Assembly (NCBI GenBank): GCA_029948255.1
Contig: JALIZF010001720.1
Coordinates: 77,001-141,000, forward strand
DNA from: Telmatactis stephensoni
Lineage: Eukaryota > Cnidaria > Anthozoa > Actiniaria > Isophelliidae
Direction of reading: 5' to 3'
DNA: 64,000 bases
Made by a program: the position numbers and the translations under genes. A model generated the notes under the pieces. That model saw only the letters and a program-made list of their open reading frames with translations. It ran no database searches and was not told the origin of the DNA. The first letter of the stretch is position 1. Every line of letters starts with the position of its first letter. This document shows, piece by piece, positions 1 to 64,000 of the stretch.

Positions 1-329
1 TCTTTGATCTTTGTGGTTGAGTGTACTGTATTGGATCCATTCACTTGTGGCTACCATCCACTTAACTTGTTGACACTCAGCAGAACCATAAGGTAGTAGG
101 TAGAAGGGATGTGTTATAGGAAGATCAATAGTTTGGCTTTTTACTCCAGTTGTTTTGCAAAAAAAGGAAATTTTAAGGTCGTACGCGTCATGACCAGATT
201 TTTGTATCCCGTTTTTATGTTTTAACCTTAAAACTGGATATCCATTTCGCCAGCTGTTATCCATTTTAATCCAGCCATCCTTCATATCAGTTGGTGTAGT
301 GCTTCCTTCTTTGTAGATACAGTATTGAC
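1..329 (-). CDS. Paralog A exon 4: ApeC domain, C-terminal half (truncated by window edge)
   Basis: Begins GQYCIYKEGSTTPT and continues through FFCKTTGVKSQTIDLPITHP and FYLLPYGSAECQQVKWMVA to WIQYSTLNHKDQ at the left edge. The missing end should encode the YCYYES motif seen in the other copies. Confidence 0.75.
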
Positions 330-2161
330 CTTTATAAAATATTTGAGATATAACGCGCGCGCTGATTGGTTGGCTACCATGTTTATATCAGAGGACAGAG
401 ACATGGCTCGCTCAAAAAACGTCGAAAATATTTCATAAAAGCAATATAAAACGATCGCTTATGTCTCTGTACTGTGATATAAACACTCTGGAAGATGTAA
501 GTAGAGCACTCGAAAAGCAAGAAAAACACTCGGCTATACGCCTCGTGTTCCCTAAGCTTGCTTTTCTCTTGCACTACATCTTCCATCGTGTTTATATCAC
601 AGTACAGAGACATGCGCGCGCGTTTTACATTCCTTAAGAAACAACATTGTTGATTTACAACTAGCTTGTTATCAATTGAAGAGAAATCAGTCTTCATTTA
701 ATGTCGTTCCCATCAGTAACCAGTAAAAGTTAACTTGTCACGTACCTTTTGGCCAATGAAGAGATGTCTTCTTTGTTTTTGTACAAAATGACCTGAGAAC
801 GTAACTTCTTGTGACGTACCCATCGATGTGTAGCACCGCTGACCGGTTATTTTTAACATTAGCAACTGTATGTTGGACGACCCATCCATTATCGACCCAC
901 TGTGAAGGGCATCCTGAGGTAGGCTTGAGAAGGGAGTAGGTTCCTTCAGGCCAAGACCAGATTTCTCCTATGGAATGTGAAGAATAAAAGCAATAGCACT
1001 CGCAGAGGTGTGTATATATGATCTTATGCAGGTTATCACTTACTTACGGTACGTCGTAGAGTATACTGGCGGTCAGTATATTTGGGTATCATGGTAGTAA
1101 TTGGTGGCCATATATGTTGTGCAGATATGGTGTTTTTTAATTTGGTAGCAACATCATCAAAAGCATAGATGCATGCACGCAGCAGCAGCAACAGCAGTGG
1201 GAGCTGCAGCAGCAGCAGTGGCGATGGTGTTAGTAAAGTGCAGTGCAAACCAGCAAGGGAATGAAAGCCGAATTCGTAACGTGAATGTTTATCCTACAGT
1301 AGTTCAAAGTTTAAGGTTGTTGCTCAGATTTGATATTATATAATAGACCCTTGCAGGAACTGGTCACGTGACACGTCATCAAAATATCAACAGTATCGTA
1401 ATGACAAAATGGTTGACATATTAAGAAGGAGCATCCTTAAATTGGTACTTTTACCAAGTTTGAGCCTTCTTCGATATATTGGAAAAGATTTATATTTTTT
1501 GAAATTGCAATATTTTTACAAAGGCTACATGACTGACGGCATGCCAAGGTTTTCAAAAACTTCTTTCCTTGAATCATTACAATCAAAAACACGTACACAT
1601 GAAAAAACCTAGGGTGCTTTTTCTAATGCTGCTGTCCATTTTGTCATCAGAGCTGATATCTCTGTGTCTTGTGTCACGTGACCAGATCCTGCAAAGGGCC
1701 TATTAGCCTACCCTACCTATAAATTGATAAACATCATTAGCCCAAGGTCCTCCAACTCCATTTCTACAGGCTGTAAATTTTCCATGTTTACCATATGTTT
1801 TGTATGCAGTAGGACCACTCCAGCATTCATTCGAATTTTGAACAGCAAAAGTGTTGTATCCTTTTTGGTCAGCTTTGGATGCACATTCTTCAATAGGATT
1901 ACCCCTCTTGACCAAGCCAAGACGAGTCGACATGGCCCTATAGTTCCCATTATCTTTGTAACAGCCAATGTGTTTGTATTGCAGTGCTAAAAATCAATTG
2001 AGATTCAGATGAGATTCAATGAGGGATTATGGTGTACCGTGGGAGAGTTTCGAAGAAACTGGTAATCAGAAGATGGAGGCATGGATTAACAGTTGGAATT
2101 GTGGGAATTTGCCTTCCCATTGCTTTGGGATACTACTCGTTAAGTTCAGTATGAATCAGTG

Positions 2162-2216
<55 letters not shown>

Positions 2217-3767
2217 GATTCAATGAATCGATGGGATGAGTATTGCGGGCGCACGAATCCCTGACGGCTGAAATCTGAGCCTATGGGATTAGGCGTTCCC
2301 ATACTCCTTGCCCCATAGACTCATGGTTTACTAATATTACTGGGGATTATCACCTCTTTCTCAGTTGCCATGGGAACAGTGAGGCCAAGTAAGGGATTTT
2401 CACCCTTGAGAAAGGGTAGAATGTGAGTTTCTCCCCTCAGCGGCCAAGGCGGTGTGTACCCCTGGAGAGAGAATGGCTACAATTGTAGCTCTCCTTGCAA
2501 TGCAATGCTATGTGTTGCGAATATAATTATATAAGCCTATCCTAAAGGATGATCATCCTTCAGTAGAGGTTTAATGTGAGTTTCAACTCTCAGCAGCCAG
2601 GAGGCTCTTCACCCCTGGAGAGAGGGATGTTGTCCCTCCTTGCCATGCACTGACCAGTATGTTATCGACTGTGATTGTAGACGGAGACGTAATTGTCATT
2701 CCACATATTGGTTTCAGGTTGTCTAATGTGTTGGGAGCATTAATCCCATTTACATGTTAAAATCAATAAATCAATATCGATATAAATGGGGTTTAAATGA
2801 TCTAGAACTGAAAGCTCAAAAGCACAATGGCCAAAATTTCCATTCCAACACAACTGATATACAATTATGCATGTTTTCTTGATTTTAAATCAAACAATTT
2901 TTAAGGCTTAAACATTGTATATATCCATTGCTGTTACTCAACCTTAGCTGCTTAAGTCTACTGACTTGCCTTTATTAGATGTACTCAATTTTTGACATCA
3001 GACATCGCCCCGGAAATCGAAATACAAACCGCAAAATGTTTCCTTTAGCGGAAGAAAATGAAAACCCATAAAAGAACCCACAGGCTGAAATTTATAGTTA
3101 AGTAAGCATACAATATATTTACGAATCCTATTCAGCCTGACAAATAAACAGGTTCATATATGTTAAAACTTATTAAGCTCAGACACACATGTACTGACCA
3201 TGGTAAATGACAAGTCATTCATCAAAAATGATAATTTATTATGAATATGCAGAATATTATAATATATGATTGCAGTTTGGTTGTTTATCAGGTTCAGTGC
3301 AGTTTGGTTGTTAATATACAAACTCTTCATTTTCTATAGTTTAATTACTAATTATTTCGACTTTTAATGAAATGCACTATCAGGAACATTTTTTACTATA
3401 AATAAGAACCTATACTGATTAGAACCTGTTCAGCTTAATTTTTCACTTGACACCCAATTTATAAGAACCACTTCAGCCTGACATGAAAAAAAAAACCAGA
3501 GTTCTTTATATGCGGGTTTGTACTATAATGCTTTTATAACATTTTGTAAGAAGCTGTGATACAATTCTTCGTGGTTTTGTTTATCAATTGGTTTACTGTT
3601 AAATTTACTAAGTGCACTGCGCACTGTTGTTCTAAACTGAATAATCTCCACTCTATTTGCACATTGTAGATGAATAACAATTTTGAGTTCTACTTACCTG
3701 TATTACAGCTGGTTATTGTGAGAATTACACTACACAAGTACAAAATACACTGAAGTTTTATGAACAT
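1..3767 (-). CDS. Paralog A: WSC-like/ApeC receptor gene, 5' half only
   Basis: Exons in transcript order are 3698-3767 (signal peptide), 1717-1986 (WSC-like), 746-967 (ApeC first half) and 1-329 (ApeC second half, cut by the window edge). Every junction is phase 1 with GT/AG sites and no stop occurs in the joined frame. By comparison with paralogs B, D and F, the CUB, stalk, transmembrane and tyrosine-tail exons should follow just left of the window. It is one of only two copies here with a full WSC-like exon (the other is D). The role is inferred: an extracellular microbe-binding receptor. ApeC domains of amphioxus bind peptidoglycan components, but nothing shows that this copy does. Confidence 0.75.
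345..640. mobile_element. MITE-like inverted-repeat element, family 1 copy 1
   Basis: An imperfect palindrome in a paralog A intron. Both sides hold GTTTATATCA/GAAGATGTA-type blocks and acgcgcgc ends. A second copy lies at about 27720-27970 in paralog D. No coding capacity is seen. Confidence 0.5.
746..967 (-). CDS. Paralog A exon 3: ApeC domain, N-terminal half
   Basis: 74 residues with the ApeC signature WSWPEGTYSLLKPTSGCPSQ, then NGWVVQHTV, HIDGYV, RSFCTKTK and a closing WPK. Phase 1-1, donor GTACGT. The frame is open and all key Cys and Trp positions are kept. Confidence 0.75.
1717..1986 (-). CDS. Paralog A exon 2: WSC-like Cys-rich module
   Basis: 90-residue phase 1-1 exon. It starts with YKHIGCYKDNGNYRAMSTRLG, has an ECASKADQKGYNTFAVQ core, and closes with CRNGVGGPWANDVYQF. 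The GCYxD...RAxxxxLG...C...GYxxFxVQ spacing resembles WSC-type carbohydrate-binding modules found in many cnidarian proteins. The acceptor is TTTTTAG and the donor is GTAGGG. Confidence 0.65.
   Translation of the reverse strand, partial: HCNTNTLAVTKIMGTIGPCRLVLAWSRGVILLKNVHPKLTKKDTTLLLFKIRMNAGVVLLHTKHMVNMENLQPVEMELEDLGLMMFINL
2160..2216. repeat. (TCAA)n microsatellite
   Basis: About 14 perfect tetranucleotide units in the first intron of paralog A. The rest of this intron (1987-3697) shows no exon I can support. Confidence 0.85.
3698..3767 (-). CDS. Paralog A exon 1: signal peptide
   Basis: ATG opens a 23-codon hydrophobic leader (MFIKLQCILYLCSVILTITS then CNT) ending phase 1 at a GTAAG donor. 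The same exon recurs at 14442, 21999, 33940 and 61468. The ATG is chosen because it is conserved in four of the five copies. Confidence 0.75.
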
Positions 3768-4016
3768 TTTTCAGTTTTCATTTGGAATAAACGTAGTGAA
3801 CTCAAAATCTGTAAAATTGCGTGGCTTTCACAAGTCCAGAGTATCAATCCAAATTCTCGTGCTTTTGATGGTGTTTGACATATCTTTTGAGTTAGAAAAA
3901 ATGTTCGTTAAAACATTGAAAGGCAAAAATGTGTCGAATTAAACTCAATTATCTTTGTACAGGTCAAGAGAATTCCGTTTTAAATTGTTTGTCAATGAGA
4001 TCCAGTGAGCCTCTGA

Positions 4017-4028
4017 ACCGGAAATGAT
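4017..4028. promoter_or_regulatory. Conserved ETS-like motif upstream of paralog A
   Basis: accggaaatgat lies about 250 bp upstream of the start codon. The same CCGGAARTRAT core sits 226-266 bp upstream of B, D and F. The core matches the ETS-factor consensus CCGGAA. Function is inferred from paralog conservation only. Confidence 0.35.
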
Positions 4029-4822
4029 AGAATTTGTGATTCAGAATATGCTGAAGTGGATCAATACTACATCAGGCTATATATAAACGGAATACAAAAT
4101 TAAGTATGCTGCATGGTTCACAAACAATGTTATTGCGCCCTATCCGGTCTGCGAAATTATGTTGATGGCGTGACGTTTTTTTTAATATTATTATTTTTAT
4201 CTTGATACTTTTAATAACTGAAAAAGCACGGACAAAGCGTGTGCTTTTATTACACTATATTTAAGAAAAAAAGGAAAGATAAAAATCGAAATTTTTGACG
4301 ATTATATTGTTCATTTTTGTGGATACTGTTTGTATTCACAGAAGAGTGAAAATAAGCGCCAACAACACTGAATATTGTTGTACTTATTACTCTGTTCCAA
4401 TGTTCAAAAAACAATTACTTGATAATGACGCCAAAACGTCGTAGTTTAGTGTCGCTTATTTTCACTATTTCAGCGGTACGAGATTGGTTTTGTTATCACG
4501 ACTTACTTTTTAAAACATTAAAGTGAGTGCTTTGTAAATCACTCTCTAGCTACGATTTTTTTCCAAAAGTCTTCAAACGACAAGTAAGAAGATTTTCCCT
4601 CTGTGCGCGGCTTTCAAATTTAGCCGTTCTTTTACAGGAGCAACAGAAATTTGCAGACCTAGAAGGATAGAAAAAGCCTATTCCAACATACAACGTCCAC
4701 AGCAAAAATTATACTCCACCAACTAGTCTAGTCGTATCCAGTTTTATTATATACATATCGAGATATACTCACTAAAATTCCATTTAGTAAATTTTCGTTC
4801 GCTCACTGCTCTCAGCCAATCA

Positions 4823-4932
4823 GAATGCGCGTATCGTTTTCTTCACGTGTGAGAAAAACGATACGTCCAATCAGAAGCCGCATATCGCTTTTTTTCACGT
4901 GTGAGAAAAACGATACGTCCAATCAGAAGCGA
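4823..4932. repeat. Tandem repeat with internal palindromes
   Basis: Two near-identical units of about 55 bp containing tcacgtgtgagaaaaacgat and cgtccaatcagaagc. Each carries CACGTG and CCAAT sequences. It is probably part of a transposon end; CCAATCAG blocks recur in other elements of the window. Confidence 0.55.
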
Positions 4933-7096
4933 CTTCATTCCTGATGAAAATTTTTCTTCAAACTGGCTCCTCTCAGCACTTTTTATCGAAGGATTTTCAG
5001 TCTTGGCAGTTCAATTCTCAATCTTTATTCAGTAAAAATTCAAGTAGATTATCTTATTTACCACAAAAGTCATCGATGTCATGCAGAAGAAGAGCTCTAT
5101 GGGAAAAAGATTTTCAAAACCAGGCTGTGCTGCAAAAAGCGAAGGAGGATTATATTCACGGCCGGCAGATTCGGAGTCACTGAATGAAATTTTAGTCGAA
5201 CTGAGCCCTTTTATAGAAAAGCTCGGAGAAAAACACTGATAAATCAAGTTCAAGGTAAAGTTTTGAAGGACATTTGAAACGCCAAGCATGTTTAACGAGC
5301 GTGAATTTGACCGTAAGTTTGTCTTTGAATACTTTGAATGAACTCAAATTCTCAGTCGCATTGTCTTTGCTCGTTTTGTAAACAAACGTCTGTCAACGAG
5401 AAAAAAAGTCCAAGTTACACAGAAAAGAATCATAATTTTGCACTGTAATTCACTTTAGATACAAATAAATATTATTTTTGTTTTGTTTTGACGTCTGTTT
5501 GTAATTTAAATTTTGTTTTGTAGGGTTTTTGTGTTTTTTGAAATCAAAATCTTGACCATGGAAAAGCAAACCATTTTCACAGCAAAATGACTAAAATTTA
5601 TAAAAATCTCGATATGCATATCATAAACAGGAAAAACACCATGGAAAGTGCTTTGCTACAGTTTTTATTCACTCATTGTTTTCGTATCATAAAACTCACT
5701 CGCTCGAGGACTCGCTCGTTCGTTTTACGATACTTCACAACTCGTGAATAAAAACCGTACGCGCGCACTTTCCATGAAGTATTCTCTATTTAGTGTCGTT
5801 ACGAACATAGCGGAAAAACAACTAAGCTGCTGTTTTCGTATAGTTTAATAACCTTGGGACGTTACAGTAATGCTTCGCGGGGATATTTATTAAAACAATG
5901 ATTTTTCTGCTGATCAAAATGTCACCTCTCCCAAAGTACAGGGCATTATATCTCAAAATCGTATTCAGCTGAATTTTGGTCACATTTGATATTTTGTTCT
6001 TTGGCCCCAAAAGAGCGTGTTTACAAATATTGAGCTTAAAAAACCTATGGTATCCTTATAATGGGAGGTTATTAAACGTTTTTCCGCCCTGTCGTCGTCA
6101 CGCTAAAAGTGGATGTACAGAGGACTATCCGCCGTCTTGAATGACCAGCGGGAACCAATGCCAGTGCCTCCCGATTCCTGAGCGCGCAGGGTTTCATAGT
6201 TTAGTAAAGATGTATATGTTTTCAACAACAACTTTACTTTTTGTTGCGGTAATATATATATTTTTTGCGGTAACTTGAACGTTTTTGCCACAACATATTT
6301 TTGTTTGCAGAAACATTTTGATGGAAGTTGTCCCCTATGGGCCACCGTACCGTGCCTTTTTTTAGTTTTTGTCTGTTGGTGACAACTGCCTGCAGCTGGA
6401 GACTTGGAAAGAATTCGTACTTTCACAACTCGGCCTAACAGTTTAGTGTTTGGATTAGGCTTCTAATTCGATTCAAGCATACTCCGTTTTGAAGTTTAAG
6501 GCTATTTGAATTTACTCTAAAATTGTCTGAAATTCTCTAGCTACTTTTTCACATGCGCCTTTTAATTTCTTTTGCGAAATTTTAGCGTTTTCTCTGATTC
6601 TACGAAAGGTTTGTAATTGTTAACAACGCGACTCAAAGGTGGCCTTAGTACAGACAAGTGACCATTGCTTGAAGCGTTGCAGCATAAACTTTTAAAGTTA
6701 GCGGCATAAAGCCTACGCATGCGACTCAGAGCGATTTGTGAGTTGTGTGAGTTGTGAACGGAAAACCAGTTCTAGTCTACGTTTCGACGCTCTTCGAAAC
6801 ACACACTTCAATGACCAACAGGCCACAAATCTCCTAATGAAACTGCACTATAAATCTCATCTCCTGTGGCATATCCTTTTGACATGAGGCAGTCTGATAA
6901 TCCTTTCAAAGTTTGACAACGGTTCGGCGCTGACCAAAAGGAACGCAGGCTCTGGATACGAGATTGTGAACGAAACTAAAATTTCCATTCCTCAAGAGAA
7001 AACCTGACTAAGTATATTTGATTGAAAAATAAACTGTAACTGTAACGGTTAGAGATATGTTCACTTGTTTTGTTATACACAACATGACACAGAACT

Positions 7097-7345
7097 ATAC
7101 ACGACTTTCAAAAATGGCAGCCTAGTACATGAGAACGAGGCCACAAAGGCCTTATTTCCAGAAAATAAGTGTGGCAGCACTTCTATTGCTATCCAAGACG
7201 ATATGTTTCTCTTTCTTTTGAAATACCTATTTTCTGTGCATTTTACAGGATATACTTAGACTCATTTGATGCCATGATGATTTTAGTGGCCTTTCTGGCC
7301 TCGTTCTCGTGAATAATGAGCCCGCCATTTTTGAAAGTCGTCTAT
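7097..7345. mobile_element. TIR MITE, family 2 copy 1
   Basis: Terminal inverted repeats acgactttcaaaaatgg and ccatttttgaaagtcgt, with inner inverted blocks around GAACGAGGCCA. A second copy is at 31121-31378. Non-autonomous, with no transposase. Confidence 0.7.
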
Positions 7346-7379
7346 AAGCTAGAACACAATTTTGACAGTGAGACCGATG

Positions 7380-7668
7380 TCAATTATTAATTGTATGGTA
7401 CATTATGTCGTCATTAACTGGTTGGTAATCAGGCTGGGATTCCTCTGGTGTTTGGTAAACAGGTTCATCATCTTGGTCATTTTGGCGCTGAGTTTTGATT
7501 GGCTGAGATGATCTATTTAGTTGGTCATACTGTCCAGGGACATCGTGCTTGGGTAGGACATTACGACTCAACTTTTCGTAGCCTTGGTCGTTCTCTTCAT
7601 TTGTTTCACCCGTTGTTGTGTAAAGCATCGTTGAGCTGTTAAAATGGGTCATTGGAATCGCTTCTGGT
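7380..7668 (-). CDS. Paralog B exon 8: tyrosine-rich cytoplasmic tail
   Basis: Encodes an acidic NEENDQGYEKLSRN segment (hemITAM-like), then GQYDQLNRSS 13 residues after the first YxxL, then PVYQTP, DYQPVN and IMYHTI before TGA. There are five tyrosines in SH2-ligand-like settings. The acceptor CATTAG is shared by all paralogs. Confidence 0.8.
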
Positions 7669-10600
7669 CTAATGAACAGGAAAGCGTTACATGTTAATTA
7701 ATTAATTACATCCTTGAGAATAATTGAAAAGGTAGAAACAAACGCGTCGCAATGCGAGACATATTCCACTCTGATGGGCTTGCAATTTAGGAACGGTATT
7801 ATCCATTAGTTACTCTTTCCCTGGTTTGTAATGGGTCGACAATATGGTGCCCAAAAAAACCCGAGTTTACGGCTTAACTAAAGAGCTTCTAAAAGCGACC
7901 AGGAAAGAGCAAGGATGGCAGAGTGGGTTAGTGCGCGGCCTTCGGTGCGAGAGGTCCCGAGTTAGATTCCAAGTAACTTCACACTTGCTTCGACTTCAGT
8001 TTCCTTTCCATGTAGCTTTGATTAGCTATAAATACCCGTAAAATGGAGCACTGATGGAGAGAGAACGATAAAATGAGCGCACCATCGCAGTCTCAATTTT
8101 ATTAGTCAATTTGTGACTATTACGAGCTACCGATGTAAAATAAGGACTCGTTACCTTTATGATTAAAGAGATAAATTATAATTTCAACGTGTTACTAAGG
8201 GAGAAACTACTGCTAAATTGTGAGCTCGCACGAGAGGTGTCACGTATTCTATTATTGCGTGACTACCGTGACAACGACGTAACGTCACGTGCCATTTCAC
8301 TTGTTTCCCACATTATTTACGCCGGCGGCTTCCTGATGGTCTTTTATAAAATATTATTATCGTTTGTCAGCAGGCGAAAAAATATGATCAGCCACGACAG
8401 AATATGTCGAAAGAGATGAAAGAGATGAAAGAAAGAGATGAAGGGAAAGAAAGAGATGAAGCGAGCGCAGATAATGATTATGATGGAAGCAATGATGATA
8501 TATTATACTGATAATACGTCCTGTCGATATCACTCCCTTCTAGAGTTGTTATGATGAAACAAGGGCATAGACATTTGCATAATACTGCTAATCATATGCA
8601 GGTACACCTCTGGCCTCACTTTGGTACAGCTAAACAATAGCATGGTTAGGTGATTCTTCTGTTTTATTGCGCCAAAACGAGGCGAAGGGTGTATCTGTAT
8701 ATTATTAGTAGCTTTATGCAAAGGGTCTATGATGTACGAAAACTGTATAATAGGTTGTTTGTCTTGGTCTAGGAGCGTAAAATGTCCTCAGAATTAAAAC
8801 ATTCCATATCCATTCCTCCTATGAAGAACCGTAAATAATAAAAAAAATCCTCAAATAATGTAATGTGAATTGGATCTGGAAGTCACTTTTACACGAATGA
8901 CGTCACCCTTATAATCTCTTTATCGATAATGAAGATGCAGATGATGATGATAACTGGGATAGTGTTTATTATAACGATATCGATAATGATAATGATGATA
9001 AATTAACCTTATTACCTTTTACCGTAGGTGGGATTGACTGCAAACTGGTCACTGTCATTGTAACTCCTACACGTAAGATAAATTAACAAATAGATTTCAT
9101 TTTTTTGTGCGTCTGTACATGTACTCTAGCAGGTGCACAGATGACGTCAAAATAATGTAGCGATAGCAAAAGGTTACGCCACGAGACGTGGCGTGACTGT
9201 TGCTCTCATCACATTTTGACGTCTTCTGTGCATTTATTAGAGTACAGACCTACAGAAAAATGGAATCTATTTGTTTTATATAATATTCATTGAAACATTT
9301 CAACCAATCAGAGCGCGGGTAAGATTCAATGACGTCATCATGTGTGTGTACATGTATTGTTATCATAAGTGGTTCTCGACCAATCAGAGCGCGCGTATTT
9401 TTAATTACCAATTATTATATAAATCACAGTTATAAAAATCACCTCCTGCCAGTAATAAGAACAATACTAAAGATAAAAAATACCTTGGCTCAAATCCCTT
9501 ATTCTTCAAGCGAGAACTCAATCTGTGCAATGCAAAACACATAAGTTTAAGGTATAAGAAATAGCTAAGGAGTGATAATGACAGAGTATTCTCTAAGGCC
9601 GTACTGATGAAGGCAATTTGTCCCCGGTAGCAGGGAATACAATTTTGTTTTTAGTGTTCGGTGAATGTACTGTTTTAGGAATAACTGTTGCACTATCGTC
9701 ACGCAATACGATGCATTAATCAGGTTTGCAGTTTTCCCGCCATGTGTTTCGCCATATCTAAATAGACAGTTAGTTGAGTTAGATCTCACGAGTCGATTTT
9801 AACAGCTATGCTGCTTTAAACGTAACATATTATAATGAATTTCTAACAGTTCTGAATCTCGATTCTGAAGAAATATGTTGGAAAATTTCCCGTGAGCACT
9901 CAATTTTATTTCCTAATTTGAGTGCCGTTCAATAAGCCACTTCACACTTTCGTACGCCATTTTGAATTGGGGCAAACGCGCAGAATTTCGGAAATCTAGA
10001 TCATTTTGGCTTACCATAACTCGGCTCAATTTCATCGTATTTTTTAAGAAATTATTTTCTTAAACGATATTGGCTGTGTTATTGATGACTGTTTACATGA
10101 CAAATATTGGAAGACTACAAGACGAGAAAAAGAGGATTTTTGTTTTCAAAATAAAACGTTCGGCACGTAAATATTAAAATCATTCGCAAAAAAAAGATTG
10201 ACTTGAAAAACGTAGTTAAAATTGTATTGGTCTTATTTTCAGTCCGACATGTCTGCAAATCATTATTGAAGTTTTAAATTTTGAAAATCCGACAAATTCG
10301 AGCCGAGTTATGGTAAGCCAAAGTGATCCAGATTTCTATAAATTTTGGCGCGTTCGCCCCAATTCAAAATGGCGGACGAAAGCGTGAAGTGGCTTATTCT
10401 AAGTACTTTCAACTATCGATGGCGTCGTACATGTACAATTCAACATACCTGTAACGGTAAATAATGTCTATTACCACAACCAAGACAAGTATAAAACAGA
10501 CCAGCGGTATCACTATCAGTACTGCAGTCCCAGACCCTTCGCAGTTGGCTTTTGACGTGTTAGAAGAAGAATCCTTGTTCTTTGACTTGTATGAACCTAA

Positions 10601-13600
10601 AGAAAAAAAGGTAAAATTAAAATCTACCAGAGAATTACTATTTGTTTCTGACTAAAATTGATGATATGATTTGATATTTGATTATATTGACTATTTGATA
10701 AATACACCGTTTCAGAAAGAAAACTGAGAAAAGATCAAGAAAAGAAAATAATTCAATAAACTGCTTATATTGTTAGAGATAAAAAACTCACTTTCATCAA
10801 GAATGATGTGATATTCAGCGTGAAATCCCGAACTGCTTTGAGCCTGATTTGAACGAAACACGAACACCAAATCACTCGTTGAATTGACCTTAAACGACTC
10901 CAGACTACCACGGTAAGCCTTCACAAGTTCCAAACTATCATTTGTTGATGTGTAATACTCCAGTACGTCAGTGTTGTTACCATTCTCAACGGCGAGTGAA
11001 AAACTTGTAAAGTTCACGTGAATGGTATGATTGGCGGGAACCTGAATCTTCAACGAGCAAAGCTGTCCATCCGGGTACTTATCAGGAAAGCGAGGAGACT
11101 GGAATCTACCTTTTGAGTCATTCAGCGTTTTGTTACAACCTAAGAACAGTAAATTATTGAGTATGTCTTATCTTAAGGTGAAGGGTCATATGTTTGGACA
11201 ACCGCGCTTCACTGATTAATTCCCCGACGTAAAAACGCCTTAACTTAAACTGGGTTCTACAGATTATTACCAGTCGAAAAGGCGCTGTGAGAATCATGTA
11301 CCAAAGACAGGATTCGAATTTCGAGCATTTTGCTTTAATATATCACCTTAATCCTATTCTTGTCCTTCCGTTTATAAGCCGATCAAAATGATACTATTTT
11401 AAAATGAGGAGGAGAAAGAGGAGGAATAGGAGGAGGAGGAGGAGGAGGAGGAGGAGGAGGAGGAGGAGGAGGAGGAGGAGGAGGAGCTAGGAGGAGGAGG
11501 AAGATCGGGAGCAATCCGTCAGAACCTAGCGTGTAGATAGGGACGGGTGTAAATTGTTTACAATATCAAATGATTCTAAAAAACCCTCGTTAGACCTTAT
11601 CATACTTCAGGCACCATACCAACAGGGTTCCCAGGGGTCAGGGAAAAGTCAGGGAAAAACACAGTCAGGGAAAAGTCAGTGAAAAGTCAGGAAATTCTTT
11701 ATTTGGTCAGGGAAATTGAGATTTTCACTTCAAGTCAGGGAAAAGTCAGGGAATTTTGTATAAGTAACTAAAAAATATTTCTTGTAGATGCTATTTTAAG
11801 AAAAGAAAAAACTTTCAAAGAGAATAAATTATTTGAAGCATTTAACAAACTGGTCATGTTAGTTACACCAACGTTTTTCCATTTTTTGTCTTCTGTGGCG
11901 TATTTTGATAAAAATGGCCTGGATACAACTTAAATTAAGGCAGCCATATTGGAAGTAATTTACGAACTGTTGTGTTTGTCTTGTGCAAAATAGTCAGGAA
12001 AAACTGAGTTTTAGTCAGGAAAAAGTCAGTGAAAAGTCAGGGAATTTAATATTTCAGAATGGCTGGGAACCCTGACCAGCCAGTTGTCTTTCTAGCATAC
12101 TACAATGAGATCCATTCGATTTAGAATAGCCTTGGCAGTTAACACACTAAAATTAGCCAAATAGTATGGCTTAGACTAGAATTTAAATCGAGAAAAACAC
12201 ATGGAAAGTACGGCGTACGTATGAACTAGGCCTTAGAGTTTCAAACAAAGTAGTTTCCTGCTACACGTACTTACTTTCATAATAACAGTAAAACATGGTA
12301 AGACCTTTTTGACTTTTAGAGCCAACTTCAGTGTAAGGAACTGTTCCATGTTCGAACTGTGGCCATGTTTGTCCTTGGTAATTAAGTGTACTGTATCGGA
12401 TCCATTCACTTGTGGCTACCATCCACTTAACTTGTTGACACTCAGCAGAACCGTAAGGTAGTAGGTAGAAGGGATGTGTTATAGGAAGATCAATAGCTTG
12501 GCCTTTTACTCCACTTGTCTTGCAAAAATAGGAAATTGTAATATCAACGCCAGGTTTCTGTATCCCATTTTTGTGTCTTAAGCTTAAACCTGAATTTTTA
12601 TCATAATCCCATTCGCTATCCATTATAATCCAGCCATCCTTCATACGAGTTGGTGTAGTACTTCCTTCTTTGTAGATACAGTATTGACCTGAAACAACAA
12701 CGTACCCTTTTTTATTTCATAAACATATTCTTCATGGTTTAATACAATCTCTGTATGAAAATTCTCCCCTCCCTGGCGGCAAAGGTATATTCCGAACAAT
12801 GAAATCCCTTTAGTTTTTACAAGAACAGTATAGCCAACCACTGCTTTTGGAGCTAACGTACGTATTATGCGAGAGATTGATGCAGCCTTTGATTATGCTA
12901 TTATCATGAGTTATAATCGTTTATGATAATATTTGACGCACCTTCTGGCCATTGTAGAGATGTTGTCTTTGTTTTTGTACAAAACGACCTGACCACGTCA
13001 TTACTCCTAACATAACCACTGATGTGTAATACTGCTGACCGTTTGTTTTTTACATTATCAACTGTATGTTGGATGAGCCATCCATTATCTTCCCATTGTG
13101 AAGGGCATCCTGAGGTAGGCTTGAGAAGGGAGTAGGTTCCTTCAGGCCAAGACCAAACCCCTTCTGTAAGGTTGAAGTATATATAAATATTTATTGGGTT
13201 GTTGGAGGATGCTTTGCTCGGTGGATCAATAATAAAGAATTGAAGCAAGCAAGCAAGCAAGGAGCAAATAATGAAAGAAGGAAGAAAGGATGAAAGTACA
13301 AACTGAACGTTCTATTAAGTAGTTTATACGATACCAATTGAGATTTTAGGAACTAATGAGCATCATCAGCCCCTGCAGTTGCACGGGATAGCGGCTATCC
13401 GTTGGATAAACCTTTATCTGCCATATCCATTGGATAGTAAATTTATCTACTAGATAAGGTTTTACCCAACGGATAGCGCTATTAACTCATCGTGCAACCG
13501 GACGAGTAATAGATGTGAAGTTGAAAATTTTAATAATATTATTCATTTTTAGTAATAATACTGAATAAACTCTTTATTTTTTAGACGGAGCCAATTTAGC

Positions 13601-14508
13601 TTTCGATACTCTTCCATTGGGCCGTCTTCAATCAGTCACACTCACTATCTTAAATATTTTGCATACAACGCTTTAAATTTATCATGTGGATTTAAGTGGC
13701 CATAACCTAAAAATTCCACTTAAAGACTTAATAGTAAAAAAGAAAACTCGATCTGGTCTCGATCTCTTCACCCCTATTGTTTAGAACTTTTATGATCGAT
13801 TCGGAAATGTTTAACACAAAAGAAATGTCATTTCAATAGGTGTGTACGCTTTAGAACACTTTCTGTCAAACCATGTTAATTATCCATAGTTGATGTGTTT
13901 TCAGTTTGAAATTAATCCAGGCATTCTAGTTCTAATTCAAGAAAGTGAAATACTGTAGAACAATAGAAAGTCTTTTAGTTCTCGCACACTAACATTAACT
14001 AACATATATTAAACGAAATCCACTTGATGCGAAAACAGAGATCTGTACTTTATTAATATAAAGGCTATCCATTTGTTTTCCATGTTTAACGATTTTTCCG
14101 AGACCAAAACGTGCTGACGTACGACTGAGACTGACGCATGCAAGGGGAAGTAGTTTCAGGGCTAGTGCTGTTACACGGCCTTCAGCAGAACTCTGTGTTC
14201 TTTCAATTTCTGATCAGTGCATTTAATCCCAATGAACCAAGAGCATAAGTATGCTTAAACAACATCTTATGAAGCGAAAGTTAAATCGATATCTTCTATT
14301 TCGCTTGCTCAAACTAAGCCATTATTTAAGTTTTTAATTTACTGAAAAATTAGTGGTTTAGTCAGTCAATTCAATACACAGGAAAGTTCCACTTTATCTA
14401 TTTTTAAATTGTGCTCGAAAAACAAATTGAGTTCTACTTGCCTGCATTACAGCTGGTTCTTGTAAGAACTACAGTACAAAAGTACAAAATACACAGTTTT
14501 GTGTACAT
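7380..14508 (-). CDS. Paralog B: ApeC-CUB transmembrane receptor, apparently intact
   Basis: Eight exons: 14442-14508, 12942-13163, 12275-12688, 10792-11139, 10449-10596, 9484-9522, 9016-9066 and 7380-7668. The joined length is 1578 nt, or 525 residues plus stop, with no internal stop. Residues 1-22 are the signal peptide, 23-234 ApeC, 235-350 CUB, 351-373 a short stalk, about 374-395 the transmembrane helix, 413-429 the NPTY segment and 430-525 the tyrosine-rich tail. There is no WSC-like exon; the signal exon joins ApeC directly in phase 1. The first intron uses a GC donor. Inferred role: plasma-membrane receptor for microbial wall components, signalling through phosphotyrosine. Related ApeC proteins include secreted apextrins; the membrane anchor and tail are what set this family apart. 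Confidence 0.8.
7908..8095 (+). mobile_element. tRNA-derived SINE-like sequence
   Basis: tggcagagtgg fits a pol III A box, and gagttagattcc, about 40 bases on, resembles a B box. The unrelated body ends near a TAAAATG stretch. No folding tRNA is evident, so this is read as a SINE remnant. Confidence 0.4.
9016..9066 (-). CDS. Paralog B exon 7: NPTY endocytic/PTB motif
   Basis: 51 bp phase 2-2 exon encoding SYNDSDQFAVNPTYGK. NPxY is the established binding motif for PTB domains and for clathrin adaptors. The motif recurs in D and F and is lost in C. Confidence 0.75.
9084..9275. mobile_element. MITE in paralog B intron 6
   Basis: Inverted arms begin aaatagatttcattttt and end aaaatggaatctattt. 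Inner arms match around GTACTCTA and GACGTCAAAAT. Confidence 0.65.
9484..9522 (-). CDS. Paralog B exon 6: basic juxtamembrane segment
   Basis: 39 bp phase 2-2 exon encoding LSSRLKNKGFEP between split Arg codons. CACAG acceptor, GTATTT donor. Similar exons occur at 17220, 25978 and 52699. Confidence 0.7.
9931..10398. mobile_element. MITE in paralog B intron 5
   Basis: TIR aataagccacttcac and gtgaagtggcttatt. The inverted match extends over about 100 bp, including ccccaattcaaaatggcg and cttaccataactcgg. Confidence 0.7.
10449..10596 (-). CDS. Paralog B exon 5: short stalk and transmembrane helix
   Basis: Starts after a TTTTTTTCTTTAG acceptor, encodes a short Lys/Ser-rich stalk with one Cys, then VLIVIPLVCFILVLVVVIDI and a YRYR stop-transfer end. 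It is much shorter than the 325 bp equivalent in paralog D. Phase 1 in, phase 2 out. Confidence 0.8.
10792..11139 (-). CDS. Paralog B exon 4: CUB domain
   Basis: 116 residues: CNKTLNDSKGRFQSPRFPDK, YPDGQLCSLKIQVPANHTIH, LEYYTSTNDSLELVKAYRGS and DLVFVFRSNQAQSSSGFHAE. Only the first CUB cysteine pair is present. The usual Trp in C-S-W is Leu here. The tail of the exon splices at GAAA|GTGAG. Confidence 0.85.
11406..11501. repeat. (GGA)n microsatellite
   Basis: Long interrupted GGA array about 270 bp upstream (in transcript sense) of the paralog B CUB exon. A shorter, decayed GGA tract lies at the matching place in paralog C (18885-18955), so it predates that duplication. Confidence 0.85.
11623..12074. 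mobile_element. TIR element, hAT-like ends
   Basis: cagggttcccag at the left and ctgggaaccctg at the right form perfect 12 bp inverted ends. The interior has repeated gtcagggaaaa units. CAGGG ends suggest a hAT-type non-autonomous element; I could not make out a clear target-site duplication. Confidence 0.6.
12275..12688 (-). CDS. Paralog B exon 3: ApeC C-terminal half
   Basis: 138 residues. It opens QYCIYKEGSTTPTRMKDGW, then FCKTSGVKGQAIDLPITHPF, YLLPYGSAECQQVKWMVATS and a closing MFYCYYES. The first third differs between paralogs, while the last two thirds are nearly identical in nucleotide sequence. Confidence 0.85.
12942..13163 (-). CDS. Paralog B exon 2: ApeC N-terminal half
   Basis: Encodes GVWSWPEGTYSLLKPTSGCP, NGWLIQHTVDNVKN, HISGYVRSNDVVRSFCTKTK and QWPEG across the splice. 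Phase 1-1, 222 bp, the same length as in A, C and F. Confidence 0.8.
13379..13499. mobile_element. MITE upstream of paralog B ApeC exon
   Basis: Inverted ends gttgcacgggatagcg and gatagcg...cgtgcaac, with inner ATCCGTTGGATAAA against its inverse. A related degraded piece is near 49214. Confidence 0.6.
14442..14508 (-). CDS. Paralog B exon 1: signal peptide (GC splice donor)
   Basis: ATG opens MYTKLCILYFCTVVLTRTS then CNA, ending phase 1. The donor reads GCAG|GCAAGT instead of the GTAAG found in A, C, D and F. This is the usual strong GC-AG intron consensus. Confidence 0.75.
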
Positions 14509-16191
14509 TATCAGTATCAGTTCGGTAGTAGAGAAGTCCAATGATTAATTTGACGAATCCTGCACGTCCAATCTAAATTACTTTCAAAAGCAGTATAATC
14601 GGACGATTTTGACAAAAATTTCCTCTGACTTGAATAAGATGGCTGTTATTTTAATGCAAGACCCTGCGTTGTAAATGGTCATGGATTATCAACATCACAA
14701 GGAACTTCGTGGTCACTGACCTGTGTGGACTCAGCCCCGGAAGTAATGTATAACAATGAGCTTTCTATATCGTGCAACTTGAGGAGCATGATTACACACC
14801 TAATAATAAAGTCCTCCTTGTTTTACAATTGTTAGGTTTATTTTTAGCAATGCCAATCGCTAAAATAACAAATCAAAGCACGGTGGGCTCCTGCAGTGTC
14901 ATCTATAGAGTTCTTTCTCTGTCATATTACCACAGAGAACTCAGTTTCGTATATAGGTACGGTGGTGTCATCTCAGATGAAAATTAAACGGGTTTACATT
15001 ATATTTATATATCGTCTAAATCTGTTGAAACGTAGAATACAATGAAATATCATTTTAAAAGGGCACCAATAATTGTTTTTAGGTTTTAAAACAAAAGTAT
15101 GGGACTTAGCTAGGAAAAAAATGCTTTGTATTTGTATCTCTCAGTGTGAAGTCCAATGGATTCATTTCAAAATCTCAAAACGATTATTGATGCTCGCCCA
15201 AATTAAAGCAAATTCAAATCCATTATTGTAGTCTACACAATGTAATTATTGAACTTCAGGGGGGGGGGGGCACTTTAAAATTAATTGCCATGTTTTTTGC
15301 AAGATGAAACTATTCTGCATACAACAGGGAGACATTGACAGGTTCTGATTATGTAAAAAATTTCAAGGGACTCACTACTTTCTCTCAATTCTTTTTTAAA
15401 TCTAGAAAATATTTAAAAAAATTTGTTACAACATTCCAATGGCACATCCCTCACAATTTGCCCAGTAAATCCCGCGTTGTTTTCCCGCATCAAGACTTAT
15501 TATTATTGCGCGCGCCTAAAAAAATTGAAAAGAAAAATGTACATGATCAAATAAACTTCAAAGTCCCTATGACATATAATTATGGCATCTTTTTTGTATT
15601 TATAAACTCAGTTCTTGTCAGAGAGTATAGTGAAGATCATTTAACTTATTTTTTATACCTCCATATTTTCCGAGTTATAAAAGTTTCAAATTTCAAAATG
15701 CAAGTTACCCTGGAAACACGTGAGGTGGTTTTTGTCACCCAAGGATATCACATGTGGTGAGTTTAATAACATCTAGCAATATGAAGTGAATTTGATCTAT
15801 ACTTTCGAAGATATGATTTTTTTTTGTTTGGTCATTGTTCGAAAGTGAAAACAATTCCCTACCCACCCCCTGTAAAAAATGTCCCATTACGTCACCAAAG
15901 AACAGGTTACAACTTTGGAAACAAGCAGAATATTAAAATATGGTTAATAAGCTTTCATTTGATACCAAATTCACTATGTCTACTGAGGGATCCATTTTCA
16001 GACCCCTTGGCTCATAGATCTGAACGGGATTTAAGTCCATTCAGCAAACCCCCGTCATTAGTTCCGCTGAGTCCCTGCCTGGTCCCTGCCGACTGTCGTT
16101 AGTTCCTCACAAACCCCGTATAGTTCTCGCTTTGAAACATTACACATCTTATCTATATACAAAATCTTCTTTTTGTTTACTGAATTGTGTC
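14509..16191. other. B-C intergenic region with duplicated upstream block
   Basis: 14520-15010 is clearly similar to sequence upstream of C (22066-22290 and 23127-23400), so the upstream regions were duplicated with the genes. A G11-12 run lies near 15260. The 141-codon plus-strand frame at 15335-15760 resembles nothing I know and is probably chance. Confidence 0.5.
14735..14748. promoter_or_regulatory. Conserved ETS-like motif upstream of paralog B
   Basis: ccccggaagtaatg, about 228 bp upstream of the ATG, lies inside a block also conserved upstream of C. Same core as in A, D and F. Confidence 0.35.
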
Positions 16192-16612
16192 TTAACCAAG
16201 AATTGTGAGGTACATTTGGTCGTCATTCATTGGTTCATAATCAAGTCTTTCTGGTGTCTGGTCAACAGGTTCTTCATATTGTAGGGACACCCTTTCATGG
16301 TCAGTTTGATGCTCAGTTTTGATTGGCCGAGATGATCTATTCAGAGGCTCATACTGTGTTGATGAGACGTTTCGGTTTAACTCTTGATAGCCTTGGTTAT
16401 TTTCTACATGGTATGTTTGATGCTCAGGTTTGGGTAGCCGAGATGATTTATTCAGAGGTTCATACTGTGCTAGAACGTCGTTTTTTGTTGAGAGATTTCG
16501 GGTTAACTCTTGATAGCCCTGGTCATTTTCTTGACGTCTTTCACTTATAGTTGTACTTCTATTCACTGCTATAGTTGCGCTGTTTAAATGAGTTATAGGA
16601 ATTTCCACTGAT
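16192..16612 (-). pseudogene. Paralog C exon 8: tail with duplicated ITAM-like block
   Basis: Open to a stop at 16192. The NDQGYQELTRN...QYEPLN block is present twice. In the second copy the two YxxL motifs are separated by 8 residues (YQELNRNVSSTQYEPL), which matches classical ITAM spacing; the first copy has 13. It also has a YEPM (PI3K-type YxxM) and a C-terminal MYLTIL. Confidence 0.75.
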
Positions 16613-17068
16613 CTAATGAACGGAAAAAGATATATTAATTTCAAATGTTCTATTTATAGATAAATTATACAGTGTATTAATATTAATCATGACTGCATCC
16701 ACAGAGAGTGACTGACAAACAGATGAGTATGTTCTGATGATGATGATGATAACGACGACGATAGTGATGGTAACATATCAAATGCACAAATTATTAACAT
16801 CAGTTTAGCACATGATACATCACAAACGTCATAGTCAAGTAGCCACAAATACAAGCGAGCAACGTGCAGTGGCAACATGACATACAAATAAGAGACATGA
16901 TGATGGAAATGATGATACTACTATGAAGACAATTGCGACGCTTCCTTGATGAACCAGGCGTTAATGACGAACAAGCCGTTTCAAGGATGGTGACAACGTT
17001 ACCATGGTTATTTGATGATAATCTCGATGATGATGATGATGATGATGATGATCAAACGCTTGCCTTAC

Positions 17069-17119
17069 CTTTCGTTGTCGGCTGCATCGGTAACAGCTTG
17101 CTCATTGCCATTGCCATAA
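17069..17119 (-). pseudogene. Paralog C exon 7: NPTY exon with the motif lost
   Basis: 51 bp, phase 2-2. It encodes SYGNGNEQAVTDAADNE where B, D and F have VNPTY. Splice sites are kept, the endocytic/PTB motif is not. Confidence 0.65.
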
Positions 17120-17219
17120 CTATGCAGATAAAACAAATAAAAAAGAAAAAATCACCATGTCACCTACCAATATATAGTACTGGTATATCAATAATCGGTG
17201 AAAGGTTTCATTAAAATAC

Positions 17220-17258
17220 CTTGCTTCGTTTCTCTGACTCTTCAAACGAAACCTCAGT
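17220..17258 (-). pseudogene. Paralog C exon 6: basic juxtamembrane segment
   Basis: 39 bp, phase 2-2, encoding LRFRLKSQRNEA between CAACAG and GTATTT. Same position and length as in B and D. Confidence 0.65.
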
Positions 17259-17706
17259 CTGTTGAAACATCGAAATAAAAAAAATGGTAAATGAGGTGTG
17301 AATTTGAAGGACCAGCTAAACAATATATGGAGTGTAATGCGATAGGTGTGTTTTAGAAAAGATGAGAAGAGATATCTCCACAGTCATCTCTATTTTCTCT
17401 CTCTTTGGGATTCCTGTGAGATTATATAAAATTCAAATTCATATATTATAGAAAAGCCTACGGATCGAGGAGGCTGGGAAGATATGACACCATCTAAAGG
17501 ACACTTGTCAAAGTGTAGAATATAGTAAGCAAAGTGTTGTGAGTATATAGTGTTAAGCCGGGTACACAGTACTGTCTACATGGCGGTAGAATGAACCAAC
17601 AAGGGCGTGAAGATTCTTCTAATTAAGCCACTAAATCAACAACATGTTTGTAATAAGAAGGGAAGTATTCTTAGCCCGCGTTGACAATATGTTCAGTATT
17701 ACTGAC

Positions 17707-17866
17707 CTGCAGCGATAAATAATGTCGATGATAACAACCACTACAAGTATAACACAGACCAGCGGTATTACTATGAGTAAAATAGTTGTTGAATTGGTTG
17801 ATTGATGGGGTGTTGCTTGTGTTTCAACATCAGCACCATTCAGTGTTGGGTTCTCTGTGGTGGGTT
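17707..17866 (-). pseudogene. Paralog C exon 5: stalk and transmembrane helix
   Basis: 160 bp: a Thr/Pro-rich stalk beginning EPTTENPTLNGADVETQATP, then ILLIVIPLVCVILVVVIIDI and YRCR. Phase 1 in, phase 2 out. Confidence 0.75.
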
Positions 17867-18277
17867 CTGATTGAGAAGAAAAGTACTGGACATATTATCA
17901 ATCTGTAAATATAAATTGAACTCTTAATGGTAAGTTATTTGACGTAAGATCTTTTAATAGTATTGTCGGGATATGTCTTGCCCAACTTAATGCTTTCATT
18001 CCGTCAAGATCGAACCGGCTTCAGTCAAAGTGAAAATTATACCCGAAAATCGGTCTAAACGTACGTAAGTTAAGGTATTTATCTTAACTTACCCCTTTGA
18101 AACAATACGACCGAGGACATTAGTTTTGTAACTTTTTATGAGACATCTCAACCATGGGATTTTAAAAAGAATAAAAGTGCAAATATTGTATATATGACAA
18201 AAACAAAAACAAAACAGAACCAGTAATACCATCAACTGAGCATTGGCTATAATACTGTTTCATAAGTCAACTCTCAC

Positions 18278-18625
18278 CCTTATCAAGAATGATTTGATAC
18301 TCGGCGTGAAATCCTGAACTGCTGTGAGCCTGATTTGAACGAAACACGAACACCAAGTCACTTGTTGAAATAACCTTAAACGACTCCAGACTACCACGGT
18401 AAGCCTCCACTAGTTCCAAACTATCATTTGTTGATCTGTAATACTCCAGTACGTCAGTGTCGTTACCATTCTCAACGGCAAGAGAAAAGTTTATAAAGTT
18501 CACATGAATGATGTGATTGGTCAGAGCCTGAATCTTCCACGAGCAATGCTGTCCATCTGGGTACTTATTGGGAAAACCAGGGGACTGGAATCTACCTTTC
18601 ATGTCCTCGAACGTTTTGTTACAAC
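18278..18625 (-). pseudogene. Paralog C exon 4: CUB domain
   Basis: Open 348 bp exon: SCNKTFEDMKGRFQSPGFPN, GQHCSWKIQALTNHIIHVNF, LEYYRSTNDSLELVEAYRGS. It has the Trp of C-S-W that B and F lack. Two cysteines only. Confidence 0.8.
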
Positions 18626-19166
18626 CTAAAACAGTAGATTATAGAGTATGTTTTATCTTATGGTGAAGGGTCACATTTTTGGACATCCGTGTTCTACCAA
18701 TGTTTTCCCCCAACCTTAACTTAGCACTTGGATTATCATAAGTTGAGAAACGCTGTGAGAATCACGAACCGTCGACGACAGGTCGGAGTCGAATTGCCAG
18801 CACCTTGCTTTAACTGTACCTTAATCGAATCGTAACCTTGGCCTCCTAGTTATAGACCTTTCAAAATAACACTCCTTTAAAATGAGGAAGGACGAAGAGA
18901 GCCAGGAGGAGAAAGAGGAGGAGGATCGAACTCAAGGAGGATAGTTGGAGGAGGATCAGTCCGTCCGAATTAAGCGTTTATATATAGAGAGTAGCAGGTG
19001 TTAATTGTTTATAGAATATCAAATCATTCAAACAATATTGATACTCATTGTCAATTTGTGTTAGTTCAGACAGCCATTTGTCACACCTACCCTTTACAAT
19101 AAAATCCATTCGATTTTGAATAACCTAGGCAGTCAACGCACCAGAGTCAACCAAACGGTATGTCGC

Positions 19167-19275
19167 CCCACGTAAGGGAATCCGGTATCCACGAAAAATT
19201 TGATTTTGGAATCCGGAATAAAGCCATATTTGGAATCCGGAATCCAGTCCTTGGAATCCGGAATCTGGCCGTTTC
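19167..19275. repeat. GGAATCCGGAATC degenerate tandem repeat
   Basis: Five to six copies of a GGAATCC(G)GAATC-type unit between C exons 3 and 4. Low-complexity satellite-like sequence, probably mobile. Confidence 0.6.
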
Positions 19276-19443
19276 AATTCATACAAGACATGCAGCTCTA
19301 GAAATCCTTGCATTATTTCTGATATTCCCTTACAAGTATGGCTTAGACTAGAATTTAAATTGAGAAACGACACATGGAAGGTACGGCGTATGAACTAGGC
19401 CTTAGAGCTTCAAACAAACTAGCTTCCTGCTACACGTACTTAC

Positions 19444-19852
19444 TTTCATAATAACAGTAAAACATCTTAAGACCTCTATGACTTGCAGAGCCAATTTCAT
19501 TATAAGGAACTGTTCCATTTTTCGTCCATCTTTGATCTTTGTGGTTTAGTGTACTGTATTGGATCCATTCACTTGTGGCTACCATCCACTTAACTTGTTG
19601 ACACTCAGCAGAACCATAAGGTAGTAGGTAGAAGGGATGTGTTATAGGAAGATCAATAGCTTGGCTTTTTACTCCACTTGTCTTGCAGAAAAAGGAAATT
19701 ATTAGGTCAACCTGAGGTTTTTTTATCCCGTTATTGTGTTTTAAGCTTAAACCTGTATTTCTAGTATCTGGCCATTCGTTATCCATTTTAATCCAGCCAT
19801 CCTTCATATTAGTTGGTGTAGTGCTTCCTTCTTTGTAGATACAAGTATTGAC
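19444..19852 (-). pseudogene. Paralog C exon 3: ApeC C-terminal half with +1 frameshift
   Basis: 409 bp, one more than a multiple compatible with the phase-1 borders. The extra base lies at about 19843-19845 (tacaagtattg against tacagtattg elsewhere). After it the usual motifs FFCKTSGVKSQAIDLPITHP and KWMVATSEWIQYSTL are open in the shifted frame. Confidence 0.75.
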
Positions 19853-20717
19853 CTGAAACAACAACATTATTTCAAGTTATCCCTTAAACAGGAAGTTCCA
19901 TTATAAAAGGAGAAACTTCAGCTCATTAGTCGCTACGAGAGGATCTCAGCCGTGCATGGTATCAGCCTTCTCAGTTCAGTTTTCTGAATTGAGAAAAAAA
20001 AGTTTATTAATTGCTTCTATAAAAAAATGTTTGTGACAATACTTGAGAAAACTTCTGTTTGTACGTCTATCAACTTCTGGAACGTTGCACACGTCGCAAC
20101 ATAAGCAAATTTAAAAAAACATTAATACAAAAACATCAATCCTTTTGGCTTCGAGTCCCAGCTCGGGCGCTAGGATCATATGTGAACTGAATTTGTTTGA
20201 TGTGTTGTTCTCTACCATGCCACGAAGGTTGCCGGTTTTTCTGCAGGTTCTCAAGTTTTTCCTCACTCAGCAAAAATCAGAATGATCATGAGTTGAGCAT
20301 TGTATGTAAAATATTTAATGAAGAGGTAGTGCAGTATATGATTGCCAGTTTTTTTCGAAACTTTTTTCTGACGATGCTTGGTCCCACTTCCTTACGTAAT
20401 TGGCGATTAGCAATTAGCTACCTATTGTAGATCGAGCCTATGGCCAGATCTGTGTTACCGTCGTGAAACGAGCAAGTGTGGAAAATTACCAACTGAAGTC
20501 GGCCTTTAATTGCAAACAAAAGTTTACTCGGCTTTCCTTCACCTTGTAGCTCAAGTGAACATTATTATAGCGTCTTGCTTTTACAGCGAGAGATCAGTCT
20601 ATATTATGCTATTTCCATCAGTTATTAGTCTCCTTCGCAGCCGTTATTAGTCTAGCTCCCATTCCCCTGCGGTCCTCTCCCGCCATCAGTTATCGATTAT
20701 AATAATATTTGACGCAC

Positions 20718-20939
20718 CTTCTGGCCATTGTAGAGATGTTGTCTTTGTTTTTGTACAAAACGACCTGACCACGTTATTACTCCTAACATAACCATCGATA
20801 TGTAACACTGCTGACCGGTTGTTTTTTACATTATCAATTGTATCTTGGATGAGCCATCCATTATCAACCCATTGTGAAGGACATCCTGAGGCAGGCTTGA
20901 GAAGGGAGTAGGTTCCTTCTGGCCAAGACCAAACTTCTC
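20718..20939 (-). pseudogene. Paralog C exon 2: ApeC N-terminal half
   Basis: Open 222 bp exon: EVWSWPEGTYSLLKPASGCP, NGWLIQDTIDNVKN, RSFCTKTKTTSLQWPE. Intact in itself. Confidence 0.75.
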
Positions 20940-21998
20940 CTGTAAAGTTAAAGTATAAATAATCATCATTGCAATTGGATTGTTGGACGATGTTTGATGA
21001 TGTCCGGATCAATGAAGTCAGCAAAGAAGCAAAGAAAGGCAAATAGGGAAGGAAGGCAGGAAGGAATGAAAGGGAGGAGGGAAGGACAGAGGACAGGAAA
21101 GGAAGAAAGCAAGCAAGCAAATAATGAAAGAAGAAAGAAAGGAGGAGCTGAAAGTTCTATAAAGTCAACTTATCATTTTAATACGTTAGTAAGTTTTAAA
21201 GCGTTTTATGTCAAAACCAAGTTATCCACGTACGACTAAGACTGACGCACTAAAAGGGTAAGTAGTTTCATTTCTACATTAGCGATAGGAAACGTGAGAC
21301 TTGTAGTGTTCGAGATAATCATTTCTTATCTCAGTATTGACACTAAATGATCATAATTCTCATAAGTTCTTCTTATATCCTCATTTCAAAATCCTATGAA
21401 AATACACTCTTTTTTTGTAATGGCAAAAGGAAGCCAAGCTTGGCTGAAGGGATTATGAAAACTGTGTGACGTCATAGCCAAGACGTTGGCCTTTCTTTGG
21501 CCAATGTCTTAGGCAAGCCAATAGGAGGAATATTTTAATAGTTAAAATGAACCGAATATCTACAGATATATTAAGACTAAAAGAGTAAGATAGAGTGCAA
21601 TTAACGACGCGATAAACATATAGATATGTGTATTAGGATAAATGTATTGTGAATACTTATACCGCTGCTACATGGCCTTCAGCAAAGCTCTGTGGGGACT
21701 TTCAATTTCTGATGCATTTCATCCCAATGAACCAAGAACATATAGGTATGCTTAAACAGCATCTTATCAAGCAAAAGTTACGTTAAACTGATCAACATCT
21801 TCTTTTTTCGTTTCTTCGAACTAGTTGAAGTCATTGATTAAGGTTTTTGTTTAATTTATTGAAAACTAAACGAAGTGGTTTAGTCAGTCAGTACGCGTGA
21901 ATGTTTAGTCAGTCAGTACGCGGGGAATGTTCTGTTGTAGTAATTATTTGTACATACATTGTACATGAATAACAATTAATTAATTAAGTACTACTTAC

Positions 21999-22065
21999 CT
22001 GCATTGCAACTGGTTCTTGTAAGAACTACACTACACAAGTACAAAATACACTGAAGTTTTGTAGT
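21999..22065 (-). pseudogene. Paralog C exon 1 relic: signal peptide without start codon
   Basis: The leader LQCILYLCSVVLTRTSCNA and its GTAAGT donor are kept. The upstream frame reads through ACG TAC TAC-type sequence into TGA TAA, with no ATG in frame. Confidence 0.7.
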
Positions 22066-22276
22066 ACGTTATCATTTTAAATTCCCATCGGTAGTGAGAA
22101 TAGTCCAATACTTGACGAAATTCTTTCCAAAGCGGTATAATTGGACGATTTTGACGAAAAATTTCCTCTGATTTGAATAAGATGGTTGTTATTTTAATGC
22201 AAGACCCTCTGTTGGAAATAGTCTTGGATTATCAACCTCACAAGGAACTTCATAGTCACTGACCTGTGTGACTCAG

Positions 22277-22290
22277 CCCCGAATAGTAAT
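22277..22290. promoter_or_regulatory. Degraded ETS-like motif upstream of paralog C
   Basis: ccccgaatagtaat replaces the ccccggaagtaatg of paralog B in an otherwise well-matched block. The GGAA core is lost. The similarity to B then stops and resumes at about 23127. Confidence 0.35.
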
Positions 22291-23126
22291 AAGAAGCTAT
22301 TATTTGGCGGGATAACAAACGATGGTTTTATTGAAATTGACGTTTCGGCTGAACATGTGTCAGCCTTTATCAGAACCCCACCATAAATGTAATAACATTT
22401 TACCATAGATATAATTATCGTTAGTCAATACAGGATCACATGACTATATTTGCACTTATTCTTCACTGACATGTATCTATATTTAAATGCCTTGTAATGA
22501 ATGTAATATAATCCACGAACGAGAACCAACGTAGCACTCAGTTGATGTAATATTTATAAAAATATATATATAATGAACAAGACACATGAGACTATAGAAA
22601 GACAATGGAATACAATATGAATATATTACATCAACTGAGTGCTATGTAGGTTTCCCAAAGCATACAAATATTTTTTTAGAATTGAGAAACTAAAATGAAC
22701 AGATATCTACAGATAGAGGAACTGATCTAGATTAAGAAGACAATAAGAGACTTGATAAACATTTAAACATGTGTATTTGAATAAAATTATGGTGAATACT
22801 TAAAAAATGAGATACACCTATTTCAATAAACTTTGTCGTCGGACCAAAGACCCCAAGCCTATGCGACTCCCCCTGCAAGGGAGTATGGGTAGAAATTATC
22901 AAATCGATAAAACCACATATAATATCAACACGACATCTACACCTAGCTTGCTTTACCAAAGAAAGAAATTCCATTCCTTGATGTTGAAAATCAAAGCCAA
23001 ACCCGAAAAGTGAGTTAACTGAAGTTTTGCATCTACCCAGAATGCTTTTCAGGTCTAGTCGCGCGTGTTTTAGGTCTCTCGTCCGACGACCTTTTGTGAA
23101 ATAGGATATATAAGCTTGAAGTCTCC
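22290..23126. mobile_element. Insertion in the paralog C upstream block
   Basis: The B-like upstream sequence is interrupted here by about 840 bp. The insert has a short internal inverted repeat (gcactcagttgatgtaat near 22535 and attacatcaactgagtgc near 22625). Ends and type are not clear. Confidence 0.45.
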
Positions 23127-23528
23127 TATCGCTCATGATTACACACCTAATAAAATCCTCCTTGATTTTATACAGTGGTGAGGTTTATTTTTACCTATAT
23201 GTCAATAGCTATAAAATAACAAATCATAGTACGATGGGCTCCTGCGGTATCATCTACAGTTCTTTCTCTGCCATATTATCACAGATAACTCAGTACTTGG
23301 GTGAGTTTTATAAGCTAGGTTTGCGGTGTCATCTCGGAATAAAAACGCTTGCACTTCGTGAAAATTCGTCTGAATTTGTTGAAACGTAGAATACAATGAT
23401 ATATCAGTCGCTTTAAAAGGTGGCCCACTACTATTTATTGGACTACTTTTTATTATGGACCTTTTTGTAAAATTGGAGTTCTTTATTTTTTAATTGCATT
23501 CATATATCCAAGACTATTTAACCACATA

Positions 23529-23667
23529 CTCGTCCCCAGGGACTTCTCAGCTTTCTAACCGAAAAATCGAATTTTTCGGTTAGAAAACTGAGAAGGCTTC
23601 TAACCGACTTTCTAACCGAAAAATTCGTTTTTTCGGTTAGAAAGCTGAGAAGGCCCTGGGGACGAGA
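23529..23667. mobile_element. Palindromic MITE
   Basis: Near-perfect palindrome with ends ctcgtccccaggg and ccctggggacgag, and repeated inner hairpins of tttctaaccgaaaaa. Confidence 0.7.
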
Positions 23668-23849
23668 ATGATTTAACATATAAAAACAAAAATAACATTC
23701 TCTTAAAATTCAAAGTTCTTTGTTTAAGAATCAAAAATTAATGAAATTGAGAAAATTGTAGCTGACGAACTGAGCGAAAAATGGGCTGAAAATGTTGATC
23801 GTTATACCGGAGACATCATTAAATCGAGGATCATTGTATCGGAGCTCTC

Positions 23850-23951
23850 ACTGTAAACGGCACTTTAAGTCTTAGACGAGCTTTATCGAGGAATATCGTT
23901 CTGAGCTGTTCTTCGATAAGACGCGTCTTAGACTAAAAGTGCCGTTTACAC
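23850..23951. mobile_element. Short inverted-repeat element
   Basis: gtaaacggcacttt at the left and aaagtgccgtttac at the right, with GTCTTAGACG-type inner arms. Confidence 0.55.
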
Positions 23952-24045
23952 GGAAAGATGCGTGCCTAATTCAAGTCGCGCCTTAGATAAGATGCGTCTT
24001 ATTTTCGCTGATATAAATGGTCCTATTGTCACACCGCATGCTTGC

Positions 24046-24136
24046 TAGTCCAGACGCTGGACCCTCCTTCGCCGCTCCTCTTTTTCATTTGTACTTCCTG
24101 TGTCGCGACAGGAAGGAGGGCCCAGCGTTTGGACTA
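24046..24136. mobile_element. Short hairpin element
   Basis: tagtccagacgctggaccctcc pairs imperfectly with gggcccagcgtttggacta. The loop contains a second hairpin around TGTCGCGACA. Confidence 0.5.
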
Positions 24137-25202
24137 CGTACCCGCTCGTTGTTAGCTACTCGTCTGCCTTTTAGTGCAGGTGCTAAAATATTAGAAAATA
24201 CGAGCTTTAACAGTGCGCTTGGTCACTACCAGCACGAAGTGCAAAGGGCTACGCCTCACGCAACAAATGGAAGTCTTTGATTTGTGAACAAAGTGATGGT
24301 TGCTCGTTCAGATGTTTTCAGATTACTATCAACTTACGAAGGTACGTATTGTACTGCAAAGTACAGTAAAACTGATAGAATACGAGAAGTAGCCAATCTG
24401 AACTCACTACTAGTGTAATGCTCCGATTAGTGGAGACGAAAATCAACACAAATCAGTTTGACTTATGACTTTCTCGTCTCGTTTGAATACCGCAAGCTTC
24501 ACGCAAATCAGTGCAAGTTTTTCAAAAACTCACAACGAAAATCAAATAGCTGAAGGACACAGGAGAAAATCCGGTTTGTAATTGTTTGAATTATTTGTGG
24601 GAGAAGACGGAGATGTGCAAAAATTCGGACTAAAAAATGAGATAAACAACTTGCTAAATTTAGCTTGGTTCGAGTCTTGGCTCTTGGTGCTGCAAGATAT
24701 ATTGTATTGTAGAGGTATTTGTTTTGCAGGGTATTTTTTTCAAAGTTCTCTGTTCAGTTCCTGGCTATCGCTATTGTTTTTTTTTTTTTTCTGTCTTAAC
24801 TTCATGCGGATCAAGCAAAGCCGGAAAGAGTACGTCTTGCATCAAATTGCGAACAGATTTGAGCACACTCTATAGTGCACGCAAGTCAATGCAAGGTAAG
24901 CGGTCAAAAGGACGCAAGTCAAAACTTGCTCAAACTTGCGTTCTCGTTTTATCGGGGCCAAGGACCTTCAGTAAGGCCAAAATTAGTGGACTTGTACTTT
25001 AGATCTCTACTTTATAATGGTAAGAATAACGTTAAAGCTTAGTCTATATTTTCGACTGTATATATAATATAATATGAAACGTTCTGAAACAATTGTTCAT
25101 TCTCGGGGATATATCAAATGTTTAGAGTCACTATATCCCAGTGTGAATGCAGTGAAAAGTATATCCAACGATGTAATGTTTGTTAGATTACTTTGCTTCT
25201 TG

Positions 25203-25524
25203 CTATGCGTGCGAAATTGAAGATGCCGCAGTTTTATCTACACTGTCATACAAAATGTTTTGTTCGTACATTTGGTCGTCATCCCAGGGTTGACGATTAG
25301 GTTTCTCTAGTGTCTGGTACACGGGACCATCATATTCTAGAGAATTAGTTTTAATTGGCTGAGATGATCTATTTAGACGGTCGTACTGTTCAGGGATGTC
25401 GTGTGTTGGTAAGGCATTACGACTCAACCTGTCGTAACCTTGGTCGTTCTCTTCAACTGTCTGACCAACAGTTGTGTTGATTGTTGTTGTGCTGTTAAAA
25501 TGGTTCATTAAAATTGTCTCTGTT
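25203..25524 (-). CDS. Paralog D exon 9: tyrosine-rich tail
   Basis: Contains VEENDQGYDRLSRN, EQYDRLNRSS, EYDGPVYQTLEKP, DDDQMYEQN and ILYDSVD. Three clear YxxL motifs. The tail ends SSISHA. The spacing between the first two YxxL motifs is 13 residues. Confidence 0.8.
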
Positions 25525-26992
25525 CTAATGAACCAGAAATATATACATCAGTAATACATTTGATTAAACTTCATCAAATGAGAATAACTAATTATAAGGT
25601 ACAAGTAAATTTTGCAGATAATAATGATGATGACGTTTAGATGACGACAAAGGGCGTAGTAAATGACCGTCTATGACGTCATGAACACGCAGTCATGACG
25701 TCAATAGCAGATAAAGTTACAAAATACCTATATCTGAGAATTAGACGAAACGCGTAACTTAAAATGATTAAAATGATGATGATGATAATGATGATAATGA
25801 TGATGATGATTGTAATGACGATGATATGTTTACCTTTCGTATGTTGGGTTGACTGCAACTTTCTCGCCATCGTAAGAGCTGCATGTAAAAGACATAATCT
25901 CAATAAAATAAAACACCACTTTTCCAGTTAGACAATCTGTTGTATCGTTGTGCGTTGTGAAGGTTTCATTAACATACCTTGAATCATCTTTCTTACTCTT
26001 CAAGTTAGAGCTCAATCTGTGTATGAGAGCAAATGTTTTGTAAGTCAATAATCATGGACCTTAATCTATAATTTTCTTACGGTCTCTTAGTAAAAGAGAA
26101 AACAAGCAAAATAAGTCTTTACGATATATAGTTGGCAAGAAGAAATATCATAGTTTAGCAATTGCTCTATTCTTTATGACGTCAAAGCCTGTTTATGACA
26201 GAGACAGAATCGTCTCCAGAACAATAGAAACTTATGAACAAAATTCGCTCCTGCTGAGAAAATTTATTCTCGCAAATTGTCTGGTTTCTCAATATAAAGA
26301 TGTACTGATGTTTAATACACAATTATTTACGTGTATTTGTCAGTGGCTGTACCGGTTCATTCTGTAAAACGCATTTTACATCAATTTTCGCGTTTTGTCC
26401 CCCCCCCCGGCCCCTTCTACGAGATCCTTACATTGTTTTCATGTGACGTCATAATGAAGTAAGGAAATTGCCACTACGTTGCTCTCGCACTCAACTCCAT
26501 CCCCAACATTTTTTGTCATTCTGTTTAGAATGACTAGATTTCATGCTAAGCAGTCTGCTATATATATTCTTACTTTTATTCCCTAAATTTTCAGTTTGTA
26601 CTGACCTGCAGCGATAAATAATGTCTATGACAACAACCACGACAAGTATAAAACAGACCAGCGGTATTACTATGAGTACAGTAGTGCCACTCCCTTCACG
26701 GTTGTCTTTTAAAGAGCTTTGGGAGGAGTTGTTTGTCTCGCATTTAAATGGAGCTGTAGTTTGAACAGTTGAATGCAGGGCTGTTGATTGTTTTTCTGTT
26801 GGAATATTAGAAGTGGCTGGACTTCCTGTTGATTGTTTTTCCGTTCGAATATTAGAAGTGGGTGGACTTCCTGTTGACGTTTCCGTGGGAATATAAGCAG
26901 TGGTTGGGCTTCCAGTGGTATACTCTAGATCTACAAGTCAAAAAAATCTTATATTGACTGTTTCAAATGCACCAAATATTTCCTCCCCGACC

Positions 26993-27044
<52 letters not shown>

Positions 27045-30000
27045 AAACACAAACAAAAGATAATAAACACGAACAAGTTGGCCCGATATATAAATATAAA
27101 TCTTTTTACTTTCATTTTTGATTTTTTTGACTCACCTTTATTAATAATGATTTGATACTCGGCGTGAAATCCCGAACTGTTGTGAGCCTGATTTGAACGA
27201 AACACGAACACCAAATCACTTGTTGAATTAACCTTAAACGACTCCAGACTACCACGGTAAGCCTTCACTAGTTCCAAACTATCATTTGTTGATCTGTAAT
27301 ACTCCAGTACGTCAGTGTCGTTACCATTCTCAACGGCGAGTGAAAAACTTGTAAAGTTCACGTGAATGGTGTGATTGACAGGAACCTGAATCTTCCACGA
27401 GCAAAGCTGTCCATCCGGGTACTTATCAGGAAAGCGAGGGGACTGGAATCTACCTTTTGTGTCATTCAGCGTTTTGTTACAACCTAATAACATCAAATTG
27501 TAGTTTGGATTATCTTAGGTTGCGCATGATAATAGGTGATATTAATCTTTTGAGGATGCTTTTTATTCTTTCGTTTTCATTGTGACAAACATTACTGCTC
27601 TCATGTCATTTATATACATACGAGGATTTTTGAGGCTGTTTCAACAAATTCACCAATGACTGCAGGCATTAAATGGTGGCGTTACCAACGTGCGTTTATG
27701 TTATTGTGTTCCAAAAAAATTTGAGTTATAACGCGCGCGCTGATTGGCTAGATACCGCGCCAAAACATATATATAAAAAGTGAAATACAACGATCGCTTA
27801 TGTCTCCATATTGTGATATACACTCTGAAAGACGTAGAGCACTCGAAAGCCAAATGCAAGAGAAACTCGGCTATACCTCGTGTCCCTTGGGTTGCTCCTT
27901 TTTGTACGTTCTACATCTTCCAGCATGTTCATATCACAGTACAGACGCGTGCGTTTTATATTGTTTTAGGAAATACAAATATAAGGATTAGTACATTTTT
28001 TTGAGTACTTATACTCACTTTCATAGTAACAATAATACATAGTAACACCAGGTTTACTCCTAGTGCCAGCTTTAATGTACGGACCTCTACCACGTCTCCA
28101 TGATGTAGAAACACTTTGATAGTTATGTGTACTGTATCGGATCCATTCACTTGTAGCTACCATCCACTTAACTTGTTGACACTCAGCAGAATTATAAGGT
28201 AGTAGGTAGAAGGGATGTGTTATAGGAAGATCAATAGCTTGGCTTTTTACTCCACTTGTCTTGCACCAAAAGTAGATTATTAATGAATAACTTCCTTTAG
28301 TGATCCCTTTTTGCGATTTTAGCTTCAAAGTGTTTTTATTCTTAGTTCGTTCGTTGTACATTCTTATCCAGCCTGCGTCCATATTAGATGGATTTCTACT
28401 CCCTTCTTTATAAATGCAGTATTTACCTACAAGAGATAATAGGGACCTTAAGATTGACGTTGACGGCAAACCGCTAACGACAAACGGCCGCAAAAATTGA
28501 CTTTGATTTTGATTTTATATTTTACTCTAAATCTGAAATCAATCCAACAAGCGAATAAAGAACAAATCTTTTAATAACAGAAAATAGGCAAATATTTTCA
28601 CTTAAGTGTACAAACGGATCGAGGACAGACGGCTAAAGTTTGCCGTTTGCCGCAAACGTCAATCTTAAGGTCTCGTTTAAGTACCAAAAGCGCAACGCCA
28701 TGCGCGAAAAAGTAAGTCACGTACGCGTGATTCTCTTGCCTGACTTGTCGACATACAGAAAGGGAAACTACTGAACTGATAAATAGATGTCTCCCCTTTA
28801 ATGTATTTAATGATATCTCATGGACAACAATTTTGCTGGTTTTATACTGCATTCATCAATAATCCTTTACTATAAATTTATGTTATGTGTCGTCGCCTCA
28901 TATTCATTATTCTAATATAACAAATATACCTCACTAATACCTTTTGGCCATTCAGGGGATGTTCTCTTTGTTTTCATACAAAATGACCTGGCAACGTAAT
29001 TACTTGTTACATATCCATCAAAGTGTAGCACCGCTGACCGGGTGTTTTTCATATTATCAACTGTATCTTGGATGACCCATCCATTGTCGACCAATTGTGA
29101 TGGACATCCTGAGGCAGGCTTGAGAAGGGAGTAGGTTCCTTTTGGCCAAAGAATCTCTCCTAAAAAATCGAGAAATGATACGTGATAAGAGTCATTAGTA
29201 GTGCCTAGTAGTGGTGGTTGTGGCGTCTTAGGCGTCTTCGGCGACGGTTCTTGTGGTTTCGGTTCGTTCGTTTGTTGGTTTGTTGGTTTGTTTGTCATTT
29301 TCCTCTTACCAGTAAACTGATAAACATCATTGACCAAGTGTTCTCCAAGTCCATCTGATCCGCAGCCCGTTGATTTTCCATACCTCATATACTTTTGGGA
29401 TGCGTTAAAGCCACTATAGCAGCTATAATACTGATCCCAGCCATATGTATCATGTTGTATTCCAAAAGTGTCGTAGCCTTTTTTATTGGCTGCAGCAGCA
29501 CATTCTTTCATAGCTGTGCTGTATTGGAACGTACCGAGAAGTTGAGGTAGAGCTCTGTTAGGGTCATCACGATCATTATAACAACCAATGTGTTTATATG
29601 GTCTTTCTAAAACGATTCAAAGTTGTATAATAGATTTAAGTTTTAAACCATTTTGTTGATGGGTCATTCATCAGAATCTAATTGGACGTTTTTCTGGGAT
29701 TAGAGGAGTACCTAAATAAAAGTGCCATTATACTCCCGGGTAGGGGAGGGACTCCATTGTTAAAGGATCGGATATGCACGTCGGAAATGTTAAGAAATAC
29801 CCCGGGGGGGGGGGGACTCCTATATATAAGAGGACGGGGATGCTCGTCGGAAATTTTGAAAATAACCCCTAAAAGATACCTGAGTGGAAGTGGCAACAAT
29901 TCATTTCTACCCCTAAAAGGTACCAATTCAAAAACAATAATAAAGAATTAAAGTAATGAAACACTTTGTTATCGATGTGCTTTGAAGATTCAATTCAGAT

Positions 30001-33000
30001 CATTGAAATCATCCCTTTTATACTTATTTTAGGTAGTTTATTTACCCCAAAACAGTCCCTAAAAGGTACCAGCTATGTCTCTGGTAGTCCACTTAAGTCT
30101 GAGACACCCTAAAAGGTACCAGATGGCAGATTTTGACCCCTACAAGGTACGACGAGCATCCCCGTCCATTTACGATCGGAGTCCCCCCCCGGGAGAATAC
30201 CCCTAAAAGATACCGGAAGTCTTTTAAGAAGGGCGTGGCTGGACGATTTTCAACCCCTAAGAGAAACCAGCGATAACAAGCTAATGAACATTATTATGAT
30301 GAACATAAAATTGAACGGTCGACTCGCTTTTGTTGGGTAAATTTCTTCCATTTGAAAACAAGATAATAAGCGATGGCTCTTTTGATACCCTACTAAGAGA
30401 GACCAGGAAATGCTAAAACTCTAAACTTCAATTTTAACACCCTAAAAGATACCAAATCGCTGATTTTTACCCCTAAGAGATACGACGAGCAAATGGTTCA
30501 GAATTGTTCAGTTTTTTGTTACAAGCATGAAAATTGGCACAATGATAGCAGTCTACATTCTGACGAATTTCCGGTGTAACACCGCACCCAAAAATTAATA
30601 CTTCTAGTTTTACACCAGTGGAATTATTTTTCACTTAAAATTAAATAAGATTGTTACATTATATAACAAGGTTTTCCATGAAATGTGATAATTCTTCTAC
30701 TTAACTAGCGATAGTGCCCCACGTAAGACGTAAGAACGCGAATCAAAGTTCTCTTGTAATTACTGTTGTGAATTTTTCAGAGTCTAGTGAACTACAGTTA
30801 CAGGGGTTCCCGCCTTCAAAAAAATGTTAGATCGATCGCACATACCTCAAACCTAATTCCAAATCATCAATTCCAATGTAGTATAACTAGCTAAATTTCT
30901 GGTGAATCGAAACTTTGCTTTATTTACTCAGACTGCTCTCACTCGGATTCAGTTAAATCCACAGATATTTATGCACATCATCTAAATCAACAGTTCTTTG
31001 TCAGATTCTCTGCAATAATTACAATGTAATGTATCAGATATTTATCAAGTATTCTTTAGCCACCACAGAGAAAGTGTCACATTGTTTTCTAAACAAACTT
31101 TAATCATTTATTTATAATCAATAGACGACTTTCAAAAATGGCGGCCTAGTACATGAGAACGAGGCTACAAAGGCCTTGTTACCAGAAAATAAGCGTGGCG
31201 ACACTTCTATTGCTATCAAAGACGATGTGTTCCTTTTCCTTTTAAAATACCTATTTTATGTGCATTTTACAGGATAATTTTTATATATTTAGAATCATTT
31301 GATGCGATGTTGATTTTGGAGGCCTTTCTGGCCTCGTTATCGTGAACAATGAGCCCGCCATTTTTAAAAGTCGTCTATGCTATTAAAGCCTTTTTATGAT
31401 TGTTGGTGATAAATTTGAATAATTAAAATGTACATTTCTTAAAACTGGTGTTCTTGTATCGAGCACTAGTCAACCTAAATTAACTTTTGAAGACATTTTA
31501 AATAAACACCTCGCAGCACTTCACTTTCTGTTAGAAACGGCTAGTTATAATTAACATCATTTCCACACTCTTCAACTTGTCCTTTGAAATCCAGCCACCT
31601 TGTTGGTTGCCTTCAACAAGAAAGTCGAAATACATGCCTAAGTTCACGCTTCAGTTTCATAGGAAATTGGAGTTTCATTCCATCACTAGGAACATCTGTC
31701 AATTAAAACCATGTGTTTGTATGTATCGGTTTGACTCGTGATGCAAATTAAAGTACTATTAAAAATGTTATGAAAAGTACTTACAACCTCTGATGTAACA
31801 GTTTCTTGTTTATACACACCGGACGTCGCCATGCTGTTTTTGTCAGTGGTTTGTGGAATGAATTGGCCTTGGTACATCATTTGTCGCAAGGTTAGGGTTC
31901 GGCCTTAGTATTAATGGACATTGGTTCTATTATTTACCGCAAATGAAGTATCTACCTGAATTGGTGATGAGTTACATAGAAAATTAAGTCAGCCACTGAT
32001 TGCTTTTCATGCAGTAAGAAAAAAATCTTTAACAAGCGAATCAGTATGCTTGAAATAGAGAGCAAGGTTGAAGCTTACATATCTTGCAGAATATTGATAT
32101 TCACTCTTGTGTGAATTACCAGGAAATTCCACTGTCAGACATAATTAAGTGGCTCACGCCGTTTTTTGTTAGCCATTTCTAAATTTTCGTGAGACTTAAC
32201 AGTTTCAGAAATGAGATGTTTCAAGTCTTGAGAAAGGTATGGCACTTCATATAAATGATAATTTCTTTTCTATTAATTTTCTAGCTATTGTCCTAATTAA
32301 TAATAGATTATCCTTATCAAGGCCCAGTGTTTATGTGAAGGTGAGTTGCCCCTCGTATCTAGGATAACTCTTTTGTTTTATTATCCCAAGGGAAAAGAAA
32401 GCCAAAGATTTATTTATCCTGGCTATCAGGGATAACTCACCTATGTATAAACAGGGCCTGAGAACGGCTGAGCTCATTATTAGTGGTGGGGCATTCTGCG
32501 GTTATCTCCTTTAATTTTCTGCTATCACATGGATGTAAAATAAATTAAATTTAGCCATGAAATTAATAATAAGGTTATTTTAAAATGTAAATAAGACGCT
32601 ATATCAGCGTTTACTTGGGATATCCGGCGCTGCAGAACAAGAAGCAGCGATGTCAGACGACCTCTAAGTTCTAGACTTCAAGAGTCAGAGTAGCCCCACA
32701 CAGTGGACATTTGGCTATATCAGGCTCGTAACATGGTATATTTTCGTTTCACTGATCCCGGGATTTTACGGAAATTTTGATTCCTGAGCCCATATTTTTA
32801 GAAATTTTTGATCCCTGATCCTTGGTGCAAAAAAATGAGCTGATCCCTGATCCTGACCCAATGTCCCTGATACTCGATCCCACCCATTTGATCCCTGAGC
32901 CCTGGCCTCTGATCTCTGATCCTGGCCATAATTTGGGGCTTGATCCCTGATCCCATATACCATGTTACGAGCCTGACTATATGCACAAGCTCTCGAATAA

Positions 33001-34009
33001 TAATGTCTCTCGAATAATAAATAGTATACCATTCGCCATTAATTTTTTTGTGCAACGAACAATATTCTGAATAGAATTAAGACTTTCGTGGTAAATAAAT
33101 AAATGAATGAATGAATTAAAATAATCGTGATTTTTCCGTTGCCTTACGTGACGACTGAGATGGCTGTCATCCTGTCTGTCACGTCGTTGAATGCCCTTTA
33201 ATTGCCCTCTATGTTATTAATTGAGATTAAATAGATTGAGATTGTAACTACATACTTTTAGTTTGAAATCGACTCTTTGTTAGCACCATTCACAATTACA
33301 GACAATTGTACAGCTTTTTTAAATGCATCACAATTATTTCATTGGTAAAGAGTTTACTGAAGTCTGTTGATAATATCAAATGCTGAAGAACCAGCGCCGT
33401 GCACAAGACAATCATAAACACGCTCAATAAAACATTACATCTGCGTGACGTAACAAAAGCTCGCCTGTCATTGGGAATTAACAGTAGATGCGAACAAGCT
33501 TACTTGGGTACTGCATGTGAAAACCTTTGTCAGCAATTTAGAACTCCTGAAACGTTACCTAGAGATGTCTCACGTCACCTAGAGATGTCTTACCATCTAT
33601 TGAGTATGGTTTAGTTTTATGGAGTGCGTGCTGTAACTCGGATATTATTAGTGACCATTAGCTTCTTCAGGATATTAATTAAAACCTTAAGAAATGCATC
33701 ATGCATTGAAAAGTGAGTAAGGTTTTTGTATTACGAACAAATATATTCAAAGTTTTCAATGAAGGTACAAATATTAAAAGCATTCTTTAGAAATATGTTA
33801 CACAGGGAAAGAATAAGGCAGTTTAAGGCAATCGAAGGTGATCGATCGAAGGCAATGTTAGGCGCGCTAAAACGTCAGTTCTATCTTAATTAGGCGTACT
33901 AAGGCGAACTCACATTAACAACAGTTGAATTTTTCTTACCTACATTACAGCTGGTTCTTGTAATAATTACACTACACAAGTACAAAATACATGGAAGTTT
34001 TAAGAACAT
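25203..34009 (-). CDS. Paralog D: full-length WSC-ApeC-CUB transmembrane receptor
   Basis: Nine exons: 33940-34009, 29310-29606, 28941-29159, 28019-28426, 27136-27483, 26606-26930, 25978-26016, 25834-25878 and 25203-25524. The sum is 2073 nt, or 690 residues plus stop. Residues 1-23 are the signal peptide, 24-122 WSC-like, 123-331 ApeC, 332-447 CUB, 448-529 a Ser/Thr-rich stalk, about 530-551 the transmembrane helix, 569-583 NPTY and 584-690 the tail. It is the only complete copy in the window that retains every module. Inferred role: single-pass surface receptor that binds microbial glycans and signals through phosphotyrosine. The 4.3 kb first intron is full of repeats, and a C37 run lies just past the CUB exon. 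Confidence 0.8.
25834..25878 (-). CDS. Paralog D exon 8: NPTY motif
   Basis: 45 bp, phase 2-2: SYDGEKVAVNPTYE. An (ATG)n tract lies just downstream in the intron, as in B, C and F. Confidence 0.75.
25978..26016 (-). CDS. Paralog D exon 7: basic juxtamembrane segment
   Basis: 39 bp, phase 2-2: LSSNLKSKKDDS. CACAG acceptor and GTATGT donor. Confidence 0.7.
26606..26930 (-). CDS. Paralog D exon 6: repeated mucin-like stalk and transmembrane helix
   Basis: 108 residues. The stalk has about three repeats of a GSPxTSNIxTEKQST unit, with many Ser/Thr/Pro for O-glycans and one Cys. Then come VLIVIPLVCFILVVVVIDII and YRCR. It is twice the length of the equivalent exons in B and C because of repeat expansion. 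Confidence 0.8.
26994..27030. repeat. C37 homopolymer followed by (AC)n
   Basis: 37 uninterrupted C on the plus strand (G in the transcript), then a CA tract to about 27044, some 105 bp downstream of the D CUB donor. Likely length-polymorphic and prone to G-quadruplex formation. Confidence 0.85.
27136..27483 (-). CDS. Paralog D exon 5: CUB domain
   Basis: 116 residues: SCNKTLNDTKGRFQSPRFPD, QLCSWKIQVPVNHTIHVNF, DVLEYYRSTNDSLELVKAYR and SNQAHNSSGFHAEYQIII. Trp of C-S-W present. Only one CUB disulfide pair. Confidence 0.85.
27720..27970. mobile_element. MITE-like element, family 1 copy 2
   Basis: Shares ttataacgcgcgcgctgattgg and the CATCTTCCA...CATATCACAGTACAGA blocks with the copy at 345-640. 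It sits in the intron between D exons 4 and 5. Confidence 0.5.
28019..28426 (-). CDS. Paralog D exon 4: ApeC C-terminal half
   Basis: 136 residues. The first third (KYCIYKEGSRNPSNMDAGW onward) is clearly different from the other copies. From CKTSGVKSQAIDLPITHPF to SEWIRYST it is almost identical to them. It closes with MYYCYYES. Confidence 0.8.
28442..28674. mobile_element. MITE between D exons 3 and 4
   Basis: Ends gggaccttaagattgacgtt and aacgtcaatcttaaggtctc form long inverted repeats, with inner GGCAAAC/GTTTGCC. Confidence 0.7.
28941..29159 (-). CDS. Paralog D exon 3: ApeC N-terminal half
   Basis: 219 bp: GEILWPKGTYSLLKPASGCP, NGWVIQDTVDNMKN, RSFCMKTKRTSPEWPK. The first Trp of the WSWP motif is missing, as in F. 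Confidence 0.75.
29310..29606 (-). CDS. Paralog D exon 2: WSC-like module
   Basis: 99 residues: RPYKHIGCYNDRDDPNRALP, then ECAAAANKKGYDTFGIQH, YYSCYSG and CGSDGLGEHLVNDVYQF. It is nine residues longer than the copy in A, and much diverged from it apart from the opening and closing motifs. Confidence 0.7.
29725..30480. repeat. Dispersed CCCCTAAAAGRTACC repeat field
   Basis: At least eight degenerate copies of accccTAAAAGrTACC, some tied to gacgagcatccccgtc blocks. cccgggtaggggagggactcc near 29737 is roughly inverted at 30180 (ggagtcccccccccgggag), so an inverted-repeat element underlies it. Confidence 0.55.
31121..31378. mobile_element. TIR MITE, family 2 copy 2
   Basis: atagacgactttcaaaaatgg and ccatttttaaaagtcgtctat ends. 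The body is closely similar to 7097-7345. Confidence 0.75.
32320..32460. mobile_element. MITE with aaggcccagtgttta-type ends
   Basis: ggcccagtgtttatgtgaag and tatgtataaacagggcc are inverted, with inner GTGAGTT/AACTCAC. Similar ends appear near 53280. Confidence 0.6.
32721..32975. mobile_element. TIR element carrying GATCCCTGA tandem repeats
   Basis: caggctcgtaacatggtata and its inverse tataccatgttacgagcctg bound an interior of about twelve degenerate GATCCCTGA/GATCCTG units. Flanking ctatat is present on both sides. Confidence 0.7.
33940..34009 (-). CDS. Paralog D exon 1: signal peptide
   Basis: ATG then FLKLPCILYLCSVIITRTS and CNV, phase 1, donor GTAAG. Collinear with A, so the start is well supported. 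Confidence 0.75.
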
Positions 34010-34234
34010 TTTCATTATATTCTGAAGTTCACATCGATAGCAAAATCTTCGCTATTGAAATCTTTGACACTGCTGATTCGACGAGAATCCTGTAATGATC
34101 CTACTTCCGAAAGAGATGGTTTTCGGTAGATTTTTTAAGGAAAAAATAATAATTTACGTTGTTCAAAGTCTGAAAACAGTTGACAAGCACTGTTGAAGAA
34201 TGATCAAACTGTAAATCTCACTCATCTGTGCTGA

Positions 34235-34248
34235 CCCCGGAAATGATA
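34235..34248. promoter_or_regulatory. Conserved ETS-like motif upstream of paralog D
   Basis: accccggaaatgat, about 226 bp upstream of the D start codon, matching the motif upstream of A, B and F. Confidence 0.35.
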
Positions 34249-34624
34249 TACAAAATTGCGTGACTACAATGAGATAATCATATTGCGTGACTAAAAAAAA
34301 CTTAAAACTGACAAGACTGGACTTGTTGCTTTCGTACATGTAATATATTTAAGACTTAAAACATCTGAAGCTGACTGGCGTATTGCGTTTTTTAACAATT
34401 TTGGAGGCCTGGGGGAGCCCGAGGAGACATTTGGTTATAAATCCGGACATACCTCAAAACTGGCTCTAAACAGGAAACCTTTCTTACGAATTCTAGATCT
34501 AGACGAACTGCATGAACTTTACGACCTGGAAAAAGAACAATTCAGGAAGTTGAATATTTCCAAGCCAATAAAAGATTGCTACGTTAAAACAAAACTACGA
34601 ATGAAAAAGACAGCAAATGGAAAA

Positions 34625-34747
34625 TATCAACACAGGAAACCCAATGGATGTAATTGTTCATTTACGATTCTTAAAAGCCGGGTTCCCTGTGGCGAAGGAG
34701 GTCTATAGAAGAATTTGAACTTTTATGTCTTGGGTTTCCTGTGTTGA
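34625..34747. mobile_element. Short inverted-repeat element
   Basis: atcaacacaggaaaccca and tgggtttcctgtgttgat are perfect inverted ends, with a GGGTTCCCTGTGGCG interior block like that at 38828. Confidence 0.6.
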
Positions 34748-35039
34748 TGAGAGAGGGACTCCCACAAGAATCCCAAAAAGAGAGAAAATAGAAATGACTG
34801 CGGAGAAGGCTACGTGTAACAAGACCCTTGTTTGAGAGTTCACTCGGCGGGCTTTCAACCCTCCTCGTCTGAGCACGCGCTCAGAGCATATTATGCATAT
34901 GACTCCACCGCTAAGCAGGCAGCCCGAGTAATTATTTTATTCACCTGTCTCACAAGTAGTCGTTCAAAGGGCGGTCCCAGTTGTTTTCACTCGTGTTTTG
35001 CGCTTCCCATCACTCCGTTCATTGTTCGCGTGTATGGAA

Positions 35040-35236
35040 TAGAACCATAAGTAGGTAGAAGGGATGTGTTATAGGAAGATCAATAGCTTGGCTTTTTACT
35101 CCACTTGTCTTGCACTAAAAGTAAATATTAAGGCTATTGCCTGATTTTTTGATTCCGGTTTTGTATTTCAAGCTTATAGCTGAATCTCCACATGTTTGGT
35201 CGTCATCCATTCTATAAATCCAGCCATTCTGATGAT
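35040..35236 (-). pseudogene. Paralog E: ApeC C-terminal half fragment with stop
   Basis: Encodes NGWIYRMDDDQTC, KYKTGIKKSGNSL, then a TAG where other copies have Phe or Trp before CKTSGVKSQAIDLPITHPFY. After FYLL an 8 bp deletion occurs and similarity soon stops. Confidence 0.7.
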
Positions 35237-36105
35237 CATGAGATTAGTATTCATGTTTGTTTCCGAACAATATTGTCTCGCGTAAGCTTTAATTGCCATT
35301 TTTTAGCATACATGATGGTATTATTCTCACTTAATTAAGGCGCTTGGTTTTCACTAGCGTCATAAGCAACGGATCGTATGCTGTTTGCGCTCAAGCATAT
35401 ATATTTGCACCGTTAGTTCAAACCAGAATTTAAGGGGTGAGATTCCCACGGATCATACGAGTATTCAGCTGACATATTAGATGGAAAGTCAGAAATAGTA
35501 TTATTTCTGTTGCGCTTCCTATGCGTCAATGGAGGAAGAGAGAGAGATGGGGGGAAGAGGGGCACAGAAAAGCATATTTGCTATGCGCGGAAACTGACTG
35601 CGCGATTATCAATTTTCAATTCGCGGTTTTTTGGGATGTTTTTATTTTATTTTTTGGCGATATATAAATGCAGCCCGTACAGATTAGTAGCCCCTCGCGA
35701 ACCAGCGGCGCCAACTACTGCTCCCTTAGTGAGTGAAAGTGAGATGTTTTATTAAGGTTTTAAGGTACCAGGGGACCTTACAGACCGATGCTTGCAAAAA
35801 ACGCACATTGTACGCTAACTACTCGAAATTTGTTTGTACTCTATTTGCCCTTTTTCTCAATTTTAAACTCTTTTACATCGACAAACGTTATCACGGTCAC
35901 CCTTTTTCCGCCATTGTGATCTTGAGGTAATGCGAAACAGTCGCTCGCTCTCGACCAATCAGATTAACTCTAAAAATAGCACCAAATGGGGCATATGATT
36001 GTCCAAAGACCTAATACGCGCGATTCCTTCTCTTACCTCATCCACGAATTCTCTTGTGCTTAATAAATGAAGATTTTACTGCTGTTGAATAAAAAATTGA
36101 ATTGC

Positions 36106-36120
36106 ACTTACCTGCATTAG
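36106..36120 (-). pseudogene. Paralog E: 3' end of signal exon and donor
   Basis: cttacctgcatta is identical to the exon 1 donor region of the intact paralogs, then breaks off at the transposon boundary. Confidence 0.5.
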
Positions 36121-36180
36121 AAAATGATCACACTCACTCGCCCAATCAGCGCTTAGTATTTTGGTACTTTATATTCCATA

Positions 36181-36467
36181 GAGTAACTAAAGGTGTCAAG
36201 TGGTGAGGGCTTTGAAGCACAGCGAAATTGTGGAGTAAAGAAAACAAGTACGGTCAGTGAACTTCTATAGCTAATTAGTATATTCTCTATATAAAGCATA
36301 CTAATAAAGCTTTCAATTTGCTTTATTTGAAGGACTATTAGTATGCTTTGTATAGAGAATATTGATTAGTTATAGAAGCTCACTGACAGTGCAGTTTTCT
36401 TTATACAACTTACAATTTCCCTGCGCTTCAAATTAAACCCCCACTATTTGACATCTTTGGTTACTTT
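36181..36467. mobile_element. Long-palindrome MITE
   Basis: gagtaactaaaggtgtcaa pairs with ttgacatctttggttact. The inverted match runs nearly to the centre (CTTCTATAGCTAATTAGTAT against its inverse). Confidence 0.7.
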
Positions 36468-37029
36468 ACATGAACACAGAGCATCAAAATACCAAGCACT
36501 AATAATTTTTTCACATTTTCTCTGTGCTTCAATACCTGAACTTAAATACATTTTAAAGAAAATATTAATATTGATATACGTGCATGTATCAAATTTGTCG
36601 AAGCAAATTCACCTTATGAATTTAACTAGCAAATATCAAACACACATTTTCTTCTAAAGCTTACCGACATCAATTTACATCAGTCATATAAATTTGAAGT
36701 GATTTTGATCATCTTGAGAAGTATAGTATTTGATATATTTAGATAAATAATGCAGACAATCTCTAACTTACTGTGATACTTGAAACTTGTGTTTTCAAGG
36801 TTGATAGCAAGTGAATAGGGACTTTGTTTTGCTGTCGTCATCTAGCTCTTCGCTCATTTTTTAGATTTAGTATTTATCTCATATATTATGACATCAGTTT
36901 TCCATCGCTAAATTAAAAAAGTCTTGTTCTGTAGCCAAAGCGGCCTCCAGCCTGCCGGTCCGATGTGCATGACATAAATGAATCTCGTCAATTTACACTG
37001 GAACATGCAAAAATGTTGCGGCCAAAAGA

Positions 37030-37467
37030 AAGCAGTTTTTGCCGTAACACTATTTTCCAACTTCGTGCATCTTGAAACAAAGAACTGCATCGTAGAATGT
37101 GCGGAATGAGAACTTCTTTTGTTTGAAGTGAACCTTCCCTTTGTCTTCCAATCAAGAACGCATACTAATAAGGCTCCGAGCAACAGAACTTGGAGCCATA
37201 TTAAAGTGTTTACAATATATCAGTGAAAAAGTTAGCAAACTAAATTGTACTAAATAGCGCAAAATCCTTTGTTTTCTATTGTTTAATTAGTGCAAATTAG
37301 TGAAATTTCTTACAAAGTTTTTCACGGATATATTGTAAGCACTCTAATGTAGAAGACAAAGGGAAGTTTTATTTCAAACAAAAGAAGTCCACGTTCCGCA
37401 CATTCTACGATGCAGTTCTTTGTTTCAAGATGCACGAAGTTGGAAAATAGCCGTTGCGGCAAAAAGG
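37030..37467. mobile_element. Foldback with a MITE at its centre
   Basis: Arms at about 37030-37150 and 37352-37467 are inverted copies (agaactgcatcgtagaatgt against acattctacgatgcagttct). Between them 37205-37343 has its own ends agtgtttacaatatatc and gatatattgtaagcact. Confidence 0.65.
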
Positions 37468-37496
37468 TCTAGTAGGGTTTTCCGATTTACGGGCTT

Positions 37497-37635
37497 AGGC
37501 CTAGTTCAAACGTCGAATCTCACATGTGCTGAATTCAATGCAAATTAGTCAAATCTTTTGTTTTCTACTCATTATCATCTCATTTCCATTGCATTCGACA
37601 CATGTGAGATTCGACGTTTGAACTAGGCCTTAAAG
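37497..37635. mobile_element. MITE
   Basis: taggcctagttcaaacgtcg and cgacgtttgaactaggcctta are inverted ends, continuing through AATCTCACATGTG. Confidence 0.7.
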
Positions 37636-37917
37636 GCCGATTTGGCACTAATAGTGCCAGCAATAGAAATAGAATACAGTAAATGTATACTAATAGCAGG
37701 TAGGATGATTCGCCTGTTATGATGTAAACACCCCCTTAAGCAGACTCGCTCCACTCATCGCAGAAAGAACTCGCAGCGATCATTTTTATTCGCCTATGAA
37801 CAATAGATTTTATTTCTAATGGGTACTCCTTAGCTCGCTGCGAGTGCCGAGGTATAAAGGTACATTGATTGGCCGATCACACTCAAGTACTTGGGTTGGC
37901 TTAAGCTTCACCCAGTG

Positions 37918-38085
37918 TACGGGAAACGGCAGAGGGCAGACTTTATTCGCGTTTGTCGTTGGCGTTTGAACGCGAAGATAAGTCATTTCACATTTGTCGT
38001 AAACATGAAAAGCTCCAAACGCACATCAGCAGCTGCGAAGAAAAGGAGGCTGCGTGATCGTCTCTGCCGTCTGCCGTTTCCTGCG
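37918..38085. mobile_element. MITE
   Basis: gtacgggaaacggcagaggg pairs with gccgtctgccgtttcctgcgtac, with inner GTTTG blocks. The plus-strand frame through it is not a gene. Confidence 0.55.
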
Positions 38086-38232
38086 TACGTGAAGATTAAT
38101 CTCTGAAATGTTTAATCCAGCTTGATGACTCATCTGAATTAGCCAATACATACATTACAAGCAAAGTAGAATCCTTTTCCTAGACCTCATCTGTAAATTA
38201 TGCTATCCGAGCGATCACGTATACGCACTGCA

Positions 38233-38288
38233 GGCTCGAAAGCAGGGCGCTTAGCTTGGAGGTACCTCCAAGCGCCCTGCTCGAAAGC
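38233..38288. repeat. Near-perfect hairpin
   Basis: gctcgaaagcagggcgctt pairs with agcgccctgctcgaaagc about a GGAGGTACCTCC centre. Confidence 0.75.
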
Positions 38289-38559
38289 GTCGTTTTGCCA
38301 CTATATGGACTGACGGCCCACAGAACAGTTGTTACTTCTAGTTATTTGCTAGTAAGGGCTAGATAAGTTTGTTAGCTAATTTTGATGATTAGAGTGAAAA
38401 AGTTAGCGAACTAAATTGTACTAAATAGCGCGAAATCCTTTGTTTTCTATTGTTTAACTAGACGATCTGCGATCGCTTACATGGGCTTCCTGATTATTTT
38501 CACGCCAAGATCACGTGTGGCAGAATATTAGTCAAATAATTAAAAACAAAATACAAACT

Positions 38560-38945
38560 ATAATTATTGTGGTAAGGCAAGAGAGTAAGAGTGTCAGACG
38601 CCTTGTTAATTTCCATTTGGGGTATTTTTAGAAACACCAAATCTTCGCGCGTTACTCTCACCACAGGAAGCCCACACTTAAATAAACTGAATGAAAAGCA
38701 AAAAAAAATTGTTAGAAACCAATTCAAACTTTTTAAAATGCTCTATAATTGCTTTATTTAACAATTTAAAGGGTTTAAAAAAATAAGTGTATTCATAGTT
38801 TGCTTTTTCATTCAGTTTATGAGTTTGGGTTCCCTATGGCGGGAGTAGCGTGTAGAAATCTGGTGTTTCTAAAAATAGACCAAATGGAAATCAACATGAC
38901 ACGCGACCTATTAATCAATTCAGACTCTCTTACTTATGCACTCTT
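38560..38945. repeat. Foldback sequence inside the transposon
   Basis: gtaagagtgtc, ccatttggggtatttttaga and ttaaataaactgaatgaaaa on the left are inverted on the right (gactctcttac, ctaaaaatagaccaaatgg, ttttcattcagtttatgag). Confidence 0.65.
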
Positions 38946-39516
38946 TGGAAAGGTTGATGTTTAGTTTAAATTCCTTATATTAATAATGTAGTTGCTGTGA
39001 CATAACTGCATCACAATGATAACATGCTAAATGTTGTCACCATTGTTATCAGCAATGCACACAATACATTCATGTCTGCCATATGAAATATCTTCAATTT
39101 AAAATTTTAAGAAGCTATATAGTTCTTAGTAAATATTTGAAGCAAGTAAAGGTGCTATTATTTAGAATGTAGTGAGTTTGATCTTAAATCAGAGACATAT
39201 TTATAATTGCACTCAAAGCACCATTTGAAATAAAATGAGAAAACAATTTTTTTTATTCAAGTGATTTATTTAACAAAAATGATCAACAATGTGGAAAATC
39301 AGTATTATAACAAGAACGTACTTATTGGAAACTTGGAATATAGCTATTTCAAAAAGGGTTGTCATCAAATATATGTCGTTGAAGAATGGTAGGAAACACA
39401 CGTACATGTAAATAAGAAAATGTATGCAATTAGCATGGTCAAAGTGTCAAAGTTCAATGAAAACACAACATACCCATAAAGTAACATAAGTGCTATAATA
39501 TAAAATATGCATCTTG

Positions 39517-40973
39517 TTAGTGTGCAATATACGATCTTAAGAACTCATAAGCATGAGAGTCAAATATTTTAAAATTATTTGAATCAGGACAGTAAATAAT
39601 GGCTACACCAATGCAACCAATAATCAATATAAATGACCTGTACTGTTGTGATATCAATGAATGACAAGCTCTTTGTAGTCCCATACAATATTCATATTCA
39701 TCAATATTAATAAGATCACCATGCACATTACCTGAGTAGCTTTCACTATAATCTAGTAGTTGATAATTTTTGTCTAGAACTGTGAGCATTGTAGGTAATT
39801 CAGTTAACATTAAGAATGATTGCCGTGCAAGTTGCGACAAACTGCTATAAAGCTCATTACCAATAAGCATGATTTGCTGTAAATCATTAGCGGTGTATTT
39901 ATTCCTTTCATTTTGTGATATATTAAAGCACAACGACTCATTGCAATGCATTGTTGCCCAGCATTTTGCCCAAATATAGTAATACTGCCTTGATTATAAG
40001 GTGCTTTTATTGTCTTACTAGGATCAACATAGTGTACTAGTGTTTGAGGGCTGGGGTTTGTCTCTATGTCATTGCAAAGTTTGTATTTTGTACAATTGCC
40101 TTTATGAATTGCACCTTTAAACTCATTGTGTACAAAATAATTACACGAAAACAACTTTAACCATCTCCGATATTCTTTTTGTTTACTTGAATACATAAGC
40201 TTATGATAACTGTACTTTGCACCATACTGTTTCCGTCTCATAATTGTATGAACAAAGGAGATGTATTTTCTTTCTGCACTCATGTTTCTACATTTTCTAC
40301 GTCGTGGCGAAATAACATTATGAACTTCTGAAGATTTAGGTATGTTTTTAAGCACATGATGCCATACATATCTCTGCATATTCCTGTTCTTCTGTGAGAA
40401 ACGACGTAACTTGTTCAATGGTATTCTGCTTGGCTCTCGATCTCGCTTATTACCATGACATTTACACATAACACGAGTACAATTATGATACAAATACTTA
40501 GCATAGCGTGATCTAAACTTTTGTATTTTTATTGACACTACAATATCATTACAGTTGTTGGCATTAAAATTTAAATCAGCAGCCTTTTGGAATATATCAC
40601 AATCATCAAGACAATTTGAAAAGTTTTGATCAAGGTATACAGCGGTCCACGTGCAAAGCGAAGCACATAAGCTTAAGCTTATAACAATCACGCTTATAAA
40701 TGTGACAAAAATCTTGCTAAATCCGTGTTGATAAGGTATAAGTGTCATTAAAGCAAATATAAGAATCCAGATACTCGCTGAACGAAATATTTTAAGCTTA
40801 CTTGGAAAAATGAACTGTAGTTGAGTCGTTCGCGTAGGTAAAATATCCAATATGGCGGCTTTCTTGTTGATCACGCTGGGCTGACCTTCTCGGTAAGCTG
40901 TTCGATTTTTGAGATTTTTAAAGTCACATGCAACTGATTTCTCCATGTCACCATGCATACAGTCAGTTTTCAT
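39517..40973 (-). pseudogene. Transposon-encoded protein with 2A-like motif and C76-like peptidase, frame-broken
   Basis: The 387-codon frame from 40973 has two hydrophobic segments (around WILIFALMTLIPY and FVTFISVIVISLSLCAS), a basic Cys-rich region (CTRVMCKCHGNKRD), a 2A-like LCNDIETNPSP, and the start of a cysteine-peptidase domain (FGQNAGQQCIAMS, likely nucleophile Cys). The domain goes on in another frame at 39517-39951 (TANDLQQIM, LTELPTML, IIGCIGVAII, FKIFDSHAYEF with the likely His). The frame changes near 39895 and the end is short, so it is inactive as it stands. The layout matches a C76/OTU-like domain family known in cnidarian mobile elements. In 2A sequences the NPGP glycine is essential; here it is Ser. 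Confidence 0.6.
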
Positions 40974-41120
40974 GTCAGTTGTTGTAGTTTCGTGAATTGT
41001 ATTACAGTTAACAGTAATATTTGAATCATTTGAACTTGCTATCTCATGAGAACTAGTAAGAACTTTGCTATCATTGCTAGGAGATTCGTGGACCGGCCCG
41101 TTCCGAAAATCACGCTGACA

Positions 41121-41230
41121 TCACTATAGCAACGGAGTCACAAATCCCTCCCGAGCCCTCCGGGGACGGGGCTCCTCACTATAGCAACGGAGTTACAAAT
41201 TCCTCCCGAGCCCTCCGGGGACGGGGCTCC
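41121..41230. repeat. 2 x 55 bp direct repeat
   Basis: Two adjacent copies starting tcactatagcaacggagt and ending ccggggacggggctcc, with only a few differences. A GC-rich island in AT-rich DNA, near the right end of the peptidase transposon. Confidence 0.85.
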
Positions 41231-41818
41231 TTTTTGAAGCGTAAGAGTCACCACGAAGAACACGAAGATCCAGCGGTAATTTTCGACATGGTCTCCCTGC
41301 TACGCAGGAAGCCCATGTAATTAGTGCAAATTAGTGCAATTTCTTACAAAGGTTTTCACGGGTATATTGTAAGCACTCTAAAAGATAAACGAATTGCCCA
41401 AAAAGATTATTGACCAAAATTTGTTTTGCCTTTCGACGGTTTTGAATTATATGGAAACGCATTGCTACGACAAGTCCTTCTCTCCCCAGAGCCTGTTTAC
41501 AGGCTATCCGTCCACACTAAAACAGCCTATTTCTTTTGTCTAAAATAAGAAAATGATGAAAAAATGTTAAATGTATATTCGGAGTGGGTGCTGGAATCTA
41601 ACGAAGAAGTGCAGGGTTTTCTGATACGTGGTGTAAGCACGCAATATTGCACACACTATACATATGCTAATTATATTAGTATGTGGCACTATTAGTGCCA
41701 AAGCCCGTAAATCGGAAAACTCTAGTGCAAAACAGATAATCCTTTAGACAATTTGACAATAAAAGCGGGTAAAGTGTGAGTCGCTCGTGAGTGTGATCAT
41801 ATTTCTAAGACAGTTAGA

Positions 41819-41918
41819 GAATGAACACTCGTGTCCCATGGGATATAGAGTCCCTCACATTAGATAAAGGCATCGGGCTCAGGACTCTATATCCATGGAA
41901 CACTCGTGTTCATTCTTT
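41819..41918. mobile_element. Hairpin MITE
   Basis: gaatgaacactcgtgtcccat pairs with atggaacactcgtgttcattc, and ggatatagagtcc with ggactctatatcc. Confidence 0.7.
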
Positions 41919-41927
41919 AACCCTTAA

Positions 41928-42364
41928 GGCGCTGTTACACTGTGCAACTTTCTCAGCAACCTGTCTCGCAACGGCGTTGCGAAACAAGTTGCAGAGAAAG
42001 TTATGGCGCTGTTACACTGTGCATTTTTTTCCCCAGCAACTTGCAATATTTTTGGCCGAGGCAAGCGAGAGCGAGATTCAAGATGGCTCCTCAGAGCGAA
42101 ATGCGAAATTGCGCATGCCCTCGTAGAAAACGTGCCTTAAAAATTGCGAGGAAAGTTGGAAGAATGATACACTGTGCACCGCGTTGCAAGTTTGCTGCAA
42201 TCCATTGCGAAATGTAGAACTGAGTTCTACTTCATGCAACGCTGCGCGCAACAAAAAAAACATTGCGAGACAACCCCTGTTACACTGTGCAATCCTCCAG
42301 CAACTTGTTTCGCAACGCCGTTGCGAGACAAGTTGCTGAGAAAATTGCACAGTGTAACAGTGCC
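41928..42364. mobile_element. TIR MITE inserted in the paralog E signal exon
   Basis: ggcgctgttacactgtgcaa and ttgcacagtgtaacagtgcc ends, with CAACGCCGTTGCGA-type subterminal repeats. A degraded relative is at 52040-52300. The right end abuts the leader relic of E. Confidence 0.7.
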
Positions 42365-42369
42365 TTTAC

Positions 42370-42435
42370 TTAAACCTTGCTCTTGTAAGAACCGCGCTAC
42401 ACAAGCACACTGAAGAGTTTTGTGGACATTATTAG
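42370..42435 (-). pseudogene. Paralog E: 5' part of signal exon
   Basis: ttgctcttgtaagaaccgcg followed by ctacacaagca, tgaagagttttgtggacat matches the coding 5' part of exon 1 with several substitutions and a small deletion. It abuts the right end of the MITE at 41928-42364. Confidence 0.5.
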
Positions 42436-42944
42436 CATTCATTTGGTAATTCAGAAGTCAATCGCGAATTCGTTAAATTAGGTGAGGCATGAGGTTTTTT
42501 TTTTTTTTTTTACCATATATGGTCAAAATTAAGGGCATTTATATTAAACGCCAATACAATGAATGTTGAAAAAGGCAAAAAGGTACCTTATTTCATTTAT
42601 GCTAAGCTACTATACAAGTTGCAGTGTCGTGTATTATTTCGTTATTGACTTATGATAGTGCAATCATTACTGAAATGAACAATGTACGTGAAATTAATGA
42701 AACAATTAAACCAAACAAAACAATGCAAGAGAGTTAAAATACGTTTTGCACGGCGCAAAACGTATTAGGTGCCATAAATTGTCCAAACTTTTCTTCATCC
42801 TCACCAAGGTCAACCATTAATAGTCTTCCTAGTGCTATGTAAAAAGTTGTTCTACAATGTCGATTACGGCTGATAAGTACATTAACTTGCTACCGTCTTG
42901 AAATCTGGCATCAAACTTTTTAGCAGATTACGTATGACTGTGGA

Positions 42945-43185
42945 AAACGTACGAGACGGAACGTGCCGTACCGTGACCGTATCGTGCCGTGACCGTGACC
43001 GTGACCGTGCCAGTGCCGTGACCGTGCCAGCGTAAAGTCGTTTTCGTATGAGTGGGAAACTTAATTACCGTACCGTATCGTAACTGTACCAGTATCAGAG
43101 TTTCTATAAAAACATTTGAAATTCCTGCTGTAACCGTATCGTATCGTAACCGTATAGTGTTCCCACTCATACGAAAACCACTCTA
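42945..43185. repeat. CCGTGACCGTGC array between inverted ends
   Basis: About ten degenerate CCGT(G/A)ACCGTGC units in two blocks around a tcgtatgagtgggaa spacer, then inverted units. A short relative lies in paralog F at 51267-51413. Confidence 0.6.
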
Positions 43186-43312
43186 AACAAACATTCCGTG
43201 TCGTGACCGTGCCGTGGCATCACTGTACCACGCCTTGGTCAGTTTTTCACAATTACAGGAAATCAGTTGTATAACAAAACGTATTATTATGATTAGTTTT
43301 TAAAATAATATG

Positions 43313-44151
43313 TTACAGCGGTTATCGATAACACGTAGAGGTTCGTTACAAATCTCGTGCTTGCCTTTTGTATTTTGCCGGACATCAATCATCTGTATTT
43401 CTATGGCAACCAAGTTCTAGCTCCTCCCACTTATTTATTTCTCTAGAATTCAAAACTTTCGAGTTTCGATTCAAGTTTATAAAAGTTGTAGATTTTTCTT
43501 TTCTCGAAATAGAGAAATCATTTTTAAACTCTTTACAAAAAAGGAGAAGATTGCAATACCTCGAACTGTACGCGTAAAGCAAGCGATTGTATTGACAACC
43601 TAATGGATCAAATAAATCTAATTGAAATTCTTCAGTCGTTCGTTTAGCTACTGACTGCGAAGTCTCTTGGTTCTAGGTAATAGTGCCACGACGAAATTCA
43701 TGCATAGACAATTCGACAGAGTGAATAGACTTCATTATAACAATATTATAATGTTATAACATTATAACAATAAATAGATATGTTAGGACGCTAATAAGAT
43801 TAGCTGTTATCTAACAACAATATCCTGTTGGTTCCCAGCTAATGATACGTACGTATTTGGTAAAATTTTGTTGACTTTGTGAGTGCATTTGTCTCTGCAT
43901 GCCTCTGACGGAGACTACATTTCACTGTCCTTCAGTTTTTTTTTGAGCCATTTCTTCGGAAAAAGGAAAATATGCGATCTTTAACTGTGAGGGATTTGAA
44001 TTTTTCGAGCGAGGAATAAACACACTGAAGAACAACTTGACAAGAGGGCGGAGCTACAGCTTAGTTGACAGATGATTGATGTCCGGCAAAATACAAAAGT
44101 CAAGCTCGAGATTTTTAACGAACCTCTACGTGTTATCGATAACGGCTGTAA
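43313..44151. mobile_element. 0.84 kb element with about 85 bp TIRs
   Basis: ttacagcggttatcgataac at the left and gttatcgataacggctgtaa at the right; similarity continues through ACACGTAGAGGTTCGTTA and TTTTGCCGGACATCAATCAT. The internal frames are short and unrecognised. Confidence 0.7.
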
Positions 44152-44286
44152 GATATCAATTTAAGTGATTAAATACATCTGGTATTAAAATAGAGTGATT
44201 ACAGTGCTTGCAGTTCTATCAGTAGAGAAACTAGAATAAGAGGATCACACGGTTACATGCAAGGTCCACTCGACGACTAGATTTTC

Positions 44287-46229
44287 TTAGATCAAAACTG
44301 ATCCTTTAGGGCAATCAATGTACCCATAGGACGAACCAGAACAATGGCACTTTACGTAGCATCTTCTCCAAAACCACCAGCCGCGGCAATGTCGAGAGCA
44401 GGACCGTTCCTTACCCCAGACATAGGCCATGCTCCTCCCATTGAGTCCACCCACAGAGCACGTTGCCAGCTCAAAGAAGGCGGAACAGGCAGCCGATCGC
44501 TGGTTACGCCATGGGCACAACTCGCCAGACAGACAGAATCGCTTCGCACCGCCATAGCAGTAAACCTCCAAGGTGTCACCACTTGCACTGGCGCCGTAAT
44601 CATGCATGCAGTCGTCATGGATTCTTTGTATGAGCCCCTGTCCTGAACAAGGTATCTTGTTTGGCTGGAAAGGAGGTGGCACCTGAGCGAGCAATCCCCC
44701 GATATTTGATAGCTCTAAAGTAAGAAGCTTGATTGACCTGCTGTCATAAACACGTGCTTTCATATGAGCGGCCACAAGAGCTGCCCCAGCCCCGTTAAGA
44801 ACGCCAGGTTGTGGTAAAAGGTCCCGGATGAAGCGGCTTGCTTGCTTGTTGACTATACCCGGTACTTGACCTTCCAAGTCTTGGTAAAGTCCCTCAGCAA
44901 TACTCTCCAAAAAGCGATCGATGAAGAAACCAGTCAAGAATCCCGCAAATATTTTACCAATGTTAATTGAAACATCAATGCCACCGATATCAGATTTAAA
45001 GCCCGCCATATTGAATTTAGTCAATGCAAAGCTGTATTGAAGAGCACTTCCTTTTGGCTTTAACTTCAGTGTTATTTCTAGTGCAGGGGAGAAAGAGAGA
45101 CTCACACGGTCATCCTTGCGTACGTTAACGAAGCACCAAAACCAAACGCACGCTCTTGCGCGAAAATACACGTGCACACGTGATGCCACCACATCATCAC
45201 ATTGTTGGTTGAGGCTGAAATCGACCTTCAGCTTAACCTGATATCCATCTTTGTACACCGAGGTAATTGGCGGTATTATAGCTGTTAACTGAATGTCTGG
45301 GAGTGTGCTCAGCAAAACCTCCAAGCTCGATAGGCGGAACTCATATTTAATAATACCCCATTTAGACCCACTTTTTGAGAGGAGGTCTGGAACCTTGATG
45401 AAAGGACCACCTTTCCACAAATTCCTAAGGCTTTTCCCAAAGGCACCTCCAAGAATAGAGTCTGAATTCAAGCTTCGTCTGCGTCTTGCACCATGTTCCA
45501 CGTGCTTGTCAAGGAAAGCATAAGACTGGTTGTTCCTCTTGGTCCGGTGGTTCTCCTTGCTGTAGGAAGTGTTTGGAGGTAGTTCGGTGACCTCAAGAAA
45601 TAAGCCCTTCAGATGAATACTCGCATGTGTTGAATTTGTCCTGTTTACTGCTAGCTGTTGCTCTCCACCTGTGAAATCTCGAGCTCGGAGATGCTTTGTG
45701 TACAGCGCCATTGCTAGGCGAGCAGGATCAATAAGGTCATCTGTACCGTTAGTAAAGATGTTGCCATCTTCGTCTACAGCGAAGCTGAACGTGATGTCTG
45801 CCATAATGCATTCCTTCTCGGTGACGTTGTCTTGCATTATCATTGTACAGCCAATCTGTGTGAAGTCACAGAGCAACAGTGATTCATTGAGATGGACTTT
45901 ATCCTTGCACTGAAGGTGATAATCAATGGTCACTTTCCGTGGCCCCTCTGTGTTGTTACCAGTTACAACCATCCGACCAACGTGGAATCCAGCAAGGGAT
46001 ATGACATCAACTTCTTTTTTCTCATTTTCCTGGAATCTTCGAATTCACATCGGGCAATGTTGGAGAAGCGCGTGAAGCGCGTGGCAATGTTAGCCACATC
46101 ACTACAGTTGCCATGGCCGCTACGATGACCAAGGCGACTGGGATAATCATCCACTTTAGACAGGAACCGCTTGCCCTTCTGTTTTTCAGCAGAGGTTTCC
46201 TCCATACTCGATTATGACGGTGGTTAACA
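44287..46229 (-). CDS. Unknown type II membrane or secreted protein, Cys-rich C terminus
   Basis: A 561-codon frame (44287-45969 from its first Met, open upstream to about 46029) preceded, in another frame, by an exon starting at a TTTCAG acceptor (46229) that encodes a basic stretch and one helix, WMIIPVALVIVAAMATVVMW. Outside residues include many N-glycosylation sites (NNT, NES, NVT, NGT, NRT, NTS, NQS), a furin-like GARRRRSLN, a hydrophobic mid-region (around FAGFLTGFFIDRFLESIAEG) and about 20 Cys in the last 130 residues (CRGWWFWRRCYVKCHCSGSS). The upstream first exon was not found. I do not recognise the family. A lipid-binding TULIP-like fold is possible from the ...LEGQVPGIVNKQ... pattern but is only a guess. 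Confidence 0.65.
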
Positions 46230-47533
46230 CTGAAAGAAATTACAACGTACAATTGAAGTACACAGCTATTGAAAGCAAGTAAATAAACGTCGGAACGAGA
46301 CGATAAACCCCTGGAACCCAGGGTAACATGTTGACTGAGGAAGGAAAAAACAGTGAACCGAAAAAAAACCTTCGTATGGTAGAGAACAACAAATCAAACA
46401 AACTCAATTCACATATGATCTCGCATGCACCCGAGCTCGGACTCGGACCCGGACCACATGCTCAAGTGTGTTAAGGCCTGGATTTGACTTTGCTTGACCT
46501 TGGACCTATGATTGCAAGTTTCACGGGTAAGAAAAAGTATTTCCTCACGACACATTTACAGAGTTTGATGAGTTCGAAATCCTTAAAGTACTGCTTTAGT
46601 TTTTGTGATGATCACGTGATCAATGACGTCATAGCATTGGAAAATACTAATTCGTTAATCCGGTAGTGAATTTTCTAAAATGGAGAAATACAGGGCCGCA
46701 TATATAATATGCTGGTTAGATATCTTGTACTTTGCTGTCTGTTAAAAAGATATTAAGGGAAGAAGTTTGTCACGTGACCTATTTCAGCAAATATCGGCAA
46801 AATTCTCCTTAAATAAAAATGAACTTTCAAATGTCTCACCACACAATCAAAGAGCTTTGTATAAGTGTTAAATTAGATGCATAGTCTATTACACTGGGTG
46901 TCGAACTCGCTACCGGACATGCAAACGAATTTTAGTGTTATATTAATGACGTCACGAGTTCACTGTGATCACTTTCAGCTCCAAATTAACGTTAAGGTTA
47001 CTTGTCATAAGAATTTCTATTAATGTGCTAAGTTTCGTATTATTCTACCCTCGCCCCCTAAGCAATGTTGTCCACTAGTCAGATTAATCCTGCAGGGTGG
47101 GAGACTTTTCTCACCTCAACATTAAATAGGGGAGGGGAGAAATGACTGAATTAAACCATACTTAGTTGCCAGTGAGGACAAATCTAGCTAGTAAGATAGG
47201 TCATTTCCTTCCACAAATGTGTCATTCCAAATGGCGCCAACTGTAGCCTGAAAAACTGTTGAAAATTTATTGTGGCGAGAACGAGGATGCACATTCGTTA
47301 ACTCAGTGAACGCTATGCATGTCTCAATTCAAAATAGAGCTGATTTTAGGTTCATTTTAGGCTAATTCTATCTATTAATTAAGTCTATTGTAAGATTTGC
47401 AGTTCCATTTTGCATTTTGATGAAGAAAAATTGAAGAAAACACATGAAAGATTTTATATGGTTTAGAGCAAGAAAAAGTCAATCCATGAAGAAGAGTTTT
47501 GTCCAGGGTACCAAGAACTAAACTGAAACTTAC

Positions 47534-47626
47534 CTGAATTGCTTGGTTTTCAATACTGTTCTTTCCAACGTGGCGTGGGACTGATGGGCACTCAGGAACA
47601 GCTTTTGGCTTGTAGTGAAGAGTGAC
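47534..47626 (-). other. Exon-like unit, copy 1
   Basis: 93 bp (31 codons) open between a GCATCCAG acceptor and an ATTCAG|GTAAGT donor: VTLHYKPKAVPECPSVPR... ending SIENQAIQ. Copy 2 is 1.25 kb away. No gene around it could be assembled. Confidence 0.35.
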
Positions 47627-48778
47627 CTGGATGCAAAGGAATTTTGTCAAAGATCGGATTGTCAACAAAAAACTTGGCTAAGAGCAAAAGTCGGATATTT
47701 CCCGACTCAGTAGTAGTGATGACGCAGCACTAAAAGAATGTGCTAAGAGACACTTGGCACGTTCACGTGACTAGGTAAATTTTCAACAAATTTCTCAGAA
47801 ATATTAGCTATGAGTCTGAAAACATTTTATCCTTAAAGAAGAGAATATTTTTGTTAACTAGTTTCAAGCGATTATCAATTATAAACCTCTATTAACTCTG
47901 GTTAAAATGTTATCAAACCTAATTTGCAGTATATATGCGCATATATCTATTGCGCCCGCGATATGACCGGAATTTCTGGCGATGAAGCCCCCATTTCATC
48001 AGAATTCTCGGTATAACAACAAATTATATATCGCTTGCAAGCTGTTAAGGTGACTGACTACTTTGGAAAAAAATAATGAGAACTCGTTCAAACCCCAATT
48101 TTCTGGAGTTAAATTTAATGTTGATTTCAAAAATGAAAAGTAAAATTGGTGTCCAGTGCTCGTTTTCAAGAAAATCAGCGTTGAATGGATGCCTATTTAC
48201 GAGTTTTTGAGCCAAAAAACACGCCACCTGAAGTAATTAGAAAAATAATTACAATTCCCAAAATAATAGCTGAGCCGGGCATCGATAATTTGTTTGATAT
48301 TTTGAATTAAAGCCATAGGACCGTTTACTAGCTCGGCGAGATATAAGTACAAAGTAATTTATTATCTTTAAAAACTTTTAAAAATGTCCAGCAAAACTGT
48401 GTCAGGGATTTGTATTTTTTAGACACGTTCTGTTTTTATGACGAATTTTGTCAAACTTTTTGAGAAAAAACAGGCATTTTCAACTTTAACCGAGTATAAA
48501 ATCCGCAAAACGCAACATATCAAAAAGCGATATATAATGTCTGAGAATGGATATATAATTTTTTTCTTAGAATTGATATATAATTTGTTAACCGTGAATT
48601 CTGACGAATGCGAGAATATATACGTCTATTTTCTTTTACGTTTTACAACTTCCATTTTGTCGTTTTAATAAAGAAAAATTGTTCATGTGAGAGATTCTAT
48701 AAGGTCTAAAGCAGAAAAAAGTCAATCCATGCAGTAAGAGTTTTGTCCAGGGTACCAAGAACTAAACTGGAAACTTAC

Positions 48779-48877
48779 CTGGATTGCTGGATTTTTCAAT
48801 ACTGTACTTTCCAACTTTCCGCGGGACTCAGTGAGCATCCAGTCGGCAACAGAGTTTGGCTTGTAGTGAAGAGTGAT
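48779..48877 (-). other. Exon-like unit, copy 2
   Basis: 99 bp (33 codons) open: ITLHYKPNSVADWMLTESRG... ending VLKNPAIQ, with the same splice sites as copy 1. The flanks are similar too (47395-47900 against 48650-49140). Confidence 0.35.
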
Positions 48878-51191
48878 CTGGATGTAAAGGGTTTTTGTCA
48901 AAGTTTTCCAACAAAAGACCTAGCCAAAAGTCAAAAGCGAGGTATTTCCCAACTGATCCGGATGACGTAGCACTCAAAGAATGTGTTAATAGAGGCTTGG
49001 CACGATCATTTTCAACGAAATTTTCAACAAATTTATAAGAATATAATTAGATATGAGTCGGAAAAATCTATCTTTAAAGAAAATGTTTTTCATTATTGAA
49101 TATTTTTAAACGATTATCAGTGTTATCGAAACTAATTTGCAGTAAATGTGTGTTCTAATTATATTCTTTTATAGCTAGTGCTGCGGGAAAACCCCTGGCT
49201 CCCGAAATGAAAGGTGGATACCGTTATCCGTTGCACATATCCTTATCCATTGGATAAAAGTTTATTAGCAAAACACCATCAATCATTTTATCCACTAAAG
49301 AAGGATTATTTGAAGGATTGCGCTAGCCAGCCTTCGTGGAACCGGTGCCATGCAGATCCGGTTTTATTCTGTAACCATAGCGATTTAGTTCCTCTTCTTC
49401 ATTTTCCCTTTGTGTTGCAACATACAAATCATTCTCTGGAGATATTAAAATGCCATATTGACCTCGACTTATACTTTTTTAATGCTTTTTTATACTTTTT
49501 TTCATTAAAATGAAACGAACGTGGTTAGAAATCGAAACTGAGGTGGAAGTCGGTTGATCTGTTAGCAGCTTTGTATTTCAACTGAGGGAACTTTCCCTGC
49601 GTATTAAAGTATTAGACCAAACAATAAGATTTGTAATTTGAATGCATGCATGATTAATATATACAATATGAACTGCGTAACAACTTAGACAGGAACTACT
49701 TACGAAACTAGTTAATGAAAGCAAGGAGTCGCTTTTTCATTTTTAACCACTCGGAAGCAACTGAATTCATGTCTGCCAAATATTATTGCACTGAATCGGA
49801 CGGTTAGGTCAATCCACTACATAATGCATAATCTTGGTGTAATTAATGTGAACAACTTTTCCAAATAATAAACAGAAACAGCAACATACAACCCAACTGT
49901 TCAGGCTCTCTACTTTTAGAGAATCTTATTATTATTACTATAAAAACTTATTATTACTGTAGAATCCTATTTATGTAGTTTTCCTTTGGCCCATTCCTTA
50001 CGCTATATCATAGGGTTTTCCAATGTAATTTACTGGCCGATATGGCACTGATAATACCAGATGCTAATTAGTATATAGTGCAATATATCGTAAAACTTAC
50101 ACTTCGTATATCAGAAGTGTTAGGGTTATATACGTTCACTTAGTAGCTACAATATTGTGACATACATGAAGGCTGGTACTACTCGTATGGTCCAAATTGG
50201 CCCTTAAGCCAGTGATAAGCCAGTGAATCGGAAGTTAGCCTATTATATGTACATAAAGGTTCGGCCTTTGTTTGATGGCTTGAAAGTGAAAGTAGTTGAC
50301 CAGCAAAATCAAGTCTTCTCCTAGTTTTAAGATACTTTTCATGCACTTGATGAACATCCGATGTATTAAAATTATGGGTATATATAAAACAATTAAGAGT
50401 TTCAATTTAAAATATATATGCTAGAAATTGTAGAGTGCATCCTTCTATCGTTTTGATCTCTAGAGAGACGGCGTTATTTTTCCGTCTCAAATCAAAATCA
50501 GCGTTGGTGATTGGTTCAAAGATTAATTGTGGACGGAGTAGTGGCTTTCTTGGACATCACAAACTGAACCTACCGGAAATTAGTTCTAGATTGAGTAGCA
50601 AATATGAAACAACTTTTTGAATAACTAGTTATAATATCCGAGAATAAAATGAAAACAAAAACATATTTTCAATGCAATGGTACAGGAGCTGAGCTATCTT
50701 GTATTATAGCAAATGCGATGAAAATTCCACGTTTGTAATATGCTTAGGAGAATCGTCTTGTTCTTGCTATGCAACGCTGAAAGAAATGAAAAGAAAACCA
50801 TACTAAGTGACACTTTAACCTGTTAATAAGTACCAGTCAAAGCTAAGATTAAAGCCCAATTTGCATGACAGCCAATTATTGGCACGGTACTTCTAAATCT
50901 TTTGGGTACGGCACACAATTCAGGCCAACAAATTGCCACGATGATGATAAACCTTTTTTGAGTTTTTTCATACCGCTGTAAAATTAGACAACAGACTCAC
51001 TGGTGCAGGGTTAGCCTCGAGTCAAGGTACATTATATTCGAAAAAAACAAGAAAAGCAAAACATTTTGACTAAGAACAATTCAGAAATCGATTTTAATCC
51101 CATGGGTCTTTCTCGAGAAGGAGGCTACACCTGTATAAATGCGCCTTTTGTCAGTAAGCTCAGCGGACTCTATCAAGTGGAAACTGGACTA

Positions 51192-51840
51192 TTACGGGTG
51201 CTGTGCCAAGAATGATAAAACCGCGTGTCCAGATTTACTAGTGCCGTGAATTAAAAAGACTCTACTAGAGTAGGTTTGGTATGACTGTGAAAACGATACC
51301 GCACGGTCACGGCACGTTCCGGTAGGAATTTCGAATGTTTTTATAGACACCACAGCACTGAAACGGTCACGGCACGGCGCGGACCGTTTCACACTCATAC
51401 GAAATCTACTCTGTTCTCCTACGCAGCTGTGTTTAGTCTCGTCACGCAATTTGCAACGCTCCATCGAAGGAGTGTTGCGTGATGTGACATTCATTTTTAA
51501 TTCAATATACCCATACTTATCGTATAAAAGATTGCTTTCGTAGAAATCTTTGCCAGGCGGTTTGCTATCAATTGTGTGGTACATATGGTCGTCATCCACT
51601 GGTTCAGAATCAGGTCCCTCTAGTATCTGGTAAACAGGTCCATCACATTCTAGAGAATCAGTTTTGATTGGCTGAGATGACCTATTTAGCTGCAGCTCAT
51701 ATTGTTCTCGGACGTCGTGTGTGCGTAAGGTGTCACGACTCAATCTGTTGTAACCTTGGTCCTTTTCGTCATCTGTCTGACCAACTGTGGTGCTAACTGT
51801 GGCTGTGCTGTTGAAATGGGTCATTTGAATTTTTCCTGAT
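51192..51840 (-). CDS. Paralog F exon 8: tyrosine tail with long read-through
   Basis: Core to about 51517: DDEKDQGYNRLSRD, EQYELQLNRSS, GPVYQILEGP, DHMYHTID, NLLYDKYGYIEL. The frame then stays open through inverted-repeat DNA (51267-51480) to TAA at 51192, about 108 further codons with no family similarity. The true end may be a splice at a GTATGG near 51514. Confidence 0.65.
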
Positions 51841-54800
51841 CTAATAAACGGACAATAAACATTACAAAAGCTATATCTGATGAATATGACGAAGATCTCT
51901 AAAAGGAGGTCAATCAAGTCAATATTGACGATCATCACATTACCCTTCCCCAAAAAAGGGCTGGAAACTAGATCAGTTTTTCGGCCGCAAGGGCATGTGG
52001 GATTGTTACTGGGGATGAGACAATTAATGGCTTGGACGTACACTCGATGTAACATTTTGCTGCAACATTGCGCGCAACACAGCAGCAGCGTGTGTCCACC
52101 CCTGCATTGTGCGTGGAATGTTGCAGAGAAAGTTGCAGAAATAGAACTCAATCTCACACAACGTTACTTGCAACTGTAACAGCCGCTGGAGGACACACGT
52201 TGCACGCCACGTTGCATGGTAGACACATGGTGTACTTTGTGTTGCACACAGTGTTGCAGGAAAAGTTGCAAGAAAAGTTGCATAGTGTGTACCGGCCTGA
52301 AGAATGCCTAAAACAGCTTCGATCTAAACGCAAATTATCCAGTGTTTCTTCTTGTTAAAGTTGATATTCATGCTGGAACTAAACTCCTGAAACTGATTAA
52401 CGGTTGACTATTTGCTCTGTCTCCGCAATGATGGTTGACGGATATGAGAGGCGCATAAAGGAAAATTATGATTACGATGGTGTCAATGACCACTACAACG
52501 ATGATGATGATGATGATGATGTTGACCGAGCCTTATGTCGTGATAAGTTTGCCTTACGTTTTTCCGTAAGTTGGATTCTCTGCTATCTGGTCATCGTCAA
52601 TGTCACTGGCCCTAAAAGTGAAAGACAAATCCTTGATTATCTTGGAGATCAAGAGTATCTTCTAATCTTATAGTCCGCCATCAAAGATTATGAAATACCT
52701 TAAGTTATTTATTGGAAACTTTCTGGTCTTTGATCTGTCGAAACAAATTTATTGATATCAATGTCAATAGTTGTCCACTAAATGTGTGAGAAAGAATAGT
52801 GGACAAGTTCTCTCCCCTTTCTCTTTTTTTCTTTCCTTTCTCCACAGTTATCAAATAGGAGGAAAAATGCAGAAAGGGAAACGCGGAAAGGAAATACGGA
52901 TAACTATTTCTTTGGTCTTTTTACATAGGGATAGGATAACCCTCCTAGTAGGGTAAACCTGTTAGAAGGGACAAACGATAGTCCTTCTAGGAGGGTTACT
53001 CTACCTTGAGCGTTTCAGTACATGGCTTATGTAAACAAAACGTTGTCCCTTCTAGGAGGGTTACCCTAGCAAGCTGATAGGGTAACCCTACCCCTAGGTA
53101 ATCCTACCCCTAGGATAACCCCAGCTGTCATGTCAATACATCTAAAGAAATGTATGACAGAAGGGTAACCCTTCAAAGCTCACAAGAATCTTCATAGAAG
53201 GAGGTGGGCTCAACTTGGAAGAAGAAGAAGACCCTTCTGGGAGGATTACCGTCCTTAGGAGGGTTATCCTTGCTCGCATGTAAACAGGGCCTTATTTGGT
53301 CTCTCCACCCTTCCCTCCCATCCCCTCCTCTACTTTCCCTTTCCTCTCCTGAACATCCCCTCATGCTACTCACCTGCAACGATAAACAATACCTATTGTA
53401 ACAACCACAACAACTACGAAACAGACCAGCGGTATCACTATGAGTATAGTAATTCCAAATCCCTCGCAGTTGTCTTTCAAGGAGTTTTGGGAGGAATTTT
53501 TGGACTTGAATTCAGTTGTGGTTGACTGGCGTATTTCAGTTGGGGTATGAGTAGTCGTTGGGTTCCCTGTAGTGGGTTCTACAAGAAAGAAGATTTTCAA
53601 TAAGCGTTATAAGAACTGGCTGATCGTGGATAAATAAGCTAAACCGGCTCGGCATACAACTAGCGGTCATGTTGCGAGGACATGAAGTGGGAATCCCGTG
53701 CATTACACAGGCGATGTGTTTCAAGATAAGATTCTAAAATACGAATTTTTTTCTTATCGTGACACTTTAACTTGTTGGTTTTTAGTTGTAGCGGGGACAG
53801 GTCTCACGAACAGTGCCGGTACAATTCATCATTTAGGTCAAATTGTCCACGCTTCATTTCAAAATTAAATCAGTTCAATAATTTTATGGACTCGTCCAAA
53901 GGACAGATTGTTGTTACAACGTGTAATACACACAAGTCAGAGGAAATGTCGATGCAACACCTCGTGTCCCTAGGGGACGTGTCCGAGCTGAATCTGATCA
54001 AGATTCCCCAGATTCTGGCTAGTCGCTAAAGGTAAAGCCAGCACTATATTTAGCGTCGGCAAGCTAATCTCCCGGGAATTAAGCCCATGTTGTGCTCTTT
54101 ACCCCTCCCTCCATCAATGCTCCGATTTAAGGGTATGTAAAGCCGCCTAAAGCTGCATAGAATAGAAAGAAGTCGAAACATCCAGTGTGAGGTCACAGCT
54201 GGAAATCGAATTCGGACCTCTCGCTTGATAATCAGAATAATAACACTTTATTTATTGAGGATATGACAGTGATCAGAAAATTGAACTCGCACCAAGCAAC
54301 TGAGCTACAGTTGCTCCTTGTATTTTTGTGTTTTTACTTATACAAAAATCAAGTTGCTTATGGAAAATCCAATTCTAACCTTTCAGAATCTCCGTAATTA
54401 GTAATTTCATTTGAATATCGAATGACGCCGAAAAGAAACTGGATCCGGAGAAATAAAAAGATAGTAAAAAATATTTCTTTGAGGATAAACATCTTACCTT
54501 CAGTCAAGAATGATGTGATACTCGGCGTGAAATCCCTGAACTGCTTGCTAGCCTGATTGGAACGAAACACGAACACCAAATCACTTGTTGAAATAACCTT
54601 AAACGACTCCAGACTACCACGGTAAGCCTTCACTAGTTCCAAACTATCATTTGTTGATCTGTAATACTCCAGTACGTCAGCGTCGTTACCATTCTCAACG
54701 GCGAGTGAAAAACTTGTAAAGTTCACGTGAATGGTGTGATTGGCGGGAACCTGAATTTTCAACGAGCAAAGCTGTCCATCCGGGTACTTATCAGGAAAGC

Positions 54801-57800
54801 GAGGGGACTGGAATTCACCTTCCATGTCATTGATTGTTTTGTTGCAACCTGTATAAGTGATTATCAAGTTTGATAAGCATTAAGAAAATACTACAACTGA
54901 AGGAAAGCTTGAAGCATAAATCTGTTTCTTTGCATTGGATAAACATAATCGTAATATATATCAAATAATCATGCAGTAGCAAGGAAACACAAGACAAAAA
55001 AAATCGAGAAAATTAACGTTTGAGCATGCGTGGTAATCACTTGTCAGATTTTGTAATATTATGAAATTTAGAGCGCTTTCATTGGTGATAGTACTGATGA
55101 AAGAACTTCATTTCGCCGTCGCTTTTGAGTTTCAAACGTCTCCTCTTCTAAACTTATCGCCTATCGCCAAAGCAAGACCCTATTTCAGTGCATAGCAACC
55201 GTTGCACAGCAACGTTATATGTTAGTACACCCTTAAGCCAAGACAAGATACAAAAGGGTAAGTCAGTGGATCCCCGCAGAGGAAACGTGCATAAAAGAGG
55301 TGCGGTATTAAAGATCGAAAAATAGAATATAATTCCGCTTTTCTGTGCAAGTCCCACTATCAGCCGCGTTTAGTCTCGTCACGCAACGCTGTCAAGAGCT
55401 GGAGCGTTGCGTGACGAGACTCAGTAAATTTGTATGGTTCGATGGTACTTACTTTCATAATAACAGTAAAACATGGTAAGACCTCTATGACTTGCAGAGC
55501 CAATTTCAGTGTAAGGAACTGTTCCACCTTTCATCTGTGTTTGACCTTTGTAGTTAAGTGTACTGTATTGGATCCATTCACTTGTGGCTACCATCCACTT
55601 AACTTGTTGACACTCAGCAGAACCATAAGGTAGTAGGTAGAAGGGATGTGTTATAGGAAGATCAATAGCTTGGCTTTTCACTCCACTTGTTTTACAGAAA
55701 AAGTGAATTTTAAGGTCATAACCAGATTTTTGTATCCCATTTCGATATTTTAACCTTAAAACTGTATATCCATTTTGCCAGTTGCTATCCATTATAATCC
55801 AGCCATAGTTCATATCAGTTCGTTTCCTTCCTTCTTTATAGATACAGTATTGACCTGAAACATTATCATAAGTCATTATTACTATTGCAGTCGAACCTAA
55901 CTGAAATTAAGCGGCCATCCTTGGAGAATCGTCAAGAAATAGCTTAATTGAGATTGGCTGATTATTAGAGGTTAAAATATGAAACAACCAGACTATTCAT
56001 TCTTGACAATTAGTTGAAGTGGCGAGTTTGTTTTTCTGTACACGATGGTCAAAACGGCTATGTTTTTCTCCCACTCGGGTCAACAAAAATTTGTAGAATG
56101 CTCAAGAATGTCTTGTATGCAACGAAACTTGTCATGGAGGTAGTTTGAGGTAGTCCACATTTAACAAACTCTATGGCTCACTTGGGACTGTCATGTTGAC
56201 GTCATAAATGACGTACAAATTTGGCGCCAAAATTTTGAATTTTGAAATTGATTTTACTAACTATCCAAAAATGTTCTTTGGTCAAAATGATGCATTTCAG
56301 TGAAAACCCCATGTAAATCCGATAATTGGTTCAAAAGTTATTCCTTTTTAAATATTTTGAATCTCCCGCCAAATGAGCAAAAATGTATGGAATTCACCAT
56401 ATATGGTCAAAATTTCGGGTATTTCTAGCTCTAACAGTATAATCAGAGTCAGTTTGAAACAAAGTGAATAATGCATTAAAACAAATTTGTAGTTTTTTTG
56501 ACTTTGGAACTTTTGTGTCACGTGGAGTAATACGTCATTTCCTTATAGATATTACGTCATATGTATAAGGAAATGACGTAATACTCCACGTGACACAAAG
56601 GTTCCAAAGTCAAAAAAACTACAAATTTCTTTTAATACATTATTTACTTTGTTTCCATCTGGCTTTGATTATATTTTTAGAGTTAGAAACACCCTAAATT
56701 TTGACCATATATTGTGTTGTCTTGACCATATATGGTATTATTATATTTTGAAAATAATTCAAGAGTTTTGATTGGCTAAGAGCCACCGGATAAATTACCA
56801 TAGTCGCCGGCTAGCTGCCCAAATTTGGAGTTATGAAAATGTTGAAAACCATTATTCGAAGTTATGACGTAATTTTCTCGAATATGGAAAATTAGCTTGC
56901 GGTATGACGTCACGCTAATTTATGCGGTTCATGCCAAAAGCGAGCAAACAACAACAACATGTATTCTTGTCAACAAAGCACAACTGAGAAAGAATTATTT
57001 TCAAAAAATAATAAAACAATTATTGAATTCGTTTCTCGTAGGATATGGGGAATTATTAAGGCCTCGGTTTGTGTTATCTGCCTCAGCCTTCGGCTTCGGC
57101 AGATAACACAAACCTTGGCCTTAATAATTCCCCATATCCTACTCGACCTCATCCAATAATTGCTTAATATCTCTCAATTTTGGCGGGAAATTCAAATTTC
57201 TTTAATCAGTCATAACTTTTGAACCATTTATCGGATTTACATGGGGTTTTCACTGGAATGCATCATTTTGACCAAAGAACAATTTTGGATAGTTAGTAAA
57301 ATCAATTTCAAAATTCTTAACTTTTGCGCCAAATTTGTACGTCATTTATGACGTCACCATGACAGTTGCAAGTGAGACATCAAGTTTGTTAAATGTGGAT
57401 TTACTCAAACTACCTTGATGACAAGTTTCGTTACAATCAGACAGTTCTACAAAAATCTGTGAACCAAGTGGGAGAAAATCGAAGCATTTTGACCATCGTG
57501 AGTTTTAGTTACCGATTTTGGTTTTAAATTGTTTTAACTGTGATCAGCAACTACTCTGAACTGCTGACTGAGAGTCTGTCTGCTAGCAGTTTTTTTGAGC
57601 CCTCATTTTACCATTAGTTTGAAGTAAGTAAATACTAATCAAATGTAAAGTCCGGAATTCAAAGACTTGTGAAGGACACATTGTAAAATAAAGTGAACAG
57701 GGGCTGGAAGGGATTTTGCGTGATCCGTGATTTGCCTAAAATCCTCTGCGTAATCGACCTGCAGATTTTGCTGTGATTTTCGTGAAGAAAGCTATATATA

Positions 57801-59207
57801 TTATGGACGTATTTAGGGCATTCTGTTATGAGAGACCAAATCGATAACTAATCGATAACGTAAATTCAGTTGCGTTCAGAGAAATATAATTGACAATTAG
57901 AAATGATTATTAATTAATCTACGAAACCAGATACTGACAACTTAGTTAAGCCATCAACTGTTTAAATATCTTTAATCATATGGGCTAGCCGAACAGGAAC
58001 TATGGGTTAGACTTTTCGTCTACTATTTGACATCGGTCAACTGTTCGTATCACACCATTATTATTAAGATAACTTTAATAACACGTATAGCCTTATAGGA
58101 TAGTCCCACCCATTTTTGCATATACACCTGGTTACGCCCTAGTCAACTTCTATCATGTATTTCTTTCTTATTTGGGCTTACTTTTTAGATACTCTTACAC
58201 TAGTTGATAACCCTTCACTTAATTTGTCAACTATTGGTATAGCTTTTAGTCTTTGACTTAGTTTTTCTCTATATGTAATCTTTGGTTTAGACTCAGAATA
58301 CTTGCTTGAGTCTTAAGCTCATTAATTAAGATATGTTCCTTAGTTTTAGCCAATCAAAAAGCTACTAATAACTGGTGATGTTGTTGTTGATCGTCGCTAC
58401 TAATAAAACCGAACGGTACCAGCTCTGCTAAGAGGTGTCCTCCCTAGCAATTCTGCTGAATCAAGAGACCATAATACTAAGAGAACGAAAATCAGTATTG
58501 ATGTCTGTGCGATGTTCGTGGCGACTAGGGCTATTTATAGTAATTTCGCCATCACACGCGCAAGGCTCGCAGACAATAGTATTGGATATTTATAAATTGA
58601 CGTGCGCGCGGATGGGACCGTTTGCTTTCGGCATTTAAGAGCCTTGCGCGCGCGATGGAGAAGTTACTAAAAATAGCCTTAGTCACCGCGAACATTGCAC
58701 AGACATCAATACTGATTTCTCTCTCTTAGTATTATTGTCTCTTGATTCAGTAGAATGCCCTAAATACGTCCATAATATACACTTATTTCAAAAAACGTTG
58801 TCACGGTTCAAAGCGACAAGCGTCAAGGCAAGCCCGAAATGAATGCTGGTTTTGTGCCGCTAATAATCGGTAATGTATTCCAAATCAGACTTGTTATCAA
58901 GGACTTGAAAATGCTCACATTTTTGTAATTAGTTCAATAGAAACGAGTCTGATTCGAATACATTACAAACCAACCAGCATTCATATCGGTCTTGGCTTGA
59001 CGCTTGTTGCTCTGAACCGCGACAACGTTTTTTGAAATAAGTGTGTATAGCTCATTTCAGACACGCAGCGAAGAGCTTAGACCATCAAAATCTACGTTGT
59101 CTAGTTTAATTCAACAACAACAACAACAATAATTTATTCTTTTTTTGTCCTACATAGCTAGTAGGACTTAACCCTTCAGCAGTACATTCATCTTATTTAT
59201 TCATTTC

Positions 59208-59293
<86 letters not shown>

Positions 59294-61534
59294 TATTGAT
59301 TTATTAACAATCAAATCTGACTCACCTTCAGGCCATTCAGGGGATGTCCTCTTCGCTTTCATATGACAAAACGACCTTACCACGTAATTACTAGTAACAT
59401 ATCCATCGATGTGTAACACCGCTGACCGGTTGTTTTTTACATTATCAACTGTATCTTGGATGACCCATCCATTGTCGACCAATTGTGATGGACATCCTGA
59501 GGCAGGCTTGAGAAGGGAGTAGGTTCCTTTTGGCCACAGAATCTCGTCTTTAAGACATTAAAAATGGGGAAATAATGAATGGTAGTGGTGGTGTTGGTGC
59601 ATGGGTTTGGTAGTGGGGGTTCTAGCAGTGATGGCGGTGCATGTGATAGAGGTGTTGACAGTGGTAATGGTAATGGCAGTGGTAGTAGTAGTAGTGGTGG
59701 TAGTAGTAGTAGTGGTGATAGTTGCAATATGTTTGTATTGTTGTGCTAAAAATGAAATGATTGTACCACCATGAGACTTAGCTAGTATGGGATCATGCCA
59801 TGCATATGTTTTTAATTAATTATATATATATAACGATGATGGTTTGATGGGTCACAACTTAAAAATTATCTATTTTCGAAATCTCCATTTTATTTGTATA
59901 GGAAATCATATGGTTTCGAGTGCAACTTAGAATATATTTGAACAAGTGGGATTTCAAAGAGCTTTTTGAAATCCCACAAGTTCAAATGTATTCCAAACTG
60001 CACGAGAAAGCCATATGATTCCTATTAATGATATACATGAAAAAAATTAGAAACAAATGAAACTCTGGAAAAGAGCGAAAATGTTTGAATAAAACCTGAG
60101 CACGCGCTCGATGACATGTGATGGCGTCAGGAGCGCGTGTTTCGTGTGATAGCGTCAGTAGCGCGCGCACATTTCAGCTAAAATTTTATTCAAAAACAAA
60201 ACAAAATCTTAAACTTTTTCGCCTTTTTCTCATTCAGATTTTTCCTTTCTTTCCTTTTCCTTTGCTATGTAATGTGAACAACAGCAAACTAAGAAAACTT
60301 TGATTTTGACGCTGTTTTTGAGAACTCAAATTTGTACCAATATTTCCTTTTTTCTGCACTAAATTTCCTTTTTTCTGCACTAAATTTCCCTGAAACTGCA
60401 CTGCTCTTAGCCAATCAGCATCGATAACTTTTTTTCATGTATATTATTATACCTAAAACTATCTTCTGGTCTTAGATCATGACACACGATGAGAGAGTTG
60501 AGAGAAACAGATGAGCAAATTGATAATCTGAAGTGACTGCAATTTATATACCTTTCCATTGCTTGAAAGTACTAGTTAGCACGAGCTAAGTTCACTACAT
60601 GTATCAATCAGTCAATCACTCACTCACTCACTCACTCAATCAATTAATCAATCAATCGATCGATCGATCGATCAATAAATCATGAACTATCAATTAAGAA
60701 ATACAGTCAACCGAGGCACTTTTCTTGGTGATTTATCTTCTATATATATAAGTAAGAGGAACATGGAATAAAACTTAGAAATGATAAATGACCGACCAAA
60801 AGTTCCCAAACTCCTCATTTGAAAATTTGATAATCATTCCTTCATGAATTGAAAATCTGGATGCCTATTATTCTTCAATGAGGATGTTTACTTTTGGAGG
60901 TATAAGCATTTGAAATCAGAAAATGCAAATGTGACGATAACCCAGGAATTTGCCTTATTGCGATCGAGTATATATAATTTTATAAGTTTTCAGCAAGTAC
61001 GTTCGAGCCGGAAGTAGCAAAAACACATTGATATTGATCATACTGTTTAGGTTAGCAATGAAAATGTTTTGAATTGGAAATGAAAAAGTGTGATTTAATA
61101 GTCCTTATTTGACATCAGGCTTCATTTGCATTTTCAGACTTTCAAATGCTCAAACTTACCTCAGAAAGGTGTCAAACCATAAAGCTTTTCTATTCATGAA
61201 GAAACTATTATCAAAATTTCTTTAACATTTTTCTAAACTTTAACGAAAGCATAATCTGAAAGTACACATGTATTTGTTGTTGTTGTTGTTCTATGTAGAT
61301 TAATCAAACCAATTTTACCACGGCTAAAACATCTAACACCTGCCAGATATTGCTACATATCTTTGTCATCTTTTTGTTTATTATTATATTTTTGCACTGT
61401 AAGTGGTTATTTGTACAATTTGCACACGATTAATAAAGTTTAGTTCTGCTAGACCTTTTCTGCTTACCTGCATTACAGCTGGTTCTTGTAAGAACTCCAA
61501 TACACAAGCACAACATACAATAGTTTATGGCCAT
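51192..61534 (-). CDS. Paralog F: ApeC-CUB transmembrane receptor with extended tail
   Basis: Eight exons: 61468-61534, 59326-59547, 55453-55854, 54498-54848, 53374-53578, 52699-52734, 52558-52611 and 51192-51840. The sum is 1986 nt, or 661 residues plus stop, with no internal stop when the eroded WSC exon is skipped (phase 1 to phase 1). Residues 1-22 are the signal peptide, 23-230 ApeC, 231-347 CUB, 348-415 stalk and transmembrane helix, 428-445 NPTY and 446-661 the tail. Two oddities: the last part of CUB is read in another frame owing to compensating indels, and the tail reads on into inverted-repeat DNA. Intron 2 holds 3 kb of nested foldbacks. It may be expressed but altered. Confidence 0.7.
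51267..51413. mobile_element. MITE-like repeat inside the F tail frame
   Basis: agagtaggtttggtatgac and its rough inverse at 51395-51413 flank CACGGTCACGGCACG blocks. Related to 42945-43185. Confidence 0.5.
52040..52300. mobile_element. Degraded relative of the 41928 MITE
   Basis: Repeated GTTGCA/TGCAAC words and ends like ttttgctgcaacattgcgc and aaagttgcatagtgtgtacc. Similar composition and word content only. Confidence 0.4.
52558..52611 (-). CDS. Paralog F exon 7: NPTY motif
   Basis: 54 bp, phase 2-2: ASDIDDDQIAENPTYGK. (ATG)n lies next to the donor as in the other paralogs. Confidence 0.7.
52699..52734 (-). CDS. Paralog F exon 6: basic juxtamembrane segment
   Basis: 36 bp, phase 2-2, SKTRKFPINNL between split Arg codons. 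One codon shorter than in the other paralogs. Confidence 0.6.
52910..53293. mobile_element. Element with GGAGGGTTACCCT repeats
   Basis: Several ctaggagggttaccct-type units in both orientations. The right end tgctcgcatgtaaacagggcc resembles the 32320 element. Confidence 0.45.
53374..53578 (-). CDS. Paralog F exon 5: stalk and transmembrane helix
   Basis: EPTTGNPTTTHTPTEIRQST, a Cys before the membrane, then ITILIVIPLVCFVVVVVVTI and VYRCR. Phase 1 in, phase 2 out. Confidence 0.8.
54498..54848 (-). CDS. Paralog F exon 4: CUB domain with frame-shifted end
   Basis: 117 residues. Normal to DLVFVFRSNQA. A net +2 then shifts the frame (SKQFRDFTPSITSF replaces SSSGFHAEYHII), and a +1 near the donor restores phase 1. 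The normal frame would meet TGA. The exon stays open, but the last beta strands are changed. Confidence 0.75.
55453..55854 (-). CDS. Paralog F exon 3: ApeC C-terminal half
   Basis: 134 residues: QYCIYKEGRKRTDMNYGW, FFCKTSGVKSQAIDLPITHP, LLPYGSAECQQVKWMVATSE, MFYCYYES. Closest to A in its first third. Confidence 0.8.
56041..57500. mobile_element. 1.46 kb foldback element with nested hairpins
   Basis: Ends cacgatggtcaaaa and ttttgaccatcgtg begin inverted arms of about 300 bp each (gtacaaatttggcgcc against gcgccaaatttgtacgtcat). The centre has two further hairpins, 56400-56715 (tgacgtaatactccacgtga) and 57035-57145 (aggatatggggaattattaa). No protein of its own is seen. Confidence 0.75.
57797..58780. 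mobile_element. 1 kb TIR element with internal hairpin
   Basis: tatattatggacgtatttag and its inverse near 58760 are the ends. 58446-58755 is itself a long hairpin (ctgaatcaagagaccataat and inverse). Confidence 0.7.
58776..59048. mobile_element. MITE adjoining the previous element
   Basis: tatacacttatttcaaaaaa and ttttttgaaataagtgtgta ends, with AACGTTGTC...GACAACGTT and CATTAC/GTAATG inner arms. Confidence 0.75.
59210..59290. repeat. (TTGA)n microsatellite
   Basis: About 20 units, 35 bp past the donor of F exon 2. Likely polymorphic. Confidence 0.9.
59326..59547 (-). CDS. Paralog F exon 2: ApeC N-terminal half
   Basis: EILWPKGTYSLLKPASGCPS, NGWVIQDTVDNVKN, HIDGYVTSNYVVRSFCHMKA, EWPE. It has a one-residue insertion after the FC (FCHMK against FCTK). 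The donor is GTGAG. Confidence 0.75.
59547..59750 (-). pseudogene. Paralog F: WSC exon eroded by triplet repeats
   Basis: The usual ATTTTTAG acceptor and the opening QQYKHI at about 59715-59745 survive. From there the exon is replaced by ACC/ACT triplets encoding a run of Thr and then TAA. GCYKD and all later WSC motifs are gone. The module is probably skipped. Confidence 0.65.
59900..60022. mobile_element. Hairpin MITE
   Basis: aaatcatatggtttcg pairs with a matching inverse near 60010, and gggatttcaaagagc with gctttttgaaatccc at the centre. Confidence 0.6.
60603..60675. repeat. Compound tetranucleotide microsatellite
   Basis: Runs of ATCA, TCAC, AATC and ATCG units follow one another. Confidence 0.75.
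61468..61534 (-). CDS. Paralog F exon 1: signal peptide
   Basis: ATG then AINYCMLCLCIGVLTRTS and CNA, phase 1, GTAAG donor. Confidence 0.75.
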
Positions 61535-61798
61535 TTTTACGGTTTCAGTTGTTAACTTTATCGAAACCTACTGTGAACTACTCAGCGGCATGATCATGAC
61601 TTGACAAATTCGCAGTATCGATCCCAATTCTTCGGTGCTTTCGATAATTACAGTTCAGAATATTTCTTTCAGAAAAAACTTTCATTAACGCATTGAAGGT
61701 ATTCAAACAAGAAGGCAACCCCTGCTGCCTTTGTGCAAGTTAAAAGGATTCTATTATTTGACTGACTGAACTTTATGTAGTGACATCCATTGAGACTC

Positions 61799-61813
61799 TG
61801 ACCCGGAAATGAT
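61799..61813. promoter_or_regulatory. Conserved ETS-like motif upstream of paralog F
   Basis: gacccggaaatgatt, about 266 bp upstream of the start codon. Same core as upstream of A, B and D. Confidence 0.35.
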
Positions 61814-62357
61814 TGCCTGATTCAGATGATATGCTGATGAGCACCATCATCACGTGTCCTGCACGGAAATGGAATTAATGAGTCATCGTTAATAGATACT
61901 ACAGTCATGGAAATGATGAAAGTGAGGAAACTTTTTTAGTCAATTAATGTCTTACTTGTCACAAAAGGTGTAAGAACGGCTTAATAGGAGTTACGCTCCC
62001 TCCCCTCTCCCAATTATTCAGAGTTGGTTGCCCAGTGCTCAGCAGGTGCCTTAATGGTGGTTGGTGGGATAAAACATCGATTGGCATGAGGAAATGGGGA
62101 GGTAAAAGCTTATAGGAACCAATGTGGAGTTTGTGTGTCCCGATCAAATATGTCTATGATTGTAGATTTCCTTTCCGACATAGCTTGTATCACTTCAACA
62201 TTAACATAACAGTCTGTAACAGGCTTGCAGGGTTGCTATTTTTAATTCAATTGTGAAATTACGGAATAGTATTTTTCCTCTTATAAGCAGTTACCAGATT
62301 GCTCTTCAAATAGTTATTATAAATGGTCTTGAGAGCAGAAAATTTAACCAAATTTTC

Positions 62358-62598
62358 AGGAAAATATAGTACGACGATTTTAATTTTACAGACATGTTTC
62401 GACCGTCCTGTTGCCATCATTAGTGTAAATATATATTACAATGCAAAGTCAATTAACTACAAATAACAGACTGTGTAACTCGGTATACCTCTGTTATTTA
62501 TAGCTGACTTTGCACTGATGCCCCATATGGTGCGCTGATGATGGCAGCAGGACTGTCAAACCATGTCTGTAAAAATTAAAATCGTCGGTACTTTTCCT
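62358..62598. mobile_element. MITE
   Basis: aggaaaatatagtacgacga and its imperfect inverse (tcgtcggtacttttcct) are the ends; ttttaattttacagacatg and its inverse continue inward. Confidence 0.7.
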
Positions 62599-62704
62599 AA
62601 AGTTATTATAAAATGTAGTTTTACAAATAGATTTTTTTCTTATTGTTGTGTCTCTGTAATCTACTTATCATCTATTCTATTGTAATCTCGACGGTGTCTG
62701 ATAA

Positions 62705-62825
62705 CAGTATACTATTAATATATGGTATACTGTAATATATGGTACTGACTGTAATATATGGAATACTGTAATATATGGTATACTGTAATATATGGTATAC
62801 TGTGATATATGGTATACTGTATATT
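62705..62825. repeat. ATATATGGTATACTGTA tandem repeat
   Basis: Six to seven units of 17-18 bp, some with small changes (ggtactgact, ggaatactg). Confidence 0.85.
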
Positions 62826-63369
62826 TTAATTATATTATGTTTACGTCAAAATGCCGGCGCGGAAATACATGTACACACTATATGATTGTTACTAAAGCAA
62901 CGAGTGAAAAGCTGTACAATCTTGTCAGTACATATTCATTTACAACAAATGCGATAAAGTTCCCAGACTTTCCATGTCTGTGATTGGTCCTTCCTCGTTC
63001 CGAGAAGGCCTTGAACGAGGGTTTGATTGGTCTTGGTTTTGTATGCAAGACTGAATTAAATGCATCTAGTAGATTAGATGTTTTATGCTGTTGATACCAC
63101 ACGTGCTACTTTCCCGGCGTTACGGACTCATAGGGGTCCAGCGATGTAGTTGTAGGTCCGTTTAACACCCACCCACCCCAGTGGAGGGTTAATAAATGGT
63201 TGGTGCGGAGCCACAGCTCAGAGCTGAGGCTTGATCGGGAGTATTACAAGATTCAGTGCCAAACCGAGAAAAAAAATACTTTCAATTGGAAAAAAATGTA
63301 TTTAGGAGTCATTATTTCTTGTCATCGGAAAACGACATTCATTTGATTCCAAAAACAGGATCCTATACA

Positions 63370-63517
63370 CCGAATCGAAATATGGTGGCAAATTTGAATA
63401 ACTATACTGACTAGCCTATCATTCATGTGAAAACGCTTTTGTATTTTCACGTGAACACGAGGCTAGTAAGTCCAGAACAATAGTTATTCAAATTTGCCGC
63501 CATATTTCGATTCGGTC
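63370..63517. mobile_element. Hairpin MITE
   Basis: accgaatcgaaatatggtgg and ccatatttcgattcggt ends; CAAATTTGAATAACTAT and its inverse inside. Confidence 0.75.
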
Positions 63518-63730
63518 AATTGCGTAATGCATCCATACTAGCCATACGTACTAGCTAAATGTTTGGAATATCCCCCAGGGTCCATGCAACTTGCTCGATT
63601 CTTCGGTGTTGCCCAGGCTGTCCAATTCTCTAAGGAGCTATAATAATGTCATAACCTGGCGCCGGTAAAACTCATCTATGGAAATCTTTATTTCATAGTT
63701 GTGATAGCACTCGTAACGTTAAGGATAGTT

Positions 63731-64000
63731 TTAACCATACCTATCATATAATACATTTCTTTCGTAGAAATCGTTGTTGGAAGACGTTTTCCTGTCTACT
63801 GTATGGCACATTTGGTCGTCGTACACTGGTTCACAATCAGGCTCTTCTAGTGTCTGGTAAACAGGTCCATGAGATGATCTATTTAGATGGTCATATAGCT
63901 CTGGGACGTCGTGTGTCTGCAAGGTGTTACGACTCAACCTTTCGTAGCTTTGGTCGTTCTCTTCAACTGTCTGACCAACATTTGTGTTGATTGTTGTTGT
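63731..64000 (-). CDS. Paralog G: tail exon only
   Basis: Open from the right edge to TAA at 63731: VEENDQSYERLSRN, ELYDHLNRSS, GPVYQTLEEP, DDQMCHTVD, FYERNVLYDRYG. Three YxxL motifs. The C-terminal MYHTI tyrosine of B and F is Cys here, and a segment between NRSS and GPVYQ is shortened. The rest of the gene lies right of the window, so the array continues. Confidence 0.75.
   Translation of the reverse strand, partial: TTTINTNVGQTVEENDQSYERLSRNTLQTHDVPELYDHLNRSSHGPVYQTLEEPDCEPVYDDQMCHTVDRKTSSNNDFYERNVLYDRYG

Follow-up and report, generated by a model that had tools for sequence, protein, structure and literature searches.

Tandem ApeC-CUB transmembrane genes with multi-tyrosine tails in the sea anemone Telmatactis stephensoni, a candidate family of engulfment-type receptors

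Results

The window, that is, the whole stretch of 64,000 nucleotides analysed here, carries seven related units: g1, g2, g3, g4 and g5, a sixth of which only the tail lies within the window (g6), and one relic of an ApeC exon. When the 64-kb window was searched by tblastn with eight exon queries, module exons of the array were found on the minus strand only, and the seven units agree with the first-pass annotation, which had described a minus-strand array of at least seven genes or relics. The tblastn matches comprise five copies of ApeC exon 1, six of ApeC exon 2 (one being the relic), four CUB exons, two WSC exons, five tail exons and three transmembrane exons, with a fourth transmembrane exon (g3) placed by alignment. 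CUB is present in g2 to g5, and g1 exits the window upstream of any CUB exon.

Open spliced models of 525, 690 and at least 550 amino acids, with seven to nine exons each, were obtained for g2, g4 and g5, respectively. They share one module order, namely a signal-peptide-like start, an optional WSC-like exon, ApeC, CUB, a single transmembrane helix, a juxtamembrane NPTY and repeated YxxL motifs, and so bear out the combination of ApeC, CUB, WSC-like module, transmembrane helix and multi-tyrosine tail that had been proposed for the array. Introns are GT-AG in 29 of 30 cases and GC-AG in one, and in all three models the ectodomain exons end in phase 1 and the transmembrane and juxtamembrane exons in phase 2. 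Each model has one transmembrane segment (hydropathy 3.3–3.6). Signal peptides were assessed by eye, and a 19-residue hydropathy of 1.5 at the protein start is reached in g4 only, not in g2 or g5.

In g2, the signal-peptide-like first exon, with a GC donor (14442..14508; alignment and gene model), is followed by ApeC exons 1 (12942..13163) and 2 (12275..12688), both supported by alignment, model and Pfam, the CUB exon (10792..11139; Pfam CUB, 2.7e-20), the transmembrane exon (10449..10596; alignment and model, hydropathy 3.58), two modelled juxtamembrane exons (9484..9522 and, with NPTY, 9016..9066) and the multi-tyrosine tail exon with its stop (7380..7668; model and motif count). The same succession in g4 begins with a signal-peptide-like first exon (33940..34009; alignment, model and hydropathy) and a WSC-like exon (29310..29606), and continues with ApeC exons 1 (28941..29159) and 2 (28019..28426), again from alignment, model and Pfam, the CUB exon (27136..27483; Pfam CUB, 2e-21), an exon encoding a Ser/Thr/Pro-rich linker and the transmembrane helix (26606..26930; alignment, model and hydropathy), modelled juxtamembrane exons 1 (25978..26016) and 2, with NPTY (25834..25878), and the multi-tyrosine tail exon with its stop (25203..25524; model and motif count). 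In the full models, Pfam matches to TMEM154 and EVI2A did not reach the gathering cut-offs of these families and were set aside as reflecting linker and transmembrane composition; TMEM154 is narrowly above its cut-off (32.0 versus 30.3) on the isolated open reading frame of the g4 transmembrane exon.

The g5 gene has a signal-peptide-like first exon (61468..61534; alignment and model), ApeC exons 1 (59326..59547) and 2 (55453..55854; both by alignment, model and Pfam) and a CUB exon with an altered last strand (54498..54848; alignment, and Pfam CUB at 7.9e-16). The end of this exon has three insertions of one base each, which jointly restore the frame and replace that strand, and the Pfam match ends at profile position 100 of 110. 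The transmembrane exon (53374..53578; alignment and model), juxtamembrane exon 2 with NPTY (52558..52611; model) and a multi-tyrosine tail exon (51491..51840; open reading frame list and model), whose frame stays open to about 51192, complete the model; juxtamembrane exon 1 was not found in g5, where paralogue copies gave only 7–8-base matches.

The remaining units are partial or damaged. In g1, a signal-peptide-like first exon (3698..3767; paralogue alignment and gene model) and a WSC exon (1717..1986) precede ApeC exon 1 (746..967; tblastn, alignment and model) and an ApeC exon 2 cut by the window end (1..329; tblastn and alignment). The g6 unit consists of a tail exon (63734..64000; tblastn and motif count), with the rest of the gene beyond the window. 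g3 is a broken gene with lesions in two exons: its first-exon remnant (21990..22060; paralogue alignment) has ACG at the start codon position and one extra base, and ApeC exon 2 (19444..19852; alignment and model) has a one-base insertion behind the acceptor. It also comprises ApeC exon 1 (20718..20939) and a transmembrane exon (17707..17866), both from alignment and model, a CUB exon (18278..18625; Pfam CUB, 6.4e-22), juxtamembrane exons 1 (17220..17258; model) and 2 (17069..17119; model and motif count), and the longest of the five tail exons (16192..16612; model and motif count). The relic lies at 35049..35231 (tblastn and alignment) and is a piece of ApeC exon 2 interrupted by an in-frame stop.

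When the joined models were searched with Pfam, both ectodomain families scored far above their gathering thresholds, as the first-pass annotation had anticipated. ApeC (PF16977) reached 159.1 bits in g2, 167.6 in g4 and 153.8 in g5 against a cut-off of 26.5, covering positions 1–208 of the 208-position profile in each (E 4.5e-49 to 7.3e-45), and CUB (PF00431) reached 73.2, 76.8 and 58.8 bits, respectively, against 21.4. The optional WSC-like module fared less evenly: WSC (PF01822, cut-off 27.8 bits) is passed by g1 (33.6 bits, 4.7e-08), while the g4 exon stays below it (20.0 bits as an open reading frame and 19.3 in the spliced model), for which 'WSC-like' is apt. A tblastn search for WSC remnants in g2, g3 and g5 gave nothing better than E 2.8.

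Canonical ApeC domains have eight conserved cysteines and DEXD/DXED motifs (PMC9585378, PMC8361754). In contrast, the domains of g2, g4 and g5 retain six of these cysteines and lack the DEXD/DXED motif, and the ApeC of the array is, by its sequence, a divergent six-cysteine type rather than a canonical one. Peptidoglycan binding, described for secreted proteins of amphioxus and molluscs (PMC9585378), therefore cannot be assumed. A search of PDB sequences with the ApeC domain returned no ApeC entry and one chance match (E 0.46), and scanning the ApeC alignment against prokaryote and viral contigs gave 21 and 13 pattern matches, respectively, none of which was confirmed. Silent sites are near-identical among copies over parts of ApeC exon 2 and CUB, which suggests gene conversion between members of the array. 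dN/dS is 0.26 for ApeC exon 1 and, pooled, 0.37 for the tail.

The cytoplasmic regions have the NPxY and multiple YxxL motifs previously attributed to them. Of the four genes that have juxtamembrane exon 2 inside the window, three (g2, g4 and g5) encode NPTY there, close inside the membrane, and g3 has lost it. Tails in the window carry seven to nine tyrosines, and all five have three to five Yxx[LI] motifs, exceeding shuffled tails in each case (p 0.0006–0.048, uncorrected). Strict ITAM spacing, Yxx[LI]-x(6-8)-Yxx[LI], occurs once each in g3 and g6 (two of five tails), while no match was found in g2, g4, g5 or the two relatives P0003 and P0002 described below. A single ITIM-type motif, [ILVS]xYxx[LIV], is present in g2 and in g4, a number in line with shuffled tails (p 0.17 in g2 and 0.28 in g4), and none was found in the tails of g3, g5 and g6 or in P0002. 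Of six tails tested, five have a C-terminal N-x-[LIV]-Y-D, which g2 lacks.

Four ApeC-CUB relatives were found, three from Actinia tenebrosa and one from Stylophora pistillata, so that all four are anthozoan, in keeping with the cnidarian affinity suggested earlier. An alignment search returned eight matches, comprising these four ApeC-CUB proteins and four CUB proteins without a listed ApeC (a metalloprotease, a hypothetical protein, an unnamed protein and a neuropilin/tolloid-like protein), which were dropped. Within a single NCBI gene model, A. tenebrosa LOC116288153 isoform X1 (P0003) carries the ApeC-CUB head, transmembrane segment, NPTY and YxxL motifs. It resembles g2 in having ApeC, CUB, one transmembrane segment, NPxY and a multi-tyrosine tail, with 40% identity over the aligned part, but differs in an apparent insertion near the ApeC start and in four ITIM-type motifs (p 0.0014). 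Its transmembrane segment and tail match g4 at 36% over 169 amino acids (E 6e-12), and the same architecture, with a homologous inner half, is found in a second anthozoan. The S. pistillata 'CUB and sushi domain-containing protein 2' (P0002) likewise has ApeC, CUB, one transmembrane segment, NPxY and a multi-tyrosine tail, but shares 33% identity with g2 across the aligned region and has two ApeC-CUB pairs, two NPLY and no Yxx[LI]. Its first ApeC has eight cysteines, also without DEXD/DXED. An AlphaFold2 model of P0002, built from a four-sequence alignment, had a mean pLDDT of 32.1, too poor for use. Both relatives are uncharacterised database proteins, and we found no paper on either.

Because P0003 joins the same modules and its transmembrane segment and tail match g4, it is very probable that the outer and inner halves form one gene, with the qualification that P0003 is a database gene model and the joined genes here are models predicted from genomic sequence. 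The possibility, raised by the first-pass annotation, that ApeC/CUB exons and transmembrane/tail exons belong to separate genes is contradicted by P0003 and by the phase-compatible splicing of g2, g4 and g5. A protein search with the g4 transmembrane segment and tail for other heads gave none among 128 candidates at E<=1; as it also missed P0003, it carries little weight.

Discussion

NPxY together with YxxL or ITAM forms the tail of the membrane receptors CED-1, Draper and MEGF10 (PMC8092387, PMC9388098), and Draper ligands include bacterial lipoteichoic acid (PMC8092387). The array shares this set of tail motifs, on which we base an engulfment-type reading. The likeness is one of motifs; the ectodomain of those receptors is EMI/EGF, neither of which was found by Pfam in g2, g4 or g5 at E<=0.01. 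We see about an even chance that the intact members are single-pass surface receptors whose ApeC likely binds microbes and whose NPTY and YxxL tail triggers engulfment; the earlier suggestion of an immune or symbiont-recognition receptor can, on this comparison, be sharpened to an engulfment-type receptor. The ApeC-CUB head, separated from the membrane by a linker (Ser/Thr/Pro-rich in g4), would bind a microbial or symbiont surface, with peptidoglycan as the first candidate. Clustering could then lead a Src-type kinase to phosphorylate the YxxL tyrosines, whereupon NPTY may recruit a CED-6/GULP-type PTB adaptor and phospho-YxxL a Syk/Shark- or Nck-type SH2 protein, leading to particle uptake. 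The second motif of g5, YELQ rather than YxxL, counts against this reading, as does the fact that NPxY and YxxL double as ordinary endocytosis signals. The same holds for the divergent six-cysteine ApeC, the missing EMI/EGF domains, the restriction of strict ITAM spacing to two tails (one being that of the broken g3), the loss of NPTY in g3, the missing C-terminal motif of g2 and the lack of Yxx[LI] in P0002.

The tail motifs bear differently on two other functions. An immunoreceptor family not specialised for engulfment, in which ITAM-like activating and ITIM-like inhibitory tails recruit SH2 proteins and thereby modify gene expression, secretion or contact behaviour, would account for the strict ITAM spacing in g3 and g6 and the four ITIM-type motifs of P0003, and tandem paralogues with differing tails resemble paired-receptor families; we nevertheless consider it unlikely, as NP[TL]Y, common to the array, Actinia and Stylophora, is foreign to ITAM/ITIM receptors, ITIM counts in the array tails are at shuffle level, and g2, g4 and g5 lack ITAM spacing. 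Alternatively, the proteins could be clathrin-type endocytic or adhesion receptors sorted through Dab2/AP-2, with the ApeC-CUB head holding extracellular matrix, mucus or a soluble ligand; both NPxY and YxxPhi belong to the classical sorting signals. The first account of apextrin presented it as a protein of the apical matrix (PMC8361754), and the CUB domains of complement proteases serve dimerisation and protein binding. However, seven to nine tyrosines per tail and repeated YxxL exceed the needs of one sorting signal, and ApeC proteins of amphioxus and molluscs bind microbes, making this explanation quite improbable in our view.

Finally, the array could be mostly decayed and the joined models artefacts, the secreted ApeC-CUB part and the transmembrane/tail exons belonging to genes that are separate or dead. 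The g3 lesions in two exons, the relic, and the altered CUB end and run-on tail of g5 fit such decay, but it is very hard to reconcile with three models open over 525–690 codons and seven to nine exons in one phase scheme, with the dN/dS values below one half for tail and ApeC exon 1, or with the same parts joined in another species, and we give it very little credence.

Should the engulfment-type reading hold, the animal's cells would recognise and swallow microbes via these receptors. Few phagocytic receptors of corals and sea anemones are known, to our knowledge, and how these animals choose which microbe or alga to admit and retain is an open question. The array offers a concrete candidate, with a head from a wall-binding domain family and a tail like that of an engulfment receptor. 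In the available text of the sources, studied ApeC proteins are secreted, matrix, mucus or cytosolic, with membrane-bound forms mentioned in general terms only; acting as a membrane receptor that signals through its tail would, if true, add a new role to those of the domain. The first-pass annotation knew of no described ApeC receptor with such a tail, and we found none in the literature searched, outside which lies the survey of ApeC architectures by Li et al. 2021 (Mol Phylogenet Evol 155:107009). CUB and ApeC also occur together in amphioxus ACP5 (CUB-ApeC) and in lancelet lectin-CUB-APEC proteins (PMC8361754, PMC12373286), and ACP3 and ACP5 are the two microbe-binding proteins described in PMC8361754. 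In contrast to the array, where ApeC precedes CUB, they have CUB before ApeC, and the accessible portions of those papers mention a signal peptide and no signalling tail. Relatives of the array proteins themselves are already in public databases, uncharacterised.

More tentatively, and with doubt outweighing confidence, these genes may represent an anthozoan class of germline-diversified, opsonin-independent phagocytic receptors that place a wall-sensing ApeC-CUB head on a CED-1/Draper-type tail. Gene conversion would keep the core of ApeC and the centre of CUB constant, leaving adjacent ApeC stretches and the tail motif sets to diversify, so that individual copies might select different microbes or algal symbionts and determine their fate after uptake. 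An analogy, and only that, is provided by CEACAM3, which has an immunoglobulin fold. This primate invention is a fast-evolving, opsonin-independent phagocytic receptor for bacteria (PMC7026191).

Organisation of the ApeC gene array

When eight exon peptides from the window were searched back against it by tblastn, they matched the minus strand only, in one repeating order: an optional WSC exon, the two exons coding the ApeC domain (ApeC-1 and ApeC-2), CUB, a transmembrane (TM) exon and a multi-tyrosine tail exon. ApeC exons occur in five copies, g1 (3767-1), g2 (14508-7380), g3 (22060-16192), g4 (34009-25203) and g5 (61534-51491), all on the minus strand, while a sixth copy, g6 (63734-64000, minus), is visible at the right edge of the window as a tail exon alone, and an ApeC exon 2 relic at 35049-35231 (minus) carries an in-frame stop. 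Comparison of the copies by blastn also revealed a common, signal-peptide-like upstream exon and short juxtamembrane exons. The first exons were called signal peptides by eye, and hydropathy exceeded 1.5 at the protein start in g4 only.

Splice sites were set by alignment of the copies; GT-AG borders occur at 29 of the 30 introns and GC-AG at the other. In the spliced models of g2, g4 and g5, all exons from the first to CUB end in phase 1, so the WSC exon can be optional without a frame shift; then come the TM and juxtamembrane exons, for which the end phase is 2. These three models translate without stops (525, 690 and at least 550 residues, respectively) and match Pfam ApeC at 154-168 bits (cut-off 26.5) and CUB at 59-77 bits (cut-off 21.4). 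The end of the g5 CUB contains three one-base insertions that sum to one codon, and the g5 tail frame continues beyond the g6 stop position. The g1 frame is open from 3767 to the window edge. The g3 copy has lost its start codon, with an extra base in the first exon, and one more base is inserted just after its ApeC-2 acceptor. Either g3 is a pseudogene or its sequence contains errors. Upstream of ApeC-1 in g5 (59558-59815, minus), a WSC-like start that matches g1 over 36 bases gives way to a Thr-coding microsatellite. A tblastn search detected no WSC at this place, and repeat expansion may therefore have destroyed the exon.

The window also holds other features. A repeat of about 250 bases at 7097-7345 and 31121-31378 (87% identical), outside the g2 and g4 exons, is probably a dispersed element. 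In the interval that separates the relic from g5, a 585-aa open frame with a Cys-rich end (44287-46044, minus) had no Pfam match at E<=1 and looks like a separate, unrelated gene. The long open frames at 39517-41120 (minus) have the look of a mobile element and contain a stretch that may resemble a 2A-type self-cleaving peptide; 39810-41120 had no Pfam match at E<=1.

Cytoplasmic tails and anthozoan relatives

An NPTY motif lies close inside the membrane in g2, g4 and g5, coded by juxtamembrane exon 2 (identified by eye in g2), and is missing from g3. All five tails contain three to five Yxx[LI] motifs, a count reached with p of 0.0006 to 0.048 against 5000 shuffles per tail (uncorrected, the copies not being independent), and strict ITAM spacing is confined to g3 and g6. 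In all five tails the first and second motifs keep their tyrosines at aligned positions, the second reading YELQ in g5. With a pooled dN/dS of 0.37 for its exon, the tail looks constrained rather than decayed. A C-terminal N-x-[LIV]-Y-D, found in 0.4-1.0% of shuffles of each tail, is present in five of six tails compared (g4, g5, g6 and the database proteins P0003 and P0002, with g2 lacking it and g3 outside this set).

The protein search, whose reach is limited to relatives sharing short exact words, returned four ApeC-CUB proteins, all anthozoan (three from Actinia tenebrosa, one from Stylophora pistillata), and alignment search added no further ApeC proteins. P0003 (A. tenebrosa LOC116288153 isoform X1) is complete, with ApeC, CUB, TM, NPTY and YxxL repeats. 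Its TM and tail share 36% identity with those of g4 across 169 residues (E 6e-12); when the comparison is limited to the tail, E is 4e-9, both being E-values of single comparisons. The first-pass annotation had assigned head and tail to one receptor gene, a reading open to the alternative that the ApeC/CUB and TM/tail exons belong to separate genes; P0003, a single gene model from another species that joins both and has a homologous tail, argues for one gene. P0002, the S. pistillata 'CUB and sushi domain-containing protein 2', carries the ApeC-CUB pair twice, together with a TM and two NPLY motifs, and lacks Yxx[LI]. The other two Actinia proteins are partial: P0004 ends ahead of any TM, and in P0001 an ApeC piece is separated by NPTY/NPLY stretches from a following CUB-ApeC. 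P0001 may be a fused prediction across neighbouring genes, in which case a tandem array would be possible in Actinia as well.

Predicted receptor function

ApeC has been reported together with CUB in amphioxus ACP5 (PMC8361754) and in lancelet lectin-CUB-APEC proteins (PMC12373286), and there is general mention of ApeC proteins that are membrane-bound (PMC9585378). The literature matches listed, as far as their available text goes, describe no ApeC receptor with a tyrosine tail, though they do not cover the ApeC-architecture survey. The text of a cnidarian scavenger receptor study, in which CUB is listed alongside SRCR, gave no hit for apextrin, nor did a review of anthozoan immunity.

The tail resembles that of CED-1, in which NPxY and YxxL occur in the same order. 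The CED-1 NPXY binds the PTB adaptor CED-6, its YXXL is a SRC-1 phosphorylation site that binds NCK-1, and altering either motif abolishes engulfment rescue (PMC9388098). In Draper and MEGF10, NPxY is paired with an ITAM that Shark/Syk recognises, and lipoteichoic acid is among the ligands of Draper (PMC8092387). The ApeC domain of secreted amphioxus and mollusc proteins attaches to bacteria and to peptidoglycan, and its affinity for Lys-type peptidoglycan is high (PMC9585378). Because a CED-1-like tail is here joined to a domain that binds microbes elsewhere, we propose that the window proteins may act as microbe-binding engulfment receptors, with the steps from ligand to uptake drawn by analogy. 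The ligand step is the weakest, as the ApeC of the window genes contains six of the eight cysteines described for the domain and lacks DEXD/DXED, and ApeC sequences diverge far (PMC9585378).

Probable exchange between copies

Silent sites are nearly invariant over about 40 codons of ApeC-2 and about 30 of CUB. Pooled pS is 0.03-0.07 in ApeC-2 codon columns 61-100 (g1-g5) versus 0.27-0.53 in the flanking stretches on both sides, and 0-0.04 in CUB columns 51-80 (g2-g5) versus 0.11-0.34 elsewhere. The longest unvaried run of degenerate third positions is 17 of 122 in ApeC-2 and 22 of 113 in CUB, lengths reached in 35 and 62 of 20,000 shuffles, respectively. The nearest copy also changes with the exon: in ApeC-1, g4 shares 91% identity with g5; in CUB, it shares 94% with g2 and 93% with g5; in ApeC-2, it shares only 75-76% with any other copy. 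The exon trees have little resolution, except for g4 with g5 in ApeC-1 (95), and conflict between exons is therefore not proven. Gene conversion is the likeliest source of the silent-site invariance, with constraint at the DNA level a less probable, still tenable alternative.

Whole-exon dN/dS is 0.26 for ApeC-1, 0.54 for ApeC-2 and 0.46 for CUB, the last raised by the altered end of the g5 CUB. Within ApeC-2, columns 11-30 (1.14) and 111-130 (1.02) have values that permit diversification without proving positive selection.
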